From: Nostoc sp. UHCC 0926
GTDB lineage: Bacteria; Cyanobacteriota; Cyanobacteriia; Cyanobacteriales; Nostocaceae
DNA: 64,000 nt
NCBI RefSeq assembly: GCF_028623165.1
Contig: NZ_CP117768.1
Coordinates: 5,212,001-5,276,000, forward strand
Direction: 5' to 3'
Below are positions 1 to 64,000 of the stretch, in pieces. Position numbers and translations under genes: made by a program. The number at the start of each line of letters is the position of its first letter. Positions within the stretch are counted from its first letter, which is position 1. Under the pieces are notes generated by a model that searched no databases, was not told the DNA's origin, and saw only the letters and a program-made list of their open reading frames with translations.

Positions 1-773
1 ATTTCTGCGCCACTGTTATCATCTAACACTGTGACCATTTCCGTTACTGCTTGAGTTGCAGTTTGCCGCAAACCACAAGCAATATTTCCCTCTATCTCTG
101 CTTTCATTGGTACACCCAGGTTAGCCAAAGCACTGGCGGTAGTATCAATGTCTGGATATTCTGGAGTATTCTGGCCGTTGACATAGCCTGTGAAATGGTT
201 GACACCATATCCATGCAGCAATACCCAAGCCCCATACTGAGTAACCTGATTTACCTCTTCGACAACAGAACGCTGGGGAGGTAGCCAAGGGCGGGTGAAG
301 ACTTGCTGGAGTTGTTTGGCAATAGTTTCAATGTTCCCGTCTTTTTGTAGAAGAGTAAGGGGTGAGGCCAGTTCGTCTAGGATTGAAGATACTGTTTTAG
401 AGATGAGTTGGGCAATATTAGCAGGCAATTCATCGACAATCAACTCGCTGATAAACAGTTTGGGTAAGTTAAATTCCTCTTGCTGCGGATGACGATAATA
501 ACGGGCGTACAAATGGGTTTTGGCAAAATTATACTCTCCAGCCGCTACATAACCTAAAGCTTCTGCAAGTTGCCCAAGGTAGTCAATTCCCAAGTTAAGT
601 TGACCCTGTGGACTATCTACTAATAAACGCAAAGACCGAAAGGCGATGTGGTCGTTGGCGACAGTTCCACCCGCAGCAGTAATCATTTGCTGGTAGGTAC
701 GGGCATGATTTACCCTGGCGCTGTATTCTTGCCAAAGTAATTTCCATAAATAAGGGGCAATTTCGGGTTTCAT
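1..773 (-). CDS. DUF1338 domain protein, C-terminus cut by window edge
   Basis: An open frame runs leftward from the ATG at 771-773 to the window start without a stop (257 codons seen). The N-terminal part contains the stretches AGGTVANDHIAFRSL and LAEALGYVAAGEYNF, which I recognise as the DUF1338 / YdcJ fold (related to the 2-oxoadipate dioxygenase/decarboxylase HglS). In that family an early His of the NDHIAFR motif is a metal ligand. The known activity of HglS is iron-dependent conversion of 2-oxoadipate to 2-hydroxyglutarate; whether the cyanobacterial protein does this is inference. The gene is transcribed in the same direction as the aminotransferase downstream of 2280 and lies after it, with a MITE copy between the two. 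Confidence 0.8.
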   Translation of the reverse strand, partial: MKPEIAPYLWKLLWQEYSARVNHARTYQQMITAAGGTVANDHIAFRSLRLLVDSPQGQLNLGIDYLGQLAEALGYVAAGEYNFAKTHLYARYYRHPQQEEFNLPKLFISELIVDELPANIAQLISKTVSSILDELASPLTLLQKDGNIETIAKQLQQVFTRPWLPPQRSVVEEVNQVTQYGAWVLLHGYGVNHFTGYVNGQNTPEYPDIDTTASALANLGVPMKAEIEGNIACGLRQTATQAVTEMVTVLDDNSGAE

Positions 774-876
774 AAAGTATTAGATATTGGGCATTGGGGA
801 TTGGGCATTGGGTATGGGGCATTGGTTATTTCCTTCCTCGCTGTACCCTGTACTCTGCTTGTCATCCCCTAAGAAC

Positions 877-972
877 TTACAGCTATTTTCAGATAAATAG
901 ACCACGCTGTAGGGGCGCAAGACCTTGCGCCCCTACAACAAATGTGGTTCAAATAAATGAAAAATCCTGTAA
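877..972 (-). mobile_element. MITE-like element family A, copy 1 (96 bp)
   Basis: A 96-bp unit begins TTACAGCTATTTTC and ends ATCCTGTAA, with imperfect inverted ends around a GC-rich palindrome (GTAGGGGCGCAAG and its complement). Copies of the same length occur at 5562-5657, 37566-37661 and 60463-60558, and a core relic lies at 18656-18695. This copy is inverted relative to the other full ones and is the most diverged. Its right end lies inside the aminotransferase gene, supplying the last seven codons and the stop. No transposase is encoded, so movement would need help in trans. Confidence 0.75.
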
Positions 973-2280
973 CACCTCGCTGATAATCTGAAGGGCTATG
1001 TGAATTTGGTCACTGTCGATAACTAGAGGTGGACAGAAACGAATTGCTGCTTTACCGCAACCTAGTAACAATAAACCGCGTAAAAAAGCTTCTTGGATAA
1101 TGCGATCGCGCAATTTATGATCAAGATTACCCTGTTCATCCAATAAGTCTACCGCTACCATCAAACCTTTACCTCGTGGCGGCGATACTTTGGGAAATCT
1201 TTGATGCAACTTGGTCAGACTAGCTTGTAATAATTCTCCCATCTGGGTAGCGTTAGTCATCAAACCACTTTCCAGCAGTCGCAAAGTGGCAATACCGGCA
1301 GCACAAGCAACAGGATTACCACCAAATGTGGTAGCGTGAGAACCGGGAGGCCAAGTCATTAACTCAGGTCTAGCAAGTATCGCTCCTAATGGCAGACCAC
1401 TGGCGATACCTTTGGCAGTAGTAATGATATCAGGCATTACACCCCAATGCTCGATCGCAAATAAGCGACCAGTCCGCCCCATTCCCGCTTGCACTTCATC
1501 CACTACCATCAGAATACCGTGGCGATCGCAAATATCCCGAATCCGCTGCAAGAAACCATCCTCTGGTACGATATACCCACCTTCCCCTTGAATCGCTTCG
1601 ACTACGATCGCCGCTACTTCTGGCGCTGGTAAAATTGTCGTAAATAGCTGTTTTTCCAGGTAATCTAAGCTAGCGTGAGTGCCGTAAGGGATATGAGTAA
1701 CACCAGGAACTAAAGGCCCAAAATTAGCTCGCTGCACTGCTTTGGAACCGGTGAGAGACATTGCCCCATAGGTGCGTCCGTGAAATGCACCTAAGAAGGC
1801 TACGATTAGCGATCGCTTGGTGTAATATCGAGCTAGTTTGATGGCTCCTTCGTTGGATTCTGCGCCGGAATTGGTGAAAAATACTTTTGCAGGAAACGCA
1901 GTATTACTCTGTGGGTGGGGAAAAGGGGCACGAATTGCTAGTTGTTCCGCTAGTTCCACCATCGGCTCATAATAAAAATCCGTCCCTGACATGTGCAGCA
2001 GACGTTCCGACTGTTCTTGAATTGCTTTGACGACTTCCGGGTGGGCGTGTCCGGTGGCGGTAACAGCAATACCTGCGGTCATATCCAGAAATACATTGCC
2101 ATCCACATCTTCCACCATACAGCCCTGGCCGCGAGATACAACTAAGGGATAATCGCGGGTATAAGAAGGGGAAGTTACAGCGCGATCGCGTTGTACAATT
2201 GCTTGAGCACGAGGCCCAGGTAAGGAAGTTATTAAACGAGGTGTACGAGGTAAATTTAGGTTAATAGGGATACTTAACAT
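949..2280 (-). CDS. Class III PLP aminotransferase (acetylornithine/4-aminobutyrate type)
   Basis: 443 residues from the ATG at 2280; an upstream in-frame ATG at 2358 would add 26 residues that look unlike the family, so the shorter start is preferred. The PLP fold of subgroup III is clear: FFTNSGAESNEGAIKLAR (phosphate-binding Ser-Gly-Ala), FHGRTYGAMSLTGS, VVDEVQAGMGRTG (cofactor Asp) and ITTAKGIASGLPLGA with the Schiff-base Lys. It transfers an amino group between an omega-amino donor (acetylornithine, ornithine or 4-aminobutyrate) and 2-oxoglutarate. The exact donor cannot be decided from sequence, so no symbol is given. Its C-terminus is unusual: the last seven codons and the stop lie in a MITE-like repeat (877-972), so the original tail was replaced. 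No operon partner is obvious. Confidence 0.88.
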   Translation of the reverse strand: MLSIPINLNLPRTPRLITSLPGPRAQAIVQRDRAVTSPSYTRDYPLVVSRGQGCMVEDVDGNVFLDMTAGIAVTATGHAHPEVVKAIQEQSERLLHMSGTDFYYEPMVELAEQLAIRAPFPHPQSNTAFPAKVFFTNSGAESNEGAIKLARYYTKRSLIVAFLGAFHGRTYGAMSLTGSKAVQRANFGPLVPGVTHIPYGTHASLDYLEKQLFTTILPAPEVAAIVVEAIQGEGGYIVPEDGFLQRIRDICDRHGILMVVDEVQAGMGRTGRLFAIEHWGVMPDIITTAKGIASGLPLGAILARPELMTWPPGSHATTFGGNPVACAAGIATLRLLESGLMTNATQMGELLQASLTKLHQRFPKVSPPRGKGLMVAVDLLDEQGNLDHKLRDRIIQEAFLRGLLLLGCGKAAIRFCPPLVIDSDQIHIALQIISEVLQDFSFI

Positions 2281-2598
2281 AATTTTTTTCGATTTTTTAA
2301 AGATTACTGAATAATTAAACGCTAAAGGTTGATTGCTTACAGTAGCATTTGATTCCATTAGTGTAGGAATTACGCATTTAACGAAAAATTAGAGTATACG
2401 TCAGCGATCAAGCAAAAATACAGAAATCCTCAGAGGTTGCCCGTTTTTATAACACAACTTCTGTGATCGCGTCATATTGTATTTTTTGAAGCATAACAGT
2501 AAGTCCTATATTTATTGGAACACTCTAAGATAATCAACCAATGACTTGGGCATTTGGACAAAAGTTACACCGTGATTAGATAGGTAGTAGGCCACGTC

Positions 2599-2825
2599 TA
2601 CGCAAAAGTTAGTTTTGGAGTCACATTTGTTGCTTTTGCAACTCCAAAAGTTAGTTTTAAAGTCACATTTGTTGCTTTTGCGACTCCAAAAGTTAGTTTT
2701 AAAGTCACATTTGTTGCTTTTGCGACTCCAATAGTTAGTTTTGGAGTCGCATTTGTTACTTTTGCGACTCCAAAAGTTAGTTTTAAAGTCACATTTGTTA
2801 CTTTTGCGACTCCAAAAGTTAGTTC
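2599..2825. repeat. Tandem array 1: 42-bp unit made of two 21-bp halves
   Basis: About 5.4 copies of a 42-bp unit; copies of ACTCCAAAAGTTAG or its variant start at 2641, 2683, 2725, 2767 and 2809, exactly 42 bp apart. Each unit splits into two related 21-mers, one starting ACTCCAAAAGTT and the other GTCACATTTGTTG. Because 42 is divisible by three, the reverse strand stays open for 96 codons with a 14-residue repeat, but there is no recognisable domain or RBS and I treat it as non-coding. It fills most of the gap between the aminotransferase promoter side and the DUF1003 gene. Confidence 0.85.
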
Positions 2826-3004
2826 AGCAGTAGCCAGAAGACCATAAATAAACTCCAAAAACCTTGTTTGATTCAGTAGCAATAGCAATCTACCAAAATC
2901 TATCTGTGGGTACTTTCATGCATTTTTGCTACCTTCAAGTATCGCCTTGCAGTCAAAATTGAAGTTAGTCAGTTGAAGGAATCATTCATAACGCTAGACT
3001 ACCA

Positions 3005-3622
3005 ATGCAAACCAACAATCAACCAAATCCAAGTGATTCATCGCAAGCATCGCAAAAAATTCTGCCCACTGCCCCATTACCAGAATCTATTAGTCAAAAT
3101 ATCGAGACTATCATCGCATTGCACAGACGTTCTGAAAAAAATGTCCCACAACACCAGCGCTTTGTAGAAACGATAACCATCTTTTTTGGTCGTCCTGTAT
3201 TCCTGTATAGCATTCTGCTTGCGATTATTCTCTGGGTAATACCCAATGCCTTACCACGACGTTTAGGTGTACCTAGATTTGAGGAAGTTCCATTTCCTTG
3301 GTTACAATTTTCACTGACTGCGGGTTCATTGTTGGTGACAACAGGAGTATTGATTAAACAGGAGCGACAAGAAAAGTTAGCAGAGCAACGGGCGCAACTT
3401 AGCCTTCAACTCAACCTGCTCTCTGAGCAGAAAATCGCTAAACTCATCGCTTTGATTGAGGAATTACGCCAAGATATTCCCAATGTCAAAAATCGCTCTG
3501 ACCCGGAGGCTGAAATAATGAAGTCCCCTACTGATGCACATGCAATTGTAGACTTATTGGAAGAAACCTTAGCATCAGAGTTAGCAAATTTATCGCCGCA
3601 AGAAATATCAACTCAGGAGTAA
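3005..3622 (+). CDS. DUF1003 membrane protein
   Basis: 205 residues. After a polar N-terminus (about 60 residues) come two hydrophobic segments, FLYSILLAIILWVI (about residues 66-80) and LQFSLTAGSLLVTTGVLI (about 99-117). A basic/acidic amphipathic helix follows (QERQEKLAEQRAQLSLQLN, with EQK later). This two-helix plus coiled-coil layout is typical of DUF1003, whose function is unknown; a role in membrane-associated signalling or ion handling is speculation. The gene stands alone between repeat-filled spacers, with array 1 upstream and MITEs downstream. The start ATG at 3005 is chosen because the overlapping frame at 2973 is short and domain-free. Confidence 0.8.
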   Translation: MQTNNQPNPSDSSQASQKILPTAPLPESISQNIETIIALHRRSEKNVPQHQRFVETITIFFGRPVFLYSILLAIILWVIPNALPRRLGVPRFEEVPFPWLQFSLTAGSLLVTTGVLIKQERQEKLAEQRAQLSLQLNLLSEQKIAKLIALIEELRQDIPNVKNRSDPEAEIMKSPTDAHAIVDLLEETLASELANLSPQEISTQE

Positions 3623-3647
3623 CAAAGTAAGCGTAGTCAGGACTTAC

Positions 3648-3720
3648 GCAACTGTCACAAGCGATGGCGCGGTGTAGATGCGCCGCGCGCCAAACAACTA
3701 AGCGAGAAACATGGGAATAG
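3648..3720. repeat. Repeat fragment sharing the GGACTTACGCAACTG motif
   Basis: The stretch AGGACTTACGCAACTG followed by CACAAGC recurs at 5480-5503, and its first 12 bases match the terminal repeat of the MITE at 3772-3884. It then runs into a GC-rich palindrome (GCGCGGTG...GCGCCGCGCGCC). It looks like a solo end or decayed copy of that MITE family. Confidence 0.5.
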
Positions 3721-3771
3721 CCGGACGTTTTAGTTGCTGAACTAAATAATTTGATAACAATCTATGCTTAA

Positions 3772-3884
3772 TAGGACTTACGCACACTCTACGATTCTTG
3801 GCGTCCTTGGCGTCTTCTCTGCGAGACGCTGCGCGATGGCGGTTCGATAAATTAAACTTTTTGGCGATTTTTGCGTAAGTCCTA
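3772..3884. mobile_element. MITE-like element family B, 113 bp with 13-bp TIRs and 5-bp target duplication
   Basis: The element starts TAGGACTTACGCA and ends with its exact complement TGCGTAAGTCCTA. It is flanked on both sides by CTTAA, a perfect 5-bp duplication as expected of a transposed element. The interior has no coding capacity and contains the Nostoc-type GC repeat GAGACGCTGCGCGATGGCGG. A recent insertion is inferred from the perfect ends and duplication. Confidence 0.8.
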
Positions 3885-3902
3885 CTTAATTTAATATAGG
3901 AC

Positions 3903-4080
3903 TGATATTTGATTTTTGAAATATACGTAGGGTGTGTTATGCCAAAGGCTAACGCACCACCTCTGATTCTAGGTGCGTTACGCTACGCGATAACACAACG
4001 CCAGTCCGCTCAAGTCGGGAAACCCGCCCAGACGGCTGGCTCCCCTACATATACTTAGATTTTTTCAAAAATCAAATCGG
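3903..4080. repeat. Inverted-repeat element enclosing a GTGTTAT/GCACC palindrome
   Basis: The two ends are inverted copies: ATTTGATTTTTGAAATATA followed by CGTAGGG on the left, and CCCCTACATATAC then TTTTTTCAAAAATCAAATC on the right. Inside, GTGTTATGCC...GCTAACGCACC pairs with GGTGCGTTACGC...GATAACAC (3934-3996). The inner palindrome family occurs again at 42071-42147. No coding potential is seen. It fills most of the space before the M20 gene terminator side. Confidence 0.65.
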
Positions 4081-4182
4081 ATTGCTATAGATTGTTTGAC
4101 CAGTTTAATAAGCTAAATCTTTGAGCCGAAGCCAGACTAAACAATTGTAGTTATTAAAAACAGCTAATTTACACCCATTCAA

Positions 4183-5400
4183 TTAATTTAAAAAGTTCTC
4201 CACGCATCTGACAAATATTTCCACACCCATTCCCAACGCCGTTTCATCAAAATCAAAGCGGGGATGATGATGAGGATAGGCCAAGTCTTTCTTAGGGTTA
4301 GCAGAACCTAAGAAGAAATAGCAACCAGGAACCTCTTGCAAGAAGAATGACATATCTTCAGCAGCCATAGTTTGACATTCTGGCACAATACCCATCGGGG
4401 TTTCTACCACTTCTTCTGCTACAGTTCGCACCAATTCTGCCATCTTAATATCATTAATTACTGGTGGATAAAGTGACCAGTATTCTAAGTCATAACTCGC
4501 ACCATGACTTTGACAAATTCCAGCAATAATCTGCTCGACACGCTGGTTGAAAAAGCCTTTCAAACTAGGATTAAAATACCTGACAGTGGCACTCATTCTC
4601 GCTGTATCAGCAATCACATTCCGCTTGGTTCCAGCATGAAGTTCGCCTACTGTCACCACAGCCGAATCAATGGGATTAACATTCCGAGCGACAATGGTTT
4701 GCAAAGCATTCACAATTTGAGCAGCAACTACAACAGAGTCAACAGTTTGATGGGGTAGTGCGCCGTGTCCACCTTTGCCCAAAATTGTGCAGTTAAAGCA
4801 CTCCACAGCTGCCATCAACGCCCCAGCCCGCACACCCACTGTTCCCAACGACAAATTATTCCATAAGTGCAAACCAATAATTGCGTCAACATCAGGATTT
4901 TTCAGGACTCCAGCTTCAATCATCGGCTTTGCGCCTCCTGGTGATTCTTCCGCTGGCTGGAAGATAATTTTCACGGTACCGGAGAAATCTTGGCGATGCT
5001 GTTGGAGATAGTAAGCTGTACCTAAAGCGATCGCTGTATGTCCATCATGTCCACAAGCGTGCATCACTCCATCATGCTGCGATTTATACGGCACTTCGTT
5101 GAGTTCTTGGATTGGCAAAGCATCCATATCTGCCCGAATCGCTAAAACTTTTTCTGTGCCTAATTTGTTACCCTTAATGGTGGCAACAATGCCAGTGTGA
5201 GCAATGCCAGTTTGATGCTCAATCCCCCATTCTTGTAACTTTTGTGATACAAACTCGGCGGTCAGTTTTTCTTGAAAACCTAACTCTGGTTGTTGATGCA
5301 ATCGCCGCCGCCACTCTATCAATTGTGGTTGCAATGAGCGGATTGAAAGTCGGATGCGAGATAGGTCAATAGAAGAGGGATTGGGAAAGGTAGAAACCAT
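4183..5400 (-). CDS. M20 family metal-dependent amidohydrolase
   Basis: 405 residues. Features of the M20D/hippurate hydrolase branch are visible: LAIRADMDALPI, the metal-binding CGHDGHTAIALGTAYYL, IIFQPAEESPGGAKPMIEAG with the catalytic Glu pair, IGLHLWNN, and a C-terminal HHHPRFDFDE with the last His ligand. A dimerisation insert (about residues 195-310) separates the halves of the catalytic domain. The enzyme removes an acyl group from an amide-linked amino acid or related small molecule in the cytoplasm. Substrate (N-acyl amino acid, hippurate or indole-acetyl amino acid) cannot be read from sequence. It is a single gene between repeat-rich spacers. Confidence 0.88.
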   Translation of the reverse strand: MVSTFPNPSSIDLSRIRLSIRSLQPQLIEWRRRLHQQPELGFQEKLTAEFVSQKLQEWGIEHQTGIAHTGIVATIKGNKLGTEKVLAIRADMDALPIQELNEVPYKSQHDGVMHACGHDGHTAIALGTAYYLQQHRQDFSGTVKIIFQPAEESPGGAKPMIEAGVLKNPDVDAIIGLHLWNNLSLGTVGVRAGALMAAVECFNCTILGKGGHGALPHQTVDSVVVAAQIVNALQTIVARNVNPIDSAVVTVGELHAGTKRNVIADTARMSATVRYFNPSLKGFFNQRVEQIIAGICQSHGASYDLEYWSLYPPVINDIKMAELVRTVAEEVVETPMGIVPECQTMAAEDMSFFLQEVPGCYFFLGSANPKKDLAYPHHHPRFDFDETALGMGVEIFVRCVENFLN

Positions 5401-5561
5401 TATGAAGACAAGCTAGTTTAAGTACAGCTAACTTAGTTTATCGTAGGGAATGGCGAAGAATCATCATCAGAATCTTCTTCAGGACTTACGCAACTGGCAC
5501 AAGCAATGGCTAACCTCAACAAGTCCCCAAATTGCTACAAAAGCGGAAATTCTGGCGGAGA

Positions 5562-5657
5562 TTACAGCAGAATTAAAGTATTTGAACCACATCTGTCGTA
5601 GGGGCGCAAGGCCTTGCGCCCCTACCGCGTGGTCTATTTACCTGAAAATAGCTGTAA
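5562..5657 (+). mobile_element. MITE-like element family A, copy 2 (96 bp)
   Basis: Near-identical to the copies at 37566 and 60463; the only visible difference from the 37566 copy is A for C in AGAATTAAAG. Ends are TTACAGC and GCTGTAA. It interrupts a short open stretch (5450-5755) that has no family resemblance. The surrounding gap 5401-5955 holds this element, the AGGACTTACGCAACTG fragment and a hairpin, and no gene I can support. Confidence 0.8.
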
Positions 5658-5757
5658 GAGTGTGGAGTTCTACAGCACCTGCCAAAATCACGGCTGGTAA
5701 GCCCAACAAAAAAGAAAATCGGGCAGATGTCTCCCGTTCCATGCCCAAAAATTAAAT

Positions 5758-5778
5758 AAGGCAGGTAAATCCTGCCTT
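5758..5778. terminator. Hairpin downstream of bioD, candidate terminator
   Basis: AAGGCAGG and CCTGCCTT form a perfect 8-bp stem with a 5-base loop. There is no strong T run on either side, so an intrinsic terminator is only a possibility. It lies about 180 bp past the bioD stop on the bioD strand. Confidence 0.4.
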
Positions 5779-5955
5779 GTGTGTCACTAAAGTTAGGTTA
5801 ATTTGATCTTTTCTTACAATTGCACGTCTTATTGACAAAGCTATTACCGAGTTATGTCAGAACTGTGACTGCATCAGTTGTAAACAGGGATTGAACGTTC
5901 ACTACGATCAGTTACTCAAGTCTTTTTTTCCAATACCCAATCCCCAATGCCCTAT

Positions 5956-6645
5956 TTAAAGTGTCAGTGTTTCCCAATCTAAATCTGATGCTACTTGAGC
6001 AAGTTTATCTAAATCAGTCAAGTTATCTAAATAGGGCAAGCAGCCTAAAACTGGGGTGTTAGTGAGTGATTGAATCAATTGGTGTGGTGTCCAGTCGGCT
6101 ATTTCTGCATCTGTTCGAGGTTGTACGCAGTTTAGAACAATGCCTTTGAGATTGATGCGCGATTGTCTAGCTAATGCTACGTTTGCCACTGCTTGAGCGA
6201 TCGCACCCAATCTAACTGGCACTACCAATACCGTTGGTAAACGCCATTCCCCCGCCAAATCAGCTACCGTTAATTCCTCCGTTACTGGCGAACCTAACCC
6301 TCCTAAGGCTTCTACAAGCACAAAATCACGATGCGATCGCAATTTAGATAAAGCTTGCCACACAAGTGCTAAATCTACTCGGCGATTTTCCCGTGCTGCT
6401 GCTATAGGAGGGGCTAAAGGTGCTTGAAAGTACAAAGGTGTAATTTCTTCAGCAGATTGTTCTAGTACAAATAGCTTTTGATACCACTCGCGATCGCCAA
6501 TTCCCGATTGAATCGGTTTCATGATTCCCCAGCTACGCTGCGGGTAATATTTTTGCCAATAGGCTGCTAATGCTGTTGTTAAAACAGTTTTACCAGCTTC
6601 TGTATCAGTTCCAGTAATCAGTAGTGTGTTTAACATTAATTTCAT
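5956..6645 (-). CDS. bioD: Dethiobiotin synthetase
   Basis: 229 residues. The N-terminal [20 protein letters not shown] is the BioD variant of the P-loop (GTDTxxGKT), followed by GIMKPIQSG, which carries the conserved Lys contacting diaminopelargonate. [15 protein letters not shown] is the second nucleotide-site motif. The enzyme closes the ureido ring of dethiobiotin using ATP and CO2, the penultimate step of biotin synthesis. The start at 6645 overlaps the stop of the kinase gene as ATGA, which favours this start over the ATG at 6636 and implies translational coupling. The pairing of a biotin gene with a Ser/Thr kinase is unexpected and may be simple co-transcription. Confidence 0.93.
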
Positions 6646-8402
6646 TGGCCAGAAAATGGTTGTGTTCCATCAGCCGGCGGTAAAGTTGGGGTTTCACCAG
6701 TTGTAGGAATTGGGTTAGGTGTTTGTGTCGGAATTGGCAGGGGTGTCTCTGTCGGAAATGGCAGGGGTGTTTGTGTTGGAATTGGCAAGGGTGTTTCTGT
6801 CGGAAATGGCAGGGGTGTTTGTGTGGGAAATGGCAGGGGTGTCTCTGTCGGAATTGGCAGGGGTGTTTCTGTCGGAATTGGCAGAGGTGTCTCTGTAGGT
6901 ATTGGTTTGACTGGTTTTTCTAATGCAACATTGAGGTTGTAATTGCTTTCGGCAACTCCTGAAAGCAGTGTTAACTCAATAGTATATCTACCAGTAACCA
7001 GCAATGTACCTGCATAAGATGTTACTTGCTGGATATTCGGATCAATTGGTTGTTGATTGGGACTGAAGACTGTTAGCAAAACGCTGCTTCCTGGGTCAAG
7101 AAACGCAGTTAACTTGTCACCTTCCTGCCCAAAAAAAGTGTAGCGGATTATTTGATTTGTTTTGAGAGTATCTTTAACCGTGGCTGTGTTATTTGCTTCC
7201 AGATTGAGCCGCCTACTAGATACAACAGGTTGATCGTTGGTGGGTGTGGATGTGAATGTAGTACCACCAGTAATCACTGGTGAAGGGAAATTTTGTGGAA
7301 GTGTCTCACTTGGTGATGGTTTTGACTGACTGCGGATGGAACTTACCAATGCCCAAGAACCAAATCCGGCGATGATCACTACAGCAATGGCAATTGCTGC
7401 GATCGCTAACGGATTATCCAAGATTGAGCTAGTATTACTTGGTGGAATCACAGGATCGGGTTGTTTCTTCTTGGGCGAAGCTGCTGGTGGTACTAAGTTA
7501 GGCCGGCGACCAACAGCCATTGTTTGCAAGTTCGATACATTATTAGGGGTAGGGACACTGGGTTGAGCCAGAGATTGCAGTGCTTGGGATACATTAGCAG
7601 CACTTTGGTAGCGATCGCTCGGTATATGATTCAACATTCGATTCAAAACCTGAGCAAATCGCGGATTCACTCTTACCCACCGCTGCCAATTCCAAGTTAG
7701 TTGGTTTTCGTCAAATAGATCCCTTGGTTCTTTACCAGTCAGCAAAACAATCGCACTCACCGCTAATGCATACAAGTCACTACTAGGATAAGCGCCCCCT
7801 GTTTGCATTTGTTCACTAGGAGAGTAGCCTAATTTTCCCACAGTGGTTTCTGGCATTGGGCTATTTGGCGATCGTAAACGCTCTGCCAGTTCCTTTACCA
7901 CCCCAAAGTCAATTAACACAGGTTTAGCGTCACTATCTCGCAAAATAATATTTTCTGGCGAGATATCTCGGTGAATAATCCCTCGACTGTGAATATGCTC
8001 TAAAACAGGCAACAATAACTGTATTAGCTGCAATACTTCAGCCTCTGTAAAGGTTTTACCCACAGCTTGACGTTCAGCCAGCAGAGTTCGGTACGTCTGA
8101 CCTGCAACGTAGTCCTCCACCAAAAATAAGCGTTGGTCTTGCTCAAATCTTTCCCGGAATTTAGGCACTTGTGGGTGTTCGATTTGATATAAAATGGCAG
8201 CTTCTCGGTGAAAAAGCTCTTGTGCCTTCTTCCAAGCCAAAGCCTCCGTTGCTGTTGAAATCAATTCCTTGATCGCGCAAAGTTCGTTAAAGCGCCTCTG
8301 GTCTTCTGCCAGATAGGTTCTACCAAATCCTCCTTGTCCGAGAATTTGAATTATGCGGTAACGGTTTTGCAAGACAGTGCCAACTTTAATCGGTGGTTGC
8401 AT
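6642..8402 (-). CDS. Membrane-anchored Ser/Thr protein kinase with Pro-Thr repeat tail
   Basis: 586 residues from the ATG at 8402; an ATG at 8450 adds 16 residues but gives no better RBS. Kinase motifs (counted from 8450): GQGGFGRTY loop, AIKE with Lys61, HRDISPEN with Asp162, DFG at 181-183, and GYSPSEQ in the activation segment, as in the cyanobacterial Pkn family. A hydrophobic segment ([16 protein letters not shown]) follows a Pro-rich linker, then a beta-rich domain that resembles a prepeptidase C-terminal type fold. The tail has an 8-residue repeat P-[I/F]-P-T-[E/Q]-T-P-L, probably exposed or cell-wall facing. It presumably phosphorylates cytoplasmic proteins in response to an outside signal. 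Confidence 0.9.
6711..6905 (-). repeat. Coding 24-bp tandem repeats (Pro-Thr tail)
   Basis: About eight 24-bp units on the coding strand encode P-[I/F]-P-T-[E/Q]-T-P-L. Units differ mainly at the I/F and E/Q positions. Such slipped-strand repeats are likely to vary in number between strains. Confidence 0.8.
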
Positions 8403-9222
8403 GATCGATTGATTGAGTGTATTAGCAACTGAGGAGGAAGTCACCCACAAAGATTAAGTCCAAGAGGCGACACAGTCACATGCAGCGATATTTTACCTTA
8501 CATAATAGTTAGGAGTATACGCAAAGTCACACTTCAAGTGTCTTATGCAACTCTCTTAACTGTCTACAGTAATTTATGTATGGGGTCTTTTCCCCTGCCC
8601 CCTGCCCCTTTTCTTCTTCTCTGACCGCTTGGAACTGCTGTCAGCCCTGCGCCAGAACCCACGCAAATGAGAGTTTGTTAATACCAATTCTATGTGAGCC
8701 TACATAAGACTTATCCCTTTATCTAGCAAGGATTTCAGAAAAAATTGGTATAAGTACCAATGTGATCCGGGAATTTATTGGGTTAATTAAAACTAAAAAT
8801 TAAGTCTGCTAGTTTATTTCTTTACCGCTAGTATCATAGAATATAATCAGATACCTGTTTAACACTTAGTCGCAAGTGTTCTCCTGTCTAAAAACAAAGT
8901 TAAATATTACCCAAGTTGTAAATGCTTTACTGTCAGTTATAAATGAGATAGTTAAAAGAAGCAATCTATCACACCAATCTTTAGAGAGATTAGGGTCATT
9001 TACCTCAACCTAAAAAACTTGAAGTATAGACCTAGTGGACGGACTTGATATCCGTTAAACTATCAATAGTTTGTTTGCCAAGAAAATTAGACAGTTAGCA
9101 AATGATAATTGTATGGAAAAATGTTTAAATATTGATTGTATGAAATCTTCAACAAAACTCACAGATGTTTTTTTAGGCGATTTCCTGATTAAATCTATTA
9201 AATCTTTAATGATAATATTGCT
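8403..9222. other. Long spacer upstream of kinase and prs, no gene
   Basis: This divergent spacer holds the promoters of the kinase (leftward) and prs (rightward). It contains an inverted repeat with arms ATACCAATT (8681-8689) and AATTGGTAT (8743-8751), a motif dispersed in Nostoc intergenic DNA, and a C/T-rich run near 8590-8620. I see no tRNA, small RNA or supported ORF. Confidence 0.6.
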
Positions 9223-10239
9223 ATGAATGCACATAGAGGAGCTGCTGTGCTCAGTTCTGCAACTTTCAAAATGCAACCATCTGTAACAGGACTGACCGAT
9301 AATCATCGTCTGCGGCTGTTTTCTGGGTCTGCCAATGTACAACTGTCTCAAGAAGTCGCTCGTTATCTGGGCATGGACTTGGGGCCAATGATTCGCAAAA
9401 GATTTGCGGATGGAGAACTTTACGTTCAAATCCAAGAATCAATTCGGGGTTGTGATGTCTATTTAATCCAGCCATCTTGTCAACCCGTGAACGATCATTT
9501 GATGGAATTACTGATTATGGTTGACGCCTGTCGTCGAGCTTCTGCGCGACAGGTGACGGCAGTAATTCCCTACTATGGCTATGCCCGTGCTGATCGCAAA
9601 ACGGCAGGACGAGAGTCAATAACCGCCAAGCTGGTTGCTAACTTGGTTACCGAAGCAGGTGCCAATCGTGTTCTAGCAATGGATTTACACTCGGCTCAAA
9701 TTCAAGGCTATTTCGATATCCCCTTTGACCATGTTTACGGTTCGCCAGTATTGCTGGATTATTTAACAAGCAAACAACTGCCCGATCTTGTGGTTGTTTC
9801 CCCCGATGTTGGCGGTGTAGCACGAGCCAGAGCATTTGCGAAAAAACTGAATGATGCTCCACTGGCGATTATTGACAAACGTCGTCAGGCACATAATGTT
9901 GCAGAAGTGTTAAATGTCATCGGCGATGTTAAAGGCAAAACGGCAGTGTTGGTGGATGACATGATCGACACTGGGGGCACGATCGCTGAAGGAGCGCGAT
10001 TACTGCGTGAAGAAGGAGCGCGTCAGGTATACGCCTGTGCAACTCATGCAGTGTTCTCTCCACCAGCGATGGAGCGGTTGTCCAGTGGTTTGTTTGAAGA
10101 AGTCATTGTCACCAATACGATTCCCATAGCAGAAAACAATCGTTTTCCACAATTAGTGGTGCTGTCAGTAGCTAATCTGTTAGGAGAAACTATCTGGCGG
10201 ATTCATGAAGATACTTCAGTCAGTAGTATGTTCCGCTAA
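9223..10239 (+). CDS. prs: Ribose-phosphate pyrophosphokinase
   Basis: 338 residues. The class I PRPP synthase hallmarks are all visible: LFSGSANVQLSQEVA, RFADGELYVQIQESIRG, the ATP site PYYGYARADRK, DLHSAQIQGYFDIP with the metal-binding Asp-His, and the PRPP loop VLVDDMIDTGGTI. It makes 5-phosphoribosyl-1-pyrophosphate from ribose 5-phosphate and ATP for purine, pyrimidine, His, Trp and NAD synthesis. The roughly 25-residue N-terminal extension before the catalytic domain is usual in cyanobacterial homologues, supporting the ATG at 9223. A good intrinsic terminator follows at 10278. Confidence 0.96.
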   Translation: MNAHRGAAVLSSATFKMQPSVTGLTDNHRLRLFSGSANVQLSQEVARYLGMDLGPMIRKRFADGELYVQIQESIRGCDVYLIQPSCQPVNDHLMELLIMVDACRRASARQVTAVIPYYGYARADRKTAGRESITAKLVANLVTEAGANRVLAMDLHSAQIQGYFDIPFDHVYGSPVLLDYLTSKQLPDLVVVSPDVGGVARARAFAKKLNDAPLAIIDKRRQAHNVAEVLNVIGDVKGKTAVLVDDMIDTGGTIAEGARLLREEGARQVYACATHAVFSPPAMERLSSGLFEEVIVTNTIPIAENNRFPQLVVLSVANLLGETIWRIHEDTSVSSMFR

Positions 10240-10277
10240 CCGATAAAAGACTGTCATTCGTCTTATAGACATAAATT

Positions 10278-10317
10278 ACCCACACTCACCCCTTCATCGG
10301 GTAAAGTGTGGGTTTTT
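10278..10317 (+). terminator. Intrinsic terminator of prs
   Basis: ACCCACACT pairs with AGTGTGGGT, followed directly by TTTTT. It lies about 40 bp after the prs stop. Confidence 0.85.
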
Positions 10318-10427
10318 AGCATCTCTAAAATTTCTGTACTGAGATTACAATATAAACAGTTCGAGCTTCCAAACTGGGTTACAGAAAACTCTTTCTCTCC
10401 TTGCCCCCTACCCTCATTCCCTACTCC

Positions 10428-10706
10428 CTTAGTACAGTTTTGCGTAAAAGCGTAGCGTTTTTAATGCATCGGGATGCATTGGCATTGCAGGGGGACACAT
10501 TAACATTGCATCGGGATGCATTGGCATTGCAGAAGGACACATTAACATTGCATCGGGATGCATTGGCATTGCAGGGGGACACATTAACATTGCAGCCGAT
10601 GCATTGGCATTGTATCGGGACACATTAACATTGCATCGGGATGCATTGGCATTGCCAGGTATTGCCAAATTTAATTCGCTACTAATTAATGAAATGCTGT
10701 ACTTAG
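10428..10706. repeat. Tandem array 2: 21-bp repeats bounded by inverted CTTAGTACAG motifs
   Basis: Units containing GCATCGGGATGCATTGG start at 10466, 10508 and 10550 (42-bp steps), then near 10592 and 10633. Each 42 bp is two related 21-mers, the second starting GCAGGGGGACACATT. The array is bounded by CTTAGTACAG at 10428-10437 and its near-complement CTGTACTTAG at 10697-10706. The right motif spans the stop codon of the hybrid kinase. Its complement is the same sequence family as array 3 at 18734-18920, including about 40 bp of non-repeat flank, so this is a dispersed element. Confidence 0.85.
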
Positions 10707-13700
10707 CGATACAGCCAAACCCGGAGTAGTGAAAGCAGTTGCTCAGTATCTACAGGTTTGGTGATGTAGTCAGAGGCTCCAGCTTCGATGCACTTTTCGC
10801 GATCGCCTGGCATGGCTTTGGCAGTTAAAGCAATTATTGGTAGTGAGCGAAACTGTTGTTGCTGGTGGATGGCGCGGGTGGTTTCGTAACCATCCATTTC
10901 CGGCATCATGATATCCATCAAAACTATATTAATGTCAGGATTAGCTTGCAGCTTCTCTATGCCATCTCTGCCATTTTCGGCAAACAGCACTTGCATTTGA
11001 TAGCTTTCTAAAAAGCTGGTGAGGGCAAAAATATTTCGCAGGTCATCATCCACAATCAGAATTTTCCGATTAGCTAGCACCGGATCAGTTTGGTGTAGTT
11101 GCTCTAGCATTTGACGCTTTGGTGGAGGCAAATTTGCTTGCACCCGATGCAAAAATAGGGCAGTTTCGTCTAACAACCGCTCTGGCGATCGCACATTTTT
11201 AATGATAATTGTCTCTGCTAGTCCCCGCAGTTGGGTTTCTTCTCGTCGGCTGAGTTCTTTGCCGGTGTAGACAATGATCGGCAGTTTCAAAAGCCTGGGT
11301 TCAAGCTTTATCTGCTCAATTAGTGCAAACCCGCTCATATCAGGCAGACCGAGATCCAATACCATACAATCAAAGTGATGCGATCGCAAAATCAAAAGTG
11401 CTTCTGCCCCCGTACCTACTGCTGTACTCTGGACATCACCATTACCGATCAGTTCGATAATGCTTTGGGCTTGTACGGGGTCATCTTCTACAATTAGGAG
11501 ATTTTTTACCTGACGCTCAATAAAGCCTTTAATTTCAGTCAATACCTGAGTTAGCGCTTCTGGAGAGACGGGTTTTTGTAGATAGGTAATCGCTCCTAGC
11601 TGTAATCCCCGTTGCTGTCTTTCATCAACAGAAAGTATATGTACTGGGATGTGTCTGATGTCTGGGTTATGTTTCAGACGATCCAGCACCGTCCAACCAT
11701 CCATTTCTGGCATATGGATATCTAGCATAATCGCATCGGGCTTAAACTGTTGCGCTAGTGCTAGCCCTTGTTTGCTTTGTAAAGCAACAATGGTTTTAAA
11801 GCCCTGTTCACGGGACATATCTAGTAAGATGCGGGCAAATTTATCGTCATCCTCAATAATTAACAAAATGCGATCGCCCGGTTGAATTATTTCCCGGTCA
11901 TCTGGGATTTCGTTGGCAAAGGTGGTAAGTACTTTCGCGGATGCAGAAGTGTCCACAGTGGATCTGTTTTCGACCATTGGCACTTCTTTTATGGTCGATG
12001 CTGTGCGGATAGAGGTGGTTGGCTCAGGGGATGGTGTGGTAAGAGGATTTTTATCATTATTTTCCTGTCGCTTGGGCAAGTAAAGAGTGAAGGTGCTTCC
12101 CTGTCCTGGTTGGCTGACTAGTTCAATTCTCCCCCCCAAAAGTTGAGCCAGTTCGCGGCTGATGGACAAGCCTAAGCCAGTTCCCCCGTATTTGCGGCTG
12201 GTTGTGCCATCTGCCTGCTGAAAGGCCTCGAAAATAATCTTCTGCTTCTCTACTGGAATGCCTATGCCCGTATCCCTAACTGCAAAAGCAATCATCGGAT
12301 TATCAAATTGAGCTGCCTCAGAAGACATACTAATTTGTAACTTCACGCCTCCCTTTTCAGTAAATTTAAAGGCGTTAGCCAGGAGATTTTTCAGCACTTG
12401 TTGCAGGCGTTTGGAGTCGTTAGAAATTGTCGGGGGTAACTTGTCATCCAGTTCAATACTAAAACTGAGTTGTTTATTGTGGGCAACTTGCCGAAAAGTG
12501 TGCTCTATAGATGTCTCTAAATCTACAAAAGCAATTTGCTCAATATCGAGCACCATAGTACCCGACTCAATTTTTGCCAAATCTAGAATGTCATTGATCA
12601 ACTCCAGCAAATCAGTTCCAGCCGAGTAAATAGTCCGACTGTACTCTACCTGTTTGTCGGTCAAGTTGCTAAGAGAGTTATCTGCTAACAGCCTTGCTAA
12701 AATTAACAGGCTATTTAGCGGTGTCCGTAGCTCGTGGGACATATTTGCGAGAAATTCTGACTTATATTTGGAAGACAACGCTAGTTGTTCAGCTTTTTCT
12801 TCCAAAGACTGCCTCGCCCGCTCAACTTCCTGGTTCTTGCGGGCAACTTCCCGATTTTGAACTTCTAACAATTCTGCCTTTTCTTCTAGCTCCTCATTTA
12901 GTTGTTGTAATTCCTCGTTAGACTGCTTGACAATAAATTGTGATTCTTCTAACTCGTGCGCCTGCTCTTCTAGGCGTTGATTGCTCTGCTGTAGTTCATC
13001 TTGCTGGCTTTGCAGTTCCTCTGTTAAAGTAACAGACTCTTCAAGTAGTTGCTGAGTTTGCAATTGTGAGGCGATGTTATTCAAAAATACACCAAGGATT
13101 TCACTCAATTGCTCTAGAAATCTCAGGTGCAACTCGTTAAAAGGCCCAAAAGAGGCAAGTTCAATTACGGCACTCACCTGCGTCTCAAACAGTATAGGCA
13201 ACACAATAATATTTAGCGGTGGAGCTTCTCCCAAGCCGGAACTAATACGGATATAGTCACTAGGAACTTCCGTTAGGAGGATTCTTTGTTTTTCTAGGGC
13301 AGATTGTCCTACCAGTCCCTCACCCAAACGAAACTGATTTGCCAGATTTTTACGCTCTTTATAAGCATAACTACTCAACAACTTCAATACAGGCTCGTCA
13401 TCTATTGAGTCCATAAAATAAAAAACGCCCTGCGATGCCCCAACCATTGGTGCTAAATTCGACAAGATCAGGCGAGACACACTTTCTAGATTGCGATGCC
13501 CTTGGAGCATCTGGGTAAATTCAGCCAAATTAGACTTTAGCCAATTTTGCTCGTCATTTTTTCGAGTTGTGTTTCGCAGATTAACAATCATCTGGTTGAA
13601 GGTGCGCGTCAACACGCCAATTTCATCCTGGCGATCGCTATGTGGTAAACTTACCGATAAATCCCCATCCGCTAACTTTTCTGCCGATTCCGAAACTCGC

Positions 13701-14344
13701 TTCAGCGGTACTGAGATATGTCTGGTTAGGATGAATCCGATCAAAGCCAAGATCAAAGAAAATAGCGGAATACTATAGACAATGCTAGCGAGTGTTTTTT
13801 TAGCAGCTGCTTGTGCCCTTTGAGAGCGCTGCTTCAGGAGTACATTCTCCTCATTTTCCATTGCCAAGATGACTTTGCGGATTTCACCCATCAGTTGCTT
13901 ACCCTGGTCTGTCAGCACAATCTTCTGGGAAGCTTCAAAGCTTTGATTTTGGCGCAAGTCAATGGTTTCTTTAAGTTCAACTAGCTTCTTAGCGATTAGT
14001 GGCTGTAAAATATCCAGTCGCCGCTGTTGGTTGGGGTTATCTTCCGTTAATCTCTGAAGTTCGTTGACTTTTTGATCCAATACATTAATGGCAGTATTAT
14101 AAGGTTCCAGATAGCTCTGTTTTCCAGTAATTAGGTAACCACGTTGCCCAGTCTCAGCATTGGTCAGTTGCAAGTTCAGGTCTTCAAGTTGACTTAGCAC
14201 CTGGTAGGTATGGTTTTCATTGACCGAAGTTTCAATTAGGTCATTGGTGCTTTGGTAGGAGATTAGACCAATGGTGGTCAGAGTTGCCAAACTCAGGGCA
14301 AAACTTACTCCAATCTTGGTTCCAATCTTCAAACGGTTAAACAT
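10703..14344 (-). CDS. CHASE3-HAMP-GAF hybrid histidine kinase with three receivers
   Basis: 1213 residues. TM1 lies at about 11-31, then a periplasmic CHASE3 domain (NAETGQRGYLITGKQ at 62-76), TM2 at about 186-208, HAMP to 260, GAF about 275-425 and a coiled coil 425-525. The HisKA H-box FLANMSHELRTPLN puts the phosphoacceptor at His537; the ATPase has the N-box near 650-660, DTGIGI at 691 and GGTGLGLSIS at 720. Three receiver domains follow with phosphoacceptor Asp875, Asp997 and Asp1144. REC2 ends with IIIKNVRSPE, where the usual conserved Lys is present but the following Pro is Asn. It is probably an orphan sensor feeding an unlinked output. Array 2 overlaps its stop codon. Confidence 0.93.
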   Translation of the reverse strand: MFNRLKIGTKIGVSFALSLATLTTIGLISYQSTNDLIETSVNENHTYQVLSQLEDLNLQLTNAETGQRGYLITGKQSYLEPYNTAINVLDQKVNELQRLTEDNPNQQRRLDILQPLIAKKLVELKETIDLRQNQSFEASQKIVLTDQGKQLMGEIRKVILAMENEENVLLKQRSQRAQAAAKKTLASIVYSIPLFSLILALIGFILTRHISVPLKRVSESAEKLADGDLSVSLPHSDRQDEIGVLTRTFNQMIVNLRNTTRKNDEQNWLKSNLAEFTQMLQGHRNLESVSRLILSNLAPMVGASQGVFYFMDSIDDEPVLKLLSSYAYKERKNLANQFRLGEGLVGQSALEKQRILLTEVPSDYIRISSGLGEAPPLNIIVLPILFETQVSAVIELASFGPFNELHLRFLEQLSEILGVFLNNIASQLQTQQLLEESVTLTEELQSQQDELQQSNQRLEEQAHELEESQFIVKQSNEELQQLNEELEEKAELLEVQNREVARKNQEVERARQSLEEKAEQLALSSKYKSEFLANMSHELRTPLNSLLILARLLADNSLSNLTDKQVEYSRTIYSAGTDLLELINDILDLAKIESGTMVLDIEQIAFVDLETSIEHTFRQVAHNKQLSFSIELDDKLPPTISNDSKRLQQVLKNLLANAFKFTEKGGVKLQISMSSEAAQFDNPMIAFAVRDTGIGIPVEKQKIIFEAFQQADGTTSRKYGGTGLGLSISRELAQLLGGRIELVSQPGQGSTFTLYLPKRQENNDKNPLTTPSPEPTTSIRTASTIKEVPMVENRSTVDTSASAKVLTTFANEIPDDREIIQPGDRILLIIEDDDKFARILLDMSREQGFKTIVALQSKQGLALAQQFKPDAIMLDIHMPEMDGWTVLDRLKHNPDIRHIPVHILSVDERQQRGLQLGAITYLQKPVSPEALTQVLTEIKGFIERQVKNLLIVEDDPVQAQSIIELIGNGDVQSTAVGTGAEALLILRSHHFDCMVLDLGLPDMSGFALIEQIKLEPRLLKLPIIVYTGKELSRREETQLRGLAETIIIKNVRSPERLLDETALFLHRVQANLPPPKRQMLEQLHQTDPVLANRKILIVDDDLRNIFALTSFLESYQMQVLFAENGRDGIEKLQANPDINIVLMDIMMPEMDGYETTRAIHQQQQFRSLPIIALTAKAMPGDREKCIEAGASDYITKPVDTEQLLSLLRVWLYR

Positions 14345-14981
14345 TATTCCAGGCAGTTATTCCAATTATTTATATTTTTGGCACTCTTCGGATTATGTTT
14401 TAGTTATAGAAATTTATAATATTTCGTTAACGTGGTATATTTCTAATTTTTTACACGTTAAACAATATTAATTGTATCCTAATATATAAATACCTTTACA
14501 AATACAACCTTTGTGTAAAAAAATAATACTAATTATATCATTTACTAACATTTTTATATCTTTAGCAGTCCTAAATCAAACGCGCAGAATTTAAAATTAT
14601 TGCCACCCCCTGTAGTCCCAAGCCAGATGCAACGAAACAGGATGACTTTTTTAATTCAAAAAAAGTAGTCACTTGGTTTTTTAATTGAATATGGCGGTGG
14701 ATAATTAATTATTAAATTATAAATTTAACAACAGACTTTAACTAAAAAATGGTGGTTTTTATGAGTGCAATAATTGACCTAGCAAGACCCAAATTATCTA
14801 AAGCGTAAGTTATCGCAAGCAGTATTCTGATGGGAAGTTAAGGTTTCAAAAGGTAATCTATACTCATAATAATATGTAATTTAAATTTATACTACAATAA
14901 ATATACTTGTACTATAAACTTTCCGAAATATGCACAATCACAATATGCCATCAAACCTTTTGAGATTAACTTGACGTTTAA
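14345..14981. other. AT-rich spacer, no supported gene
   Basis: About 640 bp of AT-rich DNA between two leftward genes; it contains the hybrid kinase promoter. A 15-codon frame at 14761 (starts ATGAGTGCAATAATT) lacks a convincing RBS and any family match. No RNA gene is recognised. Confidence 0.5.
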
Positions 14982-15893
14982 CTAGAAGTTAGTAGTAATC
15001 TGGCGATCGCTTCTAGCTACATCAAGTTCCGATTGGCTATAGATACTAAAATGTTGAATGTTGTTACTCTCTAAAATAGCTCTTGCACCTGCTATGTAAA
15101 TATCAGTGCCTTTTATAACTACTACGTAATGGCTAAGGGATACCTGATGCTCATAATATCCGGCTAGCTCATCAGGAATTCCTAAACTGGTGTAGTTATC
15201 TTGAGAACCGCTGATATTTACTTCCAAAATATCACTTAGGTTACTTGTATTTTTAGCAACTATAGATACTTGACTCATCGGAAAGCCAGCTGATCTCAGT
15301 TCAGTAAGCGCTCTTTGTGCGTCTTGGCGCGTATAAAAAACACCAACTGCTTGTTTATGGCGACTATTTGGGGTCAAGTATGGCTGATAAACACCCCACT
15401 GTTGAATATCACGGCGATTAAAAATCCTCTTAGCAAGACGAATTTCTATGTCTATACCGGTTACTATCACCAAATAGTAACCTTTACAGACAAGATCGCT
15501 GTAACCCTGTGCTTGCTCTTTAGGAATTCCTAAACTTAGCAAGATACCAGGTAAACCACCAGGTAAAGTGGTAGCGATCGCTGTTGCTTCTGCTCCGGCT
15601 AGGATGACTCGGCCTATACCAGGAACTACCCAGAGGACTAAACCGACTAATAAGCCAGTAAGACCGCCTAAAGCACTACCAGTAACGGCTTTAGCAGCAT
15701 CTGTTGAGGATATATTGCCGGTGCGCTCTTTAACTTCAACACCAGCAATATCACTTTGTTCTTCTGCATTCCGTGCAATTACAGAAACATTATGCATTGG
15801 AAAATTAGAAGCTTTTAGTTCCTGAAGTGCCAATTGTGCATCGGAACATTTAGCGAAAACTGCTATGGTTCTTCGCTCATTTTCAAATGTCAT
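14982..15893 (-). CDS. YflT-like general stress protein with duplicated domain
   Basis: 303 residues from the ATG at 15893; the frame can be extended to a TTG at 15911. Two copies of a YflT/GSP17M-type domain occur: TIAVFAKCSDAQLALQEL with SNFPMHNVSVIARN near the N-terminus, and AVGVFYTRQDAQRALTEL with AGFPMSQVSIVAKN in the second half. Between them lies a Gly/Ala-rich hydrophobic hairpin (GSALGGLTGLLVGLVLWVV) suggesting membrane association. Homologues in Bacillus are induced by heat and general stress; the molecular role is unknown. It sits next to a GlsB-type stress protein on the same strand, so the two may be stress co-induced. Confidence 0.82.
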   Translation of the reverse strand: MTFENERRTIAVFAKCSDAQLALQELKASNFPMHNVSVIARNAEEQSDIAGVEVKERTGNISSTDAAKAVTGSALGGLTGLLVGLVLWVVPGIGRVILAGAEATAIATTLPGGLPGILLSLGIPKEQAQGYSDLVCKGYYLVIVTGIDIEIRLAKRIFNRRDIQQWGVYQPYLTPNSRHKQAVGVFYTRQDAQRALTELRSAGFPMSQVSIVAKNTSNLSDILEVNISGSQDNYTSLGIPDELAGYYEHQVSLSHYVVVIKGTDIYIAGARAILESNNIQHFSIYSQSELDVARSDRQITTNF

Positions 15894-15965
15894 TTTATCG
15901 GTTGATTGCAACTAGAAGTGATTCCCAAGACTGTTTGCTAATTTGAGGTAATAGACATCAGGTAA

Positions 15966-16247
15966 TTACACAGCTCGACGAGTAAATAAACCCCAAAGGA
16001 AAATCAGTAGCATCGCACCAAGAACAGCAAATAAAATGCTACCAAGGGAAAAAGCTCCTACAGATGCGGCGGCTGCCGAACTACTTCCTAGCAAAGTTTG
16101 ACCCAAATAACCCCCAACTACAGCTCCAAGGATTCCTAAAACAATGGTAGAGAGAATACCGCCACCTTGGGTTCCAGGATAAAATAACTTAGCTAACGCA
16201 CCTGCAATTAAACCCAAAACCAGCCAAGCAATAATGTTAGTAATCAT
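15966..16247 (-). CDS. GlsB/YeaQ/YmgE family stress membrane protein
   Basis: 93 residues, nearly all hydrophobic with Gly zippers: IIAWLVLGLIAGALAKLFYPG, GILSTIVLGILGAVVGGYLG and LFAVLGAMLLIFLWGL, i.e. three membrane helices. The family is associated with envelope and acid stress responses; the mechanism is unknown. A good RBS (GAAGGA) lies 8 bp before the ATG. It is 72 bp upstream of the YflT-like gene in the same direction, consistent with a two-gene stress operon. Confidence 0.88.
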   Translation of the reverse strand: MITNIIAWLVLGLIAGALAKLFYPGTQGGGILSTIVLGILGAVVGGYLGQTLLGSSSAAAASVGAFSLGSILFAVLGAMLLIFLWGLFTRRAV

Positions 16248-16446
16248 ATAATTTTTCCTTCGGGAGAATGTGGTTTGTTTGCCTCGACTATTTCATCTTA
16301 AAGTTTTTCGATAAAATTTTTGATCTATCTAGAGAACTAATATTAAAAATCTTTAGATATCATTTGTATATTCACCAGGTAGTCTTTGAGGATGAATATA
16401 TGACTTAGTAACTTAGTAACAATAATGTATTTGGTATAGTAGTTAT

Positions 16447-16492
16447 ACTTTCTTTACTTTAACTCATACTTTCTTTACTTTAACTATAAAAT
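16447..16492. repeat. Direct duplication of a 23-bp pyrimidine-rich unit
   Basis: ATACTTTCTTTACTTTAACT occurs twice in succession (about 16447-16492). It lies in the spacer 16248-16705, which otherwise holds only the hairpin at 16568 and no gene. Confidence 0.6.
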
Positions 16493-16567
16493 CCAAGTTT
16501 GGCTGCTTTGTAATCGTTGATTCAGGTGATGCCTGCGGTTTTTGCTAGCCTACGCACATAAAAATTT

Positions 16568-16601
16568 GACTAGAAGTTACGCACACCCATAACTTCTAGT
16601 C
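16568..16601. terminator. Perfect 12-bp hairpin between GlsB and rsmI
   Basis: GACTAGAAGTTA and TAACTTCTAGTC form a perfect 12-bp stem with a 10-base loop. There is no long T run, so it may be a terminator, a transcript stabiliser or a small inverted-repeat insertion. It lies about 105 bp past the rsmI stop on the rsmI strand. Confidence 0.45.
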
Positions 16602-16705
16602 GGAAGTATCTTAACCTTTGCAAATATTGTGATTTTATCAAAGCGGTAAGTAGGCAGGCATAATGACATATGATATTTATTTATACCCATCCACTTATTA
16701 GCTGT

Positions 16706-17566
16706 TCAAGACTCAGGAGTAAGGACTATAGAAAGAGCTAGTTGATAGAGTTGGCGACGGGGAAGGAAAGTAGCTTTTGCTAACTGACGGCTAGCTTGCG
16801 ATCGCGATATTCCCTGACTAATTAACTGTTTCAATTCGGCTTTCAATTGCTCTTGTGTCAGTTGGGGCTGACTGGGTGGAATTCCTGCCACTACTAATGT
16901 ATATTCACCTTGGGGTTCTCGTTCGCTGTAGTGAGCGATCGCTTCAGCAATTGTCCCCCGCCAAAATTCCTCATACAATTTTGTTAACTCCCGCCCTAGC
17001 ACGATTTGGCGATCGCTTCCCCAAACGTCTGCTAAGTCTTGCAAAGTTTCTCGTAAGCGGTGGGGCGATTCGTAGAAAATCAATGTGCGAGATTCTGTTT
17101 GCAGAGATTCTAAATGTTCTTGTCTGTGTTGACTTTTCGCTGGGAGAAAGCCTTCAAAGACAAACCGATCCGTTGGTAATCCAGCTGCACTCAAAGCGGT
17201 AATTGCTGCACTAGCGCCAGGAATAGGAACTACTGGAATTCCTGCCTCAATACAGGCTTTCACCAGTTCATATCCAGGATCGGAAATACCTGGCATCCCA
17301 GCATCGCTCACAAGGGCGATCGCTTTATTGTTAACTAAATGCTCTAATAATTCTGAGATGCGGCTGGTACGATTATGTTCGTGGTAACTCACCTGGGGTG
17401 TTTTAACTTGAAAATGCTGTAGCAGTTTCCCTGTGTGACGCGTGTCTTCCGCCGCAATGATATCTACAGTCTGCAAAATTCGCACCGCCCGAAAGGTAAT
17501 ATCTTCCAGATTGCCAATTGGTGTGGCGACGACATAAAGTGTTCCTGGTTTTGGATCGGTTTGCAT
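16706..17566 (-). CDS. rsmI: 16S rRNA (cytidine-1402-2'-O)-methyltransferase
   Basis: 286 residues from the ATG at 17566 (the frame extends two codons to a TTG). Characteristic tetrapyrrole-methylase-fold motifs: GTLYVVATPIGNLEDIT at the N-terminus, AAEDTRHTGKLL, SDAGMPGISDPGYELV, VVPIPGASAAITALSAAG and IFYESPHRL. It methylates the ribose of C1402 in the ribosomal decoding centre using S-adenosylmethionine. The C-terminus has the usual helical extension (SQGISRSQASRQLAKA). It is a single gene, divergent from the PfkB kinase at 17704. Confidence 0.95.
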   Translation of the reverse strand: MQTDPKPGTLYVVATPIGNLEDITFRAVRILQTVDIIAAEDTRHTGKLLQHFQVKTPQVSYHEHNRTSRISELLEHLVNNKAIALVSDAGMPGISDPGYELVKACIEAGIPVVPIPGASAAITALSAAGLPTDRFVFEGFLPAKSQHRQEHLESLQTESRTLIFYESPHRLRETLQDLADVWGSDRQIVLGRELTKLYEEFWRGTIAEAIAHYSEREPQGEYTLVVAGIPPSQPQLTQEQLKAELKQLISQGISRSQASRQLAKATFLPRRQLYQLALSIVLTPES

Positions 17567-17703
17567 GAGCAAGAGTTAGAAGTCATTCAATTTTAGATTT
17601 TAGATTTTTATTTCAATTTAAAATCCAAAATTCAAAATCCAAAATTAGTGGAGTTAGGAATGATGAACAACAATTTATACAGCTATACGAACATATATGA
17701 CAA

Positions 17704-18600
17704 ATGACTAATCCAAAATCCAAAATCCAAAGTCCAAAATCGGCTCATGGTTTATTTGTAGGTTTAGTAACCTTGGATTTGATTTACCTTGCTGACTCTG
17801 CCCCTAAAAATAATCAGAAGATTGTTGCTACTGACTATACTGTAGCAGCAGGTGGCCCAGCTACAAACGCGGCTGTGACTTTCAGCTATTTAGGAAATCA
17901 GGCTACAGTCTTGGGTGTAGTGGGTTCTCACCCCATGACGCAGCTAATTCAAGCTGATTTGACAAATTATCAAGTTGCGATCGCAGACCTTGAGCCTACC
18001 ACTGATTTAGCACCGCCTGTCTCTTCGATCATTGTCACCCAAGCCACGGGTGAACGAGCTGTAGTTTCGATCAATGCTGTCAAAACTCAAGCCAGCAGCG
18101 CATCTATCCCGCCAGATATTTTGCAAAATGTCAATATAGTACTGATTGATGGACATCAGATGGCGGTTAGTTATTCCATAGCCCAAATGGCTAAAGCCAA
18201 GAAGATCCCAGTAGTAATTGATGGTGGTAGTTGGAAAGCAGGATTTGAGCAAGTTCTGCCATTTGTTGATTATGCCATCTGTTCAGCTAATTTTTATCCT
18301 CCCAATTGCCAGACTGGAGAAGAGGTTTTTGCCTATCTGGGCGGATTTTACATTCCTTACATCGCCATTACCCACGGACAAAAACCAATTGAATACTTAA
18401 GTTGCACTAAAACTGGTTTCGTAGATGTGCCACAGGTGCAAGCGGTTGATACATTAGGGGCTGGAGATATTTTCCACGGTGCCTTTTGTGATTATATTTT
18501 AAGAGAAAGTTTTACTGATGCCCTGGCACTGGCAGCTAATATTGCTGCTGATTCCTGTAAATTTTTTGGTAGTCGGCGCTGGATGGATTTAAAGGGCTGA
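17704..18600 (+). CDS. PfkB-family sugar kinase
   Basis: 298 residues. The two PfkB signatures are visible: VAAGGPATNAAVTFSYLG near residue 50, and VDTLGAGDIFHGAFCDYI near 250, with the catalytic Asp in GAGD. The N-terminal dozen residues (MTNPKSKIQSPKS) are encoded by a dispersed AATCCAAAATCC repeat (17610-17740), so a later start or an acquired N-terminus is possible. It phosphorylates a sugar or nucleoside with ATP; the substrate is not evident (ribokinase or fructokinase-like). Transcribed away from rsmI; MITE core and array 3 follow. Confidence 0.85.
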   Translation: MTNPKSKIQSPKSAHGLFVGLVTLDLIYLADSAPKNNQKIVATDYTVAAGGPATNAAVTFSYLGNQATVLGVVGSHPMTQLIQADLTNYQVAIADLEPTTDLAPPVSSIIVTQATGERAVVSINAVKTQASSASIPPDILQNVNIVLIDGHQMAVSYSIAQMAKAKKIPVVIDGGSWKAGFEQVLPFVDYAICSANFYPPNCQTGEEVFAYLGGFYIPYIAITHGQKPIEYLSCTKTGFVDVPQVQAVDTLGAGDIFHGAFCDYILRESFTDALALAANIAADSCKFFGSRRWMDLKG

Positions 18601-18655
18601 GTAGTCGGCTTAGGGACTGACAAAAAATAAATTATCCAAAATTATTTGTACATTT

Positions 18656-18695
18656 GTAGGGGCGCAAGGCCTTGCGCCCCTACTTGCGCCCCTAC
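18656..18695. repeat. Core relic of MITE family A
   Basis: Only the central palindrome of family A (GTAGGGGCGCAAGG and complement, 18656-18683) remains, followed by a 12-bp duplication of its right half (TTGCGCCCCTAC). The outer arms found in the 96-bp copies are absent. Confidence 0.7.
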
Positions 18696-18733
18696 GATGG
18701 GATGTTTTTTTAACTGGAAGTCCCTAATCCGTT

Positions 18734-18920
18734 GCAATGCCAATGTATACCGATGCATTGTGAATGCGTCCCGATACAACGCCAATGCATGCCGATACAA
18801 TGTTAATGCGTTCCTCTGCATTGTGAATGCATTCCGATGCAATGCCAATGCATCCCGATGCAATGTTAATGCGTTCCTCTGCATTAAAAACACTACGCTT
18901 TTACACAAGACTGTACTTAG
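18734..18920. repeat. Tandem array 3: seven 21-bp repeats with conserved flank
   Basis: Seven consecutive 21-bp units start at 18734, 18755, 18776, 18797, 18818, 18839 and 18860, with consensus RCAATGYYAATGCRTYCC plus three bases. They are followed by GCATTAAAAACACTACGC and, after 12 bases, CTGTACTTAG (18911-18920). The complement of array 2 (10428-10706) has the same unit and flank. The array ends 24 bp before the CysQ-like start codon, so it occupies that gene's 5' region. Confidence 0.88.
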
Positions 18921-18944
18921 TAAAGTTATATCAGGTCAAATTTA

Positions 18945-19805
18945 ATGAAAAACTTACAAGAAATATTAGCCATCGCTCGTGAGGTAGGTTGGGGAGCAGC
19001 AGATATCCTGCGAGCATATTACCACGGCACTGCAAAAGACCCTAACTTAGAAGTACAATATAAACAGAATGAGCCTGTTACCGTTGCCGATGTAGCTGTG
19101 AGTCAATACATTTTGCAGAGGCTACAAGCAACTTTGGGTAATGAAGATTTTGCTTACATCAGCGAAGAAACCTATCAATCGCCAAGTCCGGGCGCACACC
19201 CTTCTGCCCCTTGGGTATGGATAATTGACCCTTTGGATGGCACACGAGACTTTATCAAAAAAACTGGGGACTATGCGGTTCACATTGCTTTAGTCAAGGA
19301 AACACGCCCAGTGTTGGCAGTGGTGGCAGTACCAGAGGCTCAAAAGTTATATTATGCGATCAAAGGTGGGGGTACATTTGTAGAAACCCGTGATCAATCT
19401 GTTCCTTTACAAGTGTCGTCAGGCAAACGAGTTGAGGATTTAACCTTAGTCGTTAGTCGCTCTCACCGCAACCAAGGCTTAGATTACTTACTCCAAAACT
19501 TACCTTGTCAAAATCAGAAAGCTGTGGGTAGTGTAGGCTGCAAAATCGCCACCATTGTTGAACAACAGGCAGATATCTACATTTCCCTTTCCGGTAAGTC
19601 TGCGCCCAAAGACTGGGATATGGCAGCACCAGAACTGATTTTAACAGAAGCTGGTGGTAAATTTACCCACTTCGACGGCACTGCATTGCAGTATAACACC
19701 GGTGATATCAATCAATGGGGAGGTTTGCTGGCTAGTAACGGTGAATATCACGAGTTGCTGTGTAAGGAAGCAGAAAGGATTTTAGCGCAGTTCGAGCATA
19801 GCTAA
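18945..19805 (+). CDS. Inositol monophosphatase family, CysQ-like 3'(2'),5'-bisphosphate nucleotidase
   Basis: 286 residues. Family motifs: EPVTVADVAVSQYIL with the first metal ligand region, YISEET with the catalytic acids, WIIDPLDGTRDFI (the DPLDGT metal site) and APKDWDMAAPELILTEAGG (WDxAA). The N-terminal length and DFI after DPLDGTR favour CysQ-like PAP phosphatase over inositol phosphatase. In that role it removes the 3' phosphate from 3'-phosphoadenosine 5'-phosphate in sulfur metabolism, and it is usually Mg-dependent and Li-sensitive. Its promoter region is largely array 3. No operon partner downstream. Confidence 0.87.
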   Translation: MKNLQEILAIAREVGWGAADILRAYYHGTAKDPNLEVQYKQNEPVTVADVAVSQYILQRLQATLGNEDFAYISEETYQSPSPGAHPSAPWVWIIDPLDGTRDFIKKTGDYAVHIALVKETRPVLAVVAVPEAQKLYYAIKGGGTFVETRDQSVPLQVSSGKRVEDLTLVVSRSHRNQGLDYLLQNLPCQNQKAVGSVGCKIATIVEQQADIYISLSGKSAPKDWDMAAPELILTEAGGKFTHFDGTALQYNTGDINQWGGLLASNGEYHELLCKEAERILAQFEHS

Positions 19806-20150
19806 TGGGGCGAGGATGAATATTTTTTAATTTGCTTTTAAAACACTCAGTCATGGTATGATTAGCCCCACTACCGATAATAATCTTTACTCCTTAGTCC
19901 ACAGCTTAATTTTCAAAACACTAAATAACTGGGGCGATCGCTAATTTATACCGATTTGCTTTTAATAGTGTGACTTTATATAGTACAAGCAACAAAAGCC
20001 CGTCGTTGGAAAGTCTGTAGACCTATCCTGAAAGTTTTATTTGGCAATAAAATTCATTAAAAGACGATATTCAAAGGCTGAAGGCTGTGCTAAACTCATG
20101 GACATAAGGATTATTTTCGGTTGAGTAACTCCTTTTGATTTCTAAAAAGT
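19806..20150. other. Spacer upstream of rbp, likely long 5' leader and promoter
   Basis: No gene is seen. Cyanobacterial cold-induced rbp genes have long leaders, and this space is the place for one. A HIP1 octamer lies at 19934-19941. Confidence 0.4.
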
Positions 20151-20193
20151 GTCTCTCCGAATTTAACTCTCTACACTCCCTGAATTCGGAGAC
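20151..20193 (+). promoter_or_regulatory. Leader hairpin that buries the rbp ribosome binding site
   Basis: GTCTCTCCGAATT (20151-20163) can pair with AATTCGGAGAC (20183-20193): eight bp TCCGAATT/AATTCGGA, a two-base bulge, then GTC/GAC. The GGAG Shine-Dalgarno (20188-20191), seven bases before the ATG at 20198, is inside the stem. Such a structure would hinder initiation unless melted, remodelled or bound by protein. Known: many cyanobacterial rbp genes respond to low temperature. Inferred: this hairpin is part of that control, possibly by an alternative fold. Confidence 0.6.
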
Positions 20194-20197
20194 TTTT

Positions 20198-20509
20198 ATG
20201 TCAATTTACGTCGGAAACCTGTCCTATCAGGTTACAGAAGAGGACCTAAAGCTGGCTTTTAAAGAATACGGAACAGTGAATCGTGTTCAACTACCCACAG
20301 ATCGGGAAACAGGCCGGCCGCGTGGGTTCGCTTTTGTGGAAATGGAATCAGACACACAAGAGCAAGCTGCCATTGATGCACTTGATGGTGCTGAGTGGAT
20401 GGGACGTGATTTGAAAGTGAACAAAGCTAAACCTCGTGAGGAAAGAAGTAGCTCCTCTCGTGGTAGCTGGGGTGGCGGTAATGCCCGTCGCAACAGTAAT
20501 CGTTACTAA
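20198..20509 (+). CDS. rbp: RRM-type RNA-binding protein, glycine-rich tail
   Basis: 103 residues from the ATG at 20198, chosen over upstream starts in the frame because it lies next to a clear GGAG and begins the RRM directly (MSIYVGNLSYQ). RNP2 is IYVGNL and RNP1 is RGFAFVEM. One RRM covers about residues 2-78, followed by a Ser/Gly/Arg tail (SSSSRGSWGGGNARRNSN). These proteins bind single-stranded RNA and accumulate in the cold in cyanobacteria. The next gene is rpsU, a pairing reported for Anabaena rbp genes. The hairpin at 20151-20193 probably controls translation. Confidence 0.93.
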   Translation: MSIYVGNLSYQVTEEDLKLAFKEYGTVNRVQLPTDRETGRPRGFAFVEMESDTQEQAAIDALDGAEWMGRDLKVNKAKPREERSSSSRGSWGGGNARRNSNRY

Positions 20510-20541
20510 GTCGATTCCTGAAAATTTCACATTTAGAGTCT

Positions 20542-20590
20542 CCAGCAGATAAAGCCAAAGGCTGCACTCTGCTGGAATATTTTATTTTGT
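20542..20590 (+). terminator. Hairpin after rbp
   Basis: CCAGCAG pairs with CTGCTGG, and inside it AAAGCC can pair with GGCTG-like bases; AATATTTTATTTTG follows. It could end or attenuate the rbp transcript before rpsU, giving the small RNA-binding protein more message than S21. Confidence 0.6.
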
Positions 20591-20632
20591 ATCTAACCTT
20601 GAACTATTCATCCACATTAAGGAGGAATGAGA

Positions 20633-20827
20633 ATGACACAAGTAGTTTTAGGGGAGAATGAAGGTATTGAATCAGCCTTGAGAAGATTTAAGCGGGAAGT
20701 TTCTAAAGCTGGAATTTTCCAAGATATGAGAAAAAAGCGTCACTTCGAGACACCGATAGAAAAAGAGAAGCCTAAAGCAGTTGCTAGGCACAAGCAACGT
20801 CGTAATCAACATTCTCGCTTCAGTTAA
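20633..20827 (+). CDS. rpsU: 30S ribosomal protein S21
   Basis: 64 residues, starting at the second ATG (20633) because GGAGG at 20621-20625 is 7 bp from it and only 1 bp from the ATG at 20627. Typical S21: [20 protein letters not shown] then [19 protein letters not shown] and a basic C-terminus. It sits on the platform of the 30S subunit near the anti-Shine-Dalgarno. It follows rbp by 120 bp, an arrangement conserved in several cyanobacteria. Confidence 0.96.
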
Positions 20828-21448
20828 CAAGTCCAAGTAAATTTGCCTTTCAATTTGACATCTAGCCAGCATCTCTTCATTGTTGCCATCCCTCCAGCAA
20901 GCCACAAGTAATTAGACATACATAAATAAACAACATTGTTAGTAGTAGCGCTGTATTTGTTTTCAGCCCTACTAACCGTATACTTTTAACTTCCGTAAGG
21001 ATTATTACACTAAAGACCTATGTAATTATTTTCTAACATTTGAGTGAAATTAATAGCCAAGCAGCCAAAACAGAGCAAATACCATGTTGCTTCAATGCCA
21101 ACGCTTTGCTTAACTCTTTTGTATTCATAATCACATCTGCATTTAGCAGTAGTTTATTCCGGTTCAATAACTTAGGCTTTACTGACCAACGCTAGAGGCA
21201 AGATTGTTTCTAGCTTTTTAAGATTAATACTGATGAGGTACTTTTAGAGGTTGAGTAAGTCTCTTCAATGCCATCCAGAAGTAAGCTTACTGCGATCTGA
21301 GCCACTTATATCAGACGGGCAATGATGCAGTACTTCACATGATGTCGCCAGCGATGTCTACGACGGGCTACGCCTACGCGTGGAATTGGATAGAAAAACC
21401 AGTCAGACTTAAATAGTACTTCTGCTGTGGTACTTTTTTGAGGAGTTT
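20828..21448. other. Spacer with one dispersed repeat, no gene
   Basis: At 21350-21381 there is a GCGATGTCTACGACGGGCTA repeat followed by CGCCTACGCG. Related copies are at 34624, 52789 and 61547, the last inside a gene. The rest of the 620 bp shows no supported ORF or RNA gene. A strong RBS (GAGGAG) marks its right end. Confidence 0.6.
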
Positions 21449-22513
21449 ATGAATCAAAAGATATCGAGAAGAGAGTTTGCCACACTGGCAGGGTCGGGGG
21501 TGGTGGCGATCGCCTTAGGTAGCCCACTTCTGGCAAAGTCAGCAGGAGCTGTATCCACACCTGATGCCCAGATGAAAGCCGTGTTAGATGAACTTACCTC
21601 TTTTAACGCACCCCCCATTGAGAAATTGTCGCCCATGAATGCTCGCAACAACCCGACTGTGGCAGATGCAGTCATGGGTGTGCTTGCCAAACGTCGCAAA
21701 CCTGCGGTGGAAATGGTCGGGGATGTCAACCATCAACTTATACCAGGGCCGGGGGGCGATCTCCTCGCGCGTATTTATCTACCAAAGGGAAAGGGGCCCT
21801 TCCCTGTGCTGGTCTACTTCCACGGTGGCGGCTGGGTAATCGCCAATTTAGATACCTATGATTCATCGTGCCGCGCTTTGACTAATGCAGCTAACTGTAT
21901 AGTTGTATCTGTCGCCTATCGCCAAGCCCCAGAACATAAGTTTCCCGCAGCTGCGGAAGATGCTTATGCTGCAACTCAATGGGTTATGGCGAATGCTGCC
22001 CGAATCAACGGCGACCCCAAGCAGGTTGCAGTCGGCGGCGAGAGCGCAGGTGGCAACTTGGCAACTGTCACCTGCTTAATGGCACGTGACAGAGGTGGTA
22101 AGTTACCTGTGCATCAGATGCTAATCTACCCTGTTACCAATTACGCCTTTGACACACCCTCCTACCAGGAGAATGCCAACGCCAAACCGCTTAACAAAGC
22201 AATGATGATGTGGTTCTGGAGGCAATATCTAAACAGTGAATCTGATGGGAGTAATCCCTATGCTTCACCACTGCGAGCAGAAAACCTGCGTGGTCTGCCA
22301 CCTGCGACCGTGATTACGGCAGAAATTGACCCTCTGCGTAGTGAAGGAGAAGCCTACGCCAAGCGTTTGCGTGAGGCGGGTTCCCCTGTAAAGGCAACCA
22401 ACTATAACGGCGTGACTCATGAATTCTTTGGCACCGGAGCAGTGGTAGATAAGGCAAAGCAAGCGGTTAGGGAAGCGGCAGCCGAACTGCGCTCTGGATT
22501 TCTGGGTAAGTAA
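21449..22513 (+). CDS. Tat-exported alpha/beta hydrolase, hormone-sensitive-lipase type
   Basis: 354 residues. The N-terminus has a twin-arginine signal (SRREFATLAGSGVVAIALG, then AKSAGA), so export in folded form is expected. The mature part is an HSL-family esterase: oxyanion motif YFHGGGWVI, nucleophile GGESAGGNLA, acid in TAEIDPLRSEGEAY and His in GVTHEFFG. It probably hydrolyses small acyl esters outside the cytoplasmic membrane. RBS GAGGAG lies 6 bp before the start. Its position 230 bp before katE, same strand, with a strong hairpin between, suggests separate transcription. Confidence 0.9.
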   Translation: MNQKISRREFATLAGSGVVAIALGSPLLAKSAGAVSTPDAQMKAVLDELTSFNAPPIEKLSPMNARNNPTVADAVMGVLAKRRKPAVEMVGDVNHQLIPGPGGDLLARIYLPKGKGPFPVLVYFHGGGWVIANLDTYDSSCRALTNAANCIVVSVAYRQAPEHKFPAAAEDAYAATQWVMANAARINGDPKQVAVGGESAGGNLATVTCLMARDRGGKLPVHQMLIYPVTNYAFDTPSYQENANAKPLNKAMMMWFWRQYLNSESDGSNPYASPLRAENLRGLPPATVITAEIDPLRSEGEAYAKRLREAGSPVKATNYNGVTHEFFGTGAVVDKAKQAVREAAAELRSGFLGK

Positions 22514-22578
22514 TACACTTAGCAACTAGCAAATGAGACACGCGCAACTTCTCTCCGTCTTCAGTCAGAGATAGCATC

Positions 22579-22620
22579 CTACTATCTTAAAGAAGATAGT
22601 AGAGTCGCTTTGAGTGACTC
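22579..22620 (+). terminator. Double hairpin between esterase and catalase genes
   Basis: CTACTATCTT-AAAG-AAGATAGTAG is a perfect 10-bp stem, followed by GAGTC...GACTC. There is no long T run. It is a candidate terminator of the esterase transcript or a regulatory structure for katE. Confidence 0.5.
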
Positions 22621-22744
22621 ACCTTAAAAGGGATCAGGAGTGGCAACGACCTATCCCGGCAGACTCATTTACCTGCTAAACAAAATTAATTAATTTGTGT
22701 AGCGTATTAATTCAACTGTTAAATAGCACTTCATAGCACCAAAC

Positions 22745-24865
22745 ATGACTGAACACAATCCGATCAACGAGCAAAGCAAACAGAAGGATCTAGACTCCTC
22801 TCGTCAAGAAGCCGGGGAATATCTGACCACCAATCAGGGACTTCGGGTTAACAACACAAATGATTCGCTCAAAGCTGGATCGCGTGGCCCCACATTGATA
22901 GAAGACTTTCACTTCCGTGAGAAACTGGCACACTTTGACCGAGAGCGGATTCCAGAGCGGGTGGTTCATGCGCGAGGAGCAGGTGTTCATGGGTACTTCC
23001 AGCCTTATGAATCCCTGGCAGAGTATACAAAGGCAAAGTTTCTCCAAGATCCCTCCGTTAAAACTCCGGTCTTCGTTCGATTTTCGACTGTTGTCGGGTT
23101 TCGCGGTTCAGCTGATACTGCACGCGATGTGCGCGGATTTTCTGTCAGATTCTACACTGAAGATGGCAACTATGATATAGTCGGCAACAATATTCCGGTG
23201 TTTTTTATCCAAGACGCCATCAAGTTTCCTGACTTGGTTCATGCTCTTAAACCCGAACCACACAACGAGATACCCCAAGCGGGAACCGCTCATGATAACT
23301 TCTGGGACTTCATCTCGCTAATGCCGGAATCAATGCACATGATTATGTGGATACTGTCCGATCGCACCCTTCCCAGAAGCTACCGCATGATGCAAGGGTT
23401 TGGTATTCACACTTTCCGCTTTGTCAACGAACAAGGCAAAGCAAGGTTTGTGAAATTTCATTGGAAGCCGATTCTGGGCGTGCATTCGATGGTGTGGGAT
23501 GAGGCGCAGAAAGCAGGCGGAAAAGACCCTGATTTTCATCGCCGAGATTTAGGGGACGCGATCGAAATGGGCGATTATCCTGAATTTGAACTCGGTGTGC
23601 AGATTGTTGAGGAAGAGGACGAATTTAAATTTGATTTTGATATCCTTGATTCCACCAAGCTCATTCCCGAAGAACTGGTTCCTGTGAAGCCAATCGGCAA
23701 AATGGTACTCAACCGCAACCCAGACAACTACTTTGCCGAAACCGAACAAGTTGCTTTCCAACCTGCCAATATTGTACCGGGCATTGACTTCTCGGATGAC
23801 CCACTACTGCAAGGTCGGATCTTCTCCTACGCTGATACGCAAGTACACCGTTTGGGAAGTGCAAATTATACCGATCTACCAATTAACCGCCCCGTTTGTC
23901 CGTTCGATAATAACCAACGGGACGGCGTTATGCAGTACAACATTCCCACTTCAAAGGTGAACTACTACCCCAATTCCCTCGGTAAAGGTTGCCCAATGAC
24001 GGCTCCGGAAAATCTCGGCGGCTTTGTCAGCTATCAGGAGCGGATGGAAGGTAATAAAATCCGAGAACGCAGCCCTAGTTTCCAAGACCACTTCAGTCAG
24101 GCGACCTTATTCTGGAACAGTTTGTCTGAGACTGAGAAAGAACACTTGGTGAAAGCCGCACATTTTGAGCTAGGCAAAGTGATGAACCCCGCCGTCAAAG
24201 AGCGGATGCTGGAGTTATTTAACTCTGTCGATCATCAGCTGGTAACCCGCATTGCAGAAGGACTGGGCTTACCTGCTCCTACAGAAGTAACACCAAATCA
24301 TGGGCAGAAATCTCCGGCGCTCAGTATCCAAACTATGCTAGAGAAGATGCCAGACAAATCTATTAAAAGTCGCAAGATTGCAATTCTAGCGGCGGATGGT
24401 GTAAATGCTCAGGAACTGGGCGCACTCCAAGAAGCACTAATGCAGCAGGGCGCTCATACAAAGGTCGTTGCGACTCATGGCGGTAAAATTAAAGGTGATG
24501 ATGGTCAGCAGATCCCAGTTGAGATGACCTTTGTGACGGCTGCTTCTGTGATGTTTGATGCGGTGTATGTACCTGGTGGAGCGCAGAGCATCAAGATGCT
24601 TAAGCAGCAGGGAGAAGCCGTTCACTTCATTAACGAGGCATTTAAACACTGTAAAGCGATCGCCGCTACCAGCGAAGGCGTCGAACTACTATCGATGGCT
24701 AATCTTGAGGGCGTGAAGTTGTCGCAAGATGGGGTGCGCTCTGAAATCGGTGTGGTGACTTCTGGCCAAGCCTCTGATTTGAAATCGATAGCTGATGATT
24801 TTATTAGTGCGATCGCTCAACATCGCCATTGGATGAGATTTCAAAAGGAGATGGTGCCTGCATAG
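22745..24865 (+). CDS. katE: Large-subunit catalase with C-terminal DJ-1/GATase-like domain
   Basis: 706 residues, the size class of E. coli HPII. Haem catalase motifs: [12 protein letters not shown] with the distal His75, [33 protein letters not shown] with the distal Asn region, and [14 protein letters not shown] with the proximal Tyr. A C-terminal flavodoxin-like domain (about residues 535-700; [18 protein letters not shown]) is typical of large catalases. It destroys hydrogen peroxide. In the same neighbourhood are psbA and several stress genes. Ends before a clear terminator at 24906. Confidence 0.95.
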
Positions 24866-24905
24866 CCACTTGCTTGACTTTGTGAACGGTAACTAATCCT
24901 AAATG

Positions 24906-24941
24906 GGACAGAAGCAGGGTAAACCTAACTTCTGTCCTTTC
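24906..24941 (+). terminator. Intrinsic terminator of katE
   Basis: GGACAGAAG pairs perfectly with CTTCTGTCC over a 14-base loop, followed by TTTCGATTTTT. The remaining spacer to 25185 is AT-rich and shows no gene. Confidence 0.85.
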
Positions 24942-25185
24942 GATTTTTACAGCCGACAATATATATTCTTATTTAGAGAAGTTTATTGATATTAAGTTAA
25001 ATAGCCGTATATTTAATCCACTGCTGTGCGCTCCTACCTTCTACCTCATTCCACAAAGAAGTGCTATAAGTTTGTTGAGTTCCATTTGCCGAACTCGCAG
25101 CAATATAAATTTATTCTTCCTCTATACCTATAAAGTATTGTAGATATCATTAGTCTGCAATCCTTTGCTCTGAATTTTTAAGAAA

Positions 25186-25905
25186 ATGTTACGACTTTAT
25201 CATTTATTACTAGGTTCTATTTTGCTGGTGTTAATACCAGTGGGAGCAAAATTTGTTCTCCCCCAATTTTCTCCACCCAAAGAGGTAAAACCCCCTGCCG
25301 TTGCGAAACTTCCCAACCCTAATGAGGGAAATATCTGGCAGAAAATCCTGGGAAATGCTGCTACTCCAACTAACTGGCAAGTTGCTGCTTGTAAGGGAAA
25401 TACACCTCTATTGTGTGTCTCGTCCAAAGGGGAACTTTTGGGTACAGTTGAGATTAACGTTTACCCATTAGCAAACAACGAGGATTTCCAAAAGAAACTT
25501 ATAGCAGCTGGTATTCCACCTGGTTCCCAAGTAGACTACCAAAGTTCCAAATACCAAACCCAGGTATTATCAGCACTCAAGGCTTGGGTTGAAGATAACT
25601 ACGCTGCTTTTGCGAAAGACCGTCAGGGTAAATATGGAAAACAGATTACTTTCTTAGCTTACCCACCGCAACCAGTACCTGTTGGTAAGCTTCAGGGAAT
25701 CCGCTATGGGTTTGCCGGACTTAAGCAAAAAGGTGGAGTACAAGAGCAACATATCAGTCATGTTGCCTTTGATGGCACTAAACTTTACGTAATTACCACT
25801 GCATTTGATCCAGGTACGCAAACAGGTAAGTTTGAGAAACTAGAAAACTTGGCTATTTTTCAACCTTACTTATATGCGATCGCAGCAGATTTACGTTTAC
25901 CCTAA
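25186..25905 (+). CDS. Hypothetical exported protein
   Basis: 239 residues, not recognised. The N-terminus has a hydrophobic segment (LYHLLLGSILLVLIPVGA) that is a signal peptide or anchor, followed by a Pro-rich linker (PPKEVKPPAVAKLPNP). The rest is a mixed alpha/beta region with two Cys (AACKGNTPLLC) that could form a disulfide. It is probably periplasmic or thylakoid-lumenal. Codon use looks like the neighbours. No functional guess is justified. Confidence 0.7.
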   Translation: MLRLYHLLLGSILLVLIPVGAKFVLPQFSPPKEVKPPAVAKLPNPNEGNIWQKILGNAATPTNWQVAACKGNTPLLCVSSKGELLGTVEINVYPLANNEDFQKKLIAAGIPPGSQVDYQSSKYQTQVLSALKAWVEDNYAAFAKDRQGKYGKQITFLAYPPQPVPVGKLQGIRYGFAGLKQKGGVQEQHISHVAFDGTKLYVITTAFDPGTQTGKFEKLENLAIFQPYLYAIAADLRLP

Positions 25906-25954
25906 TAGGCATGGGGCATGAGGCATTGAGCAATTCAATTTTGGATAATGGAAT

Positions 25955-26090
25955 TGATGATAGCGCAGCGTAAAGCCTGCGGCATGGCAACTCTTAGAGA
26001 GGGTGCGCCAGCCAACGCTTAGAGCGAGTCCGCGTACCCCTACGGGGAAGCAAGCTACGCGCAGCGTCTCGTAAGAGAGCGTCTTTTAGA
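25955..26090. repeat. Composite of dispersed GC-rich repeats
   Basis: The stretch contains short repeats typical of Nostoc spacers: AGCGCAGCGTAAAGCC, CCGCGTACCCCTACGGGG and GCAGCGTCTCGTAAGAGAGC. The last two are self-complementary. No coding function is seen; AATCTAAAATCTAAAATTCC low-complexity DNA follows. Confidence 0.6.
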
Positions 26091-26157
26091 TTAAATTTCA
26101 ATTCTTTAATCCAAAATCTAAAATCTAAAATTCCCACTCCCCAGTCCCCCAATCAAC

Positions 26158-27045
26158 CTAAATTTCAGCCACCGCCCGTTCAATCAAGCGATGTGCTAAA
26201 GTTTGCGTGCCGGTGTGTTCATAATAATTCGTTGCTACATCTAGGAACGCCGCGAGATAGTCTAACTTGTCATCGGCAATATCGACAAAACTTTGCAAAT
26301 TGCTAACTACCTTGTGTGGCGTTAAATTATTTGCGCTGACAATACCACTCATCCAACCTTTAACTGAGTCAAAGCTTTCGCCGATAAAGTTGAGTTTACT
26401 GCCAGCATTATTCCCTGGAATCACATCTTTGATGTTTTGGAAAGTCGAGTTTTGTTCTAACTCCTGTGGATTTGTTTGATTAAGCCCAGATATCGCTTTG
26501 CTGATGAAGTCTGGCCCCAGAGGTATCAAACCATCAACACAAACTAATGCCACCATGCGGATGAGTGACTCACCACTATACTCACCTAAAGAGGCGACAA
26601 AATCCCCAATACTGTCTCCAGGAATGCCGTTAATTTGGCAGAAGGCTACCAACTCAGCCACTAATTTTAATGTCAAATCGATGGTTTGGGCTTTGTCAGG
26701 TTTGGGAGTGACAGAATTTAAAAAACCCAATAAAGGAATTTTTTCGCCAACTTTGTTAGCTAAAGCTGCTGCACCAAGCGCTTTATCTGTACCATCAACG
26801 GTTTGATATAGCCACAAAGCTGTTTGGTATCCTTGGGATTTGTCATTGAATAGATAAATCGCTCTTTCACCAATTTGCTGAATTAAATCTTCGTCGTCTT
26901 CGCCAGTAACGGTCTTAATAGTATTGACAAAACCGACAGTATTTTGCCACTGGCCAGGAGCAACAAAATCGAGGGAATTCAACATAGAAATGGTCAAGCC
27001 GCTAGTTGGCAATTGATCAACTAACTCAAAAATCGATTTACTCAC
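26158..27045 (-). CDS. Conserved-looking hypothetical protein, mostly helical
   Basis: 295 residues, not recognised. Start is a GTG at 27045 preceded by AAGGAGA at 6 bp. There is no signal peptide or clear membrane span; the composition suggests a helical soluble protein (FVNTIKTVTGEDDEDLIQQ, GYQTALWLYQTVDGTDKAL). Three-residue periodic hydrophobic pattern fits packed helices. It is encoded on the same strand as the lipoprotein at 27604, 49 bp after it, so the two may form an operon. No function is proposed. Confidence 0.72.
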   Translation of the reverse strand: MSKSIFELVDQLPTSGLTISMLNSLDFVAPGQWQNTVGFVNTIKTVTGEDDEDLIQQIGERAIYLFNDKSQGYQTALWLYQTVDGTDKALGAAALANKVGEKIPLLGFLNSVTPKPDKAQTIDLTLKLVAELVAFCQINGIPGDSIGDFVASLGEYSGESLIRMVALVCVDGLIPLGPDFISKAISGLNQTNPQELEQNSTFQNIKDVIPGNNAGSKLNFIGESFDSVKGWMSGIVSANNLTPHKVVSNLQSFVDIADDKLDYLAAFLDVATNYYEHTGTQTLAHRLIERAVAEI

Positions 27046-27094
27046 AAAAATCTCCTTATTTAGGTTTTGTTATCTTTAATATCGGTAATGCGGC

Positions 27095-27604
27095 TCATTT
27101 CAGGCTAGCCAGACGACTAAGATTAAACTTCTCTAGCCAATCTGCGCGATCGCTAGCTGTAAATGACGAATCGCGAGAAAGTGCTTTTACTTGGTACTTA
27201 CCTACCAAAATTGCAGTTTGCGTCTTACCAACTTCGACTGCGGGATAACCGCCAATTTTTTTGGTGCTTTTCGAGAACTTGGCTGCTGTACTTGGTGTAC
27301 TGGTGGTATCAGAAATAGACAGCAACGCTACTTCTTTACCGCCTTTTTTCAACTTCGCTTCCGCAAAGCCTTTTTTCTCTTGGGTATAGACGCGCTGGTA
27401 GCCATCACCTGCATCAGGGAAAAGTTTATTAAATTCGCTACCTTGAGTTGCGGTCTTAGTCACCGCTTGACCCTTTCTTTGTTGAGTGCTTTCTTTTTGC
27501 ACCTGGTCAAAACGTCCAGGTGCTTTTGGAGTACAGGCTGTTGTCAGTAGGACCACTGACAGCAACAAAGCAGCTACCACTTTCCGCCCACGGTGTAAAG
27601 TCAT
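27095..27604 (-). CDS. Small lipoprotein, function unknown
   Basis: 169 residues from the ATG at 27604, which has AAGGAGA upstream; the longer frame to 27658 lacks an RBS. The signal peptide RGRKVVAALLLSVVLLTTAC ends in a lipobox (LTTAC), predicting lipid attachment at the Cys. The mature protein is basic and contains KGFAEAKLKKGGKEVALLS and SSFTASDRADWLEKFNLSRL. It lies just upstream of a GTG-started hypothetical gene in the same direction. Role unknown. Confidence 0.78.
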   Translation of the reverse strand: MTLHRGRKVVAALLLSVVLLTTACTPKAPGRFDQVQKESTQQRKGQAVTKTATQGSEFNKLFPDAGDGYQRVYTQEKKGFAEAKLKKGGKEVALLSISDTTSTPSTAAKFSKSTKKIGGYPAVEVGKTQTAILVGKYQVKALSRDSSFTASDRADWLEKFNLSRLASLK

Positions 27605-27790
27605 TCTTGGCTTCTCCTTATACTTGAGCTTTGAGGCAATTATCTGCGCTGCTAGCAATTATTACCCGTAAAATTTATTTTTTGATCATTATTGCCTAAG
27701 TTCTGAACTATAGCGGTCTAGTTTTTGTGCAACACGCATCAATATTTTGCACTTCAAAAAAGTGTCCAGTACCATACTTAACGTCCAATA

Positions 27791-27820
27791 CAAAAACGCC
27801 CCCCCTTTCGGGAGAGCGTC
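27791..27820 (-). terminator. Intrinsic terminator of psbA
   Basis: On the psbA strand ACGCTCTCCC, a GAAA tetraloop and GGGGGGGCGT form a 10-bp stem with two G-T pairs, followed by TTTTTG. It lies 44 bp after the psbA stop. Confidence 0.85.
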
Positions 27821-27863
27821 TTTTACTTATAGATAAGTGTGAAGAGAGGATATCAGATTATGA

Positions 27864-28946
27864 TTAACCGTTGATAGCAGGAGCGGTAAGAGCTACAGGA
27901 GCAAAATCACCTGCTGCCAAATCTAAGGGGAAGTTGTGAGCGTTACGCTCGTGCATCACTTCCATACCCAAGTTAGCGCGGTTGATTACATCTGCCCAAG
28001 TCGCAATCACTCGACCTTCAGAGTCAATGATTGATTGGTTGAAGTTGAAACCGTTCAAGTTGAACGCCATTGTGCTTACACCCAAGGCGGTGAACCAGAT
28101 GCCGATTACAGGCCATGCTGCTAAGAAGAAGTGCAGTGAACGGCTGTTGTTGAAAGAAGCGTATTGGAAAATTAGACGACCGAAGTAGCCGTGGGCTGCA
28201 ACGATGTTGTAGGTTTCTTCTTCTTGACCGAACTTGTAACCGTAGTTAAGAGATTCGGTTTCGGTGGTTTCACGAACTAAGGAAGAAGTTACTAGAGAAC
28301 CGTGCATTGCAGAGAACAAACTTCCACCGAATACACCTGCTACACCTAGTTGGTGGAAGGGGTGCATCAAGATGTTGTGTTCTGCTTGGAAGACGATCAT
28401 GAAGTTGAATGTTCCGCTTATACCCAAGGGCATACCATCAGAGAAGGAACCTTGTCCGATTGGGTATACCAAGAATACTGCACTTGCTGCTGCTACTGGA
28501 GCAGAATATGCTATAGCAATCCAAGGACGCATTCCTAAACGGTAGGATAGTTCCCATTCACGTCCCATGTAGCAGAATATGCCAATCAGGAAGTGGAAGA
28601 TTACCAATTGGTAAGGGCCGCCGTTGTACAACCACTCATCTAAGGATGCTGCTTCCCAAATTGGGTAGAAGTGCAAGCCGATAGCGTTGGAGGAAGGTAC
28701 TACTGCACCAGAGATGATGTTGTTTCCGTAGATTAAAGAACCTGCCACGGGTTCACGGATACCATCGATGTCTACTGGAGGTGCGGCGATGAAGGCGATT
28801 ACGAAGCAAGCGGTGGCGGCTAGCAGGGTGGGGATCATGACAACGCCGAACCAACCGATGTAGATCCGGTTGTTGGTGCTGGTGATCCACTCACAGAATC
28901 GATCCCATACGTTGGCGCTTTCGCGACGTTGAATGGTTGTTGTCAT
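27864..28946 (-). CDS. psbA: Photosystem II reaction centre protein D1, Glu130 form
   Basis: 360 residues, full length. D1 binds the special-pair chlorophyll, pheophytin, QB and the Mn4CaO5 cluster. Residue 130 is Glu ([10 protein letters not shown]), the high-light or D1:2-type version; the low-light D1:1 form has Gln. Mn ligands near the end are intact ([17 protein letters not shown] with His332, Glu333, His337, Asp342 and Ala344), as is Tyr161 in the expected context. A 16-residue tail after Ala344 is removed by CtpA. A terminator follows. The spacer to 29199 is divergent and contains a psbA promoter. A damaged psbA piece lies at 40450. Confidence 0.97.
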
Positions 28947-29199
28947 TGTTTTATAAGTGCGGTTAGTTATTTATGAATCAGACGGTTTTGTTTTCGCCTG
29001 TGAAACTACTTTACACTACTTTACAATTTTTCATCAAGTTTTATTACTTCCGTAAAGCTGATAAAAATCATTAGTTTTTATTATATAAATCTATGCTGGT
29101 GTCAGCGCCCAAAAGATAAAATAGAAAGAAGCATTGTTGTTATCGACTTTGAATAGAGAGCTGATATGGATTACTACCTAAATTAGGAGGGCGTGTGAG

Positions 29200-29565
29200 A
29201 TGACAATTACTCTAAATCACACCATAGTGCCCGCACATGACAAGGAAGCATCGGCAAGGTTCTTTGCAAAAATTTTTGGTTTAGAGGTCGAGGTTCCCGT
29301 TGGTCACTTCGCTGCTGTGCATATAAATGATGCATTGACGCTCGACTTCGCCGATGCTGAAGCGTTCGAGCAGCATCATTATGCGTTCCATGTGAGTGAT
29401 GAAGAATTTGATGCAATTTTTGCCCGCGTGAAAGAGGCAGGTATTGAATACAGTAGCGACCCCATGCATCAAAATAAAGGACAAATTAATCACTGGAATA
29501 AGGGTCGTGGGTTCTATTTCTATGACTCCAATGGTCACAATTTAGAATTGTTGACCCGTGCATAG
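29200..29565 (+). CDS. VOC family protein (glyoxalase/dioxygenase fold)
   Basis: 121 residues. One VOC unit with two beta-alpha-beta-beta-beta modules: LNHTIVPAHDKEASARFFAKIFGLE at the start (metal-site His in LNHTI), HHYAFHVSDEEFDAIFARV in the middle and GRGFYFYDSNGHNLELLT at the end with the last His and Glu. This pattern of His/His/Glu suggests a metal-dependent enzyme. The substrate is unknown. A strong AGGAGG lies 8 bp before the ATG. Confidence 0.85.
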   Translation: MTITLNHTIVPAHDKEASARFFAKIFGLEVEVPVGHFAAVHINDALTLDFADAEAFEQHHYAFHVSDEEFDAIFARVKEAGIEYSSDPMHQNKGQINHWNKGRGFYFYDSNGHNLELLTRA

Positions 29566-29588
29566 ATTTTTGACATCAAGTCAATGCA

Positions 29589-30905
29589 TTACTTCTTTAC
29601 TAAAAAATATGCTGTAGCATACTCAGGCAATTGCGTGATATGCTGCCCAAATTCTTTTTTATTCTTAAAAATACCTGCCAAAAAATCGAGTTGATAAAGA
29701 TTGGGTAAAAATGCTCCGCCTGTATCAGCTATAACTCCCATTTGCAGATGTTTGCGACCACCTTGAGTATGCTCAATCACAATCACTTTACCTAAACCGA
29801 CATTCAAAACATCTCCAGCAAAAGTGACTCCGGGTTTGATAGAAATTTTTGCATCTATTTTGTATCCATAGCCTTTAATAGCATCAACTTCTCTAAAATA
29901 CCAATAACGCTTTTGTGCTGTTGCCTTCAATCCGCGAATATAAGACATTCCATTATTTCTATCTACATTAAAAAATGCCTTATAACCATCTGTAAAATTA
30001 ATCAGGATTGTTCCTTCCATAATTGCTTCTTCTAAGCCATTTCTGGTCAGATAAGCGAGACTTGTAACTTTTCCAAATTCTCTACCACCTAGTTCATAAA
30101 TACCAGACAAAACATCTTGCTTTGTGTATCTAGTGTAGAACTTATCGTTATTAGAGTTTTCTTTTAAGCTATAAATGGGTGTATTAAAAGTAGAGGTTTT
30201 CTTGCGAGAACCAGAGTGAGTAAAGACAGCATATTTGGTAATTCGTAATTGTTTTTGCTGTTTATTATTTGGGTTGTAGGCAGACCATTTAATGACTCGA
30301 AAATTAGTATTGATAAATTTAGGGTCTTGTAAACGAGTAGCTCGATTATTAGCAATATCCTCCTTTAAGACAACAATCATAAAATCTAAAGTTTTGAGAA
30401 CATCTTGCACAGTAACCCCTTGAGTGGCAAGTATTCCTGTACGCAGAATATCTGGGTCTTCTGAAGAGTAGTCCTGAAAATATTTTCTAGTATTAACGAG
30501 AACGGTTAATAAATCTCCTTGAGGGAAGTTAACCTTACTACTTGGTAATTTACCTAGAGTAACAACCTGGCTACCATTAATCCTAAATTTATATTTTTTG
30601 AACTCATCGACAACTGGATAGGGTGCAGATGCTGCGATCAAATTCTGCTGAGATGAAAAAGCGTTTTGCTTCCCGATAACTTCATCAGATGTTTGTTGAG
30701 CGACAAAAGCATTTTTAAATTTTGAGGTGAGGGAAATTTGTGATTGAAATGGGGCAAAATTTTCTTGTTGAGTAAAGGACTGATCTTGTTGAGCTAGCTG
30801 TTTAGTTTTTAACTGAGTATATAGATGGCTACTGGCTAAACTGACAAGTAATAAAGCAGCAAAACCTACTGTCAAGCGAAATTTTTGGTTGGATAGGATC
30901 TTCAT
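29589..30905 (-). CDS. Exported hypothetical protein with 3D-domain-like C-terminus
   Basis: 438 residues from the ATG at 30905 (frame extends five codons). The N-terminus is a signal peptide or anchor (FRLTVGFAALLLVSLASS). The C-terminus has MGVIADTGGAFLPNLYQLD and LAGIF, resembling the 3D (Asp-Asp-Asp) domain of MltA-type and RpfB-like wall enzymes, where DTGG and a later Asp form the pocket. A glycan-related role in the cell wall is therefore plausible but unproven. It lies 38 bp after murG on the same strand, which supports a cell-wall link. Confidence 0.68.
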   Translation of the reverse strand: MKILSNQKFRLTVGFAALLLVSLASSHLYTQLKTKQLAQQDQSFTQQENFAPFQSQISLTSKFKNAFVAQQTSDEVIGKQNAFSSQQNLIAASAPYPVVDEFKKYKFRINGSQVVTLGKLPSSKVNFPQGDLLTVLVNTRKYFQDYSSEDPDILRTGILATQGVTVQDVLKTLDFMIVVLKEDIANNRATRLQDPKFINTNFRVIKWSAYNPNNKQQKQLRITKYAVFTHSGSRKKTSTFNTPIYSLKENSNNDKFYTRYTKQDVLSGIYELGGREFGKVTSLAYLTRNGLEEAIMEGTILINFTDGYKAFFNVDRNNGMSYIRGLKATAQKRYWYFREVDAIKGYGYKIDAKISIKPGVTFAGDVLNVGLGKVIVIEHTQGGRKHLQMGVIADTGGAFLPNLYQLDFLAGIFKNKKEFGQHITQLPEYATAYFLVKK

Positions 30906-30943
30906 AGCTTGGAAAATCAATTTCTAATGCTAAATAATCAACG

Positions 30944-32017
30944 TTATGTTTCTATCACCTCACGCACTAATTGCGCCAACTTTTCGGCACTATCGGGAAC
31001 TGCGATCGCCTTTGCTTTTTCTCCCATCTTTGCTAACTCTTGCGGTGACTGCAACAAATTTAATACATTACTTTGCAATGCTTGTGCTGTCAATTCCGAT
31101 TGCTTCAGTGTTAACGCCGCACCAGATGAAGTAAATACGTCTGCATTATAAGATTGATGGTCTTCTGCGGCAAAGGGGTAAGGAATCAAAATCGCTGGCG
31201 TTCCACACACTGCCAATTCTGTCAAGCTACCTGCGCCAGAACGACTAATAGCAAGAGTTGCTCGTTGCAACAACGCCGCCATATTGTTGTAAAAAGGTAA
31301 GGCTATGTACTGTGGATGTTTGAGACTATCGGCTTCTGGATCGCGATCGCCAGTTAAGTGTACTACATAGACACCAGCATCAAACCAAGCGTTTGCAGAT
31401 TCGCGCACCAACTTATTAACCGCAACTGCACCTTGGCTACCACCAAATACGACAATTAAGGGAACACCCTCAGGAATGGCTAAATCCAAGGGTGCATCAA
31501 TTGCCCCATCGAGAAATTGCGATCGCACAGGAGTGCCAACACAGACATTTTTTGCACGGGGTAAATATTTAGCAGCTACTTCAAATCCCAAGGCTACCGC
31601 ACTACACCAAGGGCCAAAAAAGCGAGTTACTTTACCAGGTATTGCGTTAGATTCGTGGAAAACCACGGGTAAACCGAGGGAACGCGCCGCAATGACTGCT
31701 GGCCCGGCAATGTAACCTCCTGTGGTAAATACCCCTTGAAAATTTCCCTGTTTGAGAATTCGTCTAACTTCCAGAATCGAACCAGCTAGTTTACCCAAGG
31801 TGCGAACCGAGGAGAGTCCAAACCCTTGCTGAAACCCTTCAACTGCAATAGTATTCAAGGGATACTGTTTGGGGACAAGTTGAGTTTCTAGCCGATTGGG
31901 GACTCCCAGCCATTCTATTTGATAATCTGGAAGTTTTTCTGCCAGTGCGATCGCTGGAAACAAGTGTCCACCAGTCCCACTGGCAGCTATTAATAATCGT
32001 GTCGGTGCGTTTGCCAT
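30944..32017 (-). CDS. murG: Lipid II synthase (UDP-GlcNAc transferase)
   Basis: 357 residues from the ATG at 32017, with AGAGG at 5 bp; the frame adds one TTG codon. MurG hallmarks: LLIAASGTGGHLFPAIALA, GGYIAGPAVIAARSLG, HESNAIPGKVTRFFG, VFGGSQGAVAVNKLV and SRSGAGSLTELAVCG with ILIPYPFAAEDHQ. It transfers N-acetylglucosamine to lipid I at the inner membrane face, the last cytoplasmic step of peptidoglycan precursor synthesis. The 3D-domain-like protein is next in the same direction. Confidence 0.96.
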   Translation of the reverse strand: MANAPTRLLIAASGTGGHLFPAIALAEKLPDYQIEWLGVPNRLETQLVPKQYPLNTIAVEGFQQGFGLSSVRTLGKLAGSILEVRRILKQGNFQGVFTTGGYIAGPAVIAARSLGLPVVFHESNAIPGKVTRFFGPWCSAVALGFEVAAKYLPRAKNVCVGTPVRSQFLDGAIDAPLDLAIPEGVPLIVVFGGSQGAVAVNKLVRESANAWFDAGVYVVHLTGDRDPEADSLKHPQYIALPFYNNMAALLQRATLAISRSGAGSLTELAVCGTPAILIPYPFAAEDHQSYNADVFTSSGAALTLKQSELTAQALQSNVLNLLQSPQELAKMGEKAKAIAVPDSAEKLAQLVREVIET

Positions 32018-32101
32018 CAAACCTCTACCGTTTAGCGCCTAGCTTAACTAAGATAAAACAATTTCCTTACTTTCTCTCATCAAATCAGTAAACTCTTACC
32101 A

Positions 32102-32941
32102 ATGACTAACATTATTACCGCCTTAGTGAGACGCCAACTCAGATTTCCAGCCAGTATTTGGTTAGTTTCGTTCCTGCTAACCCTTGGTTTAACAAGTGGT
32201 TGGGAACGCACTCAAGCGACGACACCACAGCAATTAGTCCAAGCCACTACAGCCCAAAATGCACCAGCCGATCTGAAAAACCTGTTGACACAAGTTGATG
32301 CAGCCGCCAGCCGGGGCGATGTCAAAGGGGTGTTGCAATTCTACAGCCCCAATTTCACTCATGGGGATGGATTAAACCGCCAAACTCTGGAAAAGTCTTT
32401 GATTTCACTTTGGCAACGATATCCCAAATTGCAATACAGCACGAAACTGCTATCTTCAAAATCTGAAGGCAATGGGATTATTGCTGAAACAGAAACGAAG
32501 ATAACTGGCTTACCCTCCGGTAACAGCAATAATTTGGCTCTCAATGCCACGATTAAATCGCGTCAGCGCATTGTAGGTGGAAAAATCGTCCGCCAAGACA
32601 TTTTGGCAGAACGCACCCTACTTACCTCTGGCAGCAAGCCGCCCCAAATTGATATTAAATTACCACAGCAGGTACTAGTTGGTCAGAAGTATAATTTTGA
32701 TGCGATCATCCAAGAACCACTTGGTGATGATTTTCTACTAGGAACGGCGTTAGAGGAATCTATCCAACCAGAGAAATTTCTCAACCCCACACCCGTGGAT
32801 TTGGAATTACTGACATCTGGCGGACTGTTTAAAACGGGACAAGCACCATCTACCCCTGGTAGCCAATGGGTTTCTGCTGTCATCCTGCGGGGTAGTGGGA
32901 TGACGATGGTAACTCAGCGCCTGCAAGTGGTGAAGAAGTAG
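32102..32941 (+). CDS. Exported NTF2-like hypothetical protein
   Basis: 279 residues. A signal peptide is present (FPASIWLVSFLLTLGLTSG). Residues about 55-165 look like an NTF2/SnoaL-like fold: DLKNLLTQVDAAASRGDVKG followed by FYSPNFTHGDGLNRQTLEKSL and repeating beta strands. The C-terminal third is Ig-like or novel (QQVLVGQKYNFDAIIQEPLG). Probably periplasmic; no catalytic residues can be named. It is divergent from murG. A REP-like palindrome starts at its stop codon. Confidence 0.7.
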   Translation: MTNIITALVRRQLRFPASIWLVSFLLTLGLTSGWERTQATTPQQLVQATTAQNAPADLKNLLTQVDAAASRGDVKGVLQFYSPNFTHGDGLNRQTLEKSLISLWQRYPKLQYSTKLLSSKSEGNGIIAETETKITGLPSGNSNNLALNATIKSRQRIVGGKIVRQDILAERTLLTSGSKPPQIDIKLPQQVLVGQKYNFDAIIQEPLGDDFLLGTALEESIQPEKFLNPTPVDLELLTSGGLFKTGQAPSTPGSQWVSAVILRGSGMTMVTQRLQVVKK

Positions 32942-32982
32942 AGACGCGATTAATCGCGTCTGTACAGGAGTTAGGAGTTAGT
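32941..32982 (+). repeat. REP-like palindrome with GTACAGGAGTTAGG tail
   Basis: GAGACGCGATTAATCGCGTC is followed by TGTACAGGAGTTAGGAGTTA. The same palindrome plus tail occurs at 44578-44650 in two tandem copies. It begins at the final base of the stop codon of the NTF2-like gene. Confidence 0.75.
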
Positions 32983-33093
32983 GCGCTACGCTACCGCTAG
33001 CGTACTAAAAATCTGGATGGTGCGTTACCTTTAATCTATGATATTTCCGTGAAATAAGCTGGAGTTGTATTAAAGCCTTTCACGAGTAGCGAT

Positions 33094-33363
33094 ATGTCTC
33101 TAAATCAACTGCTACCTGCTGTCAGTCAACTATCACACCAAGACAAGTTACGCCTCATCCATTTTCTGCTGCTAGCAGTAGCGAAGGAAGAGGGCTGTAA
33201 TTTAGAGTCTACAGAGTCTACAAATATTAGAAATCCAGAAGATTTACTGCTCAAGGAACTGGCATCAACTGAAGCGGTTGTATGGTCTCCCTACGAGGCG
33301 TATGAAGCTGCCCAAACATTATCAAACCTTCTTGAGGCAGCGAGAAAAGAGGGCGATGCTTGA
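33094..33363 (+). CDS. Small protein, possible antitoxin-like partner of the retropepsin-like gene
   Basis: 89 residues, not recognised as a named family. It is acidic and helical, starting SLNQLLPAVSQLSHQDKLR and ending EAYEAAQTLSNLLEAARKE. The length, acidity and overlap (8 bp) with the next gene resemble antitoxin-type small genes that precede a partner, but this is inference. The pair with a clan-AA protease occurs in other cyanobacteria as I recall it, without a known role. Confidence 0.6.
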   Translation: MSLNQLLPAVSQLSHQDKLRLIHFLLLAVAKEEGCNLESTESTNIRNPEDLLLKELASTEAVVWSPYEAYEAAQTLSNLLEAARKEGDA

Positions 33364-33775
33364 CGGTAAGAGATTTCCTTTCATTGAGCGAAGCAATAGC
33401 TTTGGTCTTTCTAGCACCATGCCGTACCTACCACTGAGGTTAACCTACAGAACCCTCTCTGTGCAAGTTATGGCTTTGTTAGATACAGGTGCAAGCGTCA
33501 ATGTTTTGCCTTACGAAGTTGGTCTGCAACTGGGAGCAGTCTGGGAAGAACAGACAATCCCAGTCCAGTTAAGCGGAAATTTGGCTTGTCTGGAAGCGCG
33601 CGGCTTAGTTCTATCAGCTACAGTTGCTGAATTTTCACCCGTCCTTCTCGCGTTTGCATGGACAGAATCAACAGAAGCTCCTTTAATTCTCGGACAGATG
33701 AATTTTTTTGCCGAGTTTGATGTATGCTTTTACCGCTTCGATTTAGCTTTTGAGTTACGTCCAAGAAAAAAATAA
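33356..33775 (+). CDS. Retropepsin-like aspartic protease (clan AA)
   Basis: 139 residues from the ATG at 33356, overlapping the previous stop by 8 bp; an upstream frame to 33278 is a shadow. The active-site signature LLDTGASVNVLPYEVG (Asp43) is the hallmark of the retropepsin/Ddi1-like fold, preceded by VQVMA and followed by the conserved LILGQMNFFAEFDV, the region of the psi-loop partner. Retropepsins act as dimers, one Asp from each chain. The target is unknown; processing of the upstream protein or an intracellular substrate are possibilities. Confidence 0.8.
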   Translation: MLDGKRFPFIERSNSFGLSSTMPYLPLRLTYRTLSVQVMALLDTGASVNVLPYEVGLQLGAVWEEQTIPVQLSGNLACLEARGLVLSATVAEFSPVLLAFAWTESTEAPLILGQMNFFAEFDVCFYRFDLAFELRPRKK

Positions 33776-33795
33776 ATATTAATAGCTGAGAAAAT

Positions 33796-34575
33796 ATGTC
33801 TATGACTTCTCTACAAAATCAAATCATTTTGATCACTGGTGCAAGTAGTGGTATTGGTACTGCTTGTGCCAAAATCTTTGCTGGTGCTGGTGCAAAATTA
33901 ATCCTAGCGGCACGACGGTTAGAACGTTTGCAGCAGCTAGCAGATACTCTCAGTAAAGATTTTAGTACTGAAATTCATTTGTTACAGGTAGATGTGCGCG
34001 ATCGCAACGCTGTTGAATCTGCTATTTCTACTCTCCCCTCTGCCTGGTCTGACATCGACATTCTCATTAACAATGCTGGTCTAAGTCGTGGTTTAGACAA
34101 GTTGCACGAAGGCAGCTTTCAAGACTGGGAAGACATGATTGATACTAACGTTAAGGGTTTACTTTACCTTTCCCGTTATGTCGTTCCGGGAATGGTGAGT
34201 CGCGATCGCGGTCATGTGGTAAATTTAGGTTCCATTGCCGGACATCAAACCTATCCCGGTGGCAATGTCTACTGTGCTACCAAAGCAGCTGTGAGAGCAA
34301 TTTCTGAAGGTTTAAAACAAGACCTGTTGGGAACGCGAGTCCGTGTAACTTCGGTTGACCCTGGTATGGTAGAAACGGAATTTAGCGAGGTGCGCTTTCA
34401 CGGAGATACTGAACGCGCCAACAAAGTCTACCAGGGAGTTACACCCCTGACAGCAGATGATGTGGCTGATGTGATATTTTTCTGCGTGACGCGATCGCCC
34501 CATGTCAATATTAATGAAGTTGTGCTGATGCCTGTTGACCAAGCTAGCGCTACCCTAGTTAATCGGCGAACATAA
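33796..34575 (+). CDS. SDR-family oxidoreductase (YdfG-like)
   Basis: 259 residues. Classical short-chain dehydrogenase: cofactor loop ITGASSGIGTACAK, Arg after strand 2 (LAARRLERL, NADP preference), NNAG, catalytic Ser in GSIAGH and YCATKAAV (Tyr-x-x-x-Lys). The C-terminal part resembles E. coli YdfG, an NADP-dependent 3-hydroxy acid dehydrogenase. It follows the retropepsin-like gene by 20 bp on the same strand and may share its transcript. Confidence 0.88.
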   Translation: MSMTSLQNQIILITGASSGIGTACAKIFAGAGAKLILAARRLERLQQLADTLSKDFSTEIHLLQVDVRDRNAVESAISTLPSAWSDIDILINNAGLSRGLDKLHEGSFQDWEDMIDTNVKGLLYLSRYVVPGMVSRDRGHVVNLGSIAGHQTYPGGNVYCATKAAVRAISEGLKQDLLGTRVRVTSVDPGMVETEFSEVRFHGDTERANKVYQGVTPLTADDVADVIFFCVTRSPHVNINEVVLMPVDQASATLVNRRT

Positions 34576-34681
34576 AAGTAACCTCCTTAAGGCGATCGCA
34601 TTTCTTCAGATGGTTTTAAATCAGGCGATGTCTACGACGGGCTATTCGGCGTCGCTTCTCACTTTTCTTCCGTACCTACAC

Positions 34682-35287
34682 TTAACGAGGCAGAATATCA
34701 TCTAAGCGAAGTTGAAGACTAGGCAAAAGCAGCGAGTTAATTGATTGGTTTAGCCGATATTTTTGTTGAGTATAGGTGTCTTCAACCAATTGACAGACAG
34801 TAAAGGTAGGTTGTTTGGGTTTACCAATAAATGCCACACCGCCTAATCCTCGATAATCCACAATCCAATATTCAGGAATGCCTAAGAGGGCATATTCCTC
34901 AACCTTGCGAGCATAGTCAGTTTCCCAGTTGGTGCTAACAACTTCAACCACCAGTTTAATGGATCGCCCCAGTGTAATTACAGGTTCTCGTTCCCAAAGG
35001 GGTTCACGGTTGAGAACAGTTTCATCGAGAACTACGACATCAGGACGACGAGCTGTAGCTGCATCTGCAAAGGGATAAATTAAACAAGTGCGAGGAATAA
35101 ACCAGGGGAGTTGTTCTGCAACAAGGTAGATACCAATTTGGGTTGCAAGTTTGCCACTCACCGTTTCGTGCGGGTCAGTGGGTTCCATGTCAATTAGTTC
35201 TCCATCTGCCAGCTCATAGCGAGGATTATCTCGGTATTGAGACAAAAAATCTTCAAAGGTAAGGGTTTTTGCAAAGATATATGTCAT
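34682..35287 (-). CDS. Uma2 family endonuclease-like protein (DUF820)
   Basis: 201 residues. The Uma2/DUF820 restriction-endonuclease-like fold is seen: YELADGELIDMEPTDPHE, RRPDVVVLDE (catalytic-core Asp), LVVEVVSTNWETDYARKVEE with the E-V-x-S-x-x motif, and IPEYWIVDYRGLG. These proteins are abundant in cyanobacteria; the nuclease assignment is based on fold, and the role is unknown. Start at 35287. A copy of the GGCGATGTCTACGACGGGC repeat lies just after it, near 34624. Confidence 0.85.
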   Translation of the reverse strand: MTYIFAKTLTFEDFLSQYRDNPRYELADGELIDMEPTDPHETVSGKLATQIGIYLVAEQLPWFIPRTCLIYPFADAATARRPDVVVLDETVLNREPLWEREPVITLGRSIKLVVEVVSTNWETDYARKVEEYALLGIPEYWIVDYRGLGGVAFIGKPKQPTFTVCQLVEDTYTQQKYRLNQSINSLLLPSLQLRLDDILPR

Positions 35288-35320
35288 CGAGTCAATGCCC
35301 TCTTCAATCAGCCATGATAA

Positions 35321-37267
35321 TTACCCACCGACATGAACGCCAGGACGCCTGTGGGGATTCTTTTCAGCCCGACGGAGTACTTCACGGGTGACCACAGCAA
35401 TATCACCCTCCCCAAACAAGATAAAACGCAGTAAGTATTGTATGGGGTTGCCCTCAACCCAGCCGAAGTAAGCATGGGGAATCTTACCTGTTTGGTCACG
35501 AATATAGAGCAGTAAAGCCGCGATCGCGTTAGGTACTGCTGCACTTTCAGCCCGGAGGATGTGGTAATCACCAACTTGCACCCCTTTTACTTTGATCACA
35601 TCCGCAAATTCCGAAGCATCGGATACCTTAATTTCTAGAAACAGAATTGGATCGTTGGATGGAATGTGGTTGTCCTCGCGTACCTCTTTCTCTTTCATAA
35701 AATACTCTAGGACATCGCCCTTATTCAATCGATTAGCAATCAGCCGGATTGCTCCCTGGCTTTCTTCGGCAAGGAATTGGCGAGCAAGTTCGTCAACTTC
35801 GATCCGCTCTGTTCGCAGTTCGGTTGAACGCCAAACACGAGAAACCAGCGAGGTAAAAATGATCGCCCCGATGAAAAACCCAGCTATCCTAATCCCTTCT
35901 GGTCTTTCGATGATATTGACAACAGTAGTATATATAAACAACAGTGTGATGATTGCAAAGAGGAGTCTTGCCCGCTTCTCTCTGTGACGGTGGGCTGATA
36001 GGGTGACGGCAAAGGCAGCTGAGGTAATCAATACAAGCACACCAGTTGCGTAAGCCCCACCTTGGGCTTCCACATTTGCCCGGAAGATAATTGTGACCAC
36101 AAAAGCGATCGCTGTGTAGACTAACACTAAAGGTCGCGTTACTCGGGCCCAATTAGGTGCCATGCCATAGCGTGGTAGGTAGCGAGGCACAATATTCAGT
36201 AACCCTGCCATTGCAGATGCACCTGCAAACCACAAAATGGAAATAGTACTTAGATCGTAAATTGTGCCAAAGGCATTGCCTAAATGCTGATGGGCTAAAT
36301 AAGCAAGGGCGCGTCCGTTGGCTTTGCCCCCAGATGCAAATTGTGCGGCGGGAATCAAGAGAGTGGTTATAAAGCTGGTGGTAAGCAAAAAGAAGCTCAT
36401 AATCACAGCAGCAGTGGTGAGCAGCTTGCGTGTATTCCGAAGCCGCCCTTTGGAATGCTCTTGAGTGTCACTGCTGCTCCCTTTTACCAGACCCATAACG
36501 GTCACGCCAGTCTCAAAGCCTGACAATCCCAGTGCTAGCTTGGGGAATATCAAAAGAGCGATACCGATTAGAATCAAAGGGTTGGAATGGCGGGCAAAAA
36601 GTGCAGTCTGCCAGTTAGCGATCGCTTCCGGGTGAGTTAGGATCTGATACAGACCGACGCTAACGACAATAAAGTTTAAAACCAGATAAACTCCCACCAA
36701 AACTACTGCAATACCAATTGCTTCTCGGAAACCTTTGAGGAAAACTGCACCTAGTAATGCAACTAATACCAGGGTGATTGCGATCGTCTGATTGTGAAGC
36801 CAATTTGGAGCCAGCGGATTTTCGATGATATGGGCTGTAGCATCAGCAGCCGACAAGGTAATGGTAATAATAAAGTCGGTTGCTACAAAGCCGAGTAGGC
36901 ACAGCACAAGTAATTTGCCTTGCCACCAGGGGAGCAAACGCTCTAACATTGCGATCGACCCTTCACCATGAGGGCTTTCGGCAGCAATGCGGCGATAGAT
37001 TGGCAATGCTCCAAAGAGCGTCAGCAAAACCAGAACTAGGGTAGCCACAGGAGAAAGAGCGCCAGCTGCCAGTGCTGCAATCCCAGGTTGATAGCCAAGA
37101 GTCGAGAAATAATCTACACCAGTCAAGCACATCACCTGCCACCAAGGATGCTGGCGATGTATTTCTTGCTTGCGGTGAGGTCTTTCCTTCCCTCGTCGGT
37201 CTTCTTGAAGCAACCAGCGGATTAACTGTCTGCTGAGGCGTTTTGTTGAAACAATTGATTTAGCCAT
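35321..37267 (-). CDS. APC-superfamily permease (KUP/amino acid type)
   Basis: 648 residues from the ATG at 37267 (the frame adds one TTG codon). Eleven to twelve hydrophobic segments, with [19 protein letters not shown] at the first helix and [12 protein letters not shown] in the middle. The C-terminal 150 residues are soluble and contain a regulatory domain ([16 protein letters not shown]) seen in KUP-related proteins. It probably transports amino acids or K+; the substrate is not decided. It lies 33 bp upstream of the Uma2 gene in the same direction. Confidence 0.85.
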
Positions 37268-38085
37268 CAAATACGGTTGTGTTGCAAAAGTCGGCTTTGT
37301 GATATTTTTAAGCTTTCGTAGTTTATTAAAATTTGGAACTACAAATATATAGCACTATTATTGTATGTTAAGCATCCTGTCCAATTTACAAAATATATAG
37401 TAGCTGCTAGTAATTGTCTGGCGGATCAAGATAAATAGCAGCTTATGGTATGGGAAGAATCAATCTTGTATCTGTATATTTTCGGATTAAAGCTTTCGCA
37501 CCCTTAGCATCTTCAAGCTGCATCAGTTCTAAAAAAAGGCGCTGCTAAATAAGTCAGGTATGCAATTACAGCAGAATTCAAGTATTTGAACCACATCTGT
37601 CGTAGGGGCGCAAGGCCTTGCGCCCCTACCGCGTGGTCTATTTACCTGAAAATAGCTGTAACAAATCTGCCCTAAGTGGATGTTTGAAAAGTCCCAAAGT
37701 ATACTATAAACCCCGTTTCCATTCCTCTCTCCCTATGGAAGAGAGGCTTTGAAACCCCCATTCCCGCACATCATGCCGCTGCGCGAATGTAGGGAAGGCT
37801 TGCTGGGAGGGTTAAGTTTGGGAGGCTTTGATGTTACCAAAAATACTTTTAAAACACCAAGACGAGTCCCGAAGCGAAACATCGGCATCAATCCCCACCC
37901 AAGCATTTGAGGTGTGGGACACAGCCATTACTGTATTCGGCCCTGCTCCCCTTCTCCCTGCCTCTTCATTGACCTGTGCTTTCGCCACATCCCACTTACC
38001 ACAGTGATCGCGCCATTCACGAAAATGGAGCAAGTCAAGCTGATGAGGCTGTATGCTTACAAGGCATATACTATGGTGCTTTCTT
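37268..38085. other. Repeat-rich spacer before the GT39-like gene
   Basis: Apart from a family-A MITE (37566-37661), this gap holds other repeats: CCCCGTTTCCATTCCTCTC (near 37712), the ATGCCGCTGCGCGAATGTAG stretch and a 73-codon reverse frame without a recognised family. I see no supported gene or RNA. Confidence 0.6.
37566..37661 (+). mobile_element. MITE-like element family A, copy 3 (96 bp)
   Basis: Same ends and core as the other copies, and nearly identical to 5562 and 60463. Flanked by CAA on both sides, a possible 3-bp duplication, but this is not seen at the other copies. Ends are TTACAGC and GCTGTAA. Confidence 0.8.
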
Positions 38086-39624
38086 CTATTTCTTCCTTGT
38101 AAATCGATATATTTTCATATAAGGCCAATCAACCTCTTCTTCCAAGCTATATAAATCACTCATTTCTCTTTTAAAAACATCTTTGAGTCCCCAATAAAAT
38201 TCGCGATTAGTTATCACAAAAACTGGATCTGCATTTTTGGTTATTGTACTAACTTTTTCTGCAAGATTTTTACCATTCATTGTTTTAAGAATATATTCTG
38301 GTGCATATAAAGTCGATGAATCTCCATAATATTGGAATAATTTAGGCTGTCCAAAGAACAATACAGATTTTGCTGATTTATCTCGATGTTGTAAAAGGTA
38401 GTGAACAGCCGAGCGATAGTCGTCTTTTGCATAGGCTGGATTTAAATAGTATTGAAAATTTGAATAAACATTCATAATTATCAAAGAAACAGTAGCTAAC
38501 TTGGCAACTTGAGGCAATATATCAAGTTTATTCTGACGGTAAGAGTTATGTAGAAACGCTGATGGTATTAGAATAAAAGCTGGTATACATAGATAAAAAG
38601 AGTGACGCGGTAGCCAATTAATTTTGGTTACCAGAGCAAAGATAAAAGCTATTAAAAATGATGTAACTAAAAGAGATGTAAATAAGTAATCAGCCTGCTG
38701 ATATTTTTTTATCTTATGCTGTCTCAATAAACTTGTTACTAAAGCTATAAAAATTACACTAATCACAATAATAAGGATTAGGAAATGGGGCCAGTAACTA
38801 AGTAAAACCTTTATCTTTTCCTCACCCCGTAATTGCTCCAGTGGCGGCCCATAGGATGTCCCAACCAATATACCGTAGATCACAAAAAGAATGTTTTGAA
38901 CTATGGGTAATCCAGTCCGAGTAACAGCAGTAGCTGTCGGATCAGATACAGCAGGTGAAGACAAGTAGAACCAAATCATTGGAAAAGAAAAAATTACCGC
39001 AGGTATCCACCATTTGATCCATTCTTTGAAGTTTTTATAAACAATAGCATGAGATAAACTCAGCGATAAACTAAAGATTATTGTCAAAATACTGCCAAAA
39101 CTTCCTATGGCAGTAAAGATTCCAAAAAACACTTGTGAAATAATCTTATTACTCTTATCTTCTTTAATTGAATGACTAAAAAAATATATCTGAAGTGTGG
39201 TTATAAATATTAATAACGCATAAGGTCTAGCATCTTGGCTGTAGAACACGCTGAAAGAACTAACAGCAAGGAGCATGGACGACCATAAGGCATGTTTTTT
39301 TCCATAAACACGTAGGCTAGTAAAGAATATGGCAATGACTGAGCCGACTCCTAGCAAAGCTGAGAGCGATCGAATGGCAAATTCACTATCTCCAAAAGCT
39401 GAACGCCAATAGAACAAGACTAAATAATAAAGCGGTTGGTATTTGTCACCAGCTTCTCGATTTATAATTCCGGAGAGATTTTCTTGAAAGGTTCTACCAT
39501 CAGATAAAGCTAGACTCCAGCCTTCATCAAACCAAAGACTTTGATTTTGCAACAAAAAGAAACGCAGAAAGATGCTAATTATGATAATAATAAAAACAAA
39601 AAAATAGTATTTTGACTGTCTCAT
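38086..39624 (-). CDS. GT39-like membrane glycosyltransferase
   Basis: 512 residues from the ATG at 39624; the longer frame to 39672 adds 16 residues without an RBS. About ten to twelve hydrophobic spans start with YYFFVFIIIIISIFLRFF, then the periplasmic loop NQSLWFDEGWS (the Asp-Glu of the ArnT/PMT-type active site) and GDKYQPLYYLVLFYWR. A polyprenyl-linked sugar is transferred to an acceptor in the family; acceptor is unknown. The gene is visibly more AT-rich than its neighbours and sits alone in a repeat-rich zone, which hints at horizontal acquisition. Confidence 0.82.
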   Translation of the reverse strand: MRQSKYYFFVFIIIIISIFLRFFLLQNQSLWFDEGWSLALSDGRTFQENLSGIINREAGDKYQPLYYLVLFYWRSAFGDSEFAIRSLSALLGVGSVIAIFFTSLRVYGKKHALWSSMLLAVSSFSVFYSQDARPYALLIFITTLQIYFFSHSIKEDKSNKIISQVFFGIFTAIGSFGSILTIIFSLSLSLSHAIVYKNFKEWIKWWIPAVIFSFPMIWFYLSSPAVSDPTATAVTRTGLPIVQNILFVIYGILVGTSYGPPLEQLRGEEKIKVLLSYWPHFLILIIVISVIFIALVTSLLRQHKIKKYQQADYLFTSLLVTSFLIAFIFALVTKINWLPRHSFYLCIPAFILIPSAFLHNSYRQNKLDILPQVAKLATVSLIIMNVYSNFQYYLNPAYAKDDYRSAVHYLLQHRDKSAKSVLFFGQPKLFQYYGDSSTLYAPEYILKTMNGKNLAEKVSTITKNADPVFVITNREFYWGLKDVFKREMSDLYSLEEEVDWPYMKIYRFTRKK

Positions 39625-40347
<723 letters not shown>

Positions 40348-40449
40348 TAAAACCAGATGAATTGCGTCTCTAGACGCGGTTCATCACTAAAAAAATCACT
40401 GTCATAATCAATACTTATGTAATATTTATTTACAAATCTCAATTTTGCT

Positions 40450-40718
40450 TCTAATTCTTAGCAGCATAGCCTGTAATAGGCATCTGGTTCACCGCCTTGG
40501 GTGTAAGCACAATGGCGTTCAACTTGAACGGTTTCAACTTCAACCAATCAATCATTGATTCTGAAGGTCGAGTGATTGCGACTTGGGCAGATGTAATCAA
40601 CCGGGCTAACCTGGGTATGGAAGTAATGCACAAGCGCAATGCTCACAACTTCCCCTTAGATTTGGCAGCAGGTGATTTTGCTCCTGTAGCTCTAACCGCT
40701 CCTGCTATCAACGGTTAA
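40450..40718 (+). pseudogene. psbA: 3' fragment of psbA (D1 relic), Trp278 to stop and Glu333 to Lys
   Basis: From about 40450 the DNA matches the intact psbA coding strand from about residue 275 to the end and stops at TAA 40716-40718. The segment reads GCA TAG CCT where psbA has GCA TGG CCT, so Trp278 is a stop. The C-terminal region reads MHKRNAH instead of MHERNAH, changing the Mn-ligand Glu333 to Lys. Synonymous differences from the intact copy show it derives from another paralogue or is old. Its own terminator follows at 40739. It cannot make D1, but could be a gene-conversion donor. Confidence 0.9.
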
Positions 40719-40738
40719 ATAGTAAAGTTTAGCTAAAT

Positions 40739-40773
40739 CAAAAAGCGCTCTCCCAAATTGGGAGGGCGCTTTT
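40739..40773 (+). terminator. Terminator after the psbA relic
   Basis: AAAAGCGCTCTCCC and GGGAGGGCGCTTTT form a stem around AAATT, with the T tail TTTTAATTT. Confidence 0.8.
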
Positions 40774-40942
40774 AATTTAAGTTAGCAACAGATAAGGTAT
40801 TTACCAATATAGAGTTGGATAAGAACTCAGAGACACTGTTGGATAAATACTAAAAAATAGCGAAAAATTCTACAAGAGCAAAAACAAATTTTTGCAATAA
40901 CTCTAGGTAGAATACATAAGCCTCACCTTTTTCTTCAAAATC

Positions 40943-42031
40943 ATGGGCAACACTTTTGGTCATCTATTTCGCATCAGTACTTTTGGCGAGTCTCACGGCG
41001 GCGGTGTGGGGGTTGTGATTGATGGTTGTCCTCCACAACTAGAAATTTCGGCAGAAGAAATTCAAGCAGAACTAGATAGAAGGCGTCCCGGACAAAGTAA
41101 AATTACGACCCCTCGCAAAGAAGCGGATACCTGCGAGATTTTATCGGGGGTATTTGAAGGCAAAACACTAGGAACGCCTATAGCAATTTTGGTACGTAAT
41201 CAAGATACTCGTCCCCAAGATTACGACGAGATGGCCGAGAAGTATCGGCCTTCTCACGCGGATGCAACTTATGATGCAAAATATGGCATTCGCAATTGGC
41301 AAGGTGGGGGTAGGTCGTCAGCGCGTGAGACAATTGGAAGAGTAGCAGCAGGTGCGATCGCTAAAAAAATTCTCCGCCAAGTCGCCAATGTTGAAATTAT
41401 CGCTTACGTTAAGCGCATCAAAGACTTGGAAGGTGTAGTTGATCCAAATACTGTCACCTTAGAACAAGTGGAAAGCAATATCGTCCGCTGTCCCGATTCG
41501 GAATGCAGCGATCGCATGATTGAATTAATTGAGCAAATAGGTAGACAAGGGGATTCTATTGGCGGTGTAGTAGAATGTGTGGCGCGAAATCTGCCGAAAG
41601 GTTTGGGCGAACCAGTATTTGATAAATTAGAAGCTGATATCGCTAAGGGTGTCATGTCTCTCCCTGCTAGCAAAGGCTTTGAAATTGGTTCCGGTTTTGG
41701 GGGAACGCTGCTAACGGGAATTGAGCATAACGACGAATTTTATATTGATCAAAATGGTGAAATCCGCACACTAACAAATCGTTCTGGTGGTATTCAAGGG
41801 GGAATTTCCAACGGGGAAAATATCATTTTGCGAGTTGCATTTAAGCCGACAGCAACAATTAGAAAAGAGCAGAAAACTGTAACTCGTGAGGGCGAAGAAA
41901 CGCTATTAGCAGCGAAAGGACGCCATGATCCTTGTGTATTACCGCGTGCAGTTCCAATGGTTGAAGCAATGGTGGCGTTGGTGCTGTGTGACCATTTGTT
42001 ACGGCATCATGGACAGTGTAAGGTTTTGTAG
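40943..42031 (+). CDS. aroC: Chorismate synthase
   Basis: 362 residues. Conserved motifs: [20 protein letters not shown] at the start, [34 protein letters not shown] and ANRSGGIQ-like [16 protein letters not shown] with the FMN/EPSP contacts. It converts 5-enolpyruvylshikimate 3-phosphate to chorismate with reduced FMN as cofactor, the last shared step to aromatic amino acids, folate and quinones. Single gene between the psbA relic and a repeat. Confidence 0.97.
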
Positions 42032-42070
42032 GTTTCAATATATATAAATAAATATAAATTTGAAATAAAA

Positions 42071-42147
42071 GTAGGGTGTGTTATGCCGTAGGCTAACGCA
42101 CCTTAAATTGTTGATGGTATCGTCCTCTCGGAGATAACGCACCCTAC
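42071..42147. repeat. Inverted-repeat element GTAGGGTGTGTTAT...ATAACGCACCCTAC
   Basis: The ends GTAGGGTGTGTTAT and ATAACGCACCCTAC are complementary with one or two mismatches over 77 bp. The inner sequence GCTAACGCACC is shared with 3934-3996. Dispersed in this spacer type. Confidence 0.7.
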
Positions 42148-42273
42148 ATTTAAAATTATTAACATAGCTTGAAATATTGGCGCCAACTTACTTAATCCAA
42201 AACGTTTTCTGCGATTACGATAGCGCTGCTGATGGGTACACTAACTCTAACAAAGTAACTGGGACAGCATTAA

Positions 42274-43111
42274 CCTACTATTCCCCAAGTCATCTGTGAT
42301 ATTGTGATGAAACTGATGGCAAAGAATGCTGAAGACCGCTATCAGTCTGCTTCTGGTATTCAGGCAGATTTAGAACAATGCTTGCATCAACTGCAAATTA
42401 ATGGGAATATCCATGTCTTTCCATTGGGTAGCCAGGATGTCTCTGATAGATTTATCATTCCGCAAAAACTCTATGGACGGGAAGGAGAATTAGAGACGCT
42501 ATTGGCGGCTTCTAATCGCGTCAGTAATGGCACTAGTGAATTGATGTTGGTTGCAGGCTATTCTGGAGTGGGTAAATCAGCTTTAGTGAATGAGGTTCAT
42601 AAACCTATTACAGCTAAACGCTGTAATTTTATTGCGGGTAAATATGACCAGTACCAAAAAAATATTCCCTACTTTGCCATTTCTCAAGCGTTCAATGATC
42701 TGTGTAATCAATTATTGACTGAAAGCGAATATGTCTTACAGCAATGGCAAGAAAAGATATTAGCGCTATCCTGGGGCTTTGGCACAAATTCTCACCAACT
42801 TAGTCATGAATTCCTTGAATCATGCCTATCAACCTCACGAATCAGGGCAGTTGCGTATTGAGGTGAAACAACAAGGCAATCGCGTTGTGATTCAATATAG
42901 CGACGATGGTTGCGGCATTCCGCCAGAAAACTTAAACAAAATTTTTGAGCCTTTCTTTACCACCGCTAGACAGCAGGAAGGCAGTGGTTTAGGTCTGCAC
43001 ATTGTCTACAACTTGGTCACTCAAAAGCTACAAGGGACTATTGATGTTAACAGCGCAGTAGAAAAGGGAACCCTATTTATAGTGACACTACCTCTGTCTA
43101 CGAACGATTAA
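42274..43111 (+). pseudogene. Collapsed relic of a giant Ser/Thr kinase - AAA - histidine kinase sensor
   Basis: The first part, in frame from CCT 42274 and with ATG 42304, reads VMKLMAKNAEDRYQSASG (end of the kinase domain of this family), then RFIIPQKLYGREGELETLL and a P-loop VAGYSGVGKSALVNEVH. It then jumps at about 42765-42775 to a histidine kinase C-terminus in the +1 frame: ALAQILTNLVMNSLNHA, DDGCGIPPENLNKIFEPFF and GSGLGLHIVYNLV. The usual protein has a complete kinase domain, a long AAA/TPR-like body, GAF and HisKA. Those are absent, so this is an internal-deletion and frameshift relic. Confidence 0.85.
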
Positions 43112-43145
43112 GTTTTCTTGTTCTTTTTAACAAAGTTGGTTGACA

Positions 43146-44588
43146 ATGCTTAACGATCCCCATATATCTCTCTCACTAACAGACGATGAAGTATTCGTGT
43201 TTGAAGATGATGAAGAGCCGATAAGTAATAAAACTCAATTAACTCCGTTGCAGGTAGTCCCTCAGGCACAAGAGACTTCTGAAGGGTGGAAAATGATGAT
43301 TGTGGACGATGATTTTGAAGTCCACCAGGCGACTAAGCTAGCTTTGAGAAGTTTTACCTTTGAAGACAAACCTTTAACTTTCCTCTCTGCTTTTTCGGAA
43401 ACAGAAGCCAAAAAGCTGATTGCAGTCCACCCAGATACCGCATTTATTTTATTAGATGTGGTTATGGAAACCAATGATGCTGGGTTAAGGGTAATTCAGT
43501 ACATTCGGGAGGAGTTGAAAAATCAGATTGTGCGGGTGATTTTATGCACAGGACAACCAGGAGATGCGCCAGAGGAATGGGTGATTTTGAACTATGACAT
43601 CAATGATTATAAGCTGAAGGTTGAACTGACTCGCCAAAAGTTAATTACAAGTGCGATCGCTGCTTTAAGGTCATACCGCGATTTAATCACCATAGAACAA
43701 CAAACAGCACAATTAGCTCAAGCATTGCACGACCTGCAACAGATACAATACAGTATCGTGCAAAAGGAAAAAATGTCGGCACTGGGTAATCTCGTTACAG
43801 CTATTGCCCACGAGATTAATAACCCGATTAACTTTATTGCAGGCAATATGAAACCTGCTCAAGAATATATTCACGACTTGTTGGCACTAATCGACCTTTA
43901 TCGGCAAACCTTTCCTGATCCGGGAGCAGAAATTGAGGAAGCGATCGCCACAATCGATTTAGACTATCTCCAAGAAGATTTGCCTAAACTCATTTCTTCC
44001 CTAAAAGAAGGTAGCGATCGCATCCGTGGTATTAGCGCCAGTCTTCGCACCTTCTCCAGGGGAGACAGCGATTGCAAAGTTCCTTTTAATATTCATGATG
44101 GCATTGAAAGTACATTACTCATCCTGAAGCACCGATTAAAAGCCCATGAGCATCATCCTGCTATTGATATAGTCAAAGATTACGGGGAAATACCTCAATT
44201 AGAATGCTTCCCTGGACAACTCAACCAAGTGTTTATGAATCTCATCGCCAACGCCATTGATGCTTTGGAAGAATCTAACAAGGAGCGTAGTTTACAACAA
44301 ATCACAGACAATCCCAATCGGATCACAATTGTCACCACACTATCTGAAGATCGGCATCATGTCTTGATCCGAATTCAAGACAATGGCATGGGAATGTCCG
44401 AAAATGTCAAGCAAAAACTGTTTGGTTACTTATTCACCACCAAGGGAGTAGGGAAAGGTACAGGTTTGGGATTAACGATTTCCCGCCAGATTGTGGAAGA
44501 AAAACATGGTGGACAACTCACAGTGACATCGGAATTAGGCAAAGGCACAGAATTAGCGATCGCCATTCCAGTGGCAAGACGCGATTAA
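43146..44588 (+). CDS. Receiver-containing histidine kinase
   Basis: 480 residues from the ATG at 43146; a TTG two codons earlier is less likely. A REC-like domain (MMIVDDDFEVHQATKLALR, FILLDVVME with Asp104) is followed by a coiled coil, a HisKA-like helix (GNLVTAIAHEINNPINFIAG, His222) and an HATPase domain (DNGMGM, GKGTGLGLTISRQIV). It sits 35 bp after the collapsed relic, which in intact homologues carries related kinase parts; a functional link is not shown. Its last codons and stop lie in a REP-like palindrome (44578-44595). It may be an orphan two-component protein. Confidence 0.9.
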   Translation: MLNDPHISLSLTDDEVFVFEDDEEPISNKTQLTPLQVVPQAQETSEGWKMMIVDDDFEVHQATKLALRSFTFEDKPLTFLSAFSETEAKKLIAVHPDTAFILLDVVMETNDAGLRVIQYIREELKNQIVRVILCTGQPGDAPEEWVILNYDINDYKLKVELTRQKLITSAIAALRSYRDLITIEQQTAQLAQALHDLQQIQYSIVQKEKMSALGNLVTAIAHEINNPINFIAGNMKPAQEYIHDLLALIDLYRQTFPDPGAEIEEAIATIDLDYLQEDLPKLISSLKEGSDRIRGISASLRTFSRGDSDCKVPFNIHDGIESTLLILKHRLKAHEHHPAIDIVKDYGEIPQLECFPGQLNQVFMNLIANAIDALEESNKERSLQQITDNPNRITIVTTLSEDRHHVLIRIQDNGMGMSENVKQKLFGYLFTTKGVGKGTGLGLTISRQIVEEKHGGQLTVTSELGKGTELAIAIPVARRD

Positions 44589-44650
44589 TCGCGTCTGTAC
44601 AGGAGTTAGGAGTTAGAGACGCGATTAATCGCGTACAGGAGTTAGGAGTG
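44578..44650 (+). repeat. Tandem pair of REP-like palindromes
   Basis: GACGCGATTAATCGCGTC (44578-44595) with the tail TGTACAGGAGTTAGG is repeated from 44616, the second copy slightly shorter. The first copy supplies the last codons and TAA of the kinase gene (VARRD then stop). Followed near 44690 by another GC repeat (GCGCAGTCGTTGGCGCAGCC). Confidence 0.75.
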
Positions 44651-44755
44651 CGAGGGAATAACTAATGCCCAATACAACTCTTGGAAAGGCGCAGTCGTTG
44701 GCGCAGCCTCTCGAAGAGAAGCAAGTCGAGATGCTCACTACAAGTGCCCAATGCC

Positions 44756-45055
44756 CTAATTCCAATCTTGCTCGTCCTTTTTACCGCGACTTTTGTAAAT
44801 TCCCCCCAAATCGTGAATTTTGCGAGTTTTCTCAAAAAGCTCGGCTTCGGTCAAACCCCACTGCTGCAAGACTTTATCTAGGTCTTTTTGGATATCTCTC
44901 GCCCCTGGAAACCCTTGATAACGCATTTGCAGTCTAGCTAATTCTGCTAAGTTATAGTCTGTGGCCTCTTGAGCGAGTAAGATATCAATAAGAGGGCGAT
45001 CGCGGTTATAAAGAGGATGTTGTTGGTCTTTACCGACCGTTGCTTCAGTCATCAT
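44756..45055 (-). CDS. DUF3288 family protein
   Basis: 99 residues. The cyanobacteria-specific DUF3288 pattern is visible: QQHPLYNRDRPLIDILLAQE, LAELARLQMRYQGFPGARDI and LLQQWGL-like VLQQWGLTEAELFEKTRKIH. Soluble, helical; the function is not known. Two ATGs are adjacent at 45055 and 45052; TTAGGA lies upstream of both. Confidence 0.85.
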   Translation of the reverse strand: MMTEATVGKDQQHPLYNRDRPLIDILLAQEATDYNLAELARLQMRYQGFPGARDIQKDLDKVLQQWGLTEAELFEKTRKIHDLGGIYKSRGKKDEQDWN

Positions 45056-45087
45056 GAGTCCTAAGTGTTGTTAGCGGATAGCTATGG

Positions 45088-45234
45088 TTTAGCCCGTGTT
45101 ATAATCCTGAGTTTTTAGTTTAGCCCAGAGCAGAGGAGTATAGAAGGCAAAGGTAAATCACTAAACACGAGAAAGTTTAATTGTTAAATCTACGACTACT
45201 CACTTCCTAACTACTCTACTCAGCACGGGCTAAA
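45088..45234. repeat. Inverted repeat pair TTTAGCCCGTG/CACGGGCTAAA, 147 bp apart ends
   Basis: TTTAGCCCGTG (45088-45098) and CACGGGCTAAA (45224-45234) are perfect complements 125 bp apart. Between them lies TATAAT in GTTATAATCC. It may be a small non-autonomous element upstream of clpC. The gap up to 45424 otherwise contains no supported gene. Confidence 0.45.
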
Positions 45235-45424
45235 CGCCTCGCTATCGCTAACGGCACTCAAAACTGTCACAGACGGCAACTACACCTGATGTCTTACGGC
45301 TCTCACCACTGCCACTTAACTTTAAATAAAGTTACATTAGTCCTTAAGAAAATACAAAAAACTTTAGATGAGGGTGAATTTTATCTCACCCAAAGTCCAA
45401 GCAGCGAGGGAGCAATAACCCATT

Positions 45425-47878
45425 ATGTTTGAACACTTCACTTCCGAAGCCATTAGAGTAATTATGTTAGCCCAGGAGGAAGCACGTCGCCTGGGACACA
45501 ATTTCGTAGGAACTGAACAAATTCTCCTGGGTTTGATGGGAGAAGGAACTGGGGTTGCTGCTAAAGTGCTGGCCGAGTTAGGCGTTACCCTCAAAGACGC
45601 ACGTCGCGAGGTAGAAAAAATTATTGGTAGGGGTTCTGGCTTTGTACCACCAGAAATTCCTTTTACCCCCAAGGTGAAAAGCCTGTTTGAGCAATCGTTT
45701 AAAGAAGCTCATAGTCTGGGACAAAATTACATTAACACTGAACACTTACTCTTAGGATTGACCGAGGCTGGTGAAGGTGTCGCCGCCAAAGTACTGCAAA
45801 ATCTAGGGGTTGACTTCAAGAGTGTCCGCAGTGCCATAGTTCGCCGTTTGGGTGAAAATGCACCGGCTTTCGCTGGTGGTGGTAATCAAAAGCGCACCCA
45901 ACCGCTAACGATGGAAGAGTTTGGTAGAAATTTGACCAAACTAGCGCAAGAAGGCAAACTCGACCCGGTAGTTGGGCGCGAGAAGGAAATTGAGCGGGCG
46001 ATCCAAATTCTCGGTCGCCGCACTAAGAATAACCCAGTGTTGATTGGAGAACCAGGAGTTGGTAAAACTGCGATCGCAGAAGGTCTAGCTCAACGGATTA
46101 TCAACCAGGATGTTCCCGAAACCTTACAGGACAAGCAAGTTATCAGCCTCGATATGGGGTCATTGGTGGCTGGAACTCGCTTCCGTGGCGATTTTGAAGA
46201 ACGCATCAAAAAAGTCGTGGAAGAAGTCCGCACTGTAGGCAATATCATCTTGGTGATTGACGAAATTCACACCTTGGTTGGCGCTGGTGGTACAGAAGGT
46301 GGCTTGGATGCAGCCAACATCCTCAAACCTGCCTTAGCACGGGGTGAACTCCAGTGCATCGGTGCAACTACCCTTGATGAGTATCGTAAGCATATCGAGC
46401 GCGATGCCGCCCTAGAGCGTCGTTTCCAACCGATTATGGTTGGGGAACCCTCAGTAGAGGAAACCATACAAATTCTCTACGGCTTGCGCGGCGCTTACGA
46501 ACAGCACCACAAAGTCACAATTTTAGATGCGGCACTTGTAGCAGCAGCACAATTATCAGACCGCTATATTAGCGATCGCTTCTTGCCCGACAAGGCAATA
46601 GACTTAATTGATGAAGCTGGTTCTCGCGTTCGTCTGCGGAACTCTCAGAGTTCTCCGAATAAAGAACTGAAGCGTGAACTCACTGGCGTTACCAAAGCTA
46701 AAGAAGCAGCAGTCAGAGTCCAAGATTTTGACAAAGCTGGAAGCCTGCGTGACCAAGAGTTAGAACTGGCAGAACAACTGCAAGCAACATTTACACAAAA
46801 CGATCAACCTGTCAACTCCACCGTCGTGGACGAAGAAGACATCGCCCAAATCGTTGCCTCTTGGACTGGCGTACCAGTCAACAAGCTGACTGAATCTGAG
46901 TCAGAGTTGCTGCTGCACCTAGAAGACACTCTGCATCAACGGCTCATCGGTCAAGAGCAAGCAGTTTCGGCTGTATCTCGCGGTATCCGTCGCGCCCGTG
47001 TCGGCTTAAAAAATCCCAATCGTCCCATTGCTAGCTTTATCTTCTCCGGCCCGACTGGAGTTGGTAAAACAGAATTGGCGAAGGCACTAGCTGCCTATTT
47101 CTTCGGTGCGGAAGACTCGATGATTCGCCTAGATATGTCCGAATACATGGAAAGCCACACCGTCGCCAAGCTAATTGGTTCGCCTCCTGGTTATGTGGGA
47201 TACGACGAAGGCGGACAACTGACAGAAGCCGTGCGGCGGAAACCTTACACAGTGTTGCTATTCGACGAAATCGAAAAAGCTCACCCCGATATATTCAATA
47301 TGCTGCTGCAAATCTTGGATGACGGTCATCTTACCGATGCTAAAGGTCGGAAAGTTGACTTCAAGAACACGCTGATCATTTTGACTTCCAACATCGGTTC
47401 CAAGGTGATTGAAAAAGGTGGTAGTGGTTTAGGCTTTGACTTCGACACTCAAGCTGATGCTAGTTATAACCGCATCCGCACCCTGGTAAATGAGGAATTG
47501 AAAGCTTACTTCCGTCCTGAGTTCCTTAACCGTCTCGATGAAATTATCGTCTTCACCCAGCTTTCTAGGGATGAAGTTAAGCAAATCGCTGAGATTATGC
47601 TTCGTGAAGTTTCTAAGCGCTTGACGGAAAAGGGAATTATCTTAGAAGTTAGCGATCGCTTCAAAGAGCTTGTAGTACAAGAAGGCTATAACCCCAGCTA
47701 CGGCGCTAGGCCATTACGTCGGGCAATTATGCGCCTTTTAGAAGATTCTCTCGCCGAAGCACTGCTGTCTGGTCAAATTACAGATGGAGACACAGCGATT
47801 ATCGATGTTGATGATGACTCTCAAGTGAGAGTACAAAAATCAGAAAAACGAGAATTACTCTTGGCAAATGTTGGCTAA
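45425..47878 (+). CDS. clpC: ATP-dependent Clp protease ATP-binding subunit ClpC
   Basis: 817 residues. The double Clp N-repeat ([40 protein letters not shown]) is followed by AAA1 with [16 protein letters not shown], a UVR/middle segment ([19 protein letters not shown]) and AAA2 with [20 protein letters not shown], then the Clp D2 small domain. The middle segment marks ClpC rather than ClpB or ClpA. It unfolds proteins for the ClpP/R core in cyanobacteria and chloroplasts, and is essential in cyanobacteria studied. The inverted repeat at 45088 and spacer lie in its upstream region. Confidence 0.97.
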
Positions 47879-48228
47879 TTTTATACCTGATCACTTTTTG
47901 CTGTAATATTTGAGAAACACTTCGGCCCTTCGGGTTCGCCAGTCGCTCATGGGGGAAACCCCCAAGACCGCGCTGGCTCACCTCTTATCTAAGTAGAGGC
48001 GTAAGCAGGGGTATCTCCGACAAACATAAAGTGAAATGGTATTATATCTTTCACCCCTGGTAGAAATACCGGGGGTTTTTTGTATAGCAGCGTGTTTTTT
48101 TGATGCAGGTGATTATCCTCATCAAAATTTTTGAACGTATCGCGGCAGTCCCTACCCTCAATGTACTCATAGGGTAGGGATCGGAGCGGGTTATTGGATG
48201 GAATGAAGTGGAAATAACCAATCCATAT
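47879..48228. other. Spacer after clpC with repeat and hairpin
   Basis: At 47921-47982 there is the repeat TTCGGCCCTTCGGGTTCGCC, with GGGGGAAACCCCC as an inner hairpin. At 48053-48081 the stem CCCCTGGTA/TACCGGGGG with a GAAA loop and T6 is a strong terminator-like hairpin that may end the clpC transcript. Confidence 0.65.
48053..48081 (+). terminator. Intrinsic terminator downstream of clpC
   Basis: CCCCTGGTA, GAAA loop and TACCGGGGG, followed by TTTTTT. About 175 bp after the clpC stop; it could also be the left-end hairpin of the neighbouring IS relic. Confidence 0.7.
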
Positions 48229-48405
48229 TTATTCAGTTGGCACGTCTTGCTCTTTGATATATTGTCTAAGTTTATCAATTGGTGCGCCGCCACTTGAAGC
48301 TACATAGTAAGAACTAGACCAAAATAATGGTTTCCAGTAAAACTTTTCAATATGCTCCTTAAATTCTTTGCGAATAACCCTACTACTAGCAGATTTTAGA
48401 CTAGA
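48229..48405 (-). pseudogene. IS200/IS605 tnpA relic (C-terminal part)
   Basis: On the minus strand the DNA reads SSRVIRKEFKEHIEKFYWKP then LFWSSSYYVASSGGAPIDKL and ends at TAA 48229-48231. This is the C-terminal part of an IS200/IS605 Y1 transposase (the W-x-x-S-Y, GGAP region). The N-terminal half with the HUH motif is missing. It is divergent from the tnpB relic, as in normal IS605, with the 5' parts of both deleted. Confidence 0.85.
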
Positions 48406-48410
48406 AGTAA

Positions 48411-48995
48411 AATCATAAAGTTACTAACCAACGCCAAAATTGGGTTCATCAAGTTGCAGCAGAAATTGTCAGCGGTAATAGCTTCGTTGCAACCGAAAAG
48501 CTAGAAGTCAAAAACATGACTCGAAAAGCAAAAACACAGCATAGCAAAAAACAGAAAGCTGGACTAAATAAGTCTATTCTTGACGTTGGTTTTGGGATGT
48601 TACGTAGCACCATAAAATACAAAATAGAACAGATTGGTGGTCTATTTATCGAAGTTCCAACCCGTCAAGTAAAACCGTCTCAAACCTGCCCTAAATGCGG
48701 AAACCAACACCAGAAAACCCTCGATATCCGAGTACATCAGTGTGGTGTTTGCAAATATGTGCAAGATAGAGATATTGCTGCTGCCGAAGTAATGCTTTAT
48801 TGGGCAAAAGGAACTCTACCGGGATTGGGAACCAGTCTCGTAGGCGCTGATCTTACTAGCTCTACCTCACGCACCCGCAAACAAGCAGGAAGCATGAAGC
48901 AACTGGGGGAAAAGAAGCGTCAGAAATCTCAAAGCAATTTCCCTAAAAACAAGCTAGAGGATGTAGAAACCTCTAGCTCAGGCGAAGCTAGCTAG
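48411..48995 (+). pseudogene. IS605 tnpB relic (C-terminal half)
   Basis: In frame from about 48411: HKVTNQRQNWVHQVAAEIV, then the zinc ribbon TCPKCGNQ...HQCGVCKY and DRDIAAAEVML with the RuvC-III Asp. About half of a full TnpB is missing at the N-terminus, and a stop TAA at 48408 lies just before. The ATG at 48516 is inside the gene and does not define a start. TnpB is the RNA-guided nuclease related to Cas12; this relic lacks RuvC-I and the recognition lobe, so it should not cut. The right end hairpin region follows near 48960-49010. Confidence 0.87.
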
Positions 48996-49129
48996 AAGTA
49001 GTTCATACTGCACTTAGTATTGTTGCAGCCGTGACTAATACTTTTGTACTGTTGAATAAGATGAATCGGGCAATTCTACAGGAGATTGTAATTCTGAATT
49101 ACTCATCTCATTACCCCCTTACAAATTAA

Positions 49130-50227
49130 TCACGATGCTGACTCCTCTGTTAACAATTCTGATGCGACTTCACTCTTAACTACATCCTCAGAATCACCAG
49201 ATTTAGAAAAACCATCTGCTACATCTTTGATAAAACCAGCCACAGGTACCGCGACTAATAAACCCAAAACTCCGCCAAAATTGGTTCCTACAAGCAAAGC
49301 AATTAACACCCATATTGGTCTAATACCAGTAAATTTGCCTAAAAGACGTGGTGCGATCGCCTGATCAATTAACTGGTCAATGACAACAGCTACCGCAGCA
49401 ATCTTCACTGCTAGCCAAAAGTCGTGTGTGGCTATTATTAAAGTTATTACAACAAGACTGAGGACATCACCAAAGGGAATTAAGCTCAAAACCCCAACTG
49501 CCAAACCAAAGAGTAAACCAAACTGGACTTGAAAACTTAAAAATAATAATGTTATTGAAACTCCCATCAGTAAAGCCAAACTTCCCTGACCAATCAAGTA
49601 ATTTTGGAAGTTTTGCTGAATAGACTGGCTTATCTCCTGGGCAAAATTTCCAGGTAACTTCTTAAATATTCCCTGCCAAATTCTTGGCCCATCTAACAAC
49701 AGATAAAAAGTCACAACTACTGTGATTAATGACTCAGAAACACTATCGATAGTATCTATAATAATGCTTAAAAGTTTATCTGAGAAAAACTCTAACTCAT
49801 TGGGCAATTTGTTGGTTATTTGTGTTAATAACTGACTTAAATTCACATTTAATTTGTGTCTAGAAAACCAATCATTTACAATCTGAAGTTTTTCTTCGCT
49901 AGAATCAATCCATTGGGGAAGGACTTTAACCATCTCATGAAATTGATCTAAAACAATGGGAACCAAAGTGATACCCAGAGCAACGACAATTAACAATGCT
50001 AATATAAAAACTAATGCTACTGCATAGCTGCGTTTAACTCCCCGCTGTTGGAGAACCGAAACAGGATAGTTCAAAACGAATGCAAGCAAAGTAGCCAAGA
50101 CAAGAATTGTGACGACAGGTTGAAAATTTTTAACAAGCAAAAATGCTAGCCAACCATTGAGAAAGACTAGAGGAAATAGCAGCGTAAAAATTAACCATTT
50201 AAGTAGTTGATTGAGTGAAAAATTCAT
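49130..50227 (-). CDS. AI-2E/PerM family transporter
   Basis: 365 residues from the ATG at 50227; the frame extends to a TTG at 50245. Eight hydrophobic segments and family motifs: YPVSVLQQRGVKRSYAV, LLLDGPRIWQGIFKKLPG, IGQGSLALLMGVSITLLFL, GLLFGLAVGVLSLIPFGD and QAIAPRLLGKFTGIRPIWVL. Family members transport small molecules such as autoinducer-2 or ions; the substrate is not known here. Transcribed leftward and alone, after the IS relic. Confidence 0.88.
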   Translation of the reverse strand: MNFSLNQLLKWLIFTLLFPLVFLNGWLAFLLVKNFQPVVTILVLATLLAFVLNYPVSVLQQRGVKRSYAVALVFILALLIVVALGITLVPIVLDQFHEMVKVLPQWIDSSEEKLQIVNDWFSRHKLNVNLSQLLTQITNKLPNELEFFSDKLLSIIIDTIDSVSESLITVVVTFYLLLDGPRIWQGIFKKLPGNFAQEISQSIQQNFQNYLIGQGSLALLMGVSITLLFLSFQVQFGLLFGLAVGVLSLIPFGDVLSLVVITLIIATHDFWLAVKIAAVAVVIDQLIDQAIAPRLLGKFTGIRPIWVLIALLVGTNFGGVLGLLVAVPVAGFIKDVADGFSKSGDSEDVVKSEVASELLTEESAS

Positions 50228-50346
50228 AATCAATTTAAAAATCAAAATTATTCTAGTTACTAGATTGAAGCTGAAAATTAAATATGCTCAAGGGGAAGTA
50301 GATGAGAAAAATCTTTCCCCATTCACAATTTTCGGTTATTTGAGGA

Positions 50347-51780
50347 CTAAATTTCAGCAAAAGCTAAAAATTGCTCCTCATTTATCCGCCCTGCTTGATA
50401 CAGAGTATTAGTAATTTCAGAAATAGTTAAAACCGCATGACCACGATAACCATTTTGCTGTAACTTATCTTTCACCCCTTGTTCATGGTCGATAAATACC
50501 ACAATGTCATTAACATTTAATCCTGCTGATTCCAACTTTTCTGCTCCTTCCATGACACTTTTACCGCTGATGAGAATATCGTCAACCACCACAACTGTTT
50601 CACCAGGATGAAAGTTACCCTCAATTACTCTCCGAGTTCCGTGGGCCTTCACCTCTTTACGGGGGAAAATCATCGGACAATTAAGACGCAAAGATAAACC
50701 AGTAGCAGTAGGTAAAGAACCATAGGGAATACCTGCTAATCTATCAAAATTCAGGTTTTTCAAAATATCTTCATAGGCAGTGATAACTTGATTAAAAACT
50801 TGGGGATTGGAAATAATTTTGCGTAAGTCAATGTAATAAGGAAATATAGCTCCTGATGCTTGGACAAAGCTGCCAAACATAATGCAGTCAATATCATAAA
50901 GTTGTAAAATCAAATCCTGTTGGGGATGCTGATTTAGCAAACAAACATCAGGAAACCACACAGAACAAGTGGAATTTTCATAAATAATTTCAGTTTTTAT
51001 TTGATTAATTTCTGCGCGTAAAGACTGGATTTCCTGAGATAATTTTGGTTTTCCCAACATATCTTGAGGAACAGGAATTAGCAAACCATCACCGTTAGTA
51101 TTCAAGCCCGCTTCTAAAATTTGCTTCAGATTTAGTCCCTCCGCCCAGATGCTACGCGCCATAATAATTCGTTCCGGCGCGATCGCTCGAACAAGTGCTA
51201 AAACTTCAGGTTTTGTAGTTCCCACTTCTAAACCCAATTGTTCTGGAGTTCCCCAGGTTTTTGATTCTTTTACCACCTGTAAATAAAGCGGTGATTCGTT
51301 TGTAGGATATTGCTGTATAGCTTCTGCGCTTGGATTAGAAGTACAGCATAAAATAAACACAGCTTTATCAGGATATACCAAAAAAGGTGCTACATGATCT
51401 TGTCCTGTATAGGGACTAAGAGTAATTGCATCTACCTGCCATTCTGCAAACACAGTTTGGGCAAAGATGGTACTAGTATTTAAGTCACTGTGTTTGGCAT
51501 CTAAAATAACTGGGATGTGAGCCGGAATAGCTGCTAAAGTTTTGTACAACAGTTCTAAACCGGGAATACCTAATGCTTCGTAAAAGCCAAGTGTCGGTTT
51601 ATAGGCACAAACGAAATCAGAAGTTTCAGCAATAATGAATTGTAACCACTTCTGTAAACCAGCGATGAGTTCTTCAGATTCATAATGCACAGGCATCATC
51701 TCTGGATTTGGATCAAGTCCTACAAACAGTAAGCTTTGATTTTGCAAGATATTACGATTCAATTTATCAAAAAAGTTCAT
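50347..51780 (-). CDS. pyrF-pyrE: Bifunctional OMP decarboxylase / orotate phosphoribosyltransferase
   Basis: 477 residues. Domain 1 (about 1-275) is orotidine 5'-phosphate decarboxylase: FVGLDPNPEMMP, AYKPTLGFYEALG and the catalytic DAKHSDLN at 94-101. Domain 2 (about 300-477) is orotate phosphoribosyltransferase with the PRPP loop VVVVDDILISGKSV and RKEVKAHGTRR. Together they catalyse the last two steps of UMP synthesis. The order, decarboxylase then transferase, is opposite to animal UMP synthase. Both active sites look intact. It stands alone, with a 120 bp gap to the AI-2E gene. Confidence 0.93.
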   Translation of the reverse strand: MNFFDKLNRNILQNQSLLFVGLDPNPEMMPVHYESEELIAGLQKWLQFIIAETSDFVCAYKPTLGFYEALGIPGLELLYKTLAAIPAHIPVILDAKHSDLNTSTIFAQTVFAEWQVDAITLSPYTGQDHVAPFLVYPDKAVFILCCTSNPSAEAIQQYPTNESPLYLQVVKESKTWGTPEQLGLEVGTTKPEVLALVRAIAPERIIMARSIWAEGLNLKQILEAGLNTNGDGLLIPVPQDMLGKPKLSQEIQSLRAEINQIKTEIIYENSTCSVWFPDVCLLNQHPQQDLILQLYDIDCIMFGSFVQASGAIFPYYIDLRKIISNPQVFNQVITAYEDILKNLNFDRLAGIPYGSLPTATGLSLRLNCPMIFPRKEVKAHGTRRVIEGNFHPGETVVVVDDILISGKSVMEGAEKLESAGLNVNDIVVFIDHEQGVKDKLQQNGYRGHAVLTISEITNTLYQAGRINEEQFLAFAEI

Positions 51781-51850
51781 ATTTTTTGTTTAAAAAAGAG
51801 TTATTAGTTATTAGTCTTTGCGTCTTTGTATCTCACTTACCATAATTCCT

Positions 51851-52528
51851 TTACAAAAACATCGATTCTGTTAGTTGAGTGCCTCCAGCCTTACGTCCTA
51901 ATAGAGAGTGAATCACTCCAAATAGAATAACCATCGGTACTGAGCTAAAGTGGACAATTCGCAATGCTTGCCAACTGCCAAACAGATCCACAATCCAGGG
52001 AAATTGAGCAGGTTTATACATTCCTATTCCTGTAAATAACGCCAGCAGCAAGATAGGAATAATTGCTGTATAGGCAATACGATGCCAAGCATAAATTAGG
52101 CGCTGGGAATTTTTACTTTTTTGTAATGCTTTGAAGTCATTGGCACTTACAAACCGATGTCGCCAGCGTCGGGTAATTAAAACGTAAATTCCATACCATA
52201 GGAGATTCAGGGAGAATAGCCACATTGCTGCAAAATGCCAGTGTCTACCTCCTGCAAGCCAACCTCCTAAAGTAAATATCGGAGGAATGTGCAAACCTGT
52301 ACGTCCACCAAAAACAGGGTTGGCGTTGTAAATTTGTAGTCCACTGGTGAGCATGATAAACAGACTAATGATGTTACAGGAGTGGAAAATTTTGGCTCCT
52401 ATTGCTTGAGTGGGTGGCTTTCGAGTTTGAGAGGAAACAGTCGAATTCATAGATTTTGACCGATAAAATTTGGTGTTTATCTGTCTTGGGTGAATGGCCC
52501 AGCTAGTTTGGGGGTGGGCATTACTCAC
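51851..52528 (-). CDS. Cytochrome b/b6-domain membrane protein
   Basis: 225 residues with a GTG start at 52528 (GGGGA about 7 bp upstream); an internal ATG at 52450 would give 199 residues and also fits. Four hydrophobic spans (HSCNIISLFIMLTSGLQIY, WHFAAMWLFSLNLLWYGIYV, AYTAIIPILLLALFTGIGMY and IVHFSSVPMVILFGVIHSLL) carry His residues in positions expected for two b haems. It resembles the b-type cytochrome subunit of Ni/Fe-hydrogenase or formate dehydrogenase families. It may pass electrons between the quinone pool and a partner not encoded here. Confidence 0.8.
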   Translation of the reverse strand: MSNAHPQTSWAIHPRQINTKFYRSKSMNSTVSSQTRKPPTQAIGAKIFHSCNIISLFIMLTSGLQIYNANPVFGGRTGLHIPPIFTLGGWLAGGRHWHFAAMWLFSLNLLWYGIYVLITRRWRHRFVSANDFKALQKSKNSQRLIYAWHRIAYTAIIPILLLALFTGIGMYKPAQFPWIVDLFGSWQALRIVHFSSVPMVILFGVIHSLLGRKAGGTQLTESMFL

Positions 52529-52951
52529 TTTTATTTCCCCATCCTATGATTCAGTATTCTGATATTGATGGTCTACCATCTTCTGTTTTAAATGTCAGTT
52601 TTAGATATGGTTAGGGTTTTTCTAAGAGGATGTCTGAAAAAAAGATATTTTATCCAGTGTATCCCTAACGGTGATCAACTAATTAGACTGATATGAAGGA
52701 AACTTAGTCATTATCTACGCTCATCAATGGCTGAAGCGTTTTTCGTCGGATCAACCATTGCAGCAGTATACACTGATAATTAGTGCGATGCCTATGGCGG
52801 GCTATGCCTATGCGGTGATTATGGTAAAAAGTATACTGATGACTTGTGCTGTAATTTAAGTGTGAAAAAGACAAGACCAAATTTATCGAACTCAGGTATT
52901 GTTAATGCATCGGCTTGCAAAAATTAACACCTAGTGCCCAAGGTTAATTAG
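52529..52951. other. Spacer with one dispersed repeat
   Basis: A variant of the GCGATGCCTATGGCGGGCTA repeat (52789-52820) is present, related to 21350, 34624 and 61547. No gene or RNA is seen. Confidence 0.55.
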
Positions 52952-54502
52952 TTAAAAGCTGGCGTGTTTTCTAATAGCGGCATAGTGTCTTGCTGTGGTA
53001 TTCATCTCAATGACCAACTCTGTGCCTTGACCTAATTGAGAATTACACTTAAGTTTACCTTGATGTTTTTCAACTATAATTTCCCGACTAATTGATAGTC
53101 CCAGTCCCTTCCCTTTACCGATTGGTTTGGTTGTGAAAAATGGTTCAAATATCTGTCTTTGGATATGGGGAAGTATGCCTTTACCATTATCAGAAATGCG
53201 AATGATAACTTTGTGTTTTTTTCCTAGTCGTTTGTCATTTACCCAAAGTTCATTACTATTTACTAATGATAAATGACTACTAATAATTTCTGTATGAATA
53301 AAAAGAGTGGGAGTAAAGGAATAATCATGTTTTATCCTTTCTTCTAAGGCATCAATGGCGTTAGTCAAGATGTTCATGAATACCTGATTTAGATCACCAG
53401 GGTAACACTCGATTAAGGGCAATTCCCCAAAGTTTTTAATTACTTCAATCCTTGGTCTTTCAGGCTGTTCTTTCAGACGATGTTGCAAAATCCTCAGAAC
53501 ACTATCAAGTCCTTCATGCAAGTCAACCTTTTTCATTTGACCTTCGTCAGAGGTTGAAAAATTCCGCAAGGCGAAAACAATTTCTTTGACGCGCTCAGAT
53601 CCGGCTCGCATTGACCACAGCAATTTCAAAAAGTCTGTCTTCACAAAACCAAGGTCGAGGCGTTGCAAATGTAAGGCTATGACTGGGGTCGGTGTGGGAT
53701 AGTAATGTTGGTAAAGTTCAATGACTCTGATTAAGTCTTCAGCATATTGACTCGCAGGATGGAGATTGCCGTAGATGAAGCTAACGGGGTTGTTAATTTC
53801 GTTAGCCATATCCGCCACCAGTTGACCGAGGTTAGCCATTTTCTGGTTCTGCAATAACTGCTTTTGGGTATATTTGAGTTCTTCGAGGGTAGTTTCTAGC
53901 TGCTGTGATTTTTCCCTAACTTGGTCTTCGCTAGACTGGTGTTGGACAATTTCTCTTTGGAGTTGTTCAAATAGTTGATATTGTTGAGTAGCGATCGCCT
54001 TATCCTGACTAATATCCTTGTGCGTCCCCGCCATCCGCACTGGTTTACCGAATTCATCCCACTGAAATACTTTCCCACAAGCCAGAATCCACTTCCACTC
54101 GCCGGATTTAGTCAACATTCTGAATTCGACTTCAAATACGGGTATGCATCCTTCGAGATAATCGTGCAATACCTGATGAATTCTTGGTAAATCCTGTGGA
54201 TGTACAAGTTGCTCAAAGGATTTATGGTCGTGATCGATTTCGTCTACTTCATACCCCAGAATGCGCTTCCACCGGGGATCATAATAGGTTTTATTGGTGA
54301 TCAGATTCCAATCCCACAATCCCAAGCCATTGGCTATTAATGCCATTTGTAAGGCGGCTTGTGAGCATTGACAAGGATCTAAATTTTCTTGAGATAAGTC
54401 TTTTTGTCCTTTTTGCAGTGGCTGTGATTCTGGGAAACTCTGGGAATCTTCTACTGAAAGTGGAGCTTCCGGTTCATGGGTAGTGGGTTCTTGGATATGC
54501 AT
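52952..54502 (-). CDS. PAS-domain histidine kinase lacking the phosphoacceptor His
   Basis: 516 residues. PAS/PAC about residues 50-170 (NGLGLWDWNLITNKTYYDPR, RMLTKSGEWKWILACGKV), a coiled coil to 220, then the HisKA-like helix NLGQLVADMANEINNPVSF, where Asn234 stands where kinases have His. The paralogue at 43146 reads AIAHEINNP at the same place. The ATPase domain is intact (NQVFMNILTNAIDALEE, DNGKGI, GKGKGLGLSISREII). So ATP may be bound but autophosphorylation at this site is not expected. It may act as a partner, phosphatase or signal integrator. Confidence 0.9.
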   Translation of the reverse strand: MHIQEPTTHEPEAPLSVEDSQSFPESQPLQKGQKDLSQENLDPCQCSQAALQMALIANGLGLWDWNLITNKTYYDPRWKRILGYEVDEIDHDHKSFEQLVHPQDLPRIHQVLHDYLEGCIPVFEVEFRMLTKSGEWKWILACGKVFQWDEFGKPVRMAGTHKDISQDKAIATQQYQLFEQLQREIVQHQSSEDQVREKSQQLETTLEELKYTQKQLLQNQKMANLGQLVADMANEINNPVSFIYGNLHPASQYAEDLIRVIELYQHYYPTPTPVIALHLQRLDLGFVKTDFLKLLWSMRAGSERVKEIVFALRNFSTSDEGQMKKVDLHEGLDSVLRILQHRLKEQPERPRIEVIKNFGELPLIECYPGDLNQVFMNILTNAIDALEERIKHDYSFTPTLFIHTEIISSHLSLVNSNELWVNDKRLGKKHKVIIRISDNGKGILPHIQRQIFEPFFTTKPIGKGKGLGLSISREIIVEKHQGKLKCNSQLGQGTELVIEMNTTARHYAAIRKHASF

Positions 54503-55081
54503 AGCTGCTGGTACGATGAGGAAGATATCCTGTAGCTCTCTCTACGCTGTCTTAGCACCCTGACGATCCAGTTATGGACAAATCGTCTACTTGGTTGATT
54601 AGGCTGTAACTTAGGTCAGAGATGTATCAGCGCATATCATCAATTTGGATGGAATTTAGAAAAAGGTAAACAGACGAATGTAACCTCTGTTGCGATCGCC
54701 GTGGCCATTTTTTAGAAAAAATAGCTACATTGTGTGCATCTACATTCTAAGATATGTCTAAAAAAAGTAGTTCAAATCACATATAATCACCTAAAAACTC
54801 GAAAAATTTTGTAAAAAAAATTCTATGATTAAGTCATGTCAAATATTTCCGGATACAGAAAAATTCTCAAGCCTGGTTTGTAGCTTTTTTGGTAATACCG
54901 ATTACCTGTGAGGTTGCATAGAACAATTTGCTCAAGCCCCCTATGTCACCAAGCCTGATTTTGTGCAGTTTTACAAGTAATTCGTATAAAAAATAGCTGC
55001 TACTCACACAAAGTAGGCTACATTGAGTTCCAAAGAATAATCCTGTGAGAAAATGTCATGCTGAATTAGAGCCGATGAGTA
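54503..55081. other. Spacer between kinase and AAA-like gene
   Basis: A weak inverted repeat GGTAAT...ATTACC lies near 54890. AT-rich; no gene or RNA is seen. Confidence 0.5.
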
Positions 55082-56491
55082 ATGACTATAGATGAAGCAG
55101 TACTGCTGCTAAAAGCCAGTCAAGCAACCGGTTTAACAACGCTCCAAGAGATCGTATTACGTTCTTCCTGGGAAGGAAAAACCTATACCAATATAGCCAG
55201 TGAAGCTCACTACGGCGAGGAACGTGTCAGGAAAGTTGCTGCTCATTTATGGCAAGTACTGAGTGATTTTTGCAAAGAACCGATAAATCAATCCAACTTC
55301 CGCCAGACTCTAGAAAATCACCATCTTAGCAAAGCCCATCAGCAGTTAGTTAAAGAATTCAACAAAGCAGCTACGGCTATATCCTTAGAATTTCCTAGTG
55401 GGCCAGTATCTCTTAATTCCCGATTCTACATCCCTCGTTTGCCAATTGAGGAACTCGCCTACGCAGAAATGGCTGAACCTGGGAGTGTCGTTTGCATCAA
55501 AGCACCTAAAAAGATGGGGAAAAGCTCTCTAATTTTGCGGTTGCTTGCACGCGCTAACAATCAAGGTTTTCGCACCGTAACCTTGAACTTTCAGCAAGCA
55601 GATAAAGCAGTATTTGCCAGTTTGGATAAATTTTTGCGCTGGTTCTGTGCCAATGTCAGTCGGGAGTTACAGCTAGAACCAAAACTGAATGATTATTGGG
55701 ATGAAGATATGGGTAGCAAAGTGAGTTGCTCTATCTATTTCCAACAGTATTTACTCTCGGCGCTGGAAAGTCCCCTTGTGTTGGTATTGAATGATCTGGA
55801 TTGGGTGTTTGAATATCAGGAAATTGCTGGAGAATTACCATCACTGATCCGAACTTGGCATGAACAGGCCAAAGGCGTAGAAATTTGGCAAAAACTGCAC
55901 CTGGTTCTGGTTTACTCAACTGAAATACTTGTTTCCATAAAACTGACTCAATCGCCATTTAATATTGGTTTGCTAATAAATTTATCTCCCTTTACGAAAG
56001 AGCAAGTGCAGGATTTAGCACAACGTCACGGCTTGGATTGGACAGATGGTAAAAACGTCGAGAGTTTGATGTCAATGGTGGGAGGATATCCTTATTTAGT
56101 GCGATTGGCTTTTTATCACCTTGTGGGTAAAGGGGGACTAGAAGGGGATTTAGAACAGCTATTGCAACAAGCACCCACAGAAACAGGAATTTATCACGAG
56201 TATTTAAGGCAGTTTGTCTTAACACTACGAGATCAGCCAGATTTGGGAGATGCTTTTGATGAAGTAATTAATACTACAAATTATGTGAAATTAGAGCCAG
56301 CATTGGCATATAAATTACAGAGTATGGGGCTAATTAATTTAGAAGGCGATCGCAGTATTCCTGCGTGTGAATTATATCGTTTATATTTCCGACAATATTT
56401 GAAAACAAGTGCTCAAAATTCTGGTTGTAATTCAACAGCAACTTTTGACAGAAAGTTGAGAAGCGAAAAGGGAAATGATATACCAAAATGA
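55082..56491 (+). CDS. AAA-like protein with N-terminal vMAP-type HTH
   Basis: 469 residues. N-terminal about 70 residues (VLLLKASQATGLTTLQEIVL, GEERVRKVAAHLWQVLSDF) resemble the helix-turn-helix domain placed before vWA-MoxR associated proteins. Next is an AAA-like NTPase: RFYIPRLPIEE, Walker A IKAPKKMGKSSLILRLL at about 140-154 (Ala for the usual Gly), Walker B LVLVLNDLDWVF at about 231-243. The C-terminus is a winged-helix-like region. Such proteins are proposed to be sensors in conflict or signalling systems; the role here is inferred. No vWA or MoxR gene is in the window. Confidence 0.78.
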   Translation: MTIDEAVLLLKASQATGLTTLQEIVLRSSWEGKTYTNIASEAHYGEERVRKVAAHLWQVLSDFCKEPINQSNFRQTLENHHLSKAHQQLVKEFNKAATAISLEFPSGPVSLNSRFYIPRLPIEELAYAEMAEPGSVVCIKAPKKMGKSSLILRLLARANNQGFRTVTLNFQQADKAVFASLDKFLRWFCANVSRELQLEPKLNDYWDEDMGSKVSCSIYFQQYLLSALESPLVLVLNDLDWVFEYQEIAGELPSLIRTWHEQAKGVEIWQKLHLVLVYSTEILVSIKLTQSPFNIGLLINLSPFTKEQVQDLAQRHGLDWTDGKNVESLMSMVGGYPYLVRLAFYHLVGKGGLEGDLEQLLQQAPTETGIYHEYLRQFVLTLRDQPDLGDAFDEVINTTNYVKLEPALAYKLQSMGLINLEGDRSIPACELYRLYFRQYLKTSAQNSGCNSTATFDRKLRSEKGNDIPK

Positions 56492-56510
56492 ATGCGTGAA
56501 TTACTCAAAT

Positions 56511-56760
56511 GAGTAAGCAAAAGCTGCTTTTGAGAAAGTAAAAGCTGCTTTTGCTTGCGGAAAACACTAAAATGAGTAAGCAAAAGCTGCTTTTGAGAAA
56601 GTAAAAGCTGCTTTTGCTTGCGGAAAACACTAAAATGAGTAAGCAAAAGCTGCTTTTGAGAAAGTAAAAGCTGCTTTTGCTTGCGGAAAACACCAAAATG
56701 AGAAAGTAAAAGCTGCTTTTGAGAAAGCAAAAGCTCATTTTGAGTAAGTCAAATGGCATT
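56511..56760. repeat. Tandem array 4: 63-bp unit made of three 21-bp parts
   Basis: The motif GAGTAAGCAAAAGCTGC starts at 56511, 56574 and 56637, with the variant GAGAAAGTAAAAGC at 56700, each 63 bp apart. Within a unit the parts begin GAGTAAGCAAAAGC, GAGAAAGTAAAAGC and GCTTGCGGAAAACAC, each 21 bp. The rest of the spacer to 57002 holds only AT-rich DNA and one HIP1 octamer. Two reverse frames across the array are artefacts of a period divisible by three. Confidence 0.88.
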
Positions 56761-57002
56761 TTGAGTAAATAATCAGGCATTTTTACTTAGTTCAATATGA
56801 ATTTTAGTCTAGGCGATCGCTCCTTGAAGTTTTATCATGGTACGCTTTGCACAAAACCTGTAAATTTGTATCCCCATGTAGTCTATTCTTGATTTGTAGA
56901 TTTAGTATCAACAAGAGAAAATGGAAAATGGAGAGTAGGAAAGAAAAATACGGGTGCAACGCGAAAAAGTGCGATGTGGTGAAGAGGACAGGGAATGCAA
57001 AA

Positions 57003-57073
57003 CTTGTAGAGACGCGATGAATCGCGTCTTGTACTTATCCGTTTTATCCGTTTTGTGAATTTATCCAAATCCA
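57003..57073 (+). repeat. REP-like element upstream of the RAYT-type transposase
   Basis: CTTGTAGAGACGCGATGAAT continues into the palindrome arm CGCGTCTTG and the tail GTTTTATCCGTTTTGTGAAT then TTATCCAAATCCA. The same 70-odd bp recurs in direct orientation at 57912-57985, and the palindrome core occurs inverted inside the transposase gene at 57629-57656. Confidence 0.8.
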
Positions 57074-57251
57074 AGGAATACGATCGCCTCTAGTAAAACA
57101 GATATTGTAAACAGGACGGAAATGCGATCGCTTTTTTGATCGCCGTGATTCATCCCGTCTTTACATAGTGGAAATAATTCCGAGTTTTTTGGGTTGGCAA
57201 TTACATAAATGCAAGGCAATACTTGCATAAGTTTTTGTATCAATCAAAGTA

Positions 57252-57882
57252 ATGAATAATTACGATCCTCAACCAAAAAACAACAAACCTAAATACAAAG
57301 GTAAATATCGAATTGATTCAACACGTTTACCAGCATGGAGTTATGCTAGCAATGCTGGATATTTCCTTACTATTTGCACGGATGGTAAGAAATGCTTTTT
57401 TGGTGAGGTTGTGCAGGGTAAAATGCAGCTATCACCAATTGGAGAAATTGCTCAGAAATTGTGGTACGAGATTCCTAATCATTTTTCTAATTGCCAGATA
57501 GATTCGTTTTGCGTCATGCCTAATCATATTCACGGGATTCTGATTATTAATCAAACACAAGAGAATCTTGTTGCAGAGGAGGTTGTTGGTAAAGAAGATG
57601 TGGGTGATTTGACTGGTTTGATGGAAGAAGACGCGATTCATCGCGTCTCTACAAGGGGGGATCGTCAACGGGGTGGGGTTACTGGGTTATTTAACCCGAT
57701 GATTGTCTAAAAATTCCCTTTCTAAAATTGTTAGGTGGTACAAAGGACGATGTACATTTGAAATTAATCAAATTTATCAAGGTTTTGGATGGCAAGAAAG
57801 GTTTCATGACAACATAATTCGTAACGAATTCGCCCTGGATAAAATTAGACAATATATTATCAATAACCCAATCAATTGGTAA
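57252..57882 (+). pseudogene. RAYT-like tyrosine transposase, frameshifted
   Basis: First frame 57252-57710: RIDSTRLPAWSYASNAGYFL, then CVMPNHIHGILIINQ with the HUH motif (His-x-His). At about 57700 the frame shifts by +1; the +1 frame continues LSKNSLSKIVRWYKGRCTFE to YQGFGWQERFHDNIIRNEFA and QYIINNPINW, with the probable catalytic Tyr before IINNP, and stops at TAA 57880-57882. The two halves make one protein of usual length, so a frameshift inactivated it. The DNA between them holds an inverted REP palindrome that is in frame (EDAIHRVSTRG). Confidence 0.87.
57629..57656 (-). repeat. REP palindrome inside the transposase gene
   Basis: AGACGCGATTCATCGCGTCT continues CTACAAGG. Its complement matches the start of the flanking REP at 57003. 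It is in frame and encodes the variable segment between the HUH part and the C-terminal part. Confidence 0.75.
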
Positions 57883-57911
57883 CGCGATCGCCAACAACCA
57901 CCCCATTAACC

Positions 57912-57985
57912 CTTGTAGAGACGCGATTCATCGCGTCTTATGAGTTTTGTGCGTTTTATGCGTTTTGTAAATTTATCCAAATCCA
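57912..57985 (+). repeat. REP-like element downstream of the RAYT-type transposase
   Basis: CTTGTAGAGACGCGATTCAT and the tail GTGCGTTTTATGCGTTTTGT then AAATTTATCCAAATCCA; a direct repeat of 57003-57073 with a few differences. Together they bracket the transposase over about 840 bp. Confidence 0.8.
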
Positions 57986-58039
57986 GTTAAGAATATTCGC
58001 AGGTTGGGTTGAGCCTTTGGGAAACCCTAGTCAAGAAAA

Positions 58040-60325
58040 TTATTCTTGCAGACGAGCAATTACACAGTGCATAACTTTAATTTCATTAACAATTCGATCC
58101 AGTTCTGTAGATAGAGGAGTTTGTTCTCGAACAGCTTGTAATGTGGGAGTTAAACTGTGGAAATTTGTGGCAATCTCTAATAACCGAGCAGTATGTAGCT
58201 GTTCAATTTGGTTGTGAATTGCTTCGAGATAGCTATCCAGCGCTGGTAACGGTTGGGGTGGCTGTCCTTGCCGAAGGGCATCTGCTAAGTTTTCCAAAAC
58301 TTGGACAATGGTATCAGTAAGCCGCTTCAGTTCAACAAATTGGTACTCGCCGCTAAATTCCCGCAGATGTTCTGCCAAAGTTGTCACCGAACTGAAAAAG
58401 CCCCGAATGTATGCCATCAGCGTCATTACAGGTTCAATTTCTCCCTGAATGTGACGAGGTTCGCTGAACAATCGTTGAGCGGCGGCGTTAGCGTTGGCGT
58501 TCTCTAGTGCTGCTTGATGGCGTAGCATATTGATAGAATCAGCAGATGCATTCTGTTCTGGATGCATATAGTTAGCTATTACTTGCTGAAAGTAGGCAAG
58601 ATTGGCTCTAATTGTCTTTTCCAGTTGTGCAGGAAGTTGCTGTCGTTCCCAACGGGGGAAAAGCAAATAGCTGCCAAGCAGTGCTAAACCACCCCCAGCC
58701 AAGCTATCGAAAATCCGCAATGCTCCAACCCTCCAGCCACCTGCACTAATAATGTTGAGTAGCAAGATGATGGCGGGAGTCAGCAGTATAGTGAATATGC
58801 TATAGCTTAACGATCGCACCGACATCGCCACAAACACCAGCAGCAAGAAACAAACTGCGATCGCCAATTGACTCTTAACTAGTAAAACCAAAATAATACC
58901 AATAATTCCCCCCAAAATAGTACCGATGACGCTTTGTAATGTTGTCTGCGATGTTCCACCAAAGTTGGGCTTGAGTGCGACAAGAGCTGTAAGCGTGATC
59001 CAGTAGCCTCTAGGTAGTTGCAATAACGACGCTATCAATTCAGCAAAAGTTGTGATCAGTGCTAGGCGCAACGCATGACGAAAAAGGACTGAATCAAAAG
59101 TGAAGTTATTCCGCAGTGTATCAATAATTGCAGTCCGCTCTGGTTGGGCTGGGGGGGAAATGTCTCGCTGGGCAATGCTAGGCTGTTTTCCCTGGATTAA
59201 ATCTGTAACAATATCTGCATCAGTATGAATTTGCTGTGCCAGCTTTCTAAGACTGGTTGTAATCTTCTCAAGGTTGATTAGATCGGAATAGCTATCTGGC
59301 TGAACATTTATCGTTTTATTCAGGACTTGAGAGCGCAAAACTTGCCGGTGGTGTTCCAGTGCTTCAACACTCCGATCCAGATCCCCCAAGTGAGGTGAGT
59401 TTTTTCCTTTGGTGATTGCTTGTGACAACATTTGCAGAGCAATTGCCAACTGTTCGATCACTTGCTGAATTTCTTTCTGTAATCGAGAAAATACTTGATG
59501 TTCGGATGCGATCGCTAACAGTTCGCTCAGTGCTACAACAGAATTGACAATTTGATTTACATCCTCGATTAACACCAGTAAGTAATTTCCCCGCAGGTTA
59601 GTTCCTTTTTGCCTAGTCCATATAGTTGTCCAGACGCTACGGGCAGCTGTCAAATCCTGGATAATGGTATCCTGAGCTTGCAAAAATTGCTGTGCCCACT
59701 GCTGACGAGCCTTTGGATTTAATGTTCTTTGGCTTTCCAAATCTACGAATTTGCTCAACGAGAGATAACAGTTAGCGACTATCTGCATTGCAGGTACATC
59801 AGGACGCACCACCCACAGTCCTAATGAGAGCGCGGTTGTCCATGTTCCACCAGCCAGACATAGCGCAGATTGCTGGATAAGAGTAGACAAATTGGAATAT
59901 GAAGCGAATCTAGCAAGCGAAATCACAAACATGATCGAAGTAACTAAGCTGACAGATGCAGCCACGTTGCCATAGAGACTTGCTAAACCTGCTATAAATA
60001 TCACCAAGAATGTTGTCGGCACAGCTAACCAGAGATGACTGCTAACCAGACTGGCGATCACGAACATCAAAGTTACCCCAATCGTAGCTGTAATCATCGC
60101 AGTCGCTCTCTGGCGATAGGCTCCGTCAACATTTACCATGCCAACGAACCAAGCCGCCATAGTGGCGATCGCACTTGCAGCCGCGTGGCCAGTAATGATT
60201 CCAACTCCAATCGGGACACCCAGTACAAAAAGGCTACGCAATCCTGAGAAAATGGCGGGCTTACCTGGTTTGAGTTGAAACTGCTCAAACAACCAACTGA
60301 GAGGACGTTTATCTGTAGATTGCAT
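58040..60325 (-). CDS. FUSC-family membrane protein (aromatic acid exporter type)
   Basis: 761 residues. Two sets of hydrophobic segments separated by a large soluble region: PIGVGIITGHAAASAIATMA, then FLVIFIAGLASLYGNVAASV early, and PRGYWITLTALVALKPNFGG then TLQSVIGTILGGIIGIILVL later. The second region is the FUSC signature (also in AaeB and YccS). The middle (about residues 190-420) is helical and coiled-coil rich. Such proteins export aromatic acids or stabilise the envelope; the substrate is unknown. Alone, leftward. Confidence 0.87.
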   Translation of the reverse strand: MQSTDKRPLSWLFEQFQLKPGKPAIFSGLRSLFVLGVPIGVGIITGHAAASAIATMAAWFVGMVNVDGAYRQRATAMITATIGVTLMFVIASLVSSHLWLAVPTTFLVIFIAGLASLYGNVAASVSLVTSIMFVISLARFASYSNLSTLIQQSALCLAGGTWTTALSLGLWVVRPDVPAMQIVANCYLSLSKFVDLESQRTLNPKARQQWAQQFLQAQDTIIQDLTAARSVWTTIWTRQKGTNLRGNYLLVLIEDVNQIVNSVVALSELLAIASEHQVFSRLQKEIQQVIEQLAIALQMLSQAITKGKNSPHLGDLDRSVEALEHHRQVLRSQVLNKTINVQPDSYSDLINLEKITTSLRKLAQQIHTDADIVTDLIQGKQPSIAQRDISPPAQPERTAIIDTLRNNFTFDSVLFRHALRLALITTFAELIASLLQLPRGYWITLTALVALKPNFGGTSQTTLQSVIGTILGGIIGIILVLLVKSQLAIAVCFLLLVFVAMSVRSLSYSIFTILLTPAIILLLNIISAGGWRVGALRIFDSLAGGGLALLGSYLLFPRWERQQLPAQLEKTIRANLAYFQQVIANYMHPEQNASADSINMLRHQAALENANANAAAQRLFSEPRHIQGEIEPVMTLMAYIRGFFSSVTTLAEHLREFSGEYQFVELKRLTDTIVQVLENLADALRQGQPPQPLPALDSYLEAIHNQIEQLHTARLLEIATNFHSLTPTLQAVREQTPLSTELDRIVNEIKVMHCVIARLQE

Positions 60326-60462
60326 TATTAGGATTGCTATATAACAAAGCAGATCGCCTATTACAGCATTTTAGCCACATATCTACATCTAATATCAATT
60401 CACGAAAACCGTGATACATATAGATTTTTCGTCGGGGCATGGCAATGCCCATTAGTGTCAAC

Positions 60463-60558
60463 TTACAGCAGAATTCAAGTATTTGAACCACATCTGTCGT
60501 AGGGGCGCAAGGCCTTGCGCCCCTCCCGCTTGGTCTATTTACCTGAAAATAGCTGTAA
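60463..60558 (+). mobile_element. MITE-like element family A, copy 4 (96 bp)
   Basis: As the 37566 copy but with CCCCTCCCGCTTGG in place of CCCCTACCGCGTGG. Ends TTACAGC and GCTGTAA. Lies 14 bp before the next inverted-repeat element. Confidence 0.8.
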
Positions 60559-60573
60559 ACTAATACTCCAAAA

Positions 60574-60686
60574 TCTCGAAAAGAAGTCTCTGGCTGGAAA
60601 TGCTCTTCAATTGCGGCTCTCTGCCGCTAGTCTTGAGGCAGCAGCCCCCTCATCAGGCATTCCCAGTCAGAGACTTCTTTTCGAGA
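60574..60686. mobile_element. 113-bp inverted-repeat element (30-bp TIRs)
   Basis: Left end TCTCGAAAAGAAGTCTCTGG then CTGGAAATGC; right end is its complement with two differences (GCATTCCCAGTCAGAGAC then TTCTTTTCGAGA). It can fold into a long cruciform. The interior holds GCGGC/GCCGC. No target duplication is seen. The neighbouring gap 60326-60744 contains only this and a family-A MITE. Confidence 0.75.
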
Positions 60687-60744
60687 CACAAGACAATTTC
60701 TAAAAGCTGATTCTAGACTGGCTTTTATCTTAATCGGATAATTT

Positions 60745-61287
60745 TCACCGGCCAAAAATCAGAGCATCCAGTGAATATGCTCCAGGGCCTAAAACGGCGA
60801 TCGCAATCAGCATGACGCAATACATAAAAGCTTTTTCCCAACTTGGCGGTTCGCCTTTTCCTAAAGGGCCTTTATACTGGTTTTCTGGAATTAAGTATGG
60901 ATCTTGGGCTACAAAAGGTTTACTTCCAGAGACTTCTAAATATATCGCAAAAATCATTGAGCCGAGAATGGGCAATGTCGCCAAGAGGGTCAGGAATCCC
61001 ACAATCAGAAAAATTCCGCCACCTAACATGGATGCAGCTGATAAAAAGCAAAGAAAGACAGGCATTTTTACAGACTCAGCCCACTGTTGAAGATGCGTTA
61101 TCTTTGGATAGCCGTGGAGGATGAATAACCAGCCAAGGCTAACTCTTAGTAGTAAAAGTGCCAATCCGGGGAATCCGTCAGGATACAGATGATAAAGTGA
61201 ACTTAATAGGTATGGCCCTAGCTGCGGAAAATTAAATGCAGCTAGAAAAAAGGCGATCGCTACACCACTGGCAAATTTATAAATCAT
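60745..61287 (-). CDS. DoxX family membrane protein
   Basis: 180 residues. Four membrane segments; LLLLRVSLGWLFILHGYPKI is the DoxX signature. The start at 61287 overlaps the SMP-30 stop as ATGA, so translation is coupled. DoxX proteins act in thiosulfate oxidation or membrane redox associations; here the function is unknown. The DoxX-SMP-30 pairing suggests they share a sugar lactone or detoxification pathway, but that is inference. Confidence 0.88.
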   Translation of the reverse strand: MIYKFASGVAIAFFLAAFNFPQLGPYLLSSLYHLYPDGFPGLALLLLRVSLGWLFILHGYPKITHLQQWAESVKMPVFLCFLSAASMLGGGIFLIVGFLTLLATLPILGSMIFAIYLEVSGSKPFVAQDPYLIPENQYKGPLGKGEPPSWEKAFMYCVMLIAIAVLGPGAYSLDALIFGR

Positions 61288-62210
61288 TGCTGTACACCAC
61301 GGGTATTAAGGTCGATAGCATATAAGGAATGACCGGCTGTGATAAACAAGCGATCGCCTTGCTTCCCACCGAAAGTTAGGTTAGTGGATGTCTCCGGTAG
61401 GAGAATTTTTCCTAACTGAGTGCCATCAGGGGCGTATATCTGCACGCTATCCTGGGAACTAGTAAAAACATTGCCATGTTCGTCAACCCGAAATCCATCA
61501 GGTTGTCCTGGATCGATGACACAGAATACACGGCCATTCTTCACATGGCGATGTCTACGACGGGCTACGCCTACGTCCACGACCTCATACACGCGAATAT
61601 GATGAGGCCCCCCAGGTATATTAAACGCGGCTGTATCTGAAACATACAAAAGGCTTTCGTCTGGACTGAAAGCCAGCCCATTCGGGCGCACCATGTCTGT
61701 TACTATCGGAGAAATTTCACCAGTAGCAGGGTCAAAGCGATACACATAACTTCCGGGTTGTTCTTGTTCGCCGCCATAACCTTGATTTGGCTCGGTGATC
61801 CCATAAGGCGGATCAGTAAACCAAATTGTGCCGTCACTTTTCACTACTAAATCATTTGGACTGTTCAGACGTTTGCCTTGGTAGCGATCAACTAAAACCT
61901 TCCATTCACCATCGTCTTCGCGTCGGATAATCGCACGCAAACCGGAGGAACAAGCAACTAGACGACCCTTTAAGTCTCGGTAATTACCGCTTTGGTAATC
62001 AGATGGATCTCGGAGGACACTTACGTTCTCAGTAGCACTCCAGCGTAATAAACGGTTGCCGTGAGCATCACTCCACACAACACTGTCATCTTCATGGAAG
62101 TAAACAGCGCCTTCGCTATGGACTGCACCGTTGGCAAGCTTTTGGAGTGAAGCATCTGGAGGTATAATAGCACGCAGGCGATCGTCAAAAATTTCAATGG
62201 CTTCAGTCAT
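61284..62210 (-). CDS. SMP-30/gluconolactonase family hydrolase
   Basis: 308 residues. Six-bladed propeller motifs: EGAVYFHEDDSVVWSD (first metal Glu), LNSPNDLVVKSDGTIWFTDP (Asn-Asp), RPNGLAFSPDESLLYVSDT and PDGFRVDEHGNVFTSS. It hydrolyses a lactone such as gluconolactone with a divalent metal in the centre. Around 61547-61577 a dispersed DNA repeat is inserted in frame and encodes VDVGVARRRHRHV between strands of the propeller, a basic loop not expected in the family. Co-transcribed with the DoxX gene. Confidence 0.9.
   Translation of the reverse strand: MTEAIEIFDDRLRAIIPPDASLQKLANGAVHSEGAVYFHEDDSVVWSDAHGNRLLRWSATENVSVLRDPSDYQSGNYRDLKGRLVACSSGLRAIIRREDDGEWKVLVDRYQGKRLNSPNDLVVKSDGTIWFTDPPYGITEPNQGYGGEQEQPGSYVYRFDPATGEISPIVTDMVRPNGLAFSPDESLLYVSDTAAFNIPGGPHHIRVYEVVDVGVARRRHRHVKNGRVFCVIDPGQPDGFRVDEHGNVFTSSQDSVQIYAPDGTQLGKILLPETSTNLTFGGKQGDRLFITAGHSLYAIDLNTRGVQQ
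61547..61577 (-). repeat. Dispersed repeat inserted in frame in the SMP-30 gene
   Basis: GGCGATGTCTACGACGGGCT then ACGCCTACGTC; the same sequence is intergenic at 21350 and 34624. In the SMP-30 gene it adds DVGVARRRHRH. Its length keeps the reading frame. Confidence 0.75.
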
Positions 62211-62828
62211 AGGAATCTGCTGTTATTTAACTTGGTTACTGACAATAAATAGCAGGTTAAAGTTAATATCAATTTAAAAACTAATAGTTTATAAAATTTA
62301 TCCGCACTTTTTATAGATATCAAATATGCTTGATTTACATAATATATAAACAAAAGTCAAATTAAAATGAAATATTAGCATCTCTTTAGGCATAAATCAA
62401 AATTAAGCCATTGGGTAGAATCTAAAATTTTAGATTGAGAATACCTTTGTTGCTCTGGGTTATACCAATCCATCTATCGCCAAAAATTTTCCCAATTCTC
62501 AGTTAAAAATCCTAGTTAAAACAATTTTTTTCAAAATTTATCTATGTCTAAAGGCTGAATTTATGATTTTGGATATAGACCATTGATGAGTTGAAAAATT
62601 CAGACTTTGTGATATAAAGTAAAGCGTGCAAGCAAAATTGCTCGCTGATGAGGGTGCAAAGATTACTAGTTATGCAAGTTCTTTGTTGTTATATCAATTC
62701 GTAATTCGTAATGAAGCGGTGTAAGGTCTTGCGCTCAGACTCAGATTGCATCTGGTTTTTCGGGTTTGAATCTGTTGCCGGATTTGAAAGAATTGGTATA
62801 ACTCTTATTCTTAACTTAAGAGTTGATT
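62211..62828. other. AT-rich spacer upstream of the Rieske/FAD gene
   Basis: Mostly AT-rich DNA between divergent genes; it holds both promoters. No RNA gene, repeat of known type or supported ORF is seen. Confidence 0.5.
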
Positions 62829-64000
62829 ATGAAACAGATAGAAGCAGTTGTTGCCAATATAAATGATCTAAATGATGGTGAAATGCGACAGGTAGCTATC
62901 GGCGAGACAGAAATTTTACTGACCCGATTAGATGGAAAGTTTCATGCCGTCGGCGCACACTGCTCTCATTATAAAGCGCCACTGGCAGAGGGGGGTACTG
63001 AGTGGACATCATGTTGTTTGCCCCTGGCACAATGCCTATTTTGACGTGACCAGTGGGGATCAACTAGAACCACCTGGCTTGGATTCTTTAGCCTGTTATC
63101 AGGTACGGATTGAAGGTGAAAACGTCATTGTCAGCGTCCCAGAGGAAACAACGGGATTGCGATCGCCTGCAATGGTACAATTTAACCCCAACGCTGATGG
63201 ACGCACATTTGTGATCTTAGGCGCAGGGGCGGCGGGTGTCCATGCCGCAGAAACTTTGCGAGTAGCTGGATATCAAGGGCGAATCGTCATGATCACTCAG
63301 GATAACAAGCTACCCTACGATCGCACCAAGCTGAGTAAAGACTACTTCATTGGTGAAACATCCTCAGAGGAAATGCCCCTGCGACCGCCAGATTTCTACA
63401 AAGAACACGCAATTGAAGTACTGTTGAATAAGCGAGTTGAACAGGTGCAAACAACGGCAAAAGCGATCACCTTTACCGATAGCGCAAGCGGTAGCGACGC
63501 AGGAGCGTCTGGTGATTCCTTGAATTATGATGCCTTGCTGGTAGCAACAGGAGGAAAACCACTCCAGCTAGATATTCCCGGTGCAGACTTGCAAAATATT
63601 CTCACATTACGCAGTTTTGATGATACTGATCGCATTTTGACACTGAGCAAGCAAAAAGGACAAGCGGTAGTCATTGGCTCCAGTTTTATCGGCATGGAAA
63701 CAGCAGCTGGGCTGAGTCAGCACGGCTTACAAGTAACTGTTGTTTCACCGGATTCTGTACCTTTTAAGAAAACCCTTGGTGAGGAAATTGGCAAAATATT
63801 TCAGCAAGTTCATGAGGAAAACGGTGTTTCCTTTAAGTTAGGTAGGAAAGCGGTTCAATTTGAAGGTAGTGACAAGGTAGAAGCTGTAATTTTAGATAAT
63901 GGCGATCGCCTCAAAGCAGATATAGTAATTGTCGGAATTGGTGTACAGCCTGCAACAGACTTTCTTGAAGGGATCGATTTGCATCCCAAAGATGGCAGTG
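62829..64000 (+). pseudogene. Rieske [2Fe-2S] - FAD oxidoreductase (AIFL/ferredoxin reductase type), frameshifted, incomplete at window end
   Basis: From ATG 62829 (TTG two codons earlier) the frame gives the Rieske part LDGKFHAVGAHCSHYKAPLA (Cys-x-His) and then runs wrong after a GGGGGG run at 62990-62995. One G fewer restores LSGHHVVCPWHNAYFDVTSG (second Cys-x-x-His) and the FAD domain: FVILGAGAAGVHAAETLR, YDALLVATGGKPL and VVIGSSFIGMETAAG, open to the window end. So one extra G breaks the gene, unless it is a sequencing error. Such proteins use NAD(P)H to reduce a Rieske centre. A repeat at 63481-63515 is inserted in frame. Confidence 0.85.
63481..63515 (+). repeat. Dispersed repeat inserted in frame in the FAD domain
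   Basis: AGCGCAAGCGGTAGCGACGC then AGGAGCGTCTGGTGA encodes SASGSDAGASGD between a strand and the NYDALLVATGG motif, in a position where homologues have a short turn. It resembles GC-rich Nostoc spacer repeats such as that at 25955-26090. Confidence 0.65.

Follow-up and report, generated by a model that had tools for sequence, protein, structure and literature searches.

Intergenic tandem arrays of many sequence groups in Nostoc share a 21-bp unit length

Intergenic tandem arrays of many different sequences in Nostoc sp. UHCC 0926 share a unit length of 21 bp or a multiple of it, and because their units very rarely gain or lose bases, spacing looks more constrained than letters. A constraint on the length of array units is well supported. 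Our leading reading, which we hold with somewhat less than even confidence, is that these are minisatellites with fast turnover, present in Nostoc and its relatives, in which unit length is held to two helical turns.

Four arrays and a survey of periods

The window, a stretch of 64,000 nt on the forward strand of contig NZ_CP117768.1 (positions 5,212,001 to 5,276,000; assembly GCF_028623165.1), contains four non-coding arrays 100 bp or longer, and in each the best TRF period is a multiple of 21. Array 1 (2599 to 2824, unstranded; TRF limits 2603 to 2824, period 42) is made of 42-bp units (2 × 21) and is flanked by divergent ORFs. Array 2 (10465 to 10655, plus strand; TRF period 21/42) and array 3 (18729 to 18885, minus strand; TRF rows 21, 42, and 63) have 21-bp units and belong to copies 1 and 2, respectively, of the element alpha. 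Array 4 (56503 to 56783, unstranded; TRF period 63 with an additional row at 21) has 63-bp units (3 × 21) and lies within the dispersed element beta (56474 to 56896, plus strand), whose extent was taken from two matches of the same span in genome G059. Identity at lag 21 was 0.48 to 0.62 in the window arrays versus a mean over lags of 0.25 to 0.28, and lags 7 and 14 were no higher than background; the periods of 42 and 63 are therefore two and three times 21. TRF and lag identity thus bear out the initial annotation, which had described four tandem arrays of unrelated sequence with a 21-bp-based period. "Unrelated" is correct for array 1 versus arrays 2 and 3 versus array 4, with arrays 2 and 3 forming one family in opposite orientation, and the limits it gave for array 2 (10428 to 10706) are those of the complete mobile element including the flanking CTTAG.

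Non-coding arrays that reached 100 bp were then counted by best TRF period, which was 21, 42, 63, or 84 for 17 of 27 arrays in a regular sample covering 800 kb of the same chromosome and for 8/12 in a held-out sample of 280 kb. Neither these two sets nor the window gave a best period of 20 or 22, or any other between 15 and 30 except 21, as had been predicted for this TRF test (a peak at 21, 42, and 63 without 20 and 22). A proline-rich, borderline coding array (L115:14501) with a 21-bp lag and a best TRF period of 150 was counted as "other."

For tests of indels, reading frames, folding, and symmetry, 33 arrays (23 non-alpha and 10 alpha) with periods that are multiples of 21, or 41 and 62 for alpha, were picked by hand from the TRF lists; the ORF filter classed two of them, L104 and L142, as coding or borderline. 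None of the 33 lies inside a called ORF, in line with their description as intergenic, under a crude ORF calling in which ORFs consisting mostly of array were dropped. Their placement (19 tandem, 7 divergent, and 7 convergent) showed no bias relative to intergenic gaps longer than 100 bp in the sample from the same genome (267, 109, and 87), and a promoter or terminator role was rejected on these grounds. Copies outside arrays were absent for 28/33 units when 864 kb was searched with up to 3 mismatches allowed, the exceptions being L094 (25 matches) and four gamma units (1 to 3 each), and dispersed 21-nt units were rejected. This result also separates the arrays from the small dispersed repeats (SDR, 21 to 27 nt), units scattered as single copies, reportedly described in Nostoc punctiforme by Elhai et al. 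in 2008, which are of similar size and from the same genus.

Constancy of unit length and change of unit number

Across the 277 units of the 23 non-alpha arrays, substitutions numbered at least 263 and indel bases two (one inserted, one deleted), a tally in which compensated one-base shifts within units (seen by eye in L098) enter as substitutions and indels at array ends are under-counted because arrays stop where the lattice breaks. Control ratios of indels to substitutions were 13:92 in alpha ends and 4:37 in an orthologous flank, or one indel per 7 to 9 substitutions. Indels in the units are thus depleted approximately 14- to 19-fold (Fisher P = 2.7e-6 against alpha ends and 0.003 against the orthologous flank). 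REP-like GACGCGAT arrays from the same samples have units of variable length, ranging from 29 to 44 bp in 13 rows from the same genome and from 28 to 39 bp in three rows from G006.

Unit number, for which a comparison between strains had been proposed, does vary. Array 1 is bound to its locus, where two congeners carry homologues: its approximately 5.3 copies compare with 6.5 in G069 and 4.0 in G063, where the units are also 42 bp and have been homogenized to a different sequence. The gamma site, in a comparison that also took in G064, holds 17 units in the UHCC 0926 genome versus 1 to 2 in G063, G069, G061, G062, and G067. Species thus differ by whole units, and the arrays fit a VNTR minisatellite, in which unit number varies between relatives.

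The density of 21-bp arrays is high in three congeners (G000, G059, and G006); none occurred in 280 kb sampled from two others, G066 and G061, and the 640 kb sampled across eight other genera gave a lone exception, a heptamer array. Gamma-like matches were present in all 11 genomes of the genus that were searched. Alpha-like 21-bp arrays were found in seven other genera, and a class limited to one genus was rejected. All nine alpha-matching loci in these genera have periods of 21, 42, or 63 with different letters, which is not independent evidence because the loci were selected by similarity to alpha. The distribution is thus uneven and wider than one clade, and these samples do not support calling it Nostocales-wide.

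These observations also bear on an account without function. In it, mobile elements and recombination distributed one or a few ancestral 21-bp minisatellites, whose sequences then diverged; unit length is inherited, since whole units are what unequal recombination and slippage copy. The 42 arrays clustered fall into 11 to 13 sequence groups, three of which hold 33 arrays at a looser threshold, as few deep founders would leave; alpha and beta serve as vehicles, orthologous arrays differ by whole units, and the alpha-like arrays of seven other genera suggest an old founder. If substituted units spread freely, however, units of other lengths should spread too, yet indels are depleted, and the REP-like arrays of the same genome vary in unit length. 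We regard this account, the main rival of the leading reading, as possible but rather unlikely. The arrays of other genera leave the standing of the readings unchanged because both this account and a length held to two helical turns gain from them.

Archaeal Borgs resemble this situation in that one lineage carries numerous arrays that are independent and evolve fast, with host genomes virtually without them (PMC9879509). Their intergenic units vary in length, with 14 to 38% divisible by three, and the accessible part of that paper does not describe a fixed period. The literature searched, in which subscription journals were mostly outside and which included parts of PMC4907049, PMC6344855, PMC9879509, PMC4679880, PMC5987646, and PMC3542288, yielded no description of a 21-bp array class in Nostoc.

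Heptamers, reading frames, and folding

Since 21 is 3 × 7, the arrays could be matured STRRs (short tandemly repeated repetitive sequences), as the heptamer repeats of cyanobacteria are named. Structure at lags 7 and 14 was significant in 4/23 non-alpha arrays (L086, L098:2744, L106, and L223), which may be STRR-like, and the other genera sampled have heptamer arrays with super-periods of 21 or 28 bp. Such structure was absent from 19/23 non-alpha and 10/10 alpha arrays, none of the counted non-coding arrays from this genome had a best period of 14, 28, or 35, and the 10/11-bp modules of alpha argue to the contrary. A heptamer origin was rejected as a general account, and we consider it improbable. 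Heptamer tandem repeats, as presented in the accessible part of PMC4679880, share with the arrays an intergenic location and occurrence in Nostocaceae, whereas the arrays have a 21-bp unit and lack heptamer substructure in 29/33 cases.

The initial annotation had also noted that a period of 7 × 3 keeps frames open, and heptad repeats of 7 amino acids would make the period a coding property. At least one frame is open in 32/33 arrays, and a few frames look synonymous (L105, 13/14; L098, 7/8; L094, 22/29; L117, 10/13), mostly through changes in the same column. The frame tests nevertheless did not support coding: array 4 has no open frame, an in-frame upstream ATG was present for only 14 of 83 open frames, the gamma frame that looks synonymous gives 2/38 in L141 and 6/36 in L088:14951, and called ORFs contain no array. 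Coding is thus a very improbable reason for the period.

Cruciforms, RNA structure, or small RNA templates would instead place function in hairpins or dyads. Dyad symmetry was significant in 7/23 non-alpha arrays, and the mean folding z score was −0.8 (P = 0.004). Several arrays (L098:14780, L117, L110, and L140) had no such signal, the alpha mean was −0.1, and the window had no Rfam match at gathering thresholds. Because folding is heterogeneous between arrays, hairpins were rejected as a shared feature, and a function of this kind appears quite unlikely. CRISPR was excluded, as the units are contiguous and there are no unique spacers.

The alpha element and helical phase

Arrays 2 and 3 represent two copies of alpha, a dispersed MITE of IS630 type. 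Copy 1 (plus strand) has a left terminal inverted repeat (TIR) and head at 10433 to 10468, half-units that read by eye as TGCATCGGGA/TGCATTGGCAT, and a tail with right TIR at 10653 to 10701; the flanking CTTAG 5-mers (10428 to 10432 and 10702 to 10706, unstranded) are a putative target duplication. The head and TIR of copy 2 (minus strand) span 18882 to 18920, with flanking CTTAG at 18916 to 18920, and another repeat takes the place of its tail end. Orthologous sites in G006, G059, and G069 lack array 3, with a rearranged junction at which the exact cut is not readable. The TIR pattern matched 74 times in the genome versus 0 in the control, and scoring 40 of 78 candidates gave at least 47 alpha matches, among which a single copy may be represented by several pieces. 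The TIRs resemble those around an IS630-annotated transposase (Pfam DDE_3, E = 2.2e-17) on plasmid NZ_CP046705 of Nostoc sp. ATCC 53789; alpha-like ends were seen in L160. Around three TIR matches (G058 and G046), a search for an autonomous element bearing this TIR found no paired end.

Both ends were found in 22/30 copies with a loose pattern, and the middle base of CTNAG agreed in 18 of the 20 copies with A/T on both sides (P = 0.0009; rows 16, 21, 24, and 25 are poor end matches). Under the stricter demand for identical flanking 5-mers, 6/19 copies agreed, which is not significant (P = 0.22). The usual target duplication of IS630 is TA, and none was seen at the copies examined. Cyanobacterial MITEs are known, including those of Anabaena sp. 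90 (PMC3542288, accessible part). Like IS630 MITEs, alpha has TIRs similar to those of a transposase-bearing IS630 element; it differs in its internal 21-bp array and in flanks that agree as CTWAG 5-mers rather than as a TA duplication.

With 10.5 bp per turn, 21 is the smallest integer number of base pairs that gives whole helical turns. The suggestion of helical phasing was supported in part, by the half-units of alpha and by the 10/11-bp modules and approximately 10.5-bp length steps of its relatives; it was not borne out by A/T content, long elements, non-alpha half-units, or the 20-bp units of some alpha copies (L024, by eye; periods of 41 in L105 and 62 in L116). Similarity between half-units (10/11) was significant in 4/10 alpha and 2/23 non-alpha arrays. 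Among 16 short alpha relatives, modules stepped by 10, 11, 10 in two, by 10, 12 in one, and by a single 10 in three, with no such steps found in the other 10. TIR-to-TIR lengths of 72 distinct elements gave a best period of 10.5 (scan from 5 to 31.75; R = 0.72), with 59 lying within 1.5 bp of one phase, chosen post hoc, versus 20.6 expected. In a second set, which overlaps the first, 11/11 elements of up to 135 bp were in phase versus 0/7 longer, array-less ones, all off by more than 1.5 bp. A change in module number alone also produces such a length ladder. A/T content had no 10.5-bp component over the 33 arrays (300/500 shuffles reach it), which rejects intrinsic curvature from A/T tracts. 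The A/T harmonics at 5.25 and 3.5 bp surpassed all 500 shuffles; they were given no weight because the set includes ten alpha arrays. No shared motif or binding protein was found among the arrays. Plasmid iterons and partition sites can be helically phased direct repeats about two turns apart; the arrays share this spacing with iterons but comprise many sequence groups, and no cognate protein or replicon function was found.

In the leading reading, the letters of the units mutate and homogenize within each array while the 21-bp length stays, with DNA geometry as the likeliest reason. Gain or loss of a unit keeps all units on one helix face because 21 bp is a whole number of turns, and a 1-bp indel would rotate everything downstream in the array. 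Helical phase would then be what is selected, and the arrays would have a helical function. In alpha the likely beneficiary would be end pairing of a short IS630-type MITE, and locus-bound arrays would serve a putative protein or filament binding at intervals of two turns. A broader version, which we consider doubtful, is a phase-locked DNA system in which a DNA-organizing protein or filament reads position per two turns, not sequence; 21-bp arrays of any sequence would be kept and spread, and mobile elements would adopt the lattice with their ends in phase.

Tandem arrays are normally sorted by sequence, and here length is the conserved property. If spacing is selected, the arrays would constitute a natural library of phased DNA with many sequences and one geometry. 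One could then test whether the non-coding DNA of bacteria is under selection for helical phase and, with alpha, whether very short transposable elements need their ends on one helix face.

Periods of non-coding arrays in Nostoc and related genera

Tandem arrays were sampled from 40 segments of 20 kb of the Nostoc sp. UHCC 0926 chromosome, a held-out set of 14 such chromosomal segments plus six of contig C7, 28 segments of four congeners, and 32 from eight genomes belonging to other genera. The count was restricted to non-coding arrays 100 bp or longer, and those whose best period is a multiple of 21 were scored. These made up 17/27 arrays in the chromosomal sample, 8/12 in the held-out chromosome, and 4/4 in the window; a best period of 20 or 22 occurred in no set, in agreement with the peak at 21 bp proposed in the initial annotation. 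Two more arrays of the genome, both copies of a dispersed element termed alpha, had best periods of 41 and 62. Among the congeners, the counts were 4/5 in G059, 4/8 in G006, 0/4 in G061, and 0/0 in G066; other genera gave 0/8, or 1/8 with a heptamer array of 21-bp super-period included. At the density of the UHCC 0926 genome, 16.2 arrays of 21 bp would be expected in other genera and 7.1 in G066 and G061 together. No non-coding array reaching 100 bp, whatever its period, was present in the 120 kb sampled from the 1.04-Mb contig C7 (L320-L325), where chromosomal density would predict 3.0 of 21 bp. Alpha copies do occur on C7. Arrays called coding had multiples of 21 in 3/12 cases in the chromosomal sample, 1/7 in the held-out chromosome, 0/2 in held-out C7, 0/1 in the window, 3/5 in G059, 1/13 in G006, 0/1 in G061, and 2/12 in other genera, while G066 had no array called coding.

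Low array density is not absence. A query from a further array group, gamma, matched in all 11 genus genomes searched, including G066 and G061, with flanking sequence making up part of each match. Nine alpha-matching loci from seven non-Nostoc genera (G036, G004, G056, G015, G035, G003, G057, G038, and G052) all had periods of 21, 42, or 63, although these were picked by similarity to alpha and their period is therefore not independent evidence; at 68 to 82% identity, letters were altered and the period was kept.

Arrays of the window and the elements that carry them

All four arrays reported for the window were present on re-examination. Arrays 2 (10465-10655) and 3 (18729-18885) are copies of alpha, an IS630-type MITE with at least 47 matches, pieces counted, in the 8.31-Mb genome (40 of 78 candidates scored). 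In alpha, a 21-bp array separates the head from the tail, and the tail closes with the head sequence in imperfect inverted form; a pattern for the ends had 74 matches in the genome versus 0 for a reversed control. Most copies are flanked by CTWAG at both sides. Both ends were located by a loose pattern in 22/30 copies, and the middle base of CTWAG was the same left and right in 18/20 copies with A or T at both sides (P = 0.0009); identity of the flanking 5-mers was not significant (6/19, P = 0.22). Alpha-like ends enclose an IS630-annotated transposase (Pfam DDE_3) in Nostoc sp. ATCC 53789. When the genome collection was searched with 25 bases of the alpha head, 49 sites matched, of which 46 were titled Nostoc and 3 "Nostocales cyanobacterium LEGE 12452." Array 3 is a truncated copy, and the orthologous sites in G006, G059, and G069 are without it.

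Array 4 (56503-56783) lies inside a second dispersed element, beta, with 14 matches in the genome, pieces counted; its 423-bp span has two matches in G059. Array 1 (2603-2824) has only distant relatives within its own genome. Its homologues in G069 (6.5 units) and G063 (4.0 units) keep an exact 42-bp unit free of indels, and each has been homogenised to a sequence of its own. Relative to G069 (L281:1511-1783), the array 1 unit differs at both sides of its dyad, and some units in the window contain a perfect 10-bp inverted repeat, by eye, GACTCCAAAA...TTTTGGAGTC; these paired differences could be due to templated hairpin correction.

Other repeats were also noted. A repeat of about 97 bp with a GGGGCGCAAGGCCTTGCGCCCC palindrome (window 5561-5658) occurs at many places in G059 at 92 to 98% identity, and sequence resembling it is found next to array 3 and within the alpha copy L339. 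Window 3638-4097 contains several further dispersed repeats, roughly 100 to 135 bp long, with many matches in G059, G006, and G063. A 24/48-bp tandem repeat (6718-6905) lies within a 602-amino-acid ORF (6642-8450, minus strand). The unit of the L094:17824-18178 array includes GTAGCCCGCCGCAGGCATCGC, a common dispersed repeat, with 25 hits outside arrays in 864 kb of the genome. Rfam at gathering thresholds gave no match within the window.

Conservation of unit length and turnover of units

The 277 units of 23 non-alpha arrays contained a single inserted and a single deleted base against a minimum of 263 substitutions, and 21 of the 23 arrays had no indel; 10 alpha arrays (81 units) had two deleted bases and at least 130 substitutions. 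Indel-to-substitution counts were 13:92 in alpha ends and 4:37 in orthologous flank, and the depletion in non-alpha arrays relative to these two controls was significant (Fisher P = 2.7e-6 and 0.003). Compensated one-base shifts were scored as substitutions; in L098, by eye, one such shift leaves the unit at 21 bp. Alpha is not strict, as L024 mixes 20- and 21-bp units. REP-like GACGCGATTAATCGCGTC palindromes occur in short tandem arrays whose unit ranges from 28 to 44 bp (window 44577-44649; L080, L094, L096, L100, L108, L109, L119, L306, L309, L310, L315, L144, L147, and L223); in the same samples, 13 rows from the UHCC 0926 genome spanned units of 29 to 44 bp, and 3 rows from G006 spanned 28 to 39 bp.

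Unit number differs between relatives, a comparison suggested earlier. At the 17-unit gamma array of L098, the right flank is kept in ten congeners, with these counts by eye: one unit or a diverged one in G063, G069, and G061; one and part of a second in G062; two diverged in G067; two to three related, without a conserved left flank, in G064; and none adjoining the conserved right flank in G060, G065, G066, and G068. These counts indicate that arrays change by whole units.

The main rival explanation is that unit length is a founder length inherited through copying. Forty-two arrays fell into 11 clusters at a threshold of 16/21 matches or 13 at 17/21 (a chance best match reached 15 in 4/600), with array 1 joining L094, L110, L117, and L142 and the two beta arrays left unjoined by the method; at the looser of these thresholds, 33 arrays fall in three groups, so the arrays may have arisen independently fewer times than the groups suggest. 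A constraint on array unit length is well supported.

Coding was rejected as its reason. The proposal that 21 bp, as 7x3, keeps frames open was not supported, since 0/33 hand-chosen arrays (the 23 non-alpha and 10 alpha) lay inside called ORFs and synonymous bias was inconsistent; array 4 has no open frame, and just 14/83 open frames had an upstream ATG. Array contexts showed no bias in gene orientation, heptamer structure was absent except in 4/23 non-alpha arrays, and array units were mostly not dispersed 21-nucleotide units. Dyad symmetry (7/23 non-alpha arrays) and folding, slightly stable on average, are real, not general.

Possible helical phase and the nature of the arrays

Helical phasing, also proposed initially, found partial support. 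The alpha 21-mer reads as a 10+11 pair, and half-unit similarity was significant in 4/10 alpha arrays but in only 2/23 non-alpha arrays. Short alpha relatives, two of them in the UHCC 0926 genome, contain CGCAGAG-like modules: of 16 relatives, two showed steps of 10, 11, 10, another showed 10, 12, and three showed just one step of 10; L077, L078, and L334, of the same lengths as some of these, have no evident repeat. TIR-to-TIR lengths of 72 distinct elements in fetched loci had a best period of 10.5 (R = 0.72; R = 0.86 for 16 elements of at most 135 bp), and 59/72 deviated by no more than 1.5 bp from a single phase that was selected with the data in view; because the elements are kin by descent, the sample is non-random, and module number alone yields a ladder, P values should not be taken literally. 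A second set, read by hand (18 pairs among the matches listed, ten genomes), had 11/11 short elements in phase, whereas 0/7 of the longer ones were within 1.5 bp of it. A/T content lacked a 10.5-bp component, which argues against the suggested role in DNA bending. Of the single explanations for the length constraint, helical phase fits best, at somewhat less than even odds.

Overall, we conclude that the arrays form a genuine class of minisatellites on a 21-bp lattice. They are dense in some Nostoc, less common in the rest of the family, and carried in part by mobile elements.
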